Source of the DNA: an uncultured Lachnospiraceae bacterium
Lineage (GTDB): Bacteria > Bacillota > Clostridia > Lachnospirales > Lachnospiraceae
Assembly (NCBI GenBank): GCA_947626915.1
Contig: CANQUA010000022.1
Coordinates: 1-42,493 of the forward strand
DNA length: 42,493 bases
Reading direction: 5' to 3'
Below, one piece after another: positions 1-42,493 of the stretch. Below the pieces are notes generated by a model. That model was not told the origin of the DNA and did not search any database. It saw only the letters and a list, made by a program, of their open reading frames with translations. Position 1 is the first letter of the stretch. Each line of letters starts with the position of its first letter. Both the position numbers and the translations under genes were made by a program.

Positions 1-76
1 GTTATGTTGAACCGCCGTATGCCGAACGGCATGTACTGGTGGTGTGAGAGGGCGGAGAGAATCCGTCCTACTCGAT
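1..76 (+). mobile_element. 3' end of a group II intron (domains V and VI)
   Basis: The first 76 bases fold like the end of a group II intron. Domain V: ACCGCC (11-16) pairs with GGTGGT (38-43), an upper stem around 17-34 is capped by the loop GAAC (24-27), and a small bulge lies on the 3' side (about 35-37). Domain VI: GAG (46-48) pairs with CTC (71-73) and AGGGCGGA (49-56) with TCCGTCCT (62-69), leaving a single bulged A at 70, the expected lariat branch point seven bases from the 3' end. The intron ends in the family-typical A-pyrimidine at about position 76. The rest of the intron, with any reverse transcriptase, lies left of the window. It is inserted in a tyrosine recombinase gene in antisense orientation, so splicing cannot repair that gene's own mRNA. 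Confidence 0.88.
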
Positions 77-672
77 TTGACAAATAAAAAACCGCTTTTC
101 TTTCCTTCCCGTTCGCACCAGGCCAGCGCTTCCGCCGACAGCGCGTCGGGAAAATAGACCCGCCGCAGTTTGCCGCCCTTGGAATACAGATCCAGGTAAC
201 CCAGCCGCAGGTGTTCCACTTTCATCTGCACCAGCTCGCTGACCCGCGCGCCGGTAGCGCCCAGGAAACGCACGATGAAGTACCACAGGTCGTTTCCGTC
301 TTCCTTCAGACGCTGCTTCAGGATTTCGTAGTCTTCGTTGGAGATTACGGCGTCGGTAAACGACGTTTTCTGGAGTTTTACCGAGATCAGCCGGAAGTCC
401 TTGAATTCCATCCAGGCTTCCTCATCCTGTTCCAGGAGAAAACGCAGATAGCGGTTCAGCCCGTGAACCCGCAGGTTGACGGTGGCCGGACGGTAATGGG
501 AGATCAGATAGCCGCGGAAACGGCCGAGATTTTCAACGGACAGGACCCGGTACATGGAAAAATAGAGCCTGACGCTGCCGAGATAGGCCGTGACCGTGTT
601 TCCGGAAAGATTTTTCTTCTTCAGGTAGGTCTCAAAATCCAGGAGGGATGCCTCCTGTCTAGCTGTCATCAT
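77..672 (-). pseudogene. Tyrosine recombinase/integrase, interrupted by a group II intron
   Basis: The reading frame starts at ATG 672 (MMTARQEASLLDFETYL), six bases after the stop of the upstream recombinase, and stays open for about 198 codons. It has the N-terminal SAM-like core-binding domain (about residues 5-95) and the first part of the catalytic domain, including the conserved arginine in TGARVSELVQ and the strand LYSKGGKLRRVYFP. It then breaks off at SGFLFV, exactly where the intact paralogue continues with FLNRFGDP, because the group II intron is inserted there. The HxxR, H and Tyr catalytic residues are missing in the window and would be beyond the intron. It is related to the 290-residue neighbour and probably cotranscribed with it. 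The predicted product is inactive. A start at 669 is also possible. Confidence 0.85.
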
Positions 673-678
673 AGTAGT

Positions 679-1551
679 TCACCAGTTTACGATGCGATTG
701 ACAAGTTGCTTTTGCTCTGAGGGACTGCGGTGCAGGTAAATGCGGGTGGTTTCAATGTTTTCGTGTCCCAGGATATCAGAGAGCATGGAGATATCCCCGC
801 AGATCTCGATGAAGTTTTTGGCAAACAGGTGACGGAAAGAATGAGGGTGCAGGACCGCCGCTTCCAGTCCGTAGCGTCCCTCGAATTTGCGCATCTGGCC
901 GCGGATGCCGGCCGGCGTCAGCGGATCGCCGAAACGGTTCAGGAAAATGAAGCCGCTGGTACGCCGGATGCGGCGCAGCCAGGCCAGGCATTCCTTGCGG
1001 GTGCGGACAGGGATGTAGACCCGGCGGGATTTATTGCCCTTGGAGTACAGGTCCATGTAGCCGCGCCGGACGTCCTCAGCCCTGAGCTGCACCAGCTCGC
1101 TGACCCGCATGCCGGTGGTGGCCATGACGCGGATGATGAAATAATAGAGGTAGTCCCCGTCCCGCAGCAGGCAGCGCTTCAGGTATTCGTAGTCGGCCTG
1201 GCTGATGACGTTTTCCAGGAATGATTTTTGCTGGATATGCACCATGGTCATGCGGGAATCGGTCATGTGCAGGGATTCCATAAAGCAGTTCATGGCCCGG
1301 ATACGCAGATTGACGGTCTGCGGTTTATAATGTTCCAGCAGATAGCATTTGTAAAGCTGCAGATTATTAAAATTAATCGCCGGATACAGGGTTAAAAATT
1401 GCTCCGCACCGTAAAGATAGGCGTGAATGGTGCTTTCGGCCAGCTGCCGCCGCTGCAGATAGGCCCGGAAATCCGCGAGCATCTGTTCGGTCACGGAATC
1501 CTGGCGGGCGGCGTCGGAAGGAGCGGGCCGTCCGGATTTATGGTTAGTCAT
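679..1551 (-). CDS. Tyrosine recombinase (XerC/D-like integrase)
   Basis: A 290-residue site-specific recombinase of the phage integrase/Xer family, which cuts and rejoins DNA through a 3'-phosphotyrosine link. The N-terminal core-binding domain covers about residues 20-105 and the catalytic domain about 115-285. The catalytic set is complete: Arg in TGMRVSELV, Lys in LYSKGNKSRRV, His and Arg in HPHSFRHLF, His in LGHENIETT, and the nucleophile Tyr in TTRIYLH. The start ATG 1551 has AAAGGA about 9 bases upstream. It lies directly before a second, broken recombinase with a 6-base gap, so the two form one transcription unit. Such tandem pairs occur at invertible DNA or mobile-element borders, but I see no clear inverted-repeat target inside the window. 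Its target is unknown. Confidence 0.9.
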   Translation of the reverse strand: MTNHKSGRPAPSDAARQDSVTEQMLADFRAYLQRRQLAESTIHAYLYGAEQFLTLYPAINFNNLQLYKCYLLEHYKPQTVNLRIRAMNCFMESLHMTDSRMTMVHIQQKSFLENVISQADYEYLKRCLLRDGDYLYYFIIRVMATTGMRVSELVQLRAEDVRRGYMDLYSKGNKSRRVYIPVRTRKECLAWLRRIRRTSGFIFLNRFGDPLTPAGIRGQMRKFEGRYGLEAAVLHPHSFRHLFAKNFIEICGDISMLSDILGHENIETTRIYLHRSPSEQKQLVNRIVNW

Positions 1552-1613
1552 ATATGGTTATCCTTTGTAAAAAGAGAGGGAATCGCTTTCCCGTTCAATG
1601 CGTTATGTAACCT

Positions 1614-1642
1614 AGTTTAGCGGGATGAAATTTGAAAATCAA
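1614..1642 (-). promoter_or_regulatory. Candidate sigma-A promoter for the recombinase pair
   Basis: On the minus strand TTGATT (1642-1637), a 17-base spacer, then TAAACT (1619-1614), about 60 bases upstream of the recombinase start. The -10 matches four of six consensus bases. A short inverted repeat GGGAA..TTCCC lies in the leader near 1578-1592. Confidence 0.45.
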
Positions 1643-1675
1643 GAGTATTTCCGAGAATAGTCCCATTTTTGAGAG

Positions 1676-1704
1676 TCATAAGCGGCGCTGCGCTTACATA
1701 AACT
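1676..1704 (+). promoter_or_regulatory. Candidate sigma-E (sporulation) promoter for the SPOCS gene
   Basis: TCATAAG (1676-1682), 14 bases, then CATAAACT (1697-1704). This resembles the Bacillus sigma-E pattern of an ATA-containing -35 box and CATACA(A/C)T at -10, one mismatch in the -10. It lies about 38 bases upstream of the start codon of a predicted spore-coat-type gene. No good sigma-A promoter was seen. Tentative. Confidence 0.3.
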
Positions 1705-1742
1705 GATAAAAAAGCAGTCGGGAAGACAGGTGGGTGCGGACA

Positions 1743-3308
1743 ATGCTGGAATTAATTAAGAAAAATATTCATATGAACCGTTGGAAACACGACGCGGCGG
1801 TGCAGATCACCCTGGACGATGATTTCATCGTTCCGGATACCATGGACGACGTGGAGCAGGTGATCATGGCGGCGGGAGATATCCAGATGGAAACGGTGAA
1901 GAACCAGGGGGAGAAAGTGACGGTGAAGGGCAAGCTGGCGTTCCAGGTGCTGTACCGGAAACCGGAGGGCGGGCTGCAGACGCTGGCCGGGTCCATTCCG
2001 TTCGAGGAGCCGATCAATGTGCCGGATCTGGAAGAGAAGGATCAGGTCAGCGTGGCGTGGGAGCTGGAGGATCTGAGCGCCGGGATGATCAATTCGCGGA
2101 AGCTGAGCGTGAAAGCGATCGTGACGCTGAAGGTTCGGACGGAGATGCTTTATGACGCGGAGGCGGCGGTGGACGTGGCACCGGACGGCGGCGCGGGCGC
2201 GGAGGTGCTGAAGAGGGATACGGAGGTGGCCTCCATTGCCGTACGGCGCAAGGATACATATCGCATAAAAGAGGACATCTCTCTGACGGGCAGCAGGCCC
2301 AGCATCGAGCAGATGATCTGGAATGAAATCAAGCTGCGGGGCGTGTCCGCCAAGCCGCTGGACGGCAAGGTCCATGTGGAGGGGACGCTGATCGTTTTCC
2401 TGATCTATCAGGGGGAGGGCGAGAACACGCCGATGCAGTGGATGGAGGAGGCGGTTCCGTTTTCCGGGGAGGTGGAGCTGCCGGAGTCGGCGGAGGGCAT
2501 GACGCCGTCCATCGGCGTGCGCCTGGTCCACAAGGATATGGAAGCGAAGCCGGATTATGACGGGGAAATGCGGGATCTGGAGCTGGACGCGGTGCTGGAA
2601 TTGGATATGAAGCTTTACGAGGAACAGCCGCTCATGCTGCTCGGCGATCTCTACGCCACGGACCGGGAGATCAGCCTGAAAATGGGGGAGGTCTGTTTTG
2701 ACAGGCTGCTGACGAAGAATACGGGGAAATGCAGGATTTCGGAAAAGCTGGATCTGGGCGGCGGCGAGCGCATTCTCCAGGTCTGCCATTACGACGCGGC
2801 CGTCCGCATCGACGAGGTGCAGGTCAGGGAGGATGGGTTCAATATCGGCGGCGTGCTGGATGTTTCTTTATTATATATGACGTCCGACGACATCGAGCCG
2901 GTGCGGGCCGTCGTGGAGCCGATCCCGTTTGAGTATATGGCGGAGGCGCCGGGGGCGAATGAGGAAAGCGTCCACCAGCTGAACGCGGGCCTGGAACAGC
3001 TGACGGTGGTAATGATGGGCAGCGGCGTGGTGGAGGTCAAAGCGGTCGTGAATCTGGATCTTCTGGTGCTGCAGCCGGTCCGCGAGCCGGTGATCGAGAG
3101 CATTGCCGAAGCACCGCCGGATATGGAGAAGCTGCAGGCCCTGCCGGGAATCGTAGGCTATATCGTTCAGCCGCACGATACGCTGTGGGAGATCGCAAAG
3201 CGGTTCCATACGACCCGCGGAAACGTGATGAAGACCAACGAGCTGACGGACGAGAAGCTGCGGGCGGGCGACCGGCTGATCCTGATGAAAGAAGTGGCCG
3301 GGATGTGA
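1743..3308 (+). CDS. SPOCS (DUF3794) and LysM domain protein, probable spore coat/cortex protein
   Basis: About 521 residues. Three SPOCS/DUF3794-type beta modules can be followed at roughly residues 25-130 (DDDFIVPDTMDDVEQ), 175-290 and 335-430, each with the 'V.G.L.....Y' strand pattern. The protein ends in one LysM motif (about residues 472-516, YIVQPHDTLWEIAKRF ... LRAGDRLIL), which binds peptidoglycan or chitin-like glycans. The family is found in spore-forming Firmicutes and linked to spore envelope assembly (SafA/SpoVID-like architecture), so the protein should act at the forespore surface. I chose ATG 1743 rather than GTG 1734 because AGGTGG at 1727-1732 is spaced about 10 bases from the ATG but only one from the GTG. 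It is transcribed divergently from the recombinases. Confidence 0.85.
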   Translation: MLELIKKNIHMNRWKHDAAVQITLDDDFIVPDTMDDVEQVIMAAGDIQMETVKNQGEKVTVKGKLAFQVLYRKPEGGLQTLAGSIPFEEPINVPDLEEKDQVSVAWELEDLSAGMINSRKLSVKAIVTLKVRTEMLYDAEAAVDVAPDGGAGAEVLKRDTEVASIAVRRKDTYRIKEDISLTGSRPSIEQMIWNEIKLRGVSAKPLDGKVHVEGTLIVFLIYQGEGENTPMQWMEEAVPFSGEVELPESAEGMTPSIGVRLVHKDMEAKPDYDGEMRDLELDAVLELDMKLYEEQPLMLLGDLYATDREISLKMGEVCFDRLLTKNTGKCRISEKLDLGGGERILQVCHYDAAVRIDEVQVREDGFNIGGVLDVSLLYMTSDDIEPVRAVVEPIPFEYMAEAPGANEESVHQLNAGLEQLTVVMMGSGVVEVKAVVNLDLLVLQPVREPVIESIAEAPPDMEKLQALPGIVGYIVQPHDTLWEIAKRFHTTRGNVMKTNELTDEKLRAGDRLILMKEVAGM

Positions 3309-3829
3309 AGCAGATGGGGAGGGCTGAGGAAGAAGTATCCGGGGCGGTCCGGAGAGAAATTGCCTGAAAAAGAAGCAGCAGGGTGGTTTAGGGATGAAAG
3401 CGGACAAAAGCAAATGGGAACAGGCCGGAAAGACCCCGCAGCCGGCCGTTATCGCGCCGCCGCGGAAATTCCCGCGAAAAAATATCAGAAAAAGGATAAA
3501 GCTGGATGCACAAAAAACGGATTGCGGGATATAATAGACTATAAGGTTCAATGAATATCGACAGTACCGTGACCGCATCCAGCTGGTGCTTCAGATAGAT
3601 CAGGGCAACCTGGGCGGCGCCGCGTCCTGCAAGCGCGGCGGCGTCTACATAACCGGGATATGGAAAGCGCCGGGATGCGGCCGGCGGGAGAGGCAGGCGC
3701 GGGGATCGTCGGAGGCGGCCTGCGCTTGAGCGAAAGCCGGATGAAAGCCCGACATTCCGCAGCAGGTGATGGACAGGGCTGCCGCTGCGCCCGCCGCCCG
3801 CGGAAATAAATTGGAACGGAGAACCAAGG
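3309..3829 (+). other. Intergenic region without a convincing gene
   Basis: About 520 bases. A -10-like TATAAT at 3530-3535 has only a weak -35 (TGCACA, 3507-3512) 17 bases upstream. On the minus strand, roughly 3665-3550, a stretch of about 35 codons reads with protein-like composition (AAQVALIYLKHQLDAVTVL) but has no start or ribosome site, so it may be a gene remnant. Small open frames at 3360-3554 and 3645-3887 look non-coding. A purine-rich ribosome site just before 3830 belongs to the next gene. Confidence 0.5.
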
Positions 3830-4087
3830 ATGAATTATACATATCTGCTGCTGTGCGCGGACGGCACCCTGTACTGCGGCTGGACAAACCGTCTGGAAGA
3901 ACGCGTCGAGGCCCATAACAGCGGCAAGGGCGCGAAATATACGAAGAGCCGCCGCCCGGTGAAGCTGGTCTACTTCGAAGCGTTCGCGACGAGAGCGGAG
4001 GCCATGCGGCGGGAGGCGGCGATCAAGCGGATGACGCGGGCAGAGAAGCTGCGGCTGGCGGCAGGATGGGACGGCGCGGCCCGCTGA
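3830..4087 (+). CDS. GIY-YIG nuclease superfamily protein (UPF0213/YhbQ type)
   Basis: An 85-residue single-domain protein. It has the family pattern YTYLLLCADGTLYCGWT, the variant of GIY...YIG seen in the UPF0213 group, followed by the conserved Asn and Arg (TNRLEERVEAHN), GKGAKYTKSRRP and a C-terminal helix with EAMRREAAIKRMTRAEK. Members are small, stand-alone putative DNA nucleases or repair-associated proteins; the biochemical role is poorly defined. The length is typical for the family. ATG 3830 is preceded by GGAACGGAG and AAGG. It is convergent with the ABC transporter genes, and its stop codon lies inside one arm of a long inverted repeat. Confidence 0.88.
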   Translation: MNYTYLLLCADGTLYCGWTNRLEERVEAHNSGKGAKYTKSRRPVKLVYFEAFATRAEAMRREAAIKRMTRAEKLRLAAGWDGAAR

Positions 4088-4195
4088 CAGCGCGGCGGGA
4101 TTTTGGGCTGGTCTGCCGGTCTTTGCCCATGCGGCGTTTGGCCCATGGCAGCGGCGCGACCGGGCCATAGCGCCGCGCTGTCAGCGGGCCTTTTT
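4078..4195. terminator. Long inverted repeat between convergent genes, probable terminator
   Basis: GGCCCGCTGACAGCGCGGCG at 4078-4097 is repeated as a perfect 20-base inverted copy at 4171-4190, followed by TTTTT (4191-4195). The stop of the GIY-YIG gene (TGA 4085-4087) is in the left arm and the stop of the ABC gene (4183-4181, minus) in the right arm. The T run favours termination of plus-strand transcription. The 73-base loop contains further near-repeats (TTTGCCCATG / TTTGGCCCATGG). Confidence 0.7.
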
Positions 4196-6007
4196 CGCGT
4201 CTTTCACGTAGTATTCCGCCTGAGCGTCCCAGAGCTCCCGGTATTTCCCGTTTTCGCCGTAAAGCGTCTCGTGCGGGCCAAACTGTATGATCTGCCCGTT
4301 GTCAAACACCGCGATCTGGTCGCAGAAACGGCAGGAGGCCAGGCGGTGGGAGATGTAGACCGTGGTCGCTTCGCCGGAGATCGAATTGAAGCTGCGGTAG
4401 ACCTCATATTCCGAGACTGGGTCCAGCGCCGCGGTCGGTTCGTCCAAGAGGATAAACGGCGCGCCGCGGTAAAGCGCCCGCGCGAGGGCGATCTTTTGCG
4501 CTTCGCCGCCGGAGATCTCCACGCCTTTGTCGCTGAAATGTTTGTAAAGGTAGGTTTCCGTTCCGTCCGGGAGCGTGCCGAGGCGGTCGCCGAAATTGGC
4601 TTTAATCAGGCAGTCCCTGACCCGCCGCGGATCGTAATTTTGGCTCGAGGCGACCACTTCGCCGAGTTTGAAGCTGAACAGCTTAAAATCCTGAAAGACT
4701 ACGGAGAAGATCGACATATATTCGTCGTAGTCGTATTTTTTAATGTTTACGCCGTTGAGCAATATTTCCCCCTCCGTGGGGTCGTAGAGACGGCAGAGCA
4801 GTTTGATGAACGTCGTCTTGCCGGAACCATTTTCACCGACGATCGCGAGCTTTTGCCCGATCTTAAATTTCAGGCTGACGTGCCGGAGGGCCCAGCCGCC
4901 GGCGCCGGGATAGCGGAAGCTCACGTCTTTGAATTCGACCTGGTAGTCGAAGTCGTCCCGCTTTTCAACGGTAAGGCTGCCTTTATACATCGGGTTTGGG
5001 ATGTCGAGGTACTCAAAATAATGCTTCAGGTAGCGGTTGTTGTCAAACATTTGGAGGACGCAGTCGGTCAGCCGGTTTACCCCGCCGATAAAAACCGTTA
5101 TGCAGGAGACGTATTTCGCGATTGAGCCCACGGTGATCGTTCCCAGGAGCGCCGCGTAGATCAGGATGCCGTAGACCGCATATTTCAAAAGGCTGTTCAG
5201 GACCGTCGCCGGGAGGGTTTCTATTATATCCTGCCGGCGGATCCTGGCGTTTAGGTTCCAGAATTCCATTTGGCTACGGAAATGGCTTTCTTCCAGCCAG
5301 TCCGCCATACCGTAAAGCCGGATATCTTTTCCCGCGCCGTAATCTCCTACATATTCGCCGTAGACATCATCGTAGGCGTTTATCTCGATTGCGTCGCTCC
5401 AGAACCGCTTGGTCCTGTTCTGCCGGCGCGCGGACATGACGGCAGATACCGCTGTTACGAGCAGGATCCCCAAAGCGAAGACCAGCTTTACGTAAGCGCT
5501 TACCGCTCCGATGGCGAAAAAGGAGGCGGTCATCGCGAGAGAGCACAGGATCGTTACCGCCGTCTGCGCTCCCCAGCACAGAATCCACATGGTACGCTGG
5601 ATGTTAAATCCGGTTTGATTTTCTCTGCTTACGCGGAATCTCAGCCGGGAGACTTCGGGGTCTTCCAGCGCTTCGTAGGGCATTTCCATCGCCTTTTCAG
5701 AGAAGTTCCATTCTTCTCCGAGGTAGAAAAGATTCGCCAGAATGTCCCGCTTTTTGCCGGCCAGTTCCGAGACGATCTTCAAAATGAACACCAGACCCAC
5801 GGTCAGCGCCGCGTATGCGGCCAGCACGCCGAGGGGCGCGCGGACCGCGAGCGCGTCGATCAGCTTCGCGGAGAAATAGATCGGCACGAACGGGATAAGC
5901 GCGTCCAGCGCCCGGTTCAAAAGATCGCAGAAGAAATAGGGTTTGGACAGGCTGCGGCACAGCTTTGCCGCGCGTCCAAAGATCCGGATATGCTCACGAA
6001 GCGTCAT
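4181..6007 (-). CDS. ABC transporter, fused permease and ATPase (exporter half B)
   Basis: A half-transporter of about 608 residues with an N-terminal six-helix exporter domain (about residues 10-315) and a C-terminal ATPase (about 355-590). The nucleotide-binding motifs are complete: Walker A GENGSGKTTF, Q-loop VVFQDFKLF, signature ISGGEAQKIALARAL, Walker B FILLDEPTAALDP and H-loop SHRLAS. Start ATG 6007 is chosen because a near-perfect AAAGGAGGTG lies eight bases upstream; the frame continues to 6058 but without a site. The gene overlaps the stop of the preceding ABC gene by 14 bases, pointing to translational coupling and a heterodimeric exporter. Both partners share the coupling-region motif AGKDIR(L/I)Y. 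Substrate unknown; the nearby LytTR system suggests a peptide or antimicrobial, but no precursor peptide gene was found. Confidence 0.92.
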   Translation of the reverse strand: MTLREHIRIFGRAAKLCRSLSKPYFFCDLLNRALDALIPFVPIYFSAKLIDALAVRAPLGVLAAYAALTVGLVFILKIVSELAGKKRDILANLFYLGEEWNFSEKAMEMPYEALEDPEVSRLRFRVSRENQTGFNIQRTMWILCWGAQTAVTILCSLAMTASFFAIGAVSAYVKLVFALGILLVTAVSAVMSARRQNRTKRFWSDAIEINAYDDVYGEYVGDYGAGKDIRLYGMADWLEESHFRSQMEFWNLNARIRRQDIIETLPATVLNSLLKYAVYGILIYAALLGTITVGSIAKYVSCITVFIGGVNRLTDCVLQMFDNNRYLKHYFEYLDIPNPMYKGSLTVEKRDDFDYQVEFKDVSFRYPGAGGWALRHVSLKFKIGQKLAIVGENGSGKTTFIKLLCRLYDPTEGEILLNGVNIKKYDYDEYMSIFSVVFQDFKLFSFKLGEVVASSQNYDPRRVRDCLIKANFGDRLGTLPDGTETYLYKHFSDKGVEISGGEAQKIALARALYRGAPFILLDEPTAALDPVSEYEVYRSFNSISGEATTVYISHRLASCRFCDQIAVFDNGQIIQFGPHETLYGENGKYRELWDAQAEYYVKDAKKAR

Positions 6008-7844
6008 TTTCCGCACCTCCTTTGTAATCATCCCGGTACCAGCAGCTCTGGATCTCAAACAGTTTTGCGTATTGGCCGCCTTTTTTCAAAAGTTCCCGAT
6101 GGCTGCCCTCCTCGGCGATCCGGCCGCCGTCAAGGAAAAGGATCCGGTCGCAGAACGCGGTCGAGGCCAGGCGGTGGGAGATGAAGACCGAAGTCTTATT
6201 CTCGCACATTTCGTTGTATTTTTTATAAATATTGCTCTCGGCAATGGGATCGAGGGCGGCGGTGGGCTCGTCCAGGACCAGCACCGGCGCATCTTTGTAA
6301 AGCGCCCGGGCGAGCATGAGCTTTTGCTTTTCCCCGCCGGAAAGTTCGGCGCCGCCGCGGTTTAAGCGCTTGTCAAGCCTGGTGAAAATGCCGTCAGGCA
6401 GGCTGTCAAGCTTTTCGGAGAGTCCCGCGCCGCGCATACATTTTTCGGCAAGCGCTGTGTCGGTATCCTCCAGACGGCGTCCCGAGACGGTTTCCGCAAG
6501 GGAGAAAAACGCCGTGCGCACGTCCTGGAACACCGGCGCGAACAGCCGGTAGTAATCGTCCGCGTCAAATTCCGTCTGGGGCGCGCCGTCGATCAGAATC
6601 CTGCCGGAGGTGGGGCGGTAAAGCCCGCAGAGGAGTTTGACGAGCGTGGTCTTGCCTGCGCCGTTTAGGCCCACCAGCGCCAGCTTTTCTCCGGAGCGCA
6701 GCGTAAAGCTGAGATTTTTGATCGTGTCTTCTTCTGCGCCCGGATAGCGGTAGGTCACCTGTTCGAACCGGATCTCGGGCGCTTTCTCCATGTGGTCGCG
6801 GGAATATGCCGTGACTTCCCCTTTCGGCTCCGGATAGTTTACATAATCACGAAAATCGCAGATGGTGTTGGTGACGGCGCGCATCCCGTTGAAACACCGG
6901 ATGAATCCGTCGATCCAGCCAGCGAAGGAGGAGATCGCCGCGAAATAGAGCACGAAACGGTCGATGGTCATCCCGCCTTTCAGGTACATCGAGATCAGGA
7001 GCGCGTAGGCTCCGCTGTCGCGGATCAGGATGACAAACAGTTCGGGGAGCCAGGTCCAGACCGCGTGTTTCATCTCCTCCCGCCTCCAGCGCATGTCGTT
7101 TTGGGTAAGCTCTTTCACGATCTCCCGCAGCCATCCGGCCATGCTGTAGATCCGTATGTCCTTTCCTGCCGCAAAATCGGAGGGGATGGTAAGCGCGTAC
7201 CAGAGCCGGGTATCGTTGGCCGAGCGTTCGGCGCGGGTTTTCAGATCCCATTGGTTATAAAGCTTCCGGGCGAAGATCTGCACCAGCGGCGAGAGGGTCA
7301 GAAGCGGCAGCAGCCACGGGCTCACAAAGGAGATCACCGTGCCGAAAAGCAGGTATCCGAGGACATTTTCGATGATCCCGAAGAAATTCCGGACAATGTC
7401 GGAAACCGGCTGTACGCCGTTATACATCCATGTGGCTTTTTCGGCGCGTTCTCTCAGGTCGGTCACATCTTTGCGCTCCAGGGTCTCATAGAACATGGTC
7501 AGTCTCTTTTTTTCCTCCAGACTCAGGAGACGGCCGCGGTAGAAACCGGTCTGCACGTCTTTCAGATAGAGGAACGTGGATTGCAGGGCATCCAGGATCA
7601 GGACCGCGAGCATACAGACCCCGACCGCCCGGAGCGCGTGCCGAAGCGGCCGTCCCGCCGTGACCTCCGATACGACAAGCGACGGAAGATAAATGTCCAG
7701 ATACTGGGAGGCGATGCTGACGGGCACGCCGAACGCGTAGAGCAGGAACGCGGCGGGCGTGTGCCGGATCAGCATCCGGGCCGACCACACGCCGTTGGAC
7801 AGAAGACTGTGGGAGGGCTTCGGTTTGTCCTTTTTTGAGTGCAT
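5994..7844 (-). CDS. ABC transporter, fused permease and ATPase (exporter half A)
   Basis: A 616-residue half-transporter with an N-terminal transmembrane exporter domain (about residues 25-335) and an ATPase domain (about 370-605): Walker A GLNGAGKTTL, Q-loop PVFQDVRTAF, signature LSGGEKQKLMLARAL, Walker B VLVLDEPTAALDP, H-loop SHRLAS. All motifs look catalytically competent, as in the partner, so neither half is degenerate. ATG 7844 has GAGGAG about 12 bases upstream. It is first in a two-gene unit; the 5' leader of about 150 bases contains a perfect 7-base hairpin (AGACCCT/AGGGTCT, 7901-7884) and is preceded by a candidate LytTR-controlled promoter. Probably exports a peptide, lipid or drug-like molecule as a heterodimer with the downstream protein. 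Confidence 0.92.
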   Translation of the reverse strand: MHSKKDKPKPSHSLLSNGVWSARMLIRHTPAAFLLYAFGVPVSIASQYLDIYLPSLVVSEVTAGRPLRHALRAVGVCMLAVLILDALQSTFLYLKDVQTGFYRGRLLSLEEKKRLTMFYETLERKDVTDLRERAEKATWMYNGVQPVSDIVRNFFGIIENVLGYLLFGTVISFVSPWLLPLLTLSPLVQIFARKLYNQWDLKTRAERSANDTRLWYALTIPSDFAAGKDIRIYSMAGWLREIVKELTQNDMRWRREEMKHAVWTWLPELFVILIRDSGAYALLISMYLKGGMTIDRFVLYFAAISSFAGWIDGFIRCFNGMRAVTNTICDFRDYVNYPEPKGEVTAYSRDHMEKAPEIRFEQVTYRYPGAEEDTIKNLSFTLRSGEKLALVGLNGAGKTTLVKLLCGLYRPTSGRILIDGAPQTEFDADDYYRLFAPVFQDVRTAFFSLAETVSGRRLEDTDTALAEKCMRGAGLSEKLDSLPDGIFTRLDKRLNRGGAELSGGEKQKLMLARALYKDAPVLVLDEPTAALDPIAESNIYKKYNEMCENKTSVFISHRLASTAFCDRILFLDGGRIAEEGSHRELLKKGGQYAKLFEIQSCWYRDDYKGGAENDAS

Positions 7845-8000
7845 TTCCGTTATCTCCTCGTATTATAAAGTAGTAGTGTTTATAGACCCTCTCCAGGGTC
7901 TGTGTGCCATACGGTTTAAGATACTGTGGATCGGTACAGTTCTCCGGGGCTTTCGGCAGGCCAAGCGCAAAACCGTGGGATCTGCTCTGCCTGTGCGGAT

Positions 8001-8068
8001 ATCGTAGCATGAATTCTGCGAAAAAAAGAAAATCGTGCACGAATTGCGTCGGACCGTGCACGAATTGC
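8001..8068 (-). promoter_or_regulatory. Candidate LytTR operator and promoter of the ABC exporter operon
   Basis: CGTGCACGAATTGC occurs twice, at 8034-8047 and 8055-8068 (plus-strand reading), a 14-base perfect direct repeat with a 21-base start-to-start distance, two helical turns. LytTR regulators (AgrA, VirR, ComE) typically bind pairs of direct repeats spaced this way, next to promoters with a poor -35. On the minus strand a -10-like TACGAT lies at 8006-8001 and the -35 position is a pyrimidine run, fitting an activator-dependent promoter. The repeats begin four bases after the kinase stop codon. Confidence 0.6.
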
Positions 8069-8071
8069 ATT

Positions 8072-8722
8072 TTATCGGATCGCGGGGACCAGGAATTCGG
8101 ATGTGAACGCGCCGTCCTCGCTGTTGTATTTGACCCAGCCGCCATGCTTTTGGATGATCGCTTCGGCGCGCCGCAGCCCGAGCCCGTGGGCGCCGCCCTT
8201 GCGGGTCGGAAACAGGCCCCCTGATCTGGGGAGTTTGCCGCCGGAGGAATTCAGCATGGAAAAGTAGAGCATATTGCCCTTGATGTTCATAAACAGGCGG
8301 ATAAATTTCTCGCCGCCGGCGGCAAGGCAGGCTTCGATCGCATTGTCCAGGAGGTTTCCGACGATGACGGACAGCTCCACGTCGGAGAGCAGGAGCCGGT
8401 CGGGGACGTTGACCTTGACCGTGACCGCGATGCCGTCCGCCTTGGCCTGCGCGATCTTGGCGGAGAGGATCGCGTCCAGCGAGACGTTGCCGGTTTTCAG
8501 GAGCGTGTCGACATTTTGAAGCTTCTCGTCCAGCTCCCGGATGTATTGCCGCGCGCGGTCCAGCTCGCCCGCCTCGAGATAGCCGCTGAGCACCTGCAGA
8601 TGGTGGTGAAAATCGTGTTTGTAGCCGCGCATCTCCGTGTGGATGCTGCGGACTTCCTTTAAATGCCGTTCCGATTGTTCGGTCTGATATTCCATCAGTT
8701 TCAGCCAGGTCCTTTTAAGCAT
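8072..8722 (-). CDS. GHKL-type sensor histidine kinase, soluble, lacking a membrane sensor
   Basis: 216 residues. The N-terminal helix (residues 1-35) leads into the phosphoacceptor segment YKHDFHHHLQVL, with the likely phosphorylated His at 36. A GHKL/HATPase_c_5 domain follows (about 105-215) with the N box VGNLLDNAIEAC and the G-rich ATP lid HGLGLRRAEAI. This is the AgrC-like catalytic half, but no transmembrane helices are present, whereas typical members have five to seven in front. It may sense a cytosolic cue, pair with another membrane protein, or be a shortened gene. ATG 8722 lies three bases past the stop of the response regulator gene; the ribosome site GAGAGGG overlaps that gene's end. 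It should phosphorylate the LytTR regulator encoded just upstream. Confidence 0.88.
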   Translation of the reverse strand: MLKRTWLKLMEYQTEQSERHLKEVRSIHTEMRGYKHDFHHHLQVLSGYLEAGELDRARQYIRELDEKLQNVDTLLKTGNVSLDAILSAKIAQAKADGIAVTVKVNVPDRLLLSDVELSVIVGNLLDNAIEACLAAGGEKFIRLFMNIKGNMLYFSMLNSSGGKLPRSGGLFPTRKGGAHGLGLRRAEAIIQKHGGWVKYNSEDGAFTSEFLVPAIR

Positions 8723-8725
8723 AGG

Positions 8726-9418
8726 CTATACCCTCTCTATAAAAGCGCGGTGGATGTCGTCGTATTTTCCTCTCGCCAGAGGAACCTCCGCGCCGTTTTC
8801 CAGCGTCACCGAACCGCGTGAGATCCGCGTGATCTTTTTCAGCGAGACGACGTAGCTGCGGTGCGTGCGGTAGAAATCGTCCGAAAGGCGGGAAGCAATC
8901 GCGGAAAGCGGTTCTTTTACGCGGTATTCTCTGCCGGCGGCGTAAATGCTGACATAGTGCAGGAACGCTTCCAGGTAGAGGATATCGCTTTCGCAGAGTT
9001 TTACCGTCTCGCCCTCGCTCCGTATGACGATGGACGGCGGTTTCAGGGCCCGGCGCGCCGCGGCTTTGTCCAGTACCTCCGAAAGTTTTTGGGGAGATAC
9101 GGGCTTGATCAGATAGTGCAGGGCGTCGACCTCGTAGCCCTCGCCGTAAAACTCGAAGTGGGAGGTGATGAAGATGATCTCCGAGCGGCAGCCGCCCGCG
9201 CGCAGCTCTTTTGCCAGGTCGACGCCGGATTTTCCCTGCATTTCGATATCTAAAAGAAGAATGTCGGGAGCGGTCTCGCAGGAAAACAGGAACGCTTCCG
9301 CAGAGGAAAATTCGGACACGCGAAGCTCCGTCCCCGTCTGCCGGGACCAGTCGAGAACGAGACGTTTTATGGAAGCGCGTTCCTGCGCATTGTCGTCGCA
9401 GAGTGTTGCGGTCAGCAT
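8726..9418 (-). CDS. LytTR-family response regulator (AgrA/LytR type)
   Basis: 230 residues. The receiver domain covers about residues 1-120, with acidic residues D8/D9, the phosphoacceptor D57 in LLLDIEM, T/S in FITSHFEF and Lys in LIKPVSP. The LytTR DNA-binding domain covers about 130-230, with FYRTHRSYVVSLKKI and a conserved C-terminal PLARGKY. LytTR proteins bind direct repeats about 21 bp apart; a matching pair sits upstream of the ABC exporter genes downstream of this operon. The start has the strong site AAAGGAGG eight bases before ATG 9418. First gene of a two-gene unit with its cognate kinase. Likely an activator of the exporter genes. Confidence 0.93.
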   Translation of the reverse strand: MLTATLCDDNAQERASIKRLVLDWSRQTGTELRVSEFSSAEAFLFSCETAPDILLLDIEMQGKSGVDLAKELRAGGCRSEIIFITSHFEFYGEGYEVDALHYLIKPVSPQKLSEVLDKAAARRALKPPSIVIRSEGETVKLCESDILYLEAFLHYVSIYAAGREYRVKEPLSAIASRLSDDFYRTHRSYVVSLKKITRISRGSVTLENGAEVPLARGKYDDIHRAFIERV

Positions 9419-9447
9419 GGAGGACCTCCTTTCGGCGTGATAGGATG

Positions 9448-9476
9448 ATTATAGCAGAGTCCGGCGGCGAAATCAA
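9448..9476 (-). promoter_or_regulatory. Sigma-A promoter of the two-component operon
   Basis: On the minus strand TTGATT (9476-9471), exactly 17 bases, then a perfect TATAAT (9453-9448), 30 bases upstream of the response-regulator start. A basal constitutive promoter, unlike the activator-type promoter of the ABC genes. Confidence 0.75.
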
Positions 9477-9894
9477 GGAACGGGGAAGTTTTAGGGGCGC
9501 CTGATCGGGAGGAATGTAGGAGGTGCCAAAGATGTTAGAACCAGCAGATTCCTACAGAAGAGAAGATTTAAATGAAAAGCGGCGCAGAGCAGAAAAGGGA
9601 GTGAAAAGCCGGCAGATCGGAAAAGGTCTTGCGGCAAATGTGCATAGTAAGACACATAGAAAAGTCCTTTTGAGGGATTACAAGCCTCAAAGGGACTTTT
9701 TATTTTGCTTTCTCCATTCTATAAAGCAGCCGCATCGGACGGGACAGCCGGCCGGAAAGAAAGTTCACATGAGAGAGGGAAAGTTATTCATAAATTCCCG
9801 GAAAAAATTTGGATACCGTGTGAAATGCAGATAAAATCAGACGGAATGAAGATTTAATAAAAAGAAAAACGTCGATTCATGATGAAAAAAGGAC
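9477..9894 (+). other. Intergenic region containing a terminator, no convincing gene
   Basis: About 420 bases between the divergent LytTR operon and ispE. It holds an open frame of 103 codons (9523-9834, starting MPKMLEPADSYRREDLNEKR) that runs straight through a strong terminator hairpin, so it is probably not translated to its end. The part before the hairpin has a lysine/arginine-rich, protein-like composition and might be a small gene or a remnant of one. The remainder is A/T-rich without recognisable elements up to the ispE promoter. Confidence 0.4.
9661..9706 (+). terminator. Rho-independent terminator with no clear gene in front
   Basis: AAAGTCCTTTTGAGG (9661-9675) pairs with CCTCAAAGGGACTTT (9685-9699), a 15-base stem with one G-U pair, followed by TTTTATTTT. 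The minus-strand reading starts with AAAATAAAAAG, so it points to plus-strand termination. The left arm's first 14 bases are the same as in the terminator at 34710. Confidence 0.8.
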
Positions 9895-9926
9895 TTGAAA
9901 AATGCTGTGTGCAGTATATAATATAC
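9895..9926 (+). promoter_or_regulatory. ispE-gntR promoter with overlapping palindromic operator
   Basis: TTGAAA (9895-9900), 16 bases, TATAAT (9917-9922). The -10 box is the centre of the 13-base palindrome GTATATAATATAC (9914-9926), and similar half-sites (ATACAATATACAATA, then GTATAC) continue to about 9949. FCD-type GntR regulators often bind such TATAC-containing palindromes, so the regulator encoded as the second gene may control its own operon here. The 180-base leader holds an imperfect direct repeat (CGCAGAGCGGCGC near 9970 and 10031). Confidence 0.6.
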
Positions 9927-10114
9927 AATATACAATAGACAGTATACATAAAGAGAACGCAGGGGATTACGCAGAGCGGCGCTTCTGTTTTGGGCCGGAA
10001 AGTTTAGGGGGCACGCGGGAGTTATGATGTGCGCAGAGCGGCGCCTCCGTTTCCGGCAGGGGATGCCGGGGCATATGCGGGACGGGAGAATATACGTCAG
10101 ACAGGAGAGATACG

Positions 10115-11002
10115 ATGATCAGACATTTAAGTCTCAGAGCCTACGCGAAGATCAATCTGGCCCTGGACGTATTGGGCAGGCGGGCAGACGGTTATCATGA
10201 GGTCCGTATGATCATGCAGACCGTGGGGCTGTATGACCGGATCGATCTGGTTTACCGGGAGCAGCCGGGGATCACGGTGGAAACGAATCTGTATTATCTG
10301 CCGGTCAATGAAAACAACCTGGTGTATAAGGCGGCCGCCCTGCTGATGAAGGAATTTGAGATCCCAAACGGCGTACATATCCGGCTGAAGAAATACATAC
10401 CGGTGGCGGCGGGGATGGCAGGAGGCAGCAGCGACGCGGCCGCGGTGCTTTTTGGGGTAAATAAAATGTTCGGCCTGGGGCTGACTATGGAAGAACTGCA
10501 GCAGCGGGGCGCGAAGATCGGCGCGGACGTGCCGTATTGCGTGCTGAGAGGAACGGCGCTCTGCGAGGGGATCGGCGAGAAGCTGACGCCGCTTCCGCCT
10601 ATGCCCCGGTGCCAGGTGCTGATCGCGAAGCCGGCGGTCAGCGTATCGACAAAGAGCGTGTATGAAAATCTTCACGCGGACCGGCTGACCGCGGACCAGC
10701 ATCCGGACGTGGACGGTATGCTGGAGGCGATCCGCAGCCAGGATTTGTCCGGGATAGCGTCCAGGATGGGCAATGTATTGGAGCTGGTGACGGTTCCGGA
10801 GCACCCGGAGATCGAAGAGATACGGAAGCTGATGCTGGAGACCGGCGCGATGAACGCGATGATGAGCGGCAGCGGGCCTACGGTTTTCGGCTTGTTTTCG
10901 AATCCGAGAGCTGCGGCGGCAGCTTATGAGCGGATGCGTTACGGCAGAGGAACACAGTTTGCCAGACAGGTGTATCTGACCAGTCTGTATAATAGAAAAT
11001 GA
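10115..11002 (+). CDS. ispE: 4-diphosphocytidyl-2-C-methyl-D-erythritol kinase
   Basis: A 295-residue GHMP-family kinase that phosphorylates CDP-methylerythritol, the fourth step of the non-mevalonate (MEP) isoprenoid pathway in the cytoplasm. The N-terminal AYAKINLALDVLGRRADGYH motif carries the catalytic Lys region, the ATP-binding glycine loop is PVAAGMAGGSSDAAA (about residues 94-108), and the C-terminal GHMP motif is AMMSGSGPTVFGLF. Full family length. ATG 10115 follows AGGAGAG. Twelve bases separate its stop from the GntR-type regulator gene, so the two are cotranscribed. Confidence 0.96.
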   Translation: MIRHLSLRAYAKINLALDVLGRRADGYHEVRMIMQTVGLYDRIDLVYREQPGITVETNLYYLPVNENNLVYKAAALLMKEFEIPNGVHIRLKKYIPVAAGMAGGSSDAAAVLFGVNKMFGLGLTMEELQQRGAKIGADVPYCVLRGTALCEGIGEKLTPLPPMPRCQVLIAKPAVSVSTKSVYENLHADRLTADQHPDVDGMLEAIRSQDLSGIASRMGNVLELVTVPEHPEIEEIRKLMLETGAMNAMMSGSGPTVFGLFSNPRAAAAAYERMRYGRGTQFARQVYLTSLYNRK

Positions 11003-11014
11003 GAGAAGCAAAGG

Positions 11015-11710
11015 ATGGAGAAGGCCATGGAGTACAATCTGAACGTGACGATGAACGAATATCTGCCGCTGCGGGATGTGGTTTTCAATACATTGCGGCA
11101 GGCGATCCTGAGAGGCGAACTGGCGCCGGGCGAGCGCCTGATGGAGATACAGCTGGCGGACCGCCTGGGAGTCAGCCGCACTCCGATCCGTGAAGCGATC
11201 CGGAAACTGGAGCTGGAGGGCCTGGTGCTGATGATCCCGCGCAAGGGCGCCGAGGTTGCCAGGATCTCCGAGAAGAGCCTGCGGGATGTGCTGGAGGTTC
11301 GCCGCTCTCTGGAAGAGCTGGCGACGGAGCTGGCGTGCCAGCGGATGAGCGAGGAGCAGATCGGGGAGCTGTCGGAGGCGAAGGAAGCGTTCGCGCGGGC
11401 CGTGGAACATGGGGATATTATGGAGATGGCGGAGACGGACGAGCGCTTTCATGACGTGATCTACCGCGGCACCGGCAATGACCGGCTGGTTCAGATCCTG
11501 AATAATCTTCGCGAGCAAATGTACCGTTACCGTCTGGAATACATAAAGGACGCCGACAAACGCCAGGTCCTGCTGGTGGAGCATGATAATATTTTCAGGG
11601 CGATCTCTGCTCACCATGTGGCCGAAGCGAAAGAGGCTATGCGGGAGCACATTGATAATCAGGAAATCACCGTTTCCCGAAACCTGAAAGGGAGCGAAAA
11701 AGCAGGCTGA
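11015..11710 (+). CDS. GntR-family transcriptional regulator, FCD (FadR-like) subgroup
   Basis: 231 residues: winged helix-turn-helix at about 15-82 (YLPLRDVVFNTLRQAILRGE ... GVSRTPIREAIRKLE) and a helical FCD ligand-binding domain (about 90-220) with the metal/ligand residues typical of the group (D in LRDVLEVRRSLE, H in DERFHDVIY and VLLVEHDNIFRAI, H in MREHIDN). It should repress or activate in response to a small organic acid or similar ligand. Its likely operator is the palindrome over the ispE promoter, giving autoregulation. Start 11015 follows GAAGCAAAGG; ATG 11027 is an alternative with GGAGAAGG in front. Confidence 0.92.
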   Translation: MEKAMEYNLNVTMNEYLPLRDVVFNTLRQAILRGELAPGERLMEIQLADRLGVSRTPIREAIRKLELEGLVLMIPRKGAEVARISEKSLRDVLEVRRSLEELATELACQRMSEEQIGELSEAKEAFARAVEHGDIMEMAETDERFHDVIYRGTGNDRLVQILNNLREQMYRYRLEYIKDADKRQVLLVEHDNIFRAISAHHVAEAKEAMREHIDNQEITVSRNLKGSEKAG

Positions 11711-11755
11711 ATCTGCGCAGGGCGGAATGGCCCGGGATCGTTTCGGCTGGAACCT

Positions 11756-11850
11756 CCGGAGCCGGTTCGGCCAGCGGCCTGGGCCCATTTCGGTCAACCC
11801 CCCCGGAACCGGTTCGGCCAGCGGCCTCGGACCCATTTCGGTCAGACCCC
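11756..11850. repeat. Two tandem 47-base repeats between gntR and spoIIR
   Basis: Copy 1 at 11756-11802 and copy 2 at 11803-11850, both starting CCGGA(G/A)CCGGTTCGGCC and ending in CATTTCGGTCA plus a C run. They differ at only a few positions. Copy 2 includes the stop codon of spoIIR (11844-11842, minus). Each unit contains GGCC-GCT-GGCC and can fold into short hairpins, so it may act as a weak bidirectional terminator; no T run is present. Confidence 0.8.
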
Positions 11851-12501
11851 CAGCAGCCAGTCCAGCAGCCGGAAGCGCACCCGGATCTTCCGGTCCCTTG
11901 TATCTGTCAGAGCCTCATAGTCCTCCTCATCCAGCAGGACCTGAAGCTCTGTTTTTGATTCCTCGGGAATTACCGCGTGAACGGCGTCCAGGAAGCAGAG
12001 CCGGGGGTAGAGGAGGCACCACCAGTTCCGGCCCCGGCCCTGCCCCAGCGTGACCCTGACGGCGTCGTAGATACCGGAGGGCAGCAGGATATCCCCGTAA
12101 TATTTGGCGGGGAAATGGCTCCGGGCGATCTCGATTTTGACCGGGTAACGGCAGTCCCGGCCGGCCAGATAGGCGGAAGCCTTGGCTTCCAGGTCCTCAT
12201 GATGGAGCGTAACGTATTCGCAGAGAGACGCTTTTATACCGGCGGCGTCGGAAGGAGAAGTACCGGTTGGGGCGGACTGGTCGGCCGCCTCCCGCAGTTC
12301 TTCCAGCAGCAGGTCTTTGACCCCGGCCTTTAACTCCTGGTCCCGGCGGGAATTGCTGTTGGCCAGGACGTGGAACCGCAGAAGCGCGGGAGAGATGCGG
12401 TCAGCCAGGTCCTCATTTCTCAGGCGGAGCCAGACGACGGTACACAGAAGCGCCGTCAGAAAGCACACGGCGGAGAGCGTCAGTTCACATTTATGTTTCA
12501 T
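11842..12501 (-). CDS. spoIIR: Stage II sporulation protein R
   Basis: 219 residues. SpoIIR is made in the forespore under sigma-F, crosses to the intermembrane space, and triggers SpoIIGA to process pro-sigma-E in the mother cell. An N-terminal signal/membrane segment (residues about 8-27, LSAVCFLTALLCTVVWL) precedes the family motifs RFHVLANSNSRRDQELK, FPAKYYGDILLPSGIYDAVRV and the signature GQGRGRNWWCLLYPRLCFLD. ATG 12501 follows the strong site AAAGGAGG. It is divergent from ddl with a 90-base shared promoter region. Presence of this gene marks the organism as a spore former. Confidence 0.93.
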   Translation of the reverse strand: MKHKCELTLSAVCFLTALLCTVVWLRLRNEDLADRISPALLRFHVLANSNSRRDQELKAGVKDLLLEELREAADQSAPTGTSPSDAAGIKASLCEYVTLHHEDLEAKASAYLAGRDCRYPVKIEIARSHFPAKYYGDILLPSGIYDAVRVTLGQGRGRNWWCLLYPRLCFLDAVHAVIPEESKTELQVLLDEEDYEALTDTRDRKIRVRFRLLDWLLGV

Positions 12502-12523
12502 GGAAAATTATCCTCCTTTCTGA

Positions 12524-12551
12524 TTGTAATTGTAACCAGGTATGGTATAAT
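12524..12551 (+). promoter_or_regulatory. Sigma-A promoter of ddl-murI
   Basis: TTGTAA (12524-12529), 16 bases, then a perfect TATAAT (12546-12551), with TGG just before it. It lies 40 bases upstream of the ddl start and overlaps the candidate sigma-F promoter of spoIIR on the other strand. Confidence 0.65.
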
Positions 12552-12556
12552 TAAAC
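12529..12556 (-). promoter_or_regulatory. Candidate sigma-F promoter of spoIIR
   Basis: On the minus strand GTTTA (12556-12552), 14 bases, GGTTACAAT (12537-12529), 27 bases upstream of the start codon. It fits the Bacillus sigma-F -10 pattern GGNRANAMT at eight of nine positions and GYATA at four of five. spoIIR is a known sigma-F target in Bacillus. Confidence 0.45.
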
Positions 12557-12589
12557 ACGATTATCAGAACCTGCAGGGAGGAAATTCAG

Positions 12590-13720
12590 ATGAAGGAAAC
12601 GATTGCCGTACTGTTTGGCGGTCAGTCGTCGGAGCATGTGGTATCGTGCATGTCGGCGGCGAATGTGATCGACCAGATCGATAAAGATAAATACAATATA
12701 CTGCTGATCGGAATTACGGAAGAAGGGCGCTGGCTGCTGACCCGGTCTGTGGAAGAGATCCGCTCGGACAAATGGCGGGAGGGAACCATAACCGCGGTTA
12801 TCAGTCCCGACGCCACGAAGCGGTGCGTTGTGGTGAGCGGCGAGACGGGCGAAGCGGACGCGGCGGCATTTTTTGTGGAAAACGGAGACGCGGCGCGCCA
12901 TGCCGTAAAGACAGGGTCCGGGTATGAGATCCCGGTCGACGTGGTCTTCCCGGTGCTGCACGGGCTTTACGGCGAGGACGGCACGGTCCAGGGACTGCTG
13001 GAACTGGCCGGAATCCCCTATGTGGGCTGCGGCGTATTGGCGAGCGCCGTCTCCATGGATAAATTCTACACGAAACGGATCGTGGATGGCCTGGGCATCC
13101 GGCAGGCGGACTATGTGCCGGTCATGCGGCGGGAACTGTCGGACATGGACGCTGTGGCGGAAAGAGTGGAGGAGGCGCTGGAGTATCCGGTTTTTGTGAA
13201 ACCGTCCAACGCCGGTTCTTCCCGCGGCGTCAGCAAGGCCAGGGACCGGGAAAGCCTGGTTGCGGCCCTGACCGAAGCGGCGCGCCATGACCGCAAGATC
13301 CTGGTGGAAGAAGCGATCGTGGGCCGTGAGATCGAATGCGCGGTATTCGGCGGCGGGATGCGGCCCGTGGAGGCGTCCGGCGTCGGAGAGGTCCTGGCCG
13401 CGGCTGAATTTTACGACTTTGACGCGAAATATTATAACGCGGAATCCCGGACCGTGGTGGACCCGCAGCTTCCCGGCGATGCGGCGGAGACGGTGCGGCG
13501 GTATGCGGCGGAGATTTTTAAAGCGGTGGACGGTTATGGCCTGGCCCGCGTGGATTTCTTCGTCAGAGAAGACGGACAGGTGATCTTCAATGAGATCAAT
13601 ACGATGCCGGGCTTCACGGCCATCAGCATGTATCCCATGCTCTGGGAGGCCAGAGGGATCAGCAAAGCGCAGCTGGTGGAAAACCTGATCGCTCACGCGA
13701 AGGAGCGCCGCCATGGATAA
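12590..13720 (+). CDS. ddl: D-alanine--D-alanine ligase
   Basis: 376 residues, ATP-grasp fold. It joins two D-alanines for peptidoglycan precursor synthesis in the cytoplasm. Visible motifs: N-terminal VLFGGQSSEHVVSCMSA, substrate loop HGLYGEDGTVQG, ATP-grasp segments YPVFVKPSNAGSSRGVSK and ILVEEAIVGREIECAV, omega-loop FYDFDAKYYN, and metal-binding FNEINTMPGFT. The omega-loop Tyr in DAKYYN is of the ordinary D-Ala type and does not suggest a vancomycin-resistance D-Ala-D-Lac ligase. ATG 12590 follows GGGAGG. It overlaps murI by eight bases, so both wall-precursor enzymes are translationally coupled. Confidence 0.95.
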   Translation: MKETIAVLFGGQSSEHVVSCMSAANVIDQIDKDKYNILLIGITEEGRWLLTRSVEEIRSDKWREGTITAVISPDATKRCVVVSGETGEADAAAFFVENGDAARHAVKTGSGYEIPVDVVFPVLHGLYGEDGTVQGLLELAGIPYVGCGVLASAVSMDKFYTKRIVDGLGIRQADYVPVMRRELSDMDAVAERVEEALEYPVFVKPSNAGSSRGVSKARDRESLVAALTEAARHDRKILVEEAIVGREIECAVFGGGMRPVEASGVGEVLAAAEFYDFDAKYYNAESRTVVDPQLPGDAAETVRRYAAEIFKAVDGYGLARVDFFVREDGQVIFNEINTMPGFTAISMYPMLWEARGISKAQLVENLIAHAKERRHG

Positions 13721-14531
13721 AAACGCGCCGATCGGGGTCTTTGATTCGGGGGTGGGCGGGCTGACGGTAGCCAGAGAGATCATCCGCCAGATGCCCGACG
13801 AGCGGATCATTTATTTCGGGGATACGGCCAGACTGCCGTATGGAAGCAAATCCCGCGACACGGTCATCCGTTATTCCCGGCAGATCATCCGTTTCCTGAT
13901 GACGAAGCAGGTAAAAGCGATCGTGATCGCCTGCAACACGGCCAGCTCCTATGCGCTGGATACGGTGGAACGGGAATTCGACCTGCCGATCCTCGGCGTG
14001 ATCAAGGCGGGGGCCCGGACAGCGGTACACGCGACCCGCAACGGCAAGATCGGCGTGATCGGAACCGAAGGCACCATCGGCAGCGGCATTTACACCGAGG
14101 TTATGAAGCAGATGAACCCGGATATCGAGGTCACGGGAAAAGCCTGCCCGCTCTTCGTGCCGCTGGTGGAGGAGGGGCTTCTGCACGATTCGGTCACGGA
14201 CGAGATCGCGTCCCGGTATCTGAGCGTGCTGAAGGGCCGGTTTATCGACACACTGGTGCTGGGCTGCACCCATTATCCCCTGCTCCGGTCTACGGTAGGG
14301 CGGATCATGGGCAGCGATGTGACGCTGGTGAATCCCGCTTACGAGACGGCGCTGGAGCTGAAGGCGCTTCTGGAGGAGCGGGGGCTGGCCACAGAGGCCG
14401 GCGATGCGGACGACGCGGAGAAGTACCAGTTTTACGTCAGCGACCTGGCGGAGAAATTTACCGCATTCGCCACGTCGATCCTGCCGAAGCAGGTGAAAGA
14501 GACGAAGAAGATAGACATTGAGAATTACTGA
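13713..14531 (+). CDS. murI: Glutamate racemase
   Basis: 272 residues. It interconverts L- and D-glutamate to supply D-Glu for peptidoglycan. Both catalytic cysteines are present: C74 in ACNTASS and C185 in LGCTHYPLL. The N-terminal motif GVFDSGVGGLTV and FGDTARLPYG are diagnostic. The start overlaps the last codons of ddl, with the ribosome site AAGGAG inside the ddl end. Followed, after about 100 bases containing a CCGGCA..TGCCGG hairpin, by a DUF1934 gene. Confidence 0.96.
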   Translation: MDKNAPIGVFDSGVGGLTVAREIIRQMPDERIIYFGDTARLPYGSKSRDTVIRYSRQIIRFLMTKQVKAIVIACNTASSYALDTVEREFDLPILGVIKAGARTAVHATRNGKIGVIGTEGTIGSGIYTEVMKQMNPDIEVTGKACPLFVPLVEEGLLHDSVTDEIASRYLSVLKGRFIDTLVLGCTHYPLLRSTVGRIMGSDVTLVNPAYETALELKALLEERGLATEAGDADDAEKYQFYVSDLAEKFTAFATSILPKQVKETKKIDIENY

Positions 14532-14629
14532 CGGCGCGGGCCGGCATTATCGTTGCCGGGCCGGGAGGCAGCCGCTCTTTTGGGCACGTTATTTTGATTT
14601 GCCGTGGATTCATCGGAGAGGAGGGCAAT

Positions 14630-15079
14630 ATGACGCGAGACGTTCTGATCAGTATCACCGGCGCGCAGATTTCGGAAAACGGTCCGCAGGAGGTGGAAAT
14701 GATGACGGTGGGCGATTATTTCGGGAAGAACGGGAAGCATTACCTGATGTATGAGGAGCTGCTGGAGGATGGTTCCGGCTCCATCAAAAATACGATCCGG
14801 ATCGAGCCCGACGTCCTCTCCATCACCAAAAAGGGCGTTGCCAGCACGCAGATGGTATTTGAAAAGGATAAAAAGAACCTGGCCTGCTATATGACCCCGT
14901 TTGGGCAGATGATGATCGGACTGCATACGCGGGATCTGCGGGTGGAGGAAGAAGAGGAACTGATCCGGGTGGAAGTGGATTATGCCCTGGATATCAATTA
15001 CGAGCATGTGTCGGACTGCAATATTACGGTTGCGGTCCGGCCCAGAGGCGCGGGGGAGACAGCGCGGAGCGCTCAGTAA
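14630..15079 (+). CDS. DUF1934 family protein (YwiB-like)
   Basis: 149 residues forming a small beta-barrel-type protein of the DUF1934 family. Recognisable pattern: DVLISITGAQ at the N terminus, YLMYEELLEDGSGSIKNTIRI, LACYMTPFGQMMIGLHTR and VEVDYALDINYEHVSDCNI. The function is unknown; in Firmicutes the gene often sits near wall-precursor or argS/rpoE genes. ATG 14630 is preferred to an in-frame upstream ATG at 14594 because GGAGAGGAGGG lies directly before it. Probably the last gene of the ddl-murI unit, since a hairpin follows. Confidence 0.85.
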   Translation: MTRDVLISITGAQISENGPQEVEMMTVGDYFGKNGKHYLMYEELLEDGSGSIKNTIRIEPDVLSITKKGVASTQMVFEKDKKNLACYMTPFGQMMIGLHTRDLRVEEEEELIRVEVDYALDINYEHVSDCNITVAVRPRGAGETARSAQ

Positions 15080-15086
15080 ACGGAAA

Positions 15087-15136
15087 CGCCCATTTCCGGC
15101 GGGAAGCTATGGGACCGGCCCGGGAATGGGCGCTTT
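15087..15136 (+). terminator. Candidate terminator after the DUF1934 gene
   Basis: CGCCCATT (15087-15094) pairs with AATGGGCG (15125-15132), with further GGG/CCC pairing inside, followed by a short CTTTG. The T tract is weak. Confidence 0.45.
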
Positions 15137-15181
15137 GCGCGGAAGTTTCCGCCCGGCGCCTGCGCGAATGTCCGTGCAGGC

Positions 15182-15270
15182 TGCGGGAGGCGGCGCGGAC
15201 GGGCATTCGCGGCTCCGAAAATATGGCCGTGTTCGTCATTGGCGGATTGCGGGAGGCGGCGCGGACGGGC
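15182..15270. repeat. Pair of 23-base direct repeats in a GC-rich spacer
   Basis: TGCGGGAGGCGGCGCGGACG plus GGC occurs at 15182-15204 and 15248-15270, 66 bases apart and identical. No gene is present between 15080 and 15684; the region carries these repeats, a promoter and a second repeat pair. Confidence 0.8.
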
Positions 15271-15315
15271 GGAATGAGGCTGCCGGATGGGCCGGAATTC
15301 GGTTGACGGACGGTG

Positions 15316-15344
15316 TTGACAGGAAAACCGGAAATTGGTATGAT
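15316..15344 (+). promoter_or_regulatory. Strong sigma-A promoter of the lacI-type gene
   Basis: Perfect TTGACA (15316-15321), 17 bases, TATGAT (15339-15344). The start codon of the regulator is about 340 bases downstream, so the transcript has an unusually long GC-rich leader that contains two 67-base repeats and a GGCGCGGCGCGGCC-TTTTT segment near 15390-15410. Confidence 0.7.
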
Positions 15345-15520
15345 ATAAAAAAATACGATGCATCCGGACGGTGTGGGATCAGGGAAGGGTTGGCGCGGCG
15401 CGGCCTTTTTGTATTTGCGGCGGGCTCGGCCGGACGCGAAGGCCGGGCTGCGGGAAGCGAAAATGCCGCAGCGCAATGCCGTGGAGACCGCATGGCGCGG
15501 GACGGCATGGTGGGAGTACG

Positions 15521-15654
15521 GGAATCCGGAAAAACATGCAGGGAGCCGGAGCGGCGCCTGCGAGGCGGTGCGGCTGTTGGGAGCACAGGAATCCGGAGAA
15601 ACATACAGGGAGCCGGAGCGGCGCCTGTGGTGCGGTGCGGCTGTTGGGGGACAG
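15521..15654 (+). repeat. Two tandem 67-base repeats in the lacI leader
   Basis: Copy 1 15521-15587 and copy 2 15588-15654. Both begin GGAATCCGGA(A/G)AAACAT and contain GGGAGCCGGAGCGGCGCCTG and GGTGCGGCTGTTGGG. They differ at roughly seven positions. An open frame passes through them into the regulator gene but lacks a ribosome site. Confidence 0.85.
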
Positions 15655-15684
15655 CGGCGAAGGCTGGAATTTGGGGGAAGGAAA

Positions 15685-16716
15685 ATGGAGAATAAAACGA
15701 TCACGATTTACGATATTGCGAAGGAAGCGGGCGTTTCCGCCGCCACGGTTTCCCGGGTGCTGACCAACAGCGCCAACGTTCGCCCGGAGAAAAAGGAAAG
15801 GATCCAGTATCTGATCAACAAATATAATTTCAAGCCCAACGCCATGGCCAGGAGCCTGACGGATACCCGGAGCCATGTGATCGGCATCATTGCCGCCGAC
15901 GTCCGGAACTCCTATTACGCGAAAGTATTTGTGGCCTGCGAACTGGCGGCCAGGGAGCGGGGGTATACGGTCCTGCTTTGCAATTCTCTGGGGGAGACGG
16001 AGCAGGAGCTGACCCAGCTGGAGATGCTTTACGAACAGAGGGTGGGGGCGATCATTCAGCTGGGAGGCCGCGCGGACGACCTGGTCAGCGATGTGGGATA
16101 CGTGGAAATGGTCAACCAGATGACCAACAATATTCCCCTGGTGGTGACGGGCAAACTGGACGGCGCGACGTGCTACCAGGTGCAGATCGACGCCATGAAA
16201 GCCATGGACCTGCTGATGGAGCACCTCGTCGGCCTGGGACACAGGCAGATCGCCCTGGTAGGGGGCAGGCTGGACGTTCTGGCTACCTTTGAGAAGGTGC
16301 AGAGGTACCGGCAGATTCTGAAAAATTATCAGATGGACTACACGGAAGAATACATCCGGAGCGGGGGCTACGATTTTGAAACAGGCTACAAGCGGATGAA
16401 CGAGCTGTTTGACTGCAGCCGGATGCCTACGGCGGTGATTGCCATCAATGATTACGCGGCAGCCGGGGTGATGCGCAGCGCCATGGAACACGGTTTGCGG
16501 CTCCCGGAGGATCTGTCGGTGGCCAGCTATGACAATACGGAACTGACAGAGCTGCTGAATCCTACGCTGACCAGCGTGGATTATCATTACGAAGAATTCG
16601 GGAGGAAACTGATCGATACGGCGATTGCGGCGGCGGATGGAACCGCGTCCTCCAGGATCCAGCTTATAACGCCGGATCTGGTCGTCAGGGAGAGCACGGC
16701 CGCCGTGAAGGCATGA
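15685..16716 (+). CDS. LacI-family transcriptional regulator
   Basis: 343 residues. N-terminal helix-turn-helix and hinge (about 1-60: ITIYDIAKEAGVSAATVSRV ... NFKPNAMARSL) followed by a periplasmic-binding-protein-like sugar sensor domain (IGIIAADVRNSYYAKVF, HRQIALVGGR, TAVIAINDYAAAGVM). Start ATG 15685 follows GGGGGAAGG; the open frame extends upstream through repeats to 15358 but the family N-terminus is here. It probably controls the glycan-uptake operon starting 500 bases downstream, where a perfect inverted repeat overlaps the transcription start. Confidence 0.94.
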   Translation: MENKTITIYDIAKEAGVSAATVSRVLTNSANVRPEKKERIQYLINKYNFKPNAMARSLTDTRSHVIGIIAADVRNSYYAKVFVACELAARERGYTVLLCNSLGETEQELTQLEMLYEQRVGAIIQLGGRADDLVSDVGYVEMVNQMTNNIPLVVTGKLDGATCYQVQIDAMKAMDLLMEHLVGLGHRQIALVGGRLDVLATFEKVQRYRQILKNYQMDYTEEYIRSGGYDFETGYKRMNELFDCSRMPTAVIAINDYAAAGVMRSAMEHGLRLPEDLSVASYDNTELTELLNPTLTSVDYHYEEFGRKLIDTAIAAADGTASSRIQLITPDLVVRESTAAVKA

Positions 16717-17209
16717 GGAACGGGAAGAGAGAACGGGGGCAGGGACCGCCGCGCCCGGACCGCGCCCGGCCGTAAACCGTGCGGTTCCGACGGAAACCGG
16801 CAGTCCGTACAGGCAGGAGTGTTTTTGGAACGCAGTTCCCGCGGCCTGTGCATTGGAAATAAAAAAGAAAACGGAAAGAAAATCATGAACAGAGCGCCCA
16901 GGAGTGCCGCACCCTGCGCCAGTATGGTTTCAATACGGCTTTATCGGGAGTTACCCGCAGGAGGCCGTATTTTTTGTGCATTTTTACGTACAGGCCCGCC
17001 GCGGGAGGCAGTTCGGAGGGCTGGTCTGAACATATGTTTGAAACCGATTGCCTGAAAATCGGCTCAAATTCCCCCTAAAATCCAAGAAAACGGAAAGAAA
17101 ATCCGTAATACGATAAATTATTTAAATAATACAGACAAATCCCGAGGGCATTTTTAATAAAATCAGATAAAAAAGGACAGGGTTCTTGGTGAATTCTATC
17201 TTTTTTCTA
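16717..17209 (+). other. Intergenic region: terminator, 19-base direct repeat, no gene
   Basis: About 490 bases. It contains a terminator (16933-16975), the 19-base direct repeat AGAAAACGGAAAGAAAATC at 16866-16884 and 17085-17103, a hairpin CCGATT/AATCGG near 17044-17062, and an A/T-rich stretch before the glycan-operon promoter. No convincing open frame. Confidence 0.55.
16933..16975 (+). terminator. Terminator after the lacI-type gene
   Basis: ATACGGC (16933-16939) pairs with GCCGTAT (16964-16970), with an inner GGG/CCC pair, followed by TTTTT. It lies 217 bases past the regulator stop. Confidence 0.7.
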
Positions 17210-17238
17210 TTGACAAATTAGGAAAATATAACTATTAT
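17210..17238 (+). promoter_or_regulatory. Promoter of the glycan-uptake operon
   Basis: Perfect TTGACA (17210-17215), 17 bases, TATTAT (17233-17238) in an A/T-rich context, 87 bases before the first solute-binding protein gene. Confidence 0.8.
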
Positions 17239-17251
17239 AAGTTGTATGAAA

Positions 17252-17274
17252 TGGGTTTCATATATCGAAACCCA
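17252..17274 (+). promoter_or_regulatory. Candidate LacI-type operator at the start of transcription
   Basis: TGGGTTTC (17252-17259), 7 bases, GAAACCCA (17267-17274): a perfect inverted repeat starting about 14 bases after the -10 box. The sequence also contains ATGAAA-N4-TTTCAT overlapping its left half. The position fits roadblock repression by the adjacent LacI-family protein; as RNA it also folds into a hairpin. Confidence 0.6.
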
Positions 17275-17276
17275 CA

Positions 17277-17298
17277 ATGCGCAGGGCTTCTTGCGCAT
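17277..17298 (+). promoter_or_regulatory. Second hairpin in the operon leader
   Basis: ATGCGCA (17277-17283), loop GGGCTTCT, TGCGCAT (17292-17298). A perfect 7-base stem just before the A/T-rich ribosome-site region AAGGAGG. It may stabilise the mRNA 5' end. Confidence 0.5.
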
Positions 17299-17324
17299 AT
17301 TAATTATTTTTAAGGAGGAAAAAC

Positions 17325-19451
17325 ATGAAAAAGAAAGCATTGGCACTCGCGATGAGCACGGTTATGGTTCTTTCTTTGGCGGCCTGCGGTGGCGGAGGAG
17401 GAACGAGCAGCACGACTGCCGCGACGACCGCGGCGGCACAGACTACTGCGGCGGAGCAGACGGAGGCGGCCGCGACGACGGCAGCTGCTACGGAGGCGGC
17501 GACTACGGCGGCAGCCGCGGAGACGACGGCCCCGACGGTATCGGCCGAGCCGGTGGTGATCCGTTACGGCACGCACTGGGTGAACGATCTGGATCCCAAT
17601 TTTACGGATGAAGTGACCGGCGAATATACGATGGAAGAGTCCAAGAGACAGGCCGCTCTGGTAGCGCTGCAGGCGGTTAAGGACCAGCTGAATGTAGAGA
17701 TCGAGTTTTTACAGTACCCCGTTGACGTACAGACCGACCTGATGACCAGCGTGCTGGCCGGCGATCCGATCGTTGACCTGGCGCTGCTCTGGGGGGGCGT
17801 GGAGCCCAACATTCTGTCCCAGAACGTGCTTCAGGATCTGACCCCGTATAAAGACCTGTTTGCGGGCAATGAGTGGATGCTGAAGGATCCCATGTTCGGC
17901 GGCTACTATCTGCTGAACAACGAGTTCGGCATGACCTACTTCCCGCTGATCGTGAATCTGACCATGCTGGAGAAAGTGGACGCTCTGAAGGATGAGAGCG
18001 GAAAGACCATTTATCCCATGGATCTGATCGAGGAAGGCAACTGGACCTGGTCCACATTCAAGGATTATCTGTCCAAGGTGCAGGCGTATTACGGCAACAC
18101 CACCGCGGTGGACGGCGCCAGAGTGGATACCATGCAGGCGTATGAGACCGATCACCGTTACGCGGCGCTGGCAGCGATTCATGCCAACGGCGGCGGCATT
18201 TTCGTAGACGGTCAGGTGGCGGCGGATTCCGACGAGGCCATTGAGGGCGTGGCGTTTATCAAAGAACTGATGGATGCGGAGCTTCTGGTGGACTGCGGCC
18301 TGTATGACGACGGTTATACCCCCAGGTGGACAGAGGGAGGAGATGATTTCGGCCTTGGCAACACGGTATTTACGGACTGCCCCAACTGGCTGATCAGTTA
18401 CGAGGCTTCCCGCTGCGCGGACAGAGGCGAGAACATCGGTATCATTCCGTGGCCGAGGCCCGACGATGCGGCGGCGGATGCTCCTACCTATATGCAGAGC
18501 AACAACGGCGGCAACAGCGTTGCGATCCTGAAGGGCGTCAGCGAAGAGAAGACCAAACTGGCGATCCAGTCCTACATCATTTACTGGAATACATATTATC
18601 AGGCGCTGGGCGGCGTAGAGAACGCTCTGGATTATCCGTCCGCTATGGCGGCGTCTGATCTGGCGAACTACGGCGTTGATATTTACAATGAAGAATACGG
18701 CCAGCAGCTGATCGACTGCTATGCGTTCATTCTGGACCATATGAACACCAACTACGCCCATGCGATGGGTCTGTGGGACAGCCCCAGGTGGGAAGCGATC
18801 CTCGGCAAGTCCCTGTACGGCCTGGAGGGCATGAGCTCCTACGACGTTGCCATCAAGGCGAACATTACCGAACTGACCAACCGGATCGACACCATTTCCG
18901 CGGCCCTGCAGAGCGGTGAGATCCATGATACGTACGCTCCGACAATCACGTCGGAAGAGGCGCTGGTGGAGGCCGGCACGGATCCTGCTTCCGTAGACTG
19001 GACGCAGTACTTTACCGCAGAGGATACGGTGGACGGCGTTCTGACGGTTACGGCTGACGATATTACGGTGAGCGAGGATCTGGATCTGTCGGCTCCAGGC
19101 CAGTATGACGGCGCGGTGAAGCTCACGATCAAGGACTCCTCCGACAACAGCAGCAATTCTTCGATCAAAGTTATCGTTTATAACGGTTCCAATACTACGC
19201 CTCCTACGGTAGAACCGGCGGAAGAGCTTCCGACCGTAGCTCTGAACACCGAGACTTCCGGCATTGACTGGAGTTCGTTCCTGGCTTCCGCGACAGACGC
19301 CGACGGAATCGACGTGAAGAGCAGGGTGACGGCGGATCTGTCCACTCTGGATACCACGACTCCCGGCACCTACAGCGTGACGCTGACCGTGACGGACTAT
19401 GCGGGCAATATGGCTCAGGTAACGGTGGACGTAGCGGTTGTTTCCCAGTAA
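17325..19451 (+). CDS. Extracellular solute-binding lipoprotein with C-terminal Ig-like domains
   Basis: 708 residues. A lipoprotein signal peptide ends in LSLAAC (Cys21), followed by a Thr/Ala/Glu-rich linker to about residue 70, typical of clostridial surface lipoproteins. Residues about 75-540 are a family 1 type sugar-binding protein (YPVDVQTDLMTSVLAGDPIVDLALLWGG pattern, split for length: the motif MTSVLAGDPIVDLALL). Two beta-sandwich Ig-like modules of the DUF5011/BIg type follow at about 545-625 and 635-708, each ending in a GTYSVTLTVTDYAGN-like strand. Start ATG 17325 follows AAGGAGG. First gene of the operon, followed by a stem-loop that may raise its share of protein. The Ig tail is not usual for transporter binding proteins and may project the domain or hold a glycan. 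Confidence 0.9.
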   Translation: MKKKALALAMSTVMVLSLAACGGGGGTSSTTAATTAAAQTTAAEQTEAAATTAAATEAATTAAAAETTAPTVSAEPVVIRYGTHWVNDLDPNFTDEVTGEYTMEESKRQAALVALQAVKDQLNVEIEFLQYPVDVQTDLMTSVLAGDPIVDLALLWGGVEPNILSQNVLQDLTPYKDLFAGNEWMLKDPMFGGYYLLNNEFGMTYFPLIVNLTMLEKVDALKDESGKTIYPMDLIEEGNWTWSTFKDYLSKVQAYYGNTTAVDGARVDTMQAYETDHRYAALAAIHANGGGIFVDGQVAADSDEAIEGVAFIKELMDAELLVDCGLYDDGYTPRWTEGGDDFGLGNTVFTDCPNWLISYEASRCADRGENIGIIPWPRPDDAAADAPTYMQSNNGGNSVAILKGVSEEKTKLAIQSYIIYWNTYYQALGGVENALDYPSAMAASDLANYGVDIYNEEYGQQLIDCYAFILDHMNTNYAHAMGLWDSPRWEAILGKSLYGLEGMSSYDVAIKANITELTNRIDTISAALQSGEIHDTYAPTITSEEALVEAGTDPASVDWTQYFTAEDTVDGVLTVTADDITVSEDLDLSAPGQYDGAVKLTIKDSSDNSSNSSIKVIVYNGSNTTPPTVEPAEELPTVALNTETSGIDWSSFLASATDADGIDVKSRVTADLSTLDTTTPGTYSVTLTVTDYAGNMAQVTVDVAVVSQ

Positions 19452-19464
19452 ACAGGTCGGAACA

Positions 19465-19497
19465 GTCTCTGTGACCGGATAGAACCGAAACAGGGAC
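19465..19497 (+). terminator. Stem-loop between the first binding protein gene and the rest of the operon
   Basis: GTCTCTGT (19465-19472) pairs with ACAGGGAC (19490-19497) with one G-U pair; no T run follows directly. Such intercistronic hairpins after a binding-protein gene often act as partial terminators or mRNA stabilisers. Confidence 0.45.
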
Positions 19498-19548
19498 GGC
19501 GTCGAGCCTCCTGCCTTTTCTGTAAAAGAGCTTAAGAGAGGTAAGCCT

Positions 19549-22515
19549 ATGAAATCTGGCAAAATTAAAAAAATATTGGCCTGTTTTGCCGCAGTGATCG
19601 TGGTTGTTCTCCTGTTTGCGGCTATGAGAGACGATAAGGTTTTGCCTGGCGGCGCCGTCCCTCAGACCGGCAGCCTGGCTTATGAGGAGAATTATCAGCA
19701 GTATCTGACAGAGCATGGCTATGAAGAAAGTTATCAGCAGTACCTGATGGACCATAACTACGAGGGGACGCTGGCCGCGGATACCGTGGAAGTGGACCTC
19801 TCCGGTTATCAGGGTTCGGAGGATCTGCAGGCATACGAAGGGGAAGAGGGCATTGTGACAGAGGATGTGGGAACCATCAGCTGGAGTTTTCCGGTAAAGG
19901 AGAGCGGTTTCTATAACCTGGAGCTGGGATATATCACATTGCCCGGCACCACCTCCGCGATGCAGCGGAAGATCTATATTGACGGCGAGATCCCCTATGA
20001 GGCCCTTTCCCAGGTGACGATCAACCGGTACTGGGCCGACGAGGCGATCAAGGTTAAGAACGACAATGAGATCCGTCCGGAGAGTTATGAAGTTTTTACG
20101 GAAGTAAAATGGTTTGTGGAGGATTATCAGAGAAGGAATAACGAGCCGCTTGTGTTCTACCTGGACGCGGGTACGCACACGATCAGCTTCGAGGCGATCA
20201 AGGAGCCGATGGAGTACACTTCTCTGGTCTTCCGCGCCTGTGATCCGGTCCCGCATTACAGCGACGCGATCGCGTCGCTGCGCAGCCAGTACCAGGTTTA
20301 CGGCGGCGCTGCGGTGATCGGCCAGGCGGAACGGCGGGAGGGTGCTACGTCGGATATCATCAAGAGCGCTTCTTCCATTAATATTCAGAAGAATTATTCC
20401 GACAGCCTGCTGGAACCCTATCATCCCTACCATATCGTGTATAATACCATCGGCGCGGAGAACTGGTCCCTGCCGGGGGATTCCATCACCTGGGATGTAG
20501 AGGTTCCGGAGGAGGGGCTGTATGAGCTGACCTTCAAGGGCCGGCAGAATGTAAACCGGGGCGTTACCAGCTACCGCCGGCTCTATGTGAACGGTACGGT
20601 GCCCTATCAGGAAATGATGGCGGTGGGCTTCGGCTACCAGACGAAGATGAACCACTATACCGTGGCGGACGCGGAAGGCAGTCCGTACCTCTTCCATCTG
20701 AACGCCGGCCATAACACCATCACCCTGGAGAATGTCATGGGCCCCATGGGCAGCATCATCACCCGTGTGGAAGAGAGCCTGAGCGTGCTGAACAGTACCT
20801 ATCTGAACGTGATCCAGCTGACCGGGCAGGCGCCCAGCCGGTTCATTGACTACGAGATCGTGAGAAACATGCCGGATTTCCCGGACAGCATGGCGGAGCA
20901 GGCCCAGGTCCTGAACGGTCTGGTGGATGAGATCGTGGCCATCACCGGTGAAAAAGGCGAGAATACCACGCTGCTGGAAAAGATGGCGGTGCAGGCCGCG
21001 AGACTGGCGGAGGATCCGGAGGGCGTGACCGAGGAGCTGAACCAGCTGAAGAACAACATTTCCGCGCTGGGAACCTGGCTGGTGAACGTGGCGGATATGC
21101 CCCTGGAGCTGGATTACCTGGTGCTTTCGCCGGAAGGGGCGGAGCTGCCCAGGGTGCAGCAGAATTTCTTCGCCGGCCTCTGGAACGGAACGGTCCGTTT
21201 CTTCTCCACGTTCTTTGTGAAAGACAGTCAGATCTCTGAGAACGTAGAGGACGGGGACAACGCCATTAAGGTGTGGCTGGCTTCCTTCGGAAGAGAGCAG
21301 GCCCAGATGATCCAGAACATGATCGACGAGGAATTTACGCCGAATACGGATATTTCCGTGAACCTGCAGCTGATCCCTGTGGACGTGGTGCTGAGAGCCG
21401 CCCTGGCCGGCAACGGTCCCGACGTGGTCATCGGCCTGTGGCAGGGGACGATGCAGGATTTCGCCATGAGGCACGCGATCCTGGATCTTTCGAAGCTGGA
21501 GGGCTTCGACGAGGTTACGGAGCGTTTCTATGACAGTACTATCGAATCGGCCAGTTTCCAGGGAGGCGTTTACGGCATCCCGGAGCAGACCTCCTTCATG
21601 ATGATGTTCACGAGAGACGATATCCTGTCGGAGCTGGGACTGGAGCCGCCCAAAACCTGGACGGAATTCCTGGAGATGATCCCCCAGCTGCAGAAGAACA
21701 ATTACAACGCCTACATCCCCAATGTGCAGCAGACGGAGAACTCCCTGATCGGGACCTCCATCGACTATAACATGCACCTGTATCAGTCTCTGGTGCTCCA
21801 GAACGGCGGAGAAGTCTATCTGGGCGAAGGAAACGATTACGGGATCGAAAGCGGCCTTGCTTCCGACCAGGCCATGGAAGCGTTCAAGGACTACACGGAT
21901 TTCTTTACCAGCTACGGCCTGGATGTGCAGCTGGATTTCGCCAACCGTTTCCGTACCGGCGAGGTGCCGGTGGGGATCATCAACTATACCATGTTCAACG
22001 CGCTGGAGATCTTCGCGCCGGAGATCAAGGGCCTGTGGAGCTTCCACCCCCTGCCCGGCGTGGAGAAAGCGGACGGAACCGTCGACAATACCTTCGTGGT
22101 GGATACGGTGCAGTCGGTGATCATGGCGGCCACGGATCATGTGGACGCGTCCTGGGAATTCCTGAAATGGTGGACCGGCACGGACACTCAGCTGGATTTC
22201 GCCAACGCACTGGAGGCCCTGATGGGCACCAGCGCCAGGTATTCCGCCGCGGATCCGGAAGTGCTGAAGCAGCTGCCGTGGAGCAATTCGGAGCTTCAGA
22301 GCCTCCTGGGCCAGTTTGAGCATACCACGGGCCTGCCTGCGGTACCCGGCAATTACATGACGACCCGTATGGTACAGTATGCGTTTAACGACGTGGTATC
22401 GGATCACGCCAATCCCAGAGAGACGTTGTATCTGAATATCAAGGATATCAACGAAGAGCTTGACAGAAAGCGGGAAGAGCTGCATCTGTCCAGGCTGGAC
22501 GGAAAGGAGGACTAA
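19549..22515 (+). CDS. Large membrane-anchored solute-binding protein with carbohydrate-binding-like domains
   Basis: 988 residues, about twice the usual binding-protein length. An N-terminal transmembrane anchor (residues 9-26) lacks a lipobox at its end, so the protein is tethered rather than lipidated. A short duplicated motif (YEENYQQYL / YEESYQQYL) follows. Two related beta-sandwich modules, at about 85-235 and 285-415, each have a pattern of 'W.F.V...G.Y.L' then 'YIDGEIPYE' / 'YVNGTVPYQ' and 'LDAGTHTI' / 'LNAGHNTI', like carbohydrate-binding modules. A helical segment spans about 440-540. Residues 570-985 form a family 1 solute-binding domain (ALAGNGPDVVIGLWQG; TFVVDTVQSVIMAA). Ribosome site GAGAGG. 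It is followed by two permease genes and probably feeds them. Confidence 0.85.
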   Translation: MKSGKIKKILACFAAVIVVVLLFAAMRDDKVLPGGAVPQTGSLAYEENYQQYLTEHGYEESYQQYLMDHNYEGTLAADTVEVDLSGYQGSEDLQAYEGEEGIVTEDVGTISWSFPVKESGFYNLELGYITLPGTTSAMQRKIYIDGEIPYEALSQVTINRYWADEAIKVKNDNEIRPESYEVFTEVKWFVEDYQRRNNEPLVFYLDAGTHTISFEAIKEPMEYTSLVFRACDPVPHYSDAIASLRSQYQVYGGAAVIGQAERREGATSDIIKSASSINIQKNYSDSLLEPYHPYHIVYNTIGAENWSLPGDSITWDVEVPEEGLYELTFKGRQNVNRGVTSYRRLYVNGTVPYQEMMAVGFGYQTKMNHYTVADAEGSPYLFHLNAGHNTITLENVMGPMGSIITRVEESLSVLNSTYLNVIQLTGQAPSRFIDYEIVRNMPDFPDSMAEQAQVLNGLVDEIVAITGEKGENTTLLEKMAVQAARLAEDPEGVTEELNQLKNNISALGTWLVNVADMPLELDYLVLSPEGAELPRVQQNFFAGLWNGTVRFFSTFFVKDSQISENVEDGDNAIKVWLASFGREQAQMIQNMIDEEFTPNTDISVNLQLIPVDVVLRAALAGNGPDVVIGLWQGTMQDFAMRHAILDLSKLEGFDEVTERFYDSTIESASFQGGVYGIPEQTSFMMMFTRDDILSELGLEPPKTWTEFLEMIPQLQKNNYNAYIPNVQQTENSLIGTSIDYNMHLYQSLVLQNGGEVYLGEGNDYGIESGLASDQAMEAFKDYTDFFTSYGLDVQLDFANRFRTGEVPVGIINYTMFNALEIFAPEIKGLWSFHPLPGVEKADGTVDNTFVVDTVQSVIMAATDHVDASWEFLKWWTGTDTQLDFANALEALMGTSARYSAADPEVLKQLPWSNSELQSLLGQFEHTTGLPAVPGNYMTTRMVQYAFNDVVSDHANPRETLYLNIKDINEELDRKREELHLSRLDGKED

Positions 22516-22516
22516 G

Positions 22517-23419
22517 ATGGCGGGCAAAAAGGAATCTTTTGCAAAGATCTGGAAAAAACACAAAAATAAATATCTGATGATCGCTCCTTTCGGCATCATC
22601 TTCATTGTGTTCACGTTCCTGCCGGTATTAGTGGCCATATTCTTAAGCTTCACCAGCTTCAATATGGTGGAGATGCCGGAATTTGTCGGGCTTGAAAATT
22701 ATATCAAGCTGATTGTGTACGATCCGATTTTCCTGACTGCGGTCAAGAACACCCTGTTTTTCGCGATCATCACCGGCCCTCTCAGTTATATGATGTGCTT
22801 TCTGTTTGCCTGGATGGTCAACGACCTGCCCAGGATCCCCAGAGCCATTATGACCCTGGTGTTCTACGCGCCATCCATTTCCGGCAACGCGTACCTGGTG
22901 TGGAAGCTTCTGCTTTCCTCCGACTCCTACGGCTGGGTGAACGCGTGGCTTTTGAAACTGGGCGTGATCCGGGAGGCCGTAACCTGGCTGGTGACCAAGG
23001 AATACATCATGCCGATCCTGATCATCGTGCAGCTGTGGCTGAGCCTGGGCGTCAGCTTCCTGACCTTTATCGCCGGTTTCCAGAACCTGGATAAGTCCCT
23101 TCTGGAGGCGGGCAGCGTGGAGGGCGTCAAGAACCGCTGGCAGGAGCTCTGGTACATCATTCTGCCGTCCATGAAGCCGCAGCTGATGTTCGGCGCGGTG
23201 ATGCAGATCACCAGCTCCCTGTCCGTGTCCCAGCTGTCCATCGACCTGGTGGGCTTTCCGTCCGTCAGCTATGCCGGCCATACGATCCTGACGCATCTGC
23301 ATGACTTCGGCAACGTGCGTTACGAGCTGGGGTACGCCTGTACCATTGCGGTGATCCTGTTCCTCATTATGCTCTTCTGCAATATTCTTGTGCAGAAGCT
23401 GCTGCGCAAGCTGGGCTAA
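22517..23419 (+). CDS. Sugar ABC transporter permease (MalF/UgpA type)
   Basis: 300 residues with about six membrane helices, first at residues 18-40 (YLMIAPFGIIFIVFTFLPVL). The EAA loop that contacts the ATPase is seen as EAGSVEGVKNRWQELW-YIILPSMKP near residues 195-220. It carries glycan fragments inward with the MalG-type partner encoded next. ATG 22517 follows GGAAAGGAGG and lies two bases after the stop of the binding protein gene; an in-frame upstream ATG inside that gene is ignored. No ATPase gene is in the locus, so a shared MsmX/UgpC-type ATPase encoded elsewhere is expected. Confidence 0.92.
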   Translation: MAGKKESFAKIWKKHKNKYLMIAPFGIIFIVFTFLPVLVAIFLSFTSFNMVEMPEFVGLENYIKLIVYDPIFLTAVKNTLFFAIITGPLSYMMCFLFAWMVNDLPRIPRAIMTLVFYAPSISGNAYLVWKLLLSSDSYGWVNAWLLKLGVIREAVTWLVTKEYIMPILIIVQLWLSLGVSFLTFIAGFQNLDKSLLEAGSVEGVKNRWQELWYIILPSMKPQLMFGAVMQITSSLSVSQLSIDLVGFPSVSYAGHTILTHLHDFGNVRYELGYACTIAVILFLIMLFCNILVQKLLRKLG

Positions 23420-23431
23420 GGAGGCGTGGAT

Positions 23432-24319
23432 ATGAAGGTAATCGCATTTATCAAAAACTGGTACTACCGCAGAAAATTCAAACGCCGCAACCGCAGCATC
23501 GGCGGCGACCTGATCCTGATCCTGGTGCTGGGCTTTTTCGGGATCTTCAGCCTGTTCCCGCTTCTGTATACCCTGACCAGCGCGTTTAAACCGTTTTCAG
23601 AGATTTTTATGTATCCGCCCAAGCTGACGGTGGAGAATCCGACTCTGAACAATTTCTTCGACCTGGCGACGATCATCGAGGATTTCACCGTACCGTTTTC
23701 CCGGTACGTATTCAATACCCTGGTGATTACGGGCGTGGGAACCTTCGGCACGGTGATGCTGGGTTCCATGGCGGCCTACCCGCTGGCGAAATATGAGTTT
23801 CCGGGTTCCAAGCTGATGAGCAATATCATCGTTTACGCCCTGATGTTCAGCACCTCGGTGACGGCCATCCCCAACTACCTGATCATGAGCGCGCTGGGCA
23901 TCATCGATACCTACTGGGCCGTGATCCTGCCGGCCGTAGGAGGAACGCTGGGACTGTACCTGATGAAGAACTTCATGGTGCAGGTGCCCGACGATATGCT
24001 GGAGGCGGCCAAGATCGACGGCTGCTCGGAATGGGGGATCTTTTTCAAGGTGGTCATGCCGCTGTGCAGACCGGCCTGGATCACCCTGGTGATTCTGTCC
24101 TTCCAGCAGATGTGGGGAACCACCGGCGGCGTGTTCATTTACTCGGAAGAGCTGAAGCCTTTGAGCTACGTGCTTTCCCAGCTGGTAAGCGGGGGCATCT
24201 CCCGTACCGGCGTGGCTTCGGCCGTATCACTGCTCATGTTGATCGTACCGATCGGCGTATTCGTGTTCTCGCAGAGCAACGTCATCGAGACCATGGCTAC
24301 GTCCGGTATCAAGGGATGA
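23432..24319 (+). CDS. Sugar ABC transporter permease (MalG/UgpE type)
   Basis: 295 residues, six predicted membrane helices, with the MalG-type opening (LILVLGFFGIFSLFPLLYTL) and the EAA loop EAAKIDGCSEWGIFFKVVMP near residues 190-210. ATG 23432 is chosen because AAGGAGG (23418-23424) is seven bases upstream; a GTG at 23426 is in frame but too close. Partner of the permease before it. Note the basic N terminus (RRKFKRRNR). Confidence 0.92.
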   Translation: MKVIAFIKNWYYRRKFKRRNRSIGGDLILILVLGFFGIFSLFPLLYTLTSAFKPFSEIFMYPPKLTVENPTLNNFFDLATIIEDFTVPFSRYVFNTLVITGVGTFGTVMLGSMAAYPLAKYEFPGSKLMSNIIVYALMFSTSVTAIPNYLIMSALGIIDTYWAVILPAVGGTLGLYLMKNFMVQVPDDMLEAAKIDGCSEWGIFFKVVMPLCRPAWITLVILSFQQMWGTTGGVFIYSEELKPLSYVLSQLVSGGISRTGVASAVSLLMLIVPIGVFVFSQSNVIETMATSGIKG

Positions 24320-24329
24320 GGGGCGCGCT

Positions 24330-25874
24330 ATGAGAAGAAAAGGGAAAAAATATTTCAATGGTTTCTTTGCGGCGCTCCTTGGCCTGACGTGTGCGCTGGC
24401 GTCGCCCGCGCAGGCTCTGGCTTCGGATGGGAGCAGCTATGTGTACGACGGATATACCTACGATTTTTACGGCAACGCGAAGGAAAGCCCGGCCATGTTC
24501 CAGCTGGAGCGGACCATTTCCGCGGAAAATATGGGCGGCGTGGCCCTGTCCAGCGTCGACGACGTGTGTACCAGCGCGGACGGGCGCATCTTTACGGTCG
24601 ACACGACGGAGAGCCGTATCAACGTATTCGATGAGAACGGCGGGTTGTTGTTCACCACCAGGCTGGTCCGCACCGTGGACGGCAAGATCGCGCTGGATGA
24701 GAACGGGAACCAGATCATGCTGAACGCTCCGGAAGGGCTGTTCATCCATGAGAAGGAGCAGGAGATCTATGTCGCGGATACGGGCAACAAGCGGATCGTG
24801 GTGCTGGATCTGGCTACCTACGGGCTGCTGCGCATCATCAACGCTCCCGCGGAGCTGGTGGGCGTGACCCAGTTCGTGCCGTCCAAGATCGCGGTGGATC
24901 TGGCGGACCGCATCTATGTGGTGGTGCAGTCCAGCTACGAAGGGATCGTGGAGCTGACCAGAGACGGCGAGTTCAGCGGCTATTACGGCGTCAACACCCC
25001 GATGGTCAGCCTGACCGATTACTTCTGGAAGTCCATTGCCAGCGACGAGCAGAAAGCCCAGATGGCCAAGGTTTACGCCCCGGCTTTCAACAATATCACG
25101 CTGGACGGCGAGGGCTTCGTGATGGCCGTGACCTATGATTCCTCCGCGTCGGATATGGTGTTCCGCCTGAATTCCAAAGGCGAGAACGTACTCCGCCAGG
25201 AGGGCAATACCCCGGTGATCGGAGATATCTGGAACATGAGCTCCACCGACGCCGGCAGCCAGTTCGTGGATATCGCAGTGACGGACTACGGGACCTACGC
25301 CCTGCTGGACCGCACCAAGGGACGGATCTTCTTATACAATTTCGACGGGGAGCTTCTGAACGCTTTCGGCAGCCGGGGCAACCTGAAGGGAGAGTTCAAG
25401 AGCCCGACCAGCATCGCCTGGCTGGGGGATAAGCTGATCGTCTCCGACGATATGCTGAATTACATCTACATCCTCGCTCCGACGGCCTTCGGCAAGGCGG
25501 TTCTGGAAGGAAGCGAGAGCTATTATTTCGGCGACTGGGACGCGGCCCTGGTATCTTTCCAGCAGGCGCTCGCCCTCAACGCCAACTACGAATCGGCCTA
25601 CAGCGGTATCGGCAAGAACTACCTGATGAAGGAAGATTACAAGACCGCTATGTACTATTTTAAAATGGGCAACAACAGAACGTTCTACTCGAAAGCTTAT
25701 AACGGGTTCCGGGGAGAATGGCTGGAACGTCATTTCCTGATTATCATGTTCCTGTTCCTGGTGCTGGTAGCGGCCGTGATCGGTTCGGAGGTGCGTTACC
25801 ACCAGCAGAGCAAGGTCAAGGCAAAAGCGGCCATGAAACTGTTGAACAGCCGGAGGGGGAGGGAGGAAGAATGA
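24330..25874 (+). CDS. Secreted NHL beta-propeller and TPR protein with C-terminal membrane helix
   Basis: 514 residues. A Sec signal peptide (residues 1-32, cleavage near AQALASD) leads to a beta-propeller of NHL-like blades (about 50-395), e.g. LNAPEGLFIHEKEQEIYVAD, VPSKIAVDLADRIYVVV, FKSPTSIAWLGDKLIVSD. Then come two to three TPR-like helices (about 400-455, YYFGDWDAALVSFQQALAL; YSGIGKNYLMKEDYKTAMYY), and a C-terminal membrane helix (about 470-490) with a basic cytoplasmic tail. The propeller faces outward and could be a binding platform. Its stop overlaps the start of the YIP1 gene (ATGA). Specific role unknown; no enzyme motif seen. Confidence 0.8.
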   Translation: MRRKGKKYFNGFFAALLGLTCALASPAQALASDGSSYVYDGYTYDFYGNAKESPAMFQLERTISAENMGGVALSSVDDVCTSADGRIFTVDTTESRINVFDENGGLLFTTRLVRTVDGKIALDENGNQIMLNAPEGLFIHEKEQEIYVADTGNKRIVVLDLATYGLLRIINAPAELVGVTQFVPSKIAVDLADRIYVVVQSSYEGIVELTRDGEFSGYYGVNTPMVSLTDYFWKSIASDEQKAQMAKVYAPAFNNITLDGEGFVMAVTYDSSASDMVFRLNSKGENVLRQEGNTPVIGDIWNMSSTDAGSQFVDIAVTDYGTYALLDRTKGRIFLYNFDGELLNAFGSRGNLKGEFKSPTSIAWLGDKLIVSDDMLNYIYILAPTAFGKAVLEGSESYYFGDWDAALVSFQQALALNANYESAYSGIGKNYLMKEDYKTAMYYFKMGNNRTFYSKAYNGFRGEWLERHFLIIMFLFLVLVAAVIGSEVRYHQQSKVKAKAAMKLLNSRRGREEE

Positions 25875-26500
25875 AGGAAAACGCGAAGGAAAAGTTATTC
25901 TATCTGAAGAGATCCATTGTCCATCCCTTTGACGCCTTCTATGAGATCCGGTTCCGTGGCAAAGGAAGCGCTTCCCTGGCGGTGATCATCCTGCTGGTGT
26001 TCGGCGTGCTGCAGTGCGTCAGCTACCAGTACACGGGATTCATCATCAACTTCCATGACCTGGCCGGCATGAACAGCATTTCCATTTTCCTGACCTGGGT
26101 GCTGGGATTTGTTCTGTTCATCGTCAGCAACTGGTCGGTCACGACCCTGCTGAACGGCAAAGGGAACATGACGGATATCCTGACGGTGGTGTCCTATTCT
26201 CTGGTGCCCCTGACCTGCACGATGATTTTCCAGGTGTTCGCCAGCAATTTCATCATTGCGGAGGAAGCCATGATCGTATACGTGATTACAGGCGTGGGCG
26301 CGGTATGGTCCCTGTTCATGCTTCTGGCGGGACTGTGCGTGATCCATGAATACGGCTTCGGCAAAACCCTGGTTTCCATCCTGCTGACCTTTGTGGCGGC
26401 GGCGATCATTATGTTCCTGGGCATCCTGTTCTTCACCCTGATCGAGCAGATGGTGACGTTCGTCATTTCGGTGGGCCAGGAATTTATCCGCAGACTGTAG
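25871..26500 (+). CDS. YIP1-family integral membrane protein
   Basis: 209 residues with about five hydrophobic helices (starting near residues 36-56, LAVIILLVFGVLQCVSYQY). The N terminus KRSIVHPFDAFYEIRFRGKGS is the cytoplasmic signature of bacterial YIP1-domain (DUF1282-like) proteins, and NWSVTTLLNGKGNMTDI and SLVPLTCTM are typical of the core. Function is not established; the gene is translationally coupled to the NHL/TPR gene and followed by the DUF5696 gene, so these three probably act together in the membrane. Confidence 0.8.
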   Translation: MKENAKEKLFYLKRSIVHPFDAFYEIRFRGKGSASLAVIILLVFGVLQCVSYQYTGFIINFHDLAGMNSISIFLTWVLGFVLFIVSNWSVTTLLNGKGNMTDILTVVSYSLVPLTCTMIFQVFASNFIIAEEAMIVYVITGVGAVWSLFMLLAGLCVIHEYGFGKTLVSILLTFVAAAIIMFLGILFFTLIEQMVTFVISVGQEFIRRL

Positions 26501-26516
26501 AAAGGAGAGTGAGAAG

Positions 26517-29159
26517 ATGGCGGTGGTCCTTTCAATGCTTCAGAAAGTGAAACATACTCTGAAGAAATTTTATGATAAGCACACGATCCGCAGAATCGCA
26601 CTGACGGTCCTGGCGGCAGTCGTTTTGATCTACGTGGCCGTCAGCATCCCGGCCTGGTCTCTGAAGAGCGAGACCCTCCCGGTCACTTCCTCCAGACAGC
26701 CGGAAGCGGGAACGGAGATCAGCCTGGACGCGGGCAAGGTGGAGGTGGCCTCAAACGGCGGCAGCGTCCTGACGGTGGATACGTCCAATATGACGTTCGA
26801 GCTTCAGGATGAGGCCGGGTCCAAATTCCGCAGCTACGCCAACGGCCAGTCCGGAAGCGAGCTGGCCCTCCTTTCTCTGACCTATCTGGGAGAGGACAAT
26901 AACCTGTACGAGTGGAACTCTTATGACAACTGCGTGGCGTTTTCCAGCTATTCCATGGAGCAGATCGAAAACGGCGTCAAGATCAGCATCAATCTGAACG
27001 AGGGCGAGTCCAACCGTTTTTACGAGTATCTTCCCAGAAAGATGGGAATCGACACCTACGAGGAAATGTTCGTAGGGACCCTGAACCGTCTGATGGACGA
27101 GGGCAGCCTGGACCGGGCCGCAGGGGAGCGGTACCTGACCACCCTGTCCCTGGTATACAAGCGGAGCCTGACGGAGGAATGCTACGCGGTCACTTATAAC
27201 GGCACTCCGCCGACCAGCGCCACCAATCAGCTGATCGAGGTGACCAGGCTCGTGGGCTACACCACGGAAAAACTGCTGGAGGACGGCGAGACCTTCGGAT
27301 TCTCCGTGGATTTCGCGGAGCCGGCCCAGTTCGATCTGGCGGTGGAACTGACCCTGGACGGGGACGGCAATCTGCTGGTCCATGTGCCGACCGCCAGCAT
27401 CGTCAGCTATAACGATTATTATACGCCTCAGAACCTGACCCTTCTGCCCAACTTCGGAGCGGTGACCAAAGATCAGTATGAAGAGGGAGAGATCCTGGTG
27501 CCGGACGGCTGCGGGACTCTGATCGATTTCAATTCCTATATCGCCAGCGTCGCGGAGTACAAGCGGCCGATATACGACAACGATTTTTTCAGCGATTATT
27601 ACTATATGCCGGAATACGGCGAAGAACTGCTCATGCCGGTGTTCGGAGCGCTGTACGGCCCGGCCGCCGAGACGGAAAAAGGCTTTCTCGGCATCATCGA
27701 GGAAGGCGCCCGGACGGCGATCCTGAACGTAAAGCTGGCCAGCGCCCAGGCGGACAGTTCCAATTACAACAAGGTATATCCTTCCTTTGATATCGCCCAG
27801 TATAAGCGGGTGAAGATCAACGGGGAGTACAGCACGGACACAGGCACCTACCTGGTGAACGCCGGAGAGCAGGATCTGGATCTGAGCGTCAGGTACCAGC
27901 TGTACGACCGGAACGTGACGTATTTCGATCTGGCGAAAGGCTATCAGGCCTATCTGGCGAAGACCGAGGGCATAACCCCGTCCTATGACGCGGGGGACGC
28001 CGGCCTGTATCTGGAGGTAGTAGGCGGCGTGAATATCGCGTCGCGCTTCGTAGGGATCCCCTACAGCAAGGCGTATTCCATGACTACCTACGAGGAACTG
28101 CAGGAGATCATGGGAGAACTGGACGGCATCCAATACCAGCTGCAGTACAACGGCGCCTTTAACGGCGGCTGGAACGGCGAGATGAACCGGGGCGCGGATC
28201 TGGCCGGGCAGAACGGGAGCCGGTCGGAACTGAAATCTGCCCTGTCCCTGGCGAAGGAGAAAAATATCCCGCTGTATCTGCAGGTGGCGCTTACCCAGGT
28301 CTGGGAGAGCGGAAACGGGTTCAGGGCTTCCCGGCACGCGCTGCGGGATTACGCCAACGACGAGGTGCAGCTGTCCCGCTATCAGCCGGTGCTGGGGATC
28401 CTCAACAGCAACCTGAACGACGGGATGAACCATGACGAGTACTATCTGCTGTCCCCCAGGTACTTAAGCGCTGTGACGGACGCTTTTGTAAAGGAAGCGG
28501 GAGACTATGAAAACCTGGCCGTCTCGGATCTGGCAGGGATGTATTACGCGGATTACCGCTATGAAAACTACATCAGCGGCGAGACCGGCAACAACATCCT
28601 GGAGGAGAACCTGACGAAGCTGGCCCAGGGCAGATCGCTGGCGCTGACCAATCCGCACATGGATAAGATCGGGTACGGCAGCGTGGCCACGGACATTTCC
28701 AGGGAAAGCAGCGACTACGCCACATTCGGCGCGACGATACCTTTCCGGCAGCTGGTGATGAACGGTCTCGTGGATTACACGACGGAGAACGTGAACCTTT
28801 CCAGCAAGAACGCTTCCTATTTTATTCTGCAGGCGGCGGAGCTGGGCGCGCTTCCCAAATTCCTTCTGACCTATAAAAATGTGGACGTGCTGAAGGATTC
28901 CGATTATAATTATCTGTTCTCCGCGCAGTTTGAGCTGCTGGAGGATAAGCTTCGGTCCGTCTATGAAGAGTGCGCCGCGATCCGCAGCCGGATCGGAACC
29001 AGCGAGATCACCGGCCACGAGGTGCTGGAGGACGGCGTCTACCGGACGACTTATCAGGGCGGAACCCAGGTGCTGGTCAACTACAATCTCTATGACGTGA
29101 CCCTTTCTGACGGCACGGAGCTGCCGGCGGAAGGCTATCTGATAAAGGAGGGGAACTGA
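26517..29159 (+). CDS. DUF5696-type membrane-anchored extracellular protein
   Basis: 880 residues. An N-terminal transmembrane helix (about 28-46, LTVLAAVVLIYVAVSIPAW) anchors a long extracytoplasmic part. I recognise it as the DUF5696 kind from its arrangement and sequence style: a beta-rich N-terminal half (ETFGFSVDFAEPAQFDLAV, LVPDGCGTLIDFNS) and an alpha/beta C-terminal half (YQLQYNGAFNGGWNGEMNRG; KEKNIPLYLQVALTQVWESG; YYADYRYENYISGE), which looks like a TIM-barrel glycosidase fold. That fold is an inference; catalytic residues cannot be assigned. ATG 26517 follows AAAGGAGAG. One base separates its stop from the next permease gene. Its place between two permease pairs suggests a role in glycan handling at the cell surface. 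Confidence 0.75.
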   Translation: MAVVLSMLQKVKHTLKKFYDKHTIRRIALTVLAAVVLIYVAVSIPAWSLKSETLPVTSSRQPEAGTEISLDAGKVEVASNGGSVLTVDTSNMTFELQDEAGSKFRSYANGQSGSELALLSLTYLGEDNNLYEWNSYDNCVAFSSYSMEQIENGVKISINLNEGESNRFYEYLPRKMGIDTYEEMFVGTLNRLMDEGSLDRAAGERYLTTLSLVYKRSLTEECYAVTYNGTPPTSATNQLIEVTRLVGYTTEKLLEDGETFGFSVDFAEPAQFDLAVELTLDGDGNLLVHVPTASIVSYNDYYTPQNLTLLPNFGAVTKDQYEEGEILVPDGCGTLIDFNSYIASVAEYKRPIYDNDFFSDYYYMPEYGEELLMPVFGALYGPAAETEKGFLGIIEEGARTAILNVKLASAQADSSNYNKVYPSFDIAQYKRVKINGEYSTDTGTYLVNAGEQDLDLSVRYQLYDRNVTYFDLAKGYQAYLAKTEGITPSYDAGDAGLYLEVVGGVNIASRFVGIPYSKAYSMTTYEELQEIMGELDGIQYQLQYNGAFNGGWNGEMNRGADLAGQNGSRSELKSALSLAKEKNIPLYLQVALTQVWESGNGFRASRHALRDYANDEVQLSRYQPVLGILNSNLNDGMNHDEYYLLSPRYLSAVTDAFVKEAGDYENLAVSDLAGMYYADYRYENYISGETGNNILEENLTKLAQGRSLALTNPHMDKIGYGSVATDISRESSDYATFGATIPFRQLVMNGLVDYTTENVNLSSKNASYFILQAAELGALPKFLLTYKNVDVLKDSDYNYLFSAQFELLEDKLRSVYEECAAIRSRIGTSEITGHEVLEDGVYRTTYQGGTQVLVNYNLYDVTLSDGTELPAEGYLIKEGN

Positions 29160-29160
29160 C

Positions 29161-30072
29161 ATGAAGAAGGGCAGGAAAAAATTATCTTTCCGGACCATGT
29201 GGAAAATCCATGGAGTGATCTTTGTAAGTCCTTTCCTGATCGGATTTGTGGCGTTTTTCCTGCTGCCGCTGTTCCGGACGTTTTACTACTCGTTCAACAA
29301 CGTCGGCGTAGGCGACCAGGGCGGTATGACCTTTGAATGGATCGGTATCCAGAACTATATCAATCTGTTTACCACGGAAGTCACCACGACCAATACGACG
29401 ATGGCCAGGCTCTTTACGGAGGAAAATTCCACCATGCTTCTGAGCCTGCCGCTGATCGTGATCTTCAGCCTGTTCATGGCGCTTCTGGCCAACCAGAAAT
29501 TCAAGGGCAGAGCCATCGTGCGGCTGCTGTTCTTCCTTCCCATTATTTTGGGGATCGACGTGGTGATGGAGATGCTGACCATCACCACCGGAGGCGGCAC
29601 GACCCTGGACACGGGAAGCAACCTGCTGAGCGGCAGTTATGTGACGATCTTCCTGGTGAGAACGCTGAACGTGCCCATGAGGATCCTCTATCCGATCATG
29701 ACCTACGTGGAGAACATTTTCGACCTGATCTCCCAGGCGGGCGTGCAGACCCTGGTCTATCTGACCGCGCTGCAGTCCATCAGCCCCAGCCTCTATGAGG
29801 TGGCCAAGATGGAAGGCGCCACGGCTTACGAGACGTTCTGGAAGGTGACCATTCCGTCCATTATGAATATCACTTTCTTTGTGGTGATCTACACGATCGT
29901 GGATCTGTTCCTGAAATCCTCCATCGCGGAGGAAGCGTATGCGTTCGCGTTTACGCAGGGCAAGATCGGCATCGGTTCCGCGCTGTCCATCGTCTATGTG
30001 GGGAACGTGATCCTGGTACTGGCGGTCGCGGCGCTGCTTCTCAGAAAGGTGGTAAAGAAGAATGAAAAATAA
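29161..30072 (+). CDS. Sugar ABC transporter permease (MalF type), second pair
   Basis: 303 residues with six predicted membrane helices, the first at about 20-42 (IFVSPFLIGFVAFFLLPLF). EAA loop: EVAKMEGATAYETFWKVTIP near residues 215-235. ATG 29161 lies one base after the DUF5696 stop and follows AGGAGGGG. It differs clearly from the first MalF-type protein, so it is not a recent copy; the two pairs may serve the two binding proteins. Confidence 0.92.
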   Translation: MKKGRKKLSFRTMWKIHGVIFVSPFLIGFVAFFLLPLFRTFYYSFNNVGVGDQGGMTFEWIGIQNYINLFTTEVTTTNTTMARLFTEENSTMLLSLPLIVIFSLFMALLANQKFKGRAIVRLLFFLPIILGIDVVMEMLTITTGGGTTLDTGSNLLSGSYVTIFLVRTLNVPMRILYPIMTYVENIFDLISQAGVQTLVYLTALQSISPSLYEVAKMEGATAYETFWKVTIPSIMNITFFVVIYTIVDLFLKSSIAEEAYAFAFTQGKIGIGSALSIVYVGNVILVLAVAALLLRKVVKKNEK

Positions 30073-31069
30073 GGTAAGTATGTCGGAGATGGATGCCGGC
30101 CTGGCGATCTACCTGTTTAAGAACAAGTTTAAAAAGGGCGCGGTAAAATTCTTTTCCATGGTTTTGATCCTGGGGCTGTGCTTTACCATCGTATATCCGA
30201 TCCTGAGCCTGGTGCCGATCGTTTTCTCCAGCGTGGAGGATCTGGGGAACCCCAACGTGATATGGATCCCGCTGGAATTCTCGACCGTCAGTTTCAAGGC
30301 GGCGACCCGGATGATCATGCCCCAGGGGATTATGACCATGGTGAAATCCGTTCTCTACGCGGTCGGCATCATGGTGCTGCAGGTGTTCTTCTCCGCCATG
30401 GTGGGCTATTCCCTGGCGCGCGTGAATTTCTGGGGACGGAAGCTCGTGTTCGGCATGGTGATCCTGGTGTTTCTGCTGCCCAGGCAGTCCCTGCTGCTGG
30501 CCCAGTATATCTCCTTCGTACACTTTGATGTGCTGGGGATCATGAACCTGTTCACGAAGGCGGGAGAGATCAACCTGATCAACAATCCCGTGGTGCTGGT
30601 GATGCTGGCGATCTTTGGATTCGGCGTGAACCAGAGCCTGTTCATCTTCCTGTTCAGTCAGTTCTTCAAGAACATACCGAAGGAACTGGAAGAGGCGTCC
30701 CTGATCGACGGCTGCGGCTTTTACCGTACCTATTTCAGGATCATGCTGCCCAACGCCGTGCCCATCATTTCTACGGTGGCGATCCTGTCCTTCGTGTGGA
30801 ACTACGGCGATACCTACTACACGAACTATTTCAACCCGCAGGGCAGCTACATGAGCACGCTGCTGTCCTCCACGTTCATTTCGGCCAATAAGGATTATGT
30901 CCTGAACGCGCTGCGGACCTGGTACGACGTTCCGGTCGCGACCGACCTGGCGTTTGACGCGGTGAAGCAGGCGGGGGCTTTGGTCTTCCTGATTCCGCTT
31001 TTGATCGTGTATCTGATCGGTCAGAGAAAACTGGTGGAAAATATGGAGAACTCCGGTCTGGTCGGATAA
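30062..31069 (+). CDS. Sugar ABC transporter permease (MalG type), second pair
   Basis: 335 residues, slightly long for a MalG-type protein, with an extended cytoplasmic N terminus (about 35 residues) before the first helix. EAA loop: EEASLIDGCGFYRTYFRIML. The start overlaps the preceding permease gene by 11 bases, with AGAAAGG upstream. Last permease of the locus. Confidence 0.92.
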   Translation: MKNKVSMSEMDAGLAIYLFKNKFKKGAVKFFSMVLILGLCFTIVYPILSLVPIVFSSVEDLGNPNVIWIPLEFSTVSFKAATRMIMPQGIMTMVKSVLYAVGIMVLQVFFSAMVGYSLARVNFWGRKLVFGMVILVFLLPRQSLLLAQYISFVHFDVLGIMNLFTKAGEINLINNPVVLVMLAIFGFGVNQSLFIFLFSQFFKNIPKELEEASLIDGCGFYRTYFRIMLPNAVPIISTVAILSFVWNYGDTYYTNYFNPQGSYMSTLLSSTFISANKDYVLNALRTWYDVPVATDLAFDAVKQAGALVFLIPLLIVYLIGQRKLVENMENSGLVG

Positions 31070-31087
31070 CCGACGGTGTGAAAATCG

Positions 31088-31129
31088 GCCGGGTCCGGCG
31101 GCGCGGTCAGACGTACCGGCGGGCCCGGC
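31088..31129 (+). other. GC-rich stem-loop before the GH30 gene
   Basis: GCCGGGTCC (31088-31096) pairs with GGGCCCGGC (31121-31129) with one G-U pair and a 24-base loop; no T run. It may reduce read-through into the glycosidase genes or stabilise the upstream mRNA. Confidence 0.4.
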
Positions 31130-31152
31130 GTATGAGGGAGCGGAACAACAGA

Positions 31153-32754
31153 ATGAGGAAAAAAACGATTGCTGCGGGAATCTGCCTTGCTTTGATGGCA
31201 GTTGTACTTGGCGGCTGCGCCCCGGAGGCGACCGGGGAGACATCTCCCTCCGCGGAATCTTCGCAGGAGACATCTTCCTCCGCGGAACCTTCGCAGGAGC
31301 CGTCTTCCATACAGGAGAGCGTTATGCAGGAAACAGAGACAGAGACTCAGACTTCCGGCGCGGATCAGTATCATAAAATGAAGGTGGATGTCAGTACGGT
31401 CTATCAGACCATAGAGAGTTTCGGTACCAGCGGCGCCTGGTGGAGCCAGTATGTGGGCGGTTTTGACGACGATCCCTACGGAGAGACCGGGATCAGCACC
31501 AGGGAGCAGATCGCGTCCCTGCTGTTTGACCGGGAGACAGGGATCGGGCTGACCTGCTACCGTTATAATCTGGGAGCCGGTTCCGCGGAGAGCCGGAAAG
31601 GGACCTATTCCGATATCCATCGCCGGGCCCAGAGCTTTGAGACGGAACCCGGCGTTTATGACTGGAGCAAGGACGCCAACGCGGTTTGGTTTTTGAACCG
31701 CGCGGTGGAGCTGGGTGTGCAGGAAGTGGTTCTTTTCTGCAACAGCCCCCTGGAGCGTCTGACCGATAACGGCATGGCCCAGCTGACGGCCGGGACCAAG
31801 AGCAATCTTTCCCCGGAAAACTACGGAGAATTCGCAAAGTATGTCATGGATGTGGCGGAGCATTTCGTGGGCGAAGGGATCCCGGTGAAGTTCATTTCCC
31901 CGATCAACGAACCTCAGTGGGAATGGACCAGCGGTCAGGAAGGCGCTCATTATGAGCCGAATCGGACCAGAGAGGTGTACCTGGCCTTCCTGGATGAACT
32001 GGAAAGCCGGGATGCTTTGGCGGGAGTGGAACTGTCCGGCCCGGAAAGCGGCGAATGGGGCGGTCAGGCCACGATCAGCTATACCGAGGCGATTTTGGGG
32101 GACGAAAGACTGGCGGAGCATTTTACGGCCATTGATAATCATTCTTACTGGTCGGACGACAACGCCAAAAAGTCTTTTGCCAATTATATGAAAGTCTATC
32201 ATCCGAATGTGAAGCTGCGGATGAGCGAGTGGTGCGAGATGGTGAACGGTTCCGACGTGACGATGGATTCCGCGTTTCACCTGGCCCAGGAGATTGCGAA
32301 GGATATGCGGATCCTGAACGTGGTATCCTGGCAGAACTGGGTGGCCGTGGCGCCGGGAGGCTATCGGGACGGTCTGATCTACATCGACGAACCCAGCCAT
32401 AAGTTCCGCGCCCTGAAACGGCTTTGGAGTTTCGGTAATTTCAGCCGCTACGTCCGTCCGGGTTATGTCCGGGTGGACATTCAGGCGGACAGCAGAGCCA
32501 TGGATGAAATGCTGCCGACGGCCTTCGCCGGCGTCAATGAGGCGGGGGAAGAGGAGCTGGTCATGGTGTTTATCAATGAAGATGTGCTGCCGCAGGAGTT
32601 CTTGCTGGAAGGCTGCGGTGAATACAGCCGTATCGCCTGCTATGAGACCTCCGATGCCAATGATCTGGCCTGTGTGCTGGAGGCGGATTACAGTTCAGAT
32701 ACCCTGGTGACGATCCCGTCCCGGAGTGTGACCACGGTAATTCTGACAAAATAG
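31153..32754 (+). CDS. Secreted GH30-family glycoside hydrolase (lipoprotein)
   Basis: 533 residues. Lipoprotein signal peptide ending LGGC (Cys22), then a Ser/Glu/Thr-rich linker to about residue 70. The catalytic (beta/alpha)8 barrel shows the clan-A pattern: acid/base Glu253 in SPINEPQWEW and nucleophile Glu359 in RMSEWCE, preceded by the N-terminal ESFGTSGAWWSQ. A beta-sandwich C-terminal region follows. GH30 enzymes include beta-1,6-galactanases, beta-1,6-glucanases and xylanases; the sequence resembles the galactan-active kind, but the subfamily is not certain. ATG 31153 was chosen because the signal peptide starts there; earlier in-frame ATGs at 31078 and 31132 would add a very basic tail. 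It acts outside the cell. Confidence 0.85.
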   Translation: MRKKTIAAGICLALMAVVLGGCAPEATGETSPSAESSQETSSSAEPSQEPSSIQESVMQETETETQTSGADQYHKMKVDVSTVYQTIESFGTSGAWWSQYVGGFDDDPYGETGISTREQIASLLFDRETGIGLTCYRYNLGAGSAESRKGTYSDIHRRAQSFETEPGVYDWSKDANAVWFLNRAVELGVQEVVLFCNSPLERLTDNGMAQLTAGTKSNLSPENYGEFAKYVMDVAEHFVGEGIPVKFISPINEPQWEWTSGQEGAHYEPNRTREVYLAFLDELESRDALAGVELSGPESGEWGGQATISYTEAILGDERLAEHFTAIDNHSYWSDDNAKKSFANYMKVYHPNVKLRMSEWCEMVNGSDVTMDSAFHLAQEIAKDMRILNVVSWQNWVAVAPGGYRDGLIYIDEPSHKFRALKRLWSFGNFSRYVRPGYVRVDIQADSRAMDEMLPTAFAGVNEAGEEELVMVFINEDVLPQEFLLEGCGEYSRIACYETSDANDLACVLEADYSSDTLVTIPSRSVTTVILTK

Positions 32755-32851
32755 GCTGTTCGGTTCCCCGCTGCGCGCAGGGAGGCGGCTGCGTTCCGGC
32801 AGTCTGCCGGCGCGGGCGGAGGCAAAATACCAAGCCTATGAGGAGACGAAA

Positions 32852-34600
32852 ATGGGACAGACTTTTGAAATAAAAGATAATTTTTACTTAAACGGAAGAC
32901 CTTATCAGATCCGCTCGGGAAGCATACATTATTTTCGCGTTGTTCCGGAATACTGGCGGGACCGGCTGGAGAAGCTGAAAAGCATGGGCCTGAATACGGT
33001 GGAAACCTACGTCCCCTGGAATGTACACGAACCCCGCAAAGGAGAATTCTGCTTTGAAGGGATGGCGGATATAGTCCGGTTTGTGAAGCTGGCGGGAGAG
33101 CTGGGACTTTACGTGATCCTGCGGCCCTCGCCCTATATCTGCGCGGAGTGGGAATTCGGAGGGCTCCCCGCCTGGCTTTTGCGTCAGGACGGGCTGCAGG
33201 TGCGGAGCTCGTCGCCCGATTTCCTGAAGCATGTGGAGGAATACTACCGGGTACTGCTCCCCCTGCTGAAACCTCTGCAGATCACCGAAGGCGGCAATGT
33301 GATCCTGATGCAGGTGGAAAATGAGTACGGACATTTCGCGGACGATACGGAATATATGGAAGCGCTGCGGGACATGATGCGCGAAGGCGGCATTACGGTG
33401 CCGCTGATCACCTCCGACGATCCCAGGGAAGAAAGCCTGGGCTGCGGAAGCGTGGCGGGCGCGCATCCTACCGGCAATTTCGGTTCTCAGGCTGCGCAGC
33501 GTCTCAAAATACTGGAAGATTTTGCCGGAGGCGGCCCGCTGATGTGCTCGGAGTTCTGGGTCGGCTGGTTCGACCATTGGGGCAACGGCGGCCATATGCG
33601 GGGCGACCTGGAAAAGAGCGCCGCAGATCTGGAGGAGCTGCTGCGCCGGGGCCATGTGAACATTTACATGTTCATCGGCGGCACCAATTTCGGTTTTATG
33701 AACGGTTCCAATTATTACGACTGCCTGACGCCGGACGTCACCTCCTACGATTATGACGCGGTGCTGACGGAAGCGGGAGACTTTACGCCCAAGTATTACC
33801 GGTACCGCGAGATTATCGGCAGATACGCGCCGGTGCCGGAGGTGAAGCTGAGCACGCGGATTCGGCGGCGGGCCTATGGCAGCGCGGCCGTGAAGGAAAA
33901 GGTGGGGCTTTGGCAGTCCCTGGATCTTCTGTCGGAGCCCAGCGAAAGCCCCAATCCCCAAAGCATGGAGCGGCTGGGGCAGAATTACGGCTACATCCTG
34001 TATGTCTCGCCCATCCGCCATGAGCGCCGGCTGGAGCGGATCCGGCTGTGGAAAGCCAACGACCGGGCCAATCTGTTTGTGGACGACAAGAGACTCCTGA
34101 ATCTCTATGACCGGGAGCTTTTGGAGGAGCATCCTCTGGAGGAAGAGGTGCGGGAAGGGCAGGAGCTGCGGATCCTGGTGGAAAACATGGGCCGCGTGAA
34201 TTTCGGCCCCCGGATGAACGAACAGAGGAAGGGCATCGACGGCAGCGTGCAGATCAACGGCCATATCCACACTCATTGGAAGCAGTATCCGCTGCCGCTG
34301 GACCGTTTGGACGCGCTGGATTACAGCAGAGGCTATACGGAGGGCATGCCCGCCTTTTACCGGTTTGAGCTGAATGTGGAGGAAACGGCCGACACGTTCC
34401 TGGAGCTGGAAGGCTGGGGCAAAGGGTGCGTGTTCGTCAATGGCTTCCACATCGGACGCTTCTGGGAGATCGGTCCCCAGAAACGGCTGTATATCCCCGC
34501 TCCGCTGCTGAAGGAAGGGCTCAATGAAATCGTGGTCTTCGAAACCGAGGGCAAGGCGGGGAAGGAGATTGCGTTCTTTGGCGAGCCGGACATCGGCTGA
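32852..34600 (+). CDS. Beta-galactosidase, glycoside hydrolase family 35 (BgaC-like)
   Basis: 582 residues, no signal peptide, so cytoplasmic. The GH35 barrel covers about residues 8-325: entry motif GSIHYFRVVPEYWRDRL, acid/base Glu158 in QVENEYGHF and nucleophile Glu234 in CSEFWVGWFDHWG. Two beta-sandwich jelly-roll domains follow, with the conserved C-terminal GKGCVFVNGFHIGRFWEIGP. The short bacterial form of this family (compare BgaC) prefers beta-1,3-linked galactose. It should split imported oligosaccharides. ATG 32852 follows GAGGAGACG. Last gene of the locus before a terminator. Confidence 0.94.
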   Translation: MGQTFEIKDNFYLNGRPYQIRSGSIHYFRVVPEYWRDRLEKLKSMGLNTVETYVPWNVHEPRKGEFCFEGMADIVRFVKLAGELGLYVILRPSPYICAEWEFGGLPAWLLRQDGLQVRSSSPDFLKHVEEYYRVLLPLLKPLQITEGGNVILMQVENEYGHFADDTEYMEALRDMMREGGITVPLITSDDPREESLGCGSVAGAHPTGNFGSQAAQRLKILEDFAGGGPLMCSEFWVGWFDHWGNGGHMRGDLEKSAADLEELLRRGHVNIYMFIGGTNFGFMNGSNYYDCLTPDVTSYDYDAVLTEAGDFTPKYYRYREIIGRYAPVPEVKLSTRIRRRAYGSAAVKEKVGLWQSLDLLSEPSESPNPQSMERLGQNYGYILYVSPIRHERRLERIRLWKANDRANLFVDDKRLLNLYDRELLEEHPLEEEVREGQELRILVENMGRVNFGPRMNEQRKGIDGSVQINGHIHTHWKQYPLPLDRLDALDYSRGYTEGMPAFYRFELNVEETADTFLELEGWGKGCVFVNGFHIGRFWEIGPQKRLYIPAPLLKEGLNEIVVFETEGKAGKEIAFFGEPDIG

Positions 34601-34709
34601 CAGCGGGCGGATTGATTGGCGGGGAGCGAACAGATCCGGGGAAACAGAACGGTTTTGCCGCCCGGACGGCGCTGTTTTCCGCAGAGCAGAGAAAATGATA
34701 GAAACAGAA

Positions 34710-34754
34710 AAAGTCCTTTTGAGAAGATTCGCGTCCCTCAAGAGGACTTTTTTT
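34710..34754 (+). terminator. Terminator at the end of the glycan locus
   Basis: AAAGTCCTTTTGAG (34710-34723) pairs with CTCAAGAGGACTTT (34737-34750), with slight irregularity, followed by TTTT. Same left arm as the terminator at 9661. It lies 110 bases after the GH35 stop. Confidence 0.8.
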
Positions 34755-34847
34755 CGGCGGCGGGGATATGAAAAAGAAAAAGCTAAAGTAAAAGGCTGTT
34801 TTTCGATTTAGGAACGGATGCCGGACACACAATCAGAAAAGGGCCTC

Positions 34848-34876
34848 TTGCGTAATTTCCGAAAAGCGGATATAGT
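34848..34876 (+). promoter_or_regulatory. Candidate promoter of the HTH-kinase operon
   Basis: TTGCGT (34848-34853), 17 bases, TATAGT (34871-34876), about 60 bases upstream of the HTH gene start. The -35 is moderate. Confidence 0.5.
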
Positions 34877-34937
34877 AAGGAAATAGAAGGGTTTGTGATC
34901 AAAAAGCCGGAGTATATGACTGCAAAGGAGAAGGCCT

Positions 34938-35357
34938 ATGGATACGAATGAACTGTACCAGCATATTGTGGAGAGCGACCATTATGAAGAACGGCTCGTT
35001 CTCAGCAATCCGCACCCGGAACTGGCGACTTATCTGGCGTCGCGGATGGAACAGAAGGGCGTGAGCCGGGCCCAGCTGATCCGGATGCTGAATGTGGACC
35101 GGGTCTACGGTTACCAGCTGCTGAACGGCATACGCCGGATGAAGCGGGACCAGCTGCTGATGACGGGGATGTATCTGGGGCTGGATCTTGCGGAAATGGA
35201 CCGGCTGCTGCGGCTGGGCGAATACGGGAAACTGTACGCGAAAGACCCGCGGGACGCCCGGGTGATTTTCGCGGTCAGTAAAAAAATGAACTTTGACAAG
35301 GCGCTGAATTTTATCTGGGGGATAGAGGGAACCAATGAGCGAGAGAGCGGAATTTGA
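34938..35357 (+). CDS. Small helix-turn-helix protein preceding a Ser/Thr kinase
   Basis: 139 residues. The central part (about 25-75: LATYLASRMEQKGVSRAQL, RVYGYQLLNGIRRMKRDQL) is a lambda-repressor/XRE-like helix-turn-helix, with LLMTGMYLGLDLAEMDRLL as the following helices and a conserved tail (AKDPRDARVIFAVSKKM). ATG 34938 follows AAAGGAGAAGG. Its 3' end overlaps the kinase gene by 23 bases, so the two are coupled. It is likely the DNA-binding partner or substrate of the kinase; its target is unknown. Confidence 0.75.
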   Translation: MDTNELYQHIVESDHYEERLVLSNPHPELATYLASRMEQKGVSRAQLIRMLNVDRVYGYQLLNGIRRMKRDQLLMTGMYLGLDLAEMDRLLRLGEYGKLYAKDPRDARVIFAVSKKMNFDKALNFIWGIEGTNERESGI

Positions 35358-35604
35358 AAAATATTATGAGGAACTGACGCGGGAATGGGAACTGCCGCAG
35401 GAGCTTCTGGCGCGCTATCGGATCCTGAAGCAGATGCGCCGGGGAGAGGGAAAGGAGCTTTATCTGGCGGAGAAGCCGGAGACGTTTGAGCGCGTGGTGA
35501 TCAAGATGGCGTACGGCAGGCAAAGGGAATTTTTGCGTTATGAGGCGGAAAACCTGCGGCAGCTGTGGGCAGATTTGGAACGGGGGGGTATTGCGCTCCC
35601 GTAA
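35335..35604 (+). CDS. Ser/Thr protein kinase, N-lobe part (before frameshift)
   Basis: 89 codons. It encodes the start of an Hanks-type kinase N lobe: RYRILKQMRRGEGKELYLAE (glycine-loop region), the ATP-anchoring Lys in RVVIKMAYG and the helix-C Glu in RYEAENLRQL. The frame ends at TAA 35602 shortly after the run CGGGGGGGT, while the rest of the kinase is open in the -1 frame from 35565. Joined at this point by a -1 shift the product would be about 540 residues. The start overlaps the HTH gene. Either a programmed shift, a phase-variable run, a real mutation or a sequencing error. Confidence 0.75.
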   Translation: MSERAEFEKYYEELTREWELPQELLARYRILKQMRRGEGKELYLAEKPETFERVVIKMAYGRQREFLRYEAENLRQLWADLERGGIALP

Positions 35605-36956
35605 GGGATGTCCGCGGGGAAGAAAGTGCGGATCCGGAGAACAGCGACAGGCGCGGGACGCTTCGCCGGATGGACGGCCGCGGGGAGGAACATGCGGACC
35701 CGGAAGCAGCGGACCCGGTCCTGCCCCGCGGAGAGGAAACGCCGGGAATGGTCCGTTTTTACGCCTGTCTGGAGGGAGATGGGTATACGGCCCTGGTACG
35801 GGAATATTGTGAAGGGGCGACGCTTCGCCAGATGACCGTCCGGCAGGGAAGACTCAGCGAGACGGAGGCTGTGGATTACGGGATCCGGCTCTGCGGCATA
35901 TTGGAGTACCTGCATCGGATGGATCCGCCGATGATCCACCGAGACATCAAGCCGGAGAATCTGCTGGAGACGCCGGAGGGGAGGCTGGTGCTGCTGGATT
36001 TTGACGCGGCCAGGCGTTATGACCCGGAGAAAGAGCGGGATACCGTCTGCATGGGATCCAAAGACACGGCCGCGCCGGAGCAATATGGGTTCTGTCAGAC
36101 GGATGTGCGCAGCGATATCTACGGGGTCGGAAAAACGCTCTTGTATCTGCTCTGCGGCAGTTACGAGGCGGGCCGGCTGAACCGGGCGGATTGTTCCCGG
36201 AGACTGAAGCGGACGATCCGGAAAGCGGCGGCCTTTGAGCCGGAGAAACGGTTTCGTGAGATCGGAGAATTAAAGCGGGAACTGGTCCGGTGCCGCCGCT
36301 TTGGCGCAGGTTCCCTGGGCGGTGCGCGCGGGAAGCTGATGCTGACGGCTGCGCTGTCTGCGGCAATGGGGGCTGCGGCCGCGGTTCTGGCGCTTGCTCT
36401 GGTTTGGAGAGAGCCGCAGACGGAATCGGGCAGCGCGCGGGAAAGCGCCGGGTTTTCCACAGTTTCGGAGGAGAAAATTGTTTTATGGTTTGACGCGGAA
36501 AATTACCGGGAAGATCTGGACCGCGCCATTCAGGCGTACCGCGGGCGGGATTATGAAACGCTGGGAAACGTCAGCCGCAGTTTGATCGAACGGCTTTATG
36601 ACGATCCTGCGCTGGAAGCCAGGAGGGACGGGGATACGTCGTTTTTTGAGAGCGGGGAGTTTTCGGAGGACATGGTGGCTCGGGGCGAGCTTTCCCTGAC
36701 CGAAAAATTCAATTTCCGTCTCTGGTACCGGGACCGGATGCTGCTTCAGGGTCTGGACGCCTATCCGTCCTGCGGCAGGCGGATTGCCGCGAAAATGGAC
36801 GATATGCTGAATCAGGCCGCGACGCGGGGAACAGGAATTATGGTTCTGTATTGGCATCTTTTCCCGGAGGATGATACCGGACAGCGGACGGAAGATATCC
36901 TTTGGGATTATCTCTCGGTTCTCACGTCCGCGATTTTCCCGCTGGTGAATGAATGA
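35565..36956 (+). CDS. Ser/Thr protein kinase, C-lobe and membrane part (after frameshift)
   Basis: 463 codons from the first ATG, but the true reading probably joins in from the upstream frame near 35589. A low-complexity Glu/Arg/Pro-rich insert of about 40 residues precedes the hinge (DGYTALVREYCEG). The catalytic loop is MIHRDIKPENLL (Asp at 35943-35945), the metal-binding motif is DFDAARRY (DFD rather than DFG), and the activation segment ends in AAPEQYGFCQTDVRSDIYGVG. A membrane helix (about 255-275, LTAALSAAMGAAAAVLALAL) leads to an extracytoplasmic domain of about 180 residues with no recognised fold. The product would signal across the membrane, with kinase inside. The last part of this gene is duplicated near 39864. 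Confidence 0.8.
   Translation: MGRFGTGGYCAPVRDVRGEESADPENSDRRGTLRRMDGRGEEHADPEAADPVLPRGEETPGMVRFYACLEGDGYTALVREYCEGATLRQMTVRQGRLSETEAVDYGIRLCGILEYLHRMDPPMIHRDIKPENLLETPEGRLVLLDFDAARRYDPEKERDTVCMGSKDTAAPEQYGFCQTDVRSDIYGVGKTLLYLLCGSYEAGRLNRADCSRRLKRTIRKAAAFEPEKRFREIGELKRELVRCRRFGAGSLGGARGKLMLTAALSAAMGAAAAVLALALVWREPQTESGSARESAGFSTVSEEKIVLWFDAENYREDLDRAIQAYRGRDYETLGNVSRSLIERLYDDPALEARRDGDTSFFESGEFSEDMVARGELSLTEKFNFRLWYRDRMLLQGLDAYPSCGRRIAAKMDDMLNQAATRGTGIMVLYWHLFPEDDTGQRTEDILWDYLSVLTSAIFPLVNE
35583..35608 (+). promoter_or_regulatory. Possible -1 frameshift site in the kinase gene
   Basis: In the upstream frame the codons are CGG GGG GGT, giving the slippery heptamer G-GGG-GGT (35583-35589), which fits the X-XXY-YYZ rule for -1 frameshifting. 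Seven bases later TCCC-GTAA-GGGA (35597-35608) forms a short hairpin, and the zero-frame stop TAA is in its loop. The hairpin is weak, so this is only a candidate. Confidence 0.4.
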
Positions 36957-37027
36957 TATAAATAATGCAGATTTGCTGACCTTTTGAATCCTGGATTATG
37001 CTACTCTTTATATTGTCAGAAGAATGG

Positions 37028-37055
37028 ACAGCGCACGGCTTTTTCCGTGCGTTGT
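37028..37055 (+). promoter_or_regulatory. Leader hairpin of wall-protein gene A
   Basis: ACAGCGCACGG (37028-37038) pairs with CCGTGCGTTGT (37045-37055). It lies about 40 bases before the start codon in a 137-base spacer and is kept in front of gene B (40057-40084). A candidate -35/-10 set (TTGAAT, 17 bases, TTTATA) precedes it near 36985-37013. Confidence 0.45.
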
Positions 37056-37093
37056 CTGTTCCGAAAGAAAATCCAAGAGACAGGAGGAGAAGT

Positions 37094-39769
37094 ATGAGAG
37101 GATTCAAAAGGAAACTAAGTGTGATCGTGGCGCTGGCCATGATCCTGGCGCTGCTTCCCGGCGCCGGCGCGCGGGAGATCGCGGCGCGGGCGGCGGAGAC
37201 GCTGGAGCAAATAGAACCGCCGGCGAAGATGTACGAAACTCTGCCGTATGGGACGGCGGAGCAGACGTATTATAAAGGCGGCACGGGAATCATGTGGATC
37301 GCAGCGGAATTTCCCACGGCGACGGCCGCGAACGCATGGAGAAATGAAAAAATAGAAAAGAATTATGAGGGGATCGAGATCGGGACGGATACGCCTGCTT
37401 CAGAGGATGCGCGGATCGATATTATGGGCATGTATTTTTCCGGAACGGAGGGCTATCGATTTGACGGCGAAGATCCGTCGGAGATCAGCGAGGTAATAGA
37501 TTATGATCCGAATGCAGACGTTTTTAAGGATATTCTTCGCTTTGCTTTTAGAATAGGTCCCAATGCGCCGGATGAGATGACATTTAAGGTGACGGCGGAC
37601 GGTCAGGAATTTTCGCTTGCTCCCATTCAGATCGAGCCTGCGCCTGTTGTAACGGATATACAGATCGCTTCTTCGGTCGATATTCCATTAGGAAATCAGA
37701 AAGCAGTACCTTTTACGGTAGATAATCCGGAGGCTCCGGAGAGTGGTCTGCTGCGGGTTGACTGCGATGATGAAAAAGTAAGCGTCGGATGGACGATAGC
37801 GAGTACATATGTTTTAAATATCGTTCCGCTGAAAGAGGAACCTTCGGTCATAACTTTGTGGTTCGAGGGATCGGACGTGAAAGCGGAGATTTCGGTGAAT
37901 GTGACCCCGAGAGAAATGATATTGGATAGGGAAGAATTGACGCTTACCGTTCAGGATAACGGAAAGAATGAGGATGAGATTGAGCTCGTGGATATCGGCT
38001 GCGAAGATATTATGGCAAATGGTGGCTGGGACGAGCTTGCGGACCTCAGCGGTGAAGACAACGGAATAGTAGGCTTATATATGAAATATACGCCGGAGTG
38101 GACCATTGACAATCCGGAGATAGCGGAGCTTGAACCCCGTACAGACAATGGCTGGCAGAAGAAATTCGCTTTTGTCCGCGCACGGAAACCAGGCGTTACG
38201 ACGATCCGGGTGACGATGCTGGGCGTGACGAAAACCTGCAAACTGACCGTGACGGAAGACGAGGTCAGCCAGGGAGATACTTTGGAAGACAAGATGCTGC
38301 AGGTTCTGAATGAGACAATTTTCAATGGCAGTGAGGACGAATCCTGGTCTGAAATGGTTGAAGCCGTGAAGACTGCTGTAGAAAGGCTTTCCGAACTTTG
38401 CGAAGGCCAGACGCTGACCGAGACGCAGTGGGGAGTTTTGAGAAAACTCAGCAACCATATCTGGTATAATGACAATAACGCAAGTTCCGAAGATACACTG
38501 GGAATTTTCGTGGATGCTGATAACTTCGCAGCGAGTATAACGCCGCCGGAAGCGGAAGAGGACATGGAAAGCGTCAGAACATTCTGGGTGAATCTGACGG
38601 AAGCCTCTTCAGCCGTTTTGAACGCTGCGGCCGGAACCGGCAAGGTCGGATTTGAGATGAGTTTTGCGGAGAGTTATTACTGGGAAGAAGAAAAAACTCC
38701 GATCACAGCCCTGAAGCTCCCGATCCGTGTGAAATTGAAAGTGCCGGAGAGCCTGCGGAGCGTATCTGATCTGCGCTTCTATTCGGTCAGGGACGGCAGC
38801 GCTGCGCAGATGGATTATACAAGAGATGGAGACTATGTATACGTGCAGATTAACGCCCCCGGAGCATTTGTATTTGCCGGGCCCGAAACGACGAGCAGCG
38901 GCGGTTCTTCAGGCGGCAGTTCCTCGGGCGGCAGCTCCTCAGGCGGATCTTCCGGAAGCAGCGGCAGTTCTTCGAACACCCCGGCCGCACCCAGTGCCCC
39001 GGCGCCTGAAGCCCCGGCTGTCACGGTGAAACCGTCTGCGTCCACGGAGGATACCGCATCCGGAGACTGGGTGGAGGACGAAAACGGCTGGCAGTTTAAG
39101 AAAGAGGACGGCTCCTATTCGGCCAATACCTGGGAGCAGCTTACGGTTGACGGTCAGACTGACTGGTATTATTTCGGAGAAGACGGATATATGGAGACCG
39201 GCTGGGTGCAGGACGGGGACGATTGGTATTATCTGAGTCCGGAATCCGATGGCACAAAGGGACATATGGTGACCGGCTGGGTGCAGGATGGAGACGATTG
39301 GTACTATCTGAGCCCGGATGCGGATGACGGGAAAGGCCAGATGGCAACCGGCTGGGTGCAGGATGGAGACGATTGGTACTATCTGAGCCCGGAATCAGAC
39401 GGCAAGAAGGGCCATATGAAAACCGGCTGGGTGCAGGATGGCGACGAGTGGTATTACCTGAATCCGGTTTCTGATGGTACGAAGGGCCAGATGGCAACCG
39501 GCTGGGTGCAGGACGGAGACGATTGGTACTATCTGAGCCCGGAGTCGGATGGCAAGAAGGGCCATATGAAAACCGGCTGGCTGCAGGATGGTGACGAGTG
39601 GTATTACCTGGATCCGGAATCAGACGGCAGGAAAGGCCACATGCTGACCGGATGGCAGCCGATCGGCGGCGTCTGGTATTACTTTGATGAAGCGAGCGGC
39701 CATATGCTGGCCAACACGACGACGCCCGACGGGTATCGGGTAGACGCAAACGGCGCCTGGATCCAGTGA
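37094..39769 (+). CDS. Secreted wall-binding protein A with Ig-like domain and choline-binding-type repeats
   Basis: 891 residues. Signal peptide (residues 1-33, KLSVIVALAMILALLPGAGA). Divergent N-terminal beta-rich region of about 230 residues, then an Ig-like domain (near 265-395) opening VTPREMILDREELTLTVQD and ending PGVTTIRVTMLGVTKTCKL. A helical region, then a conserved beta domain (SSAVLNAAAGTGKVGFEMSF ... YSVRDGSAAQMDY) and a Gly/Ser linker (38893-38982). The C terminus has six 25-residue wall-binding repeats (TGWVQDGDDWYYLSP...DG.KGHM) plus a final half unit. Such repeats bind choline or other wall polymers. ATG 37094 follows AGGAGGAG. Paralogous to the next gene. Function beyond wall attachment unknown. 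Confidence 0.88.
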   Translation: MRGFKRKLSVIVALAMILALLPGAGAREIAARAAETLEQIEPPAKMYETLPYGTAEQTYYKGGTGIMWIAAEFPTATAANAWRNEKIEKNYEGIEIGTDTPASEDARIDIMGMYFSGTEGYRFDGEDPSEISEVIDYDPNADVFKDILRFAFRIGPNAPDEMTFKVTADGQEFSLAPIQIEPAPVVTDIQIASSVDIPLGNQKAVPFTVDNPEAPESGLLRVDCDDEKVSVGWTIASTYVLNIVPLKEEPSVITLWFEGSDVKAEISVNVTPREMILDREELTLTVQDNGKNEDEIELVDIGCEDIMANGGWDELADLSGEDNGIVGLYMKYTPEWTIDNPEIAELEPRTDNGWQKKFAFVRARKPGVTTIRVTMLGVTKTCKLTVTEDEVSQGDTLEDKMLQVLNETIFNGSEDESWSEMVEAVKTAVERLSELCEGQTLTETQWGVLRKLSNHIWYNDNNASSEDTLGIFVDADNFAASITPPEAEEDMESVRTFWVNLTEASSAVLNAAAGTGKVGFEMSFAESYYWEEEKTPITALKLPIRVKLKVPESLRSVSDLRFYSVRDGSAAQMDYTRDGDYVYVQINAPGAFVFAGPETTSSGGSSGGSSSGGSSSGGSSGSSGSSSNTPAAPSAPAPEAPAVTVKPSASTEDTASGDWVEDENGWQFKKEDGSYSANTWEQLTVDGQTDWYYFGEDGYMETGWVQDGDDWYYLSPESDGTKGHMVTGWVQDGDDWYYLSPDADDGKGQMATGWVQDGDDWYYLSPESDGKKGHMKTGWVQDGDEWYYLNPVSDGTKGQMATGWVQDGDDWYYLSPESDGKKGHMKTGWLQDGDEWYYLDPESDGRKGHMLTGWQPIGGVWYYFDEASGHMLANTTTPDGYRVDANGAWIQ
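39197..39646 (+). repeat. Six 75-base repeats in wall-protein gene A
   Basis: Six in-frame units of exactly 75 bases, each encoding TGW(V/L)QDGD(D/E)WYYL.P and about 10 further residues ending in GHM or GQM. Adjacent units are nearly identical at DNA level, pointing to recent expansion and to easy copy-number change. Confidence 0.9.
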
Positions 39770-39820
39770 TCCGGCGTTAAAGGGTTCCGATTGCAGAGGG
39801 AATCTCAGAAAGAATAAATA

Positions 39821-39862
39821 AAAACGGCTCCTGTCCGGCGTATGCCGGGCGGGAGCCGTTTT
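39821..39862 (+). terminator. Terminator after wall-protein gene A
   Basis: AACGGCTCC (39823-39831) pairs with GGAGCCGTT (39852-39860), with an inner CCGGC/GCCGG stem, followed by TT. It lies 55 bases after the stop codon. Confidence 0.8.
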
Positions 39863-39985
39863 GCAATGATAGTTTTGTATTGACATCATTTCTCGAAGAA
39901 TGGCACCGGACAGCGGACGGAAAATATCCCGTGGGATTCTCTTTCGGTTCTCACGTCCGCGATTTTCCCGCTGGTGAATGAATGA
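39863..39985 (+). pseudogene. Decayed copy of the kinase gene's 3' end
   Basis: Read in the kinase frame this segment gives MIVLY, a stop, then HHFSKNGTGQRTENIPWDS and the exact kinase end LSVLTSAIFPLVNE plus stop. It aligns without gaps to 36834-36956 at a constant offset of 3029 bases. It arose when the region in front of wall-protein gene A was duplicated; the in-frame stop shows it is non-functional. Confidence 0.85.
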
Positions 39986-40122
39986 TATAAATAATGCAGA
40001 TTTGCTGACCTTTTGAATCCTGGATTATGCTACTCTTTATATTGTCAGAAGAATGGATTGCGCACGGCTTTTTCCGTGCGTTGTCTGTTCCGAAAGAAAA
40101 TCAGAGAGACAGGAGGAGAAGT
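39986..40122 (+). repeat. Duplicated promoter and leader of the wall-protein genes
   Basis: Nearly identical to 36957-37093 at the same 3029-base offset, including the putative promoter, the hairpin (40057-40084) and the ribosome site AGGAGGAG. Only a few bases differ (GGACAG to GGATTG, CCAAG to CAGAG). The high identity continues through the signal-peptide codons to about 40235. Confidence 0.9.
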
Positions 40123-42493
40123 ATGAGAGGATTCAAAAGGAAACTAAGTGTGATCGTGGCGCTGGCCATGATCCTGACGCTGCTTCCCGGCGCCGGCGCG
40201 CGGGAGATCGCGGCGCGGGCGGCGGAGACGCTGGAAGGCCCCGTCCGCATTGAGGCGCAGCGGCCAGGAGGGGTGATTTACAGGGAAGCCGGAGGATTTA
40301 TTGGCTTTAGGGCCGAATTTGCGACGGCGACGGCTTCAAACGCGTATCGCGATGCAGTCAACGGGAACCCGGAAGAAATGATTCAGGTAGAAATTGTTGG
40401 GGAACCCGAAGATTTGAGTATTGTGTATGTGGGATCGGATACGGCGTACAACCCGTACGATGAAAATGGTGAACTCGACGAAACTGCCATTGTGATGGGA
40501 TATCTTATTCATGTCGGTAAAAATGCGCCCGAATCTGTGACGGTTAAGACTATATTTGTCAATCAGCCGGGTACAGAGCCGTTTGAAGCCGTATTTCAAA
40601 TCAAAGATATTCCGAAAGCGACAAAAATTCAGGTCGCCAAGTCCAGAAAAGTAGAGGTGGGCAATAACATCACGATTCCGATTGAGGTGGAAAATGAAGA
40701 ACTTATTCAGTTCCTGGGCTTTGATTGGAGTGAGGACGGGGTTGATCGAGAAGAGAGGATAGCAGCGTTCGACGGCCTTTGGCGAGAGGGAAGCAAAAAG
40801 GCCTGCCTGAGTTTGTACGGTCTTCGCCCGGGAACCTCGACGTTCCGGTTTTATATCTTAGGCTCTGAGGAAGAGACCACTACCACGCTGACGGTCACGG
40901 TAGAACCGCGTACGATGACGCTGGATGAATCGGAAATAGAGGTTGATTTACATGATGATAATTGCCAAGTAAGAATTCGGGATATCGGTACGTCGGATAT
41001 TTATTATAATGGAATGGTCGATTACGAAGACGGCATGGATGACTGGCAAGAATGGTATGATCAGGGCGAGAAACCGGTCTGGACAGTCGGTGATCCGTCA
41101 ATTGCCGATCTTGAAATGCTCAAAGATCGAATTATGGGAGACCATGTCCGGATCATACCGAAGAAAGCCGGAACCACGACGATCACAGCTGAGTGGCTGG
41201 GCGCGAAAGCGGAGGTTAAGCTGACGGTAAAGGGTCCGTCCCTTGAAGAAGAGATTCGTCAGCTTATAGATGAGAAGTGGGAAGAGTTCGTTTACCCTTA
41301 TGGAGGCGATGCAATTCCGGCCGATCAGCTGAAGGAACTGATCTCTGAAGTATCGGAACTGCTGAACGGTGTGACTTTAACGAATCGTGTATGGGATGCT
41401 TTGAGCAGACTGAACGGTGAGTGCAACCCATACGTTGACGCGTGGGGCTATGATCTGAGCGAGAGCGAAACTACGGTAGGGCTTCTGGAGAACATTGAAT
41501 TTGTCGGACCGAATATGACGGTGCCGAAAAAGAAGCCGGAAGATGGAGATCCGTGGAATCGTTTCTGGGTTACGCTGGAAGATGTTTCTGCTTCCGATAT
41601 GAACGCCGTTTCAGGCACCAATAAGACCGGATTCGGGATCCGATTTGCGGAGGGCCCGAATGAGGACGAACAGACTCCTGTCGATTCGCTGAAGACGCCG
41701 GTTCGGGTGACTCTGGCGGTGCCGGACGACCTGGCGGATGCGTCCGACCTGGCTGTTTATTATGTAAGCGGCGGCAGCGCTGTGAAGCTGGCGGATGGAG
41801 CGGTTGTGAAGAAAGGCAGCAGCATTCTGGTGCAGATCGATCAGCCCGGAATTTACGTATTGGCGAAGCCTTATAAGCAGCCTTCAAGTACCGGCGGCTC
41901 TACGGGCGGCACTTCCGGCGGCTCTGCGGGCAGTTCATCCGGCAGTTCTTCAGGCAGTTCGAAGAATACCTCTTCGAAGAAACCTGCGGAAACGACAAAG
42001 ACGGCGGCGGCTGAATGGGTCCAGAGCGCAGCCGGATGGCAGTACCGGAACGCAGATGCGACCTCAGTTGCGGATAGCTGGGCGCAGCTTGTTTATGAGG
42101 ATCATACGGACTGGTATCATTTCGATTTCAACGGTTATATGCAGACCGGCTGGCTGCAGGACGGAGGCGAGTGGTATTATCTGAATCCGGTTTCCGATGG
42201 TACGATGGGCCGCATGGTAACCGGCTGGCTGCAGGACGGAGGCGAATGGTATTACCTGAATCCGGTTTCTGATGGCACGAAGGGTCAGATGGCGACCGGC
42301 TGGGTGCAGGATGGAAACGATTGGTACTATCTGAGTCCGGTATCGGACGGCAAAAAGGGCCATATGCTGACTGGGTGGCAGCAGATTGATGGTCAGTGGT
42401 ATTACCTGAGCCCGGTATCAGACGGCAGGAAAGGCCACATGCTGACCGGATGGCAGCCGATCGGCGGCGTCTGGTATTACTTTGATGAAGCGA
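40123..42493 (+). CDS. Secreted wall-binding protein B (3' end outside the window)
   Basis: Open from ATG 40123 to the window end (790 codons). The first 37 residues, including the signal peptide, are almost identical to protein A. The middle is only distantly related: the N-terminal beta region, an Ig-like domain (opening VEPRTMTLDESEIEVDL and ending AGTTTITAEWLGAKAEVKL), a helical part and a beta domain (VYYVSGG-like YYVSGGSAVKL). A Gly/Ser linker and Thr/Lys-rich stretch lead to four 25-residue wall-binding repeats and the start of the same final unit (TGWQPIGGVWYYFDEA). The last 70 or so bases match gene A exactly, so the 3' ends appear homogenised. Confidence 0.88.
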   Translation, partial: MRGFKRKLSVIVALAMILTLLPGAGAREIAARAAETLEGPVRIEAQRPGGVIYREAGGFIGFRAEFATATASNAYRDAVNGNPEEMIQVEIVGEPEDLSIVYVGSDTAYNPYDENGELDETAIVMGYLIHVGKNAPESVTVKTIFVNQPGTEPFEAVFQIKDIPKATKIQVAKSRKVEVGNNITIPIEVENEELIQFLGFDWSEDGVDREERIAAFDGLWREGSKKACLSLYGLRPGTSTFRFYILGSEEETTTTLTVTVEPRTMTLDESEIEVDLHDDNCQVRIRDIGTSDIYYNGMVDYEDGMDDWQEWYDQGEKPVWTVGDPSIADLEMLKDRIMGDHVRIIPKKAGTTTITAEWLGAKAEVKLTVKGPSLEEEIRQLIDEKWEEFVYPYGGDAIPADQLKELISEVSELLNGVTLTNRVWDALSRLNGECNPYVDAWGYDLSESETTVGLLENIEFVGPNMTVPKKKPEDGDPWNRFWVTLEDVSASDMNAVSGTNKTGFGIRFAEGPNEDEQTPVDSLKTPVRVTLAVPDDLADASDLAVYYVSGGSAVKLADGAVVKKGSSILVQIDQPGIYVLAKPYKQPSSTGGSTGGTSGGSAGSSSGSSSGSSKNTSSKKPAETTKTAAAEWVQSAAGWQYRNADATSVADSWAQLVYEDHTDWYHFDFNGYMQTGWLQDGGEWYYLNPVSDGTMGRMVTGWLQDGGEWYYLNPVSDGTKGQMATGWVQDGNDWYYLSPVSDGKKGHMLTGWQQIDGQWYYLSPVSDGRKGHMLTGWQPIGGVWYYFDEA
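42145..42444 (+). repeat. Four 75-base repeats in wall-protein gene B
   Basis: Four in-frame 75-base units encoding TGW(L/V/Q)Q..G.WYYL(N/S)PVSDG and a GRM/GQM/GHM end. They are closely related to the units in gene A but form their own series (PVSDG rather than PESDG). Confidence 0.88.

Follow-up and report, generated by a model that had tools for sequence, protein, structure and literature searches.

In the window, by which we mean the whole 42,493-nucleotide stretch of uncultured Lachnospiraceae DNA that was analyzed, an eleven-gene locus (positions 17325 to 34600) appears to be one copy of a conserved, multi-copy Gram-positive glycan-import cassette in which two CUT1-type modules would act on the same glycan; we put the probability of this reading at roughly 0.6. 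Its core consists of eight genes (SBP2-pA1-pB1-NHL-YIP1-DUF5696-pA2-pB2), and the conserved gene order that the initial annotation had suggested looking for was found: all eight genes stood in this order in 70 of the 71 complete named loci anchored on pA1, as recounted with NHL and YIP1 profiles free of fused proteins. Because it recurs in nearly all loci examined, the arrangement is far beyond chance. L110 was the single exception among the 71.

The eleven genes are co-directional on the forward strand in the order SBP1, SBP2, pA1, pB1, NHL/TPR, YIP1, DUF5696, pA2, pB2, GH30, and GH35, with successive intergenic gaps of 97, 1, 6, 10, -4, 16, 1, -11, 8, and 97 nt (taking ATG 22517 as the start of pA1 and ATG 25871 as that of YIP1). 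Ten genes behind one strong promoter had been annotated initially; the single strand and the locations of the genes stand, but the count is eleven. The promoter sequence agrees with 11 of 12 consensus positions and ranks best among 14 consensus matches within 19.5 kb, but this number does not exceed what shuffled sequence gives by chance (10.2, sd 3.3); the assignment is supported because a LacI-type palindrome lies just downstream. A second palindrome, GGGTTTC-7-GAAACCC, overlaps TGAAATGGGTTTCA within the predicted operator. Inspection by eye placed the element TGAAACGGGTTTCA at the equivalent position in L089, the nearest orthologue, and in a paralogue (L194), and also revealed a related element, TGAAAC/TGGGTTTCA, in both; the exact palindrome GGTTTC-N7-GAAACC had 0 matches across 195 loci. 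The single match of an Rfam scan fell outside the locus. Translation of the LacI-family regulator probably begins near 15.69 kb, within its longer open frame. Gram-positive polysaccharide utilization loci place a glycan-degrading enzyme, a transporter, and a regulator side by side, and by Pfam the GH30, GH35, ABC, and LacI regulator genes adjoin one another here.

Table 1. Features of the locus and of its upstream region in the window.
Feature	Position	Strand	Evidence or remark
LacI-family regulator	15358..16716	+	open frame; Pfam LacI and Peripla_BP_3
Sigma-70-type promoter, TTGACA-17-TATTAT	17210..17238	+	11/12 consensus positions
Predicted LacI-type operator, TGAAATGGGTTTCA	17247..17273	.	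palindrome
SBP1, solute-binding protein (swappable part)	17325..19451	+	SBP by profile only
SBP2, 988 aa (core gene 1, module A)	19549..22515	+	SBP_bac_1 4e-22
Permease pA1 (core gene 2, module A)	22517..23419	+	domain matches, EAA loop
Permease pB1 (core gene 3, module A)	23426..24319	+	ATG alternative 23432; EAA loop
NHL beta-propeller + TPR protein (core gene 4, module B)	24330..25874	+	domain matches
YIP1-domain protein, 209 aa (core gene 5, module B)	25871..26500	+	domain match
DUF5696 protein (core gene 6, module B)	26517..29159	+	GH129-like body
Permease pA2 (core gene 7, module B)	29161..30072	+	domain matches, EAA loop
Permease pB2 (core gene 8, module B)	30062..31069	+	domain matches, EAA loop
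GH30 protein	31078..32754	+	Glyco_hydr_30_2 9e-53
GH35 beta-galactosidase	32852..34600	+	Glyco_hydro_35 2e-115; PDB 4e8c 1e-170

Among DUF5696-anchored loci with sufficient flanking sequence, NHL and YIP1 lay upstream in 85 of 85 (47/47 at the family level and 38/38 at the phylum level), and pA2 and pB2 lay downstream in 85 of 87 (47/49 and 38/38, respectively). Of the two pair 2 exceptions, L058 looks like a broken pA2 frame and L083 like a moved pair. In the pA1-anchored set the rule-based counts were 71/73 for NHL with YIP1 and 70/70 for pA2 with pB2; the two misses were L090, which is cut by a contig end, and L151, which has a very long DUF5696 frame. SBP2 with permease pair 1 was directly upstream of the DUF5696 module in 37/37 family loci and 24/30 phylum loci, and in the phylum set it was downstream in four of the 30 and not adjacent in two. 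Because module order varies, we divide the core into module A (SBP2 and pair 1) and module B (NHL-YIP1-DUF5696 and pair 2). Outside this both-flanks count, L200, L203, L207, and L216 had no SBP2 adjoining the cassette in the visible sequence, and L212 carried module A behind it. The distance matrices of the eight core genes agreed with one another (Spearman 0.76-0.95, n = 114 loci). SBP1 and DUF5696 were the most divergent proteins (mean identities of 25% and 30%), as expected of glycan-facing parts, and pA1 was the least divergent (57%). The source genome possesses five cassettes, which contain all of its YIP1, DUF5696, and SBP2 genes (five of each). With the source genome included, DUF5696 matches above 300 bits were present in 31/150 family genomes and 37/398 phylum genomes, with up to five matches per genome. 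Chance clustering is ruled out by the core order and the DUF5696-anchored counts, and an assembly oddity of the source genome by its five cassettes and the many elsewhere.

These counts refer to loci chosen by similarity to DUF5696 or pA1, and loci with only NHL-YIP1 were detectable just in the source genome. Positions for the module counts were taken from stop codons, and loci with too little flank were left out of each ratio. The family matches to DUF5696 comprised 54 stretches plus the window, leaving out contig fragments of G016 and matches below about 66 bits; five weak matches (L084-L088), GH129-like and outside cassettes, were counted as no full DUF5696. The phylum search scored three candidates per genome; 39 genomes exceeded the cut-off, and 36 of these contributed a total of 40 stretches, with the source genome, two weak matches, and most further copies left out. 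The set of relatives was the best 80 of at least 592 and leans to close relatives.

The locus has two hallmarks of CUT1 importers, namely a solute-binding protein and, in both pairs, two different permease subunits with an EAA loop. The two binding proteins claimed initially were recovered, SBP2 by its SBP_bac_1 match and SBP1 by profile only. SBP1 carries an Ig-like domain at its C terminus, and inspection by eye indicates a lipobox-like sequence at its N terminus. It matched no SBP model and, directly, no PDB chain; we class it as an SBP because a profile built from it recovers SBPs (e.g., L037:5728-7128; SBP_bac_8, 6e-20). SBP2 comprises an N-terminal membrane segment (residues 8-26), a weak CBM35-like region below the cut-off (298-398), and a C-terminal SBP domain (588-881). 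As also annotated, the second permease pair stands apart from the first, with the NHL/TPR, YIP1, and DUF5696 genes all found between them. The EAA loop is kept in all four permeases of the locus, and across the four families (n = 114 loci) its Glu and Gly are conserved at 98-100% and 99-100%; its last Pro is invariant in three families and present in 75% of pB2 sequences. In a midpoint-rooted tree (14 sampled loci for each family and 17 other permeases), pA1, pA2, pB1, and pB2 formed four separate monophyletic groups, and the smallest clades uniting pA1 with pA2 and pB1 with pB2 enclosed all 8 other A-type and all 9 other B-type permeases, respectively. A recent copying of one pair from the other is not supported, since other permeases are nested between them.

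A Pfam scan of the locus genes detected no ATPase gene within the locus, in line with the initial annotation, but the lack of one is unremarkable in a Gram-positive sugar importer; according to PMC5730181, MsmX serves several such importers. The genome encodes one stand-alone MalK/MsmK-type ATPase (G000:C10), recognized by its OB_MalK domain and with no adjoining permease, that may energize both permease pairs.

The NHL/TPR protein possesses an N-terminal hydrophobic segment and a C-terminal membrane helix (residues 470-488), and its gene overlaps by 4 nt that of the YIP1 protein, which has five hydrophobic segments. Of 125 loci, 25 encode the two as a fusion, and none of the 125 contained one without the other; a fusion occurs in 22 of the 40 phylum loci. 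Widespread occurrence of the middle genes without transporters had been named as an outcome that would refute the proposal; DUF5696 does not behave in this manner (pA2 and pB2 accompany 85/87), but YIP1 as a broad Pfam family is present elsewhere in 7/14 control genomes and so is not cassette-specific. A phage origin of the middle genes was rejected in that the two proteins scanned, DUF5696 and NHL, had no PHROG match.

Judged by sequence, DUF5696 is a distant, mostly membrane-anchored relative of GH129 in which the catalytic pair is not kept. It is related to GH129 and GH129-like enzymes (NagBb, 5wzn; DagB, 5opq) across the central and C-terminal regions (PDB profile E values of 4.7e-10 and 1.5e-7; hhalign probability of 99.9); unlike them, it is mostly membrane-anchored and lies within a transporter cassette. 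The window protein has a single N-terminal membrane helix (residues 27-45), and 110 of 122 DUF5696 proteins exhibit a membrane-like segment within the first 110 residues. Catalytic positions were tied via L088 and L084 to NagBb, with Asp435 as its catalytic Asp and Glu478, which we take to be its acid/base. The nucleophile-position Asp occurs in 91/122 proteins, including that of the window (D671), and Asp and Glu together in only 9/122. Two alignments put T711 or P713 of the window protein at the acid/base place, and, depending on the alignment, either 0 or 41 of 122 sequences have an acidic residue in this column. We propose that DUF5696 binds glycan rather than cutting it, and the processing role first assigned to the middle proteins is not supported, because this GH129-like protein lacks a conserved catalytic pair. 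Because of the frequent Asp and the alignment-dependent acid/base column, some members may nevertheless be active by a GH129-type or other mechanism. The term DUF5696 was absent from the literature searched.

By eye, the N terminus of GH30 resembles a lipobox, and translation likely starts at 31132 or 31153. Its best PDB match, 3clw (6e-33), carries no activity name, and it also matched an endo-beta-1,6-galactanase (1.1e-12); the protein is probably a surface endo-glycanase. GH35 has no hydrophobic segment and is probably cytoplasmic. The substrate of the locus is probably a beta-galactan, most likely the side chains of type II arabinogalactan. The five cassettes of the source genome have different neighbors (GH30 and GH35; GH32; GH29, GH3, and GH2; an arabinose isomerase; and a GH43-like protein), and in the flanking frames scanned at other loci the enzymes were most often GH26 and GH10. 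Regulators also vary, with LacI in 6 and AraC-type response regulators in 3 of the 63 upstream frames scanned. The Pfam scan covered 42/45 downstream and 63/133 upstream frames, which were defined mechanically and may include some that are not genes. The best reading is that SBP1 and the enzymes are swapped per glycan around a constant core.

In the proposed machine, module A would consist of SBP2 and permease pair 1, and module B of an NHL/TPR-YIP1 unit, membrane-anchored DUF5696, and pair 2, working with SBP1. Arrival of the glycan would cause the LacI regulator to release the promoter, and surface GH30 would cut the polymer into oligosaccharides. SBP1, SBP2, and DUF5696 would hold the chains at the membrane, with NHL/TPR-YIP1 acting as a scaffold beside pair 2. 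Both pairs would then import the oligosaccharides, powered in common by a single MsmK-type ATPase whose gene lies elsewhere, and GH35 would trim galactose inside the cell.

The modules can be parted or swapped, as in 6/30 phylum-level loci, so they may be two separate, co-regulated ABC importers for two products of one polymer (e.g., long and short oligosaccharides), with the middle genes serving pair 2 only. Two full permease pairs with EAA loops, two SBPs, and four monophyletic permease groups, with all 8 other A-type permeases inside the pA1-pA2 clade, fit this account. So does the finding of SBP2 in 9/9 checked genomes with swapped or parted modules, where in each case at least one SBP2-bearing contig had no DUF5696 match among the three candidates scored per genome. 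The invariable placement of module A directly upstream in the 37 family loci and the single history of the eight core genes, as judged from the distance matrices, speak against it, and we rate separate importers slightly below an even chance.

Two other alternatives concern the middle genes. DUF5696 could be a membrane-anchored member of the GH129/GH101 group with glycosidase activity, in which case the cassette middle would process glycans. Its clear GH129 homology and common nucleophile-position Asp favor activity, and catalytic residues do shift within the group, those of DagB differing partly from those of NagBb according to PMC5698469; the nine proteins with both residues can be taken as potentially active or, being only nine of 122, as evidence against activity, and the Thr or Pro at the acid/base place of the window protein also speaks against it. 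We rate the proposal as unlikely. The NHL/TPR-YIP1-DUF5696 unit might otherwise act as a sensor, signalling the state of the glycan or transporter to regulation, and take no part in import. Protein contacts are often made through beta-propeller and TPR modules, and YIP1 proteins are not known to have a transport role. Domain scans of the three proteins found no signalling domain, however, and pA2/pB2 adjacency is constant while upstream regulators vary, which leaves the sensor a distinctly improbable option.

Returning to the import cassette with two modules on one glycan, a bolder version has the eight proteins physically associated in one membrane supercomplex. Such a dual-channel ABC importer would rely on an inactive GH129-like protein and the NHL/TPR-YIP1 scaffold to thread or hold long glycans between two ATPase-sharing pairs, making it a Gram-positive SusCD counterpart with exchangeable SBPs and enzymes; we regard this version as speculative and doubtful. 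The SusCD systems of Bacteroidota unite surface capture proteins, an importer, and variable glycosidases, and the locus combines the same elements. It differs in having no TonB-dependent SusC or SusD gene (neither gave a Pfam match in the eleven locus genes), and energy is expected from an ABC ATPase.

Literature searches found nothing on the cassette itself. The CUT1-type AraNPQ-MsmX system of Bacillus subtilis, as described in PMC5730181, resembles the locus in its SBP, two EAA-loop permeases, and MalK-type ATPase encoded elsewhere rather than locally; relative to the importers described there, the locus is unusual in its two permease pairs, in an SBP that has both a membrane anchor and a long N-terminal region, and in the three conserved proteins that separate the pairs. 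The beta-glucan locus of Blautia producta likewise groups glycosidase, transporter, and regulator genes, and according to PMC10318527 it has a single SBP and a single permease gene together with an ATP-binding gene; unlike that locus, the eight-gene core here is constant while the enzymes change.

The eight-gene block looks like a widespread, little-described Gram-positive machine for the uptake of complex plant or host sugars, its cassette-type DUF5696 protein being widespread and adjoining varied glycosidases. If this reading is correct, Gram-positive gut and soil bacteria would import glycans partly by means of a standard machine that current annotation breaks into unrelated permeases and hypothetical proteins, and the reason for two permease pairs and the role of the middle proteins would become testable questions.

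The locus consists of eleven genes separated by short gaps, with overlaps of 4 nt (NHL/YIP1) and 11 nt (pA2/pB2). The initial annotation had listed ten genes; apart from that count, its observation stands.

Features of the window and of related loci, with coordinates
Feature	Position	Strand	Basis or remark
RNA match, Rfam COG2827	3582-3651	+	56.3 bits; gathering 49.1
LacI-family regulator	upstream of the eleven genes		Pfam, NCBIfam
Promoter-like site, ranked best	17210-17238
LacI-type palindrome TGAAATGGGTTTCA	17247-17260		downstream of promoter-like site
SBP1, SBP2, pA1, pB1, NHL/TPR, YIP1, DUF5696, pA2, pB2, GH30, GH35 beta-galactosidase	17325-34600	+	Pfam, NCBIfam
Helix-turn-helix protein, then serine/threonine kinase-domain protein	34938-36956	+	between glycan locus and choline-binding proteins
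Protein with C-terminal choline-binding-type repeats	36998-39769	+	Pfam
Neighbouring protein, N terminus nearly identical to preceding	40027-42492	+	similar to it by eye; truncated by window end
DUF624 membrane protein immediately 5' of SBP2	L157:6286-6963
GH129-like protein	L084:8876-10555
GH129-like protein	L088:9098-10981

The solute-binding protein SBP2 has an N-terminal membrane segment, no lipobox clear by eye, and a weak CBM35-like stretch under the Pfam cut-off; the PDB entry nearest to its binding domain is Lin1841 (2.9e-29), which we take to be the Listeria innocua binder of beta-1,2-glucooligosaccharide. PDB matches of the NHL/TPR protein were NHL propellers and TPR designs, and the PDB sequence search returned no relative of YIP1 or SBP1. 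Frames of 210-240 aa that look similar to the DUF624 protein of L157 precede SBP2 in other Lachnospiraceae loci. Two SBP2 frames (G284:C93 and G439:C40) each contain one internal TAG, which could reflect a pseudogene, a sequencing error or a recoded stop.

Since the number of promoter-like matches in the region was not above chance, support for the promoter comes from the quality of the site and from the operator. The palindrome overlaps a second inverted repeat. By eye, TGAAACGGGTTTCA follows promoter-like sequence in L089, the nearest orthologue; in the genome of the window, it also lies 5' of the gene preceding SBP2 of the C32 contig cassette (L194).

As the initial annotation had proposed, no ATPase gene is present among the locus genes. 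Searching the genome with the MalK OB domain gave two candidate ATPases, one adjoining its own permeases (C56) and one of 370 aa that stands alone without an adjoining permease (C10). Service of several sugar importers by multipurpose ATPases is established (PMC5730181, PMC7658222). The EAA loop, the dock for the ATPase, is kept in all four permeases, and both pairs are therefore expected to be functional.

Related loci were anchored on DUF5696 (family and phylum) and on pA1 (named genomes). In the family set (50 full loci, the window among them), counted over loci with enough flanking sequence, NHL and YIP1 lay upstream of DUF5696 in 47/47, permease pair 2 (pA2, pB2) downstream in 47/49, and SBP2-pA1-pB1 (module A) upstream in 37/37; of the two deviating loci, L058 seems to have its pA2 frame split, and L083 seems to carry pair 2 in front of SBP2. 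Across the phylum (40 loci, 36 genomes), NHL and YIP1 were upstream and pA2 and pB2 downstream in 38/38 each, while module A stood upstream in 24 of 30 loci, downstream in 4, and was non-adjacent in the remaining 2. Among the best 80 of at least 592 pA1 relatives, recounted with clean profiles, 70 of the 71 complete loci kept the order of all eight core genes, and the visible parts of the 9 loci cut at contig ends agreed. By record title, carriers among the matches listed were Paenibacillus, Neobacillus, Gracilibacillus, Thermobacillus, Lachnospiraceae and Oscillospiraceae, together with metagenome-assembled genomes titled Acholeplasmataceae, Erysipelotrichaceae and Anaerolineaceae, labels that may be wrong. 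DUF5696 was above the cut-off in none of 14 control genomes; the broad YIP1 family was present in seven. The cassette is real and strongly conserved.

Of 125 loci, 25 encode NHL and YIP1 as a fusion, with NHL at the N-terminal and YIP1 at the C-terminal end; a single frame matched both in 22 of the 40 phylum loci, and neither occurred without the other in the 125 loci, all chosen through DUF5696 or pA1, a choice that lone NHL-YIP1 loci would escape. Module A may follow NHL-YIP1-DUF5696-pA2-pB2 or sit elsewhere, and these five genes stay together save in L058 and L083; SBP2 genes were found in 9/9 genomes checked, including both with a non-adjacent module A. The fusion and the movable module A therefore place the middle three genes with permease pair 2. 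SBP1 is the loose part, 5' of SBP2 in the window and many Paenibacillus loci and behind pB2 in many Lachnospiraceae loci. In L206 and L208, several tandem SBP genes follow pB2 of a single cassette, an arrangement that would suit one importer served by multiple binding proteins. Distance matrices of the eight genes agree (Spearman 0.76-0.95; n=114 loci with all eight), which, without an outside baseline, speaks for co-inheritance and not for function. Mean identity falls from pA1 (57%) and pB1 (53%) through pA2 (40%), SBP2 and pB2 (39% each), NHL (37%), YIP1 (34%) and DUF5696 (30%) to SBP1 (25%).

A profile of 56 cassette DUF5696 proteins matched DagB (8rzg and 8rzk, 4.7e-10; 5opq, 5.2e-10) and NagBb (5wzn, 1.5e-7), both of the GH129-like group, and hhalign paired the cassette family with five GH129-like proteins (L084-L088) at a probability of 99.9 over 477 columns. 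A membrane-like segment occurs within the first 110 residues of 110/122 cassette proteins and 0/5 of the L084-L088 proteins. Alignments of a close NagBb relative (L088, 7e-271) and a distant one (L084, 1.7e-22) tie the Asp and Glu columns used to NagBb Asp435 and Glu478, the latter presumably the acid/base residue. DagB is reported to require Asp202, Asp486 and Glu517, and NagBb Asp435 to correspond to Asp486 (PMC5698469). The Asp is kept in 91/122 cassette proteins (D671 in the window). At the Glu column, one alignment is never acidic (Gly 66, Pro 33, Ala 20, Ser 3; n=122); another has Glu or Asp in 41/122 (Glu 23). Because both residues are present in only 9/122, the cassette protein is best read from its sequence as GH129-like and mostly unable to use the GH129 mechanism. 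It may bind glycans; activity that relies on different residues is possible, as is activity in a small number of members. The L084-L088 proteins are 560-641 aa long and lack the membrane segment; both that were scanned (L084, L088) match Pfam DUF5696 and align with the NagBb Asp and Glu, and this Pfam family also captures probable enzymes outside cassettes.

All five DUF5696, five YIP1 and five SBP2 genes of the genome lie at cassettes. Two unjoined pieces, SBP2-pA1-pB1-NHL start at the end of C32 and, on the small contig C104, NHL end-YIP1-DUF5696-pA2, probably belong to a single cassette that the assembly broke apart. The other four, including the window, share 39-52% pA1 identity pairwise, and each has its nearest relative in another genome (94%, 77%, 95% and, by a bare margin, 53%); to judge from this divergence, they are old lineages. 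Their neighbours differ: GH30 and GH35 (window), a GH32 (C8), GH29, GH3 and a GH2 mannosidase-like protein (C1), and an arabinose isomerase several kb off (C3); the C32 cassette has a GH43-like protein. Among flanking frames scanned in named loci (42/45 downstream, 63/133 upstream), GH26 was commonest (9 downstream, 17 upstream), followed by GH10 (6 and 3). L157 encodes a GH26-CBM35 protein, and both L157 and L118 a CBM65 protein.

PDB relatives of the window GH30 protein include endo-beta-1,6-galactanase (1.1e-12), the best match being 3clw, which bears no activity name; GH35 is closest to 4e8c, which we take to be BgaC, specific for beta-1,3-galactose. These matches, and GH30 in related loci L091, L093, L094 and L095, suggest a beta-galactan substrate for the window cassette, with type II arabinogalactan the most likely candidate; host galactose-containing glycans are a possible alternative.

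No paper using the word 'DUF5696' or dealing with the cassette was found in a search mostly outside subscription journals, which is weak evidence of novelty. In its observed anatomy and conservation, the cassette is a new form of oligosaccharide ABC importer, for whose proposed mechanism we estimate a probability of about 0.6, and its core is constant while the enzymes are exchanged between loci.
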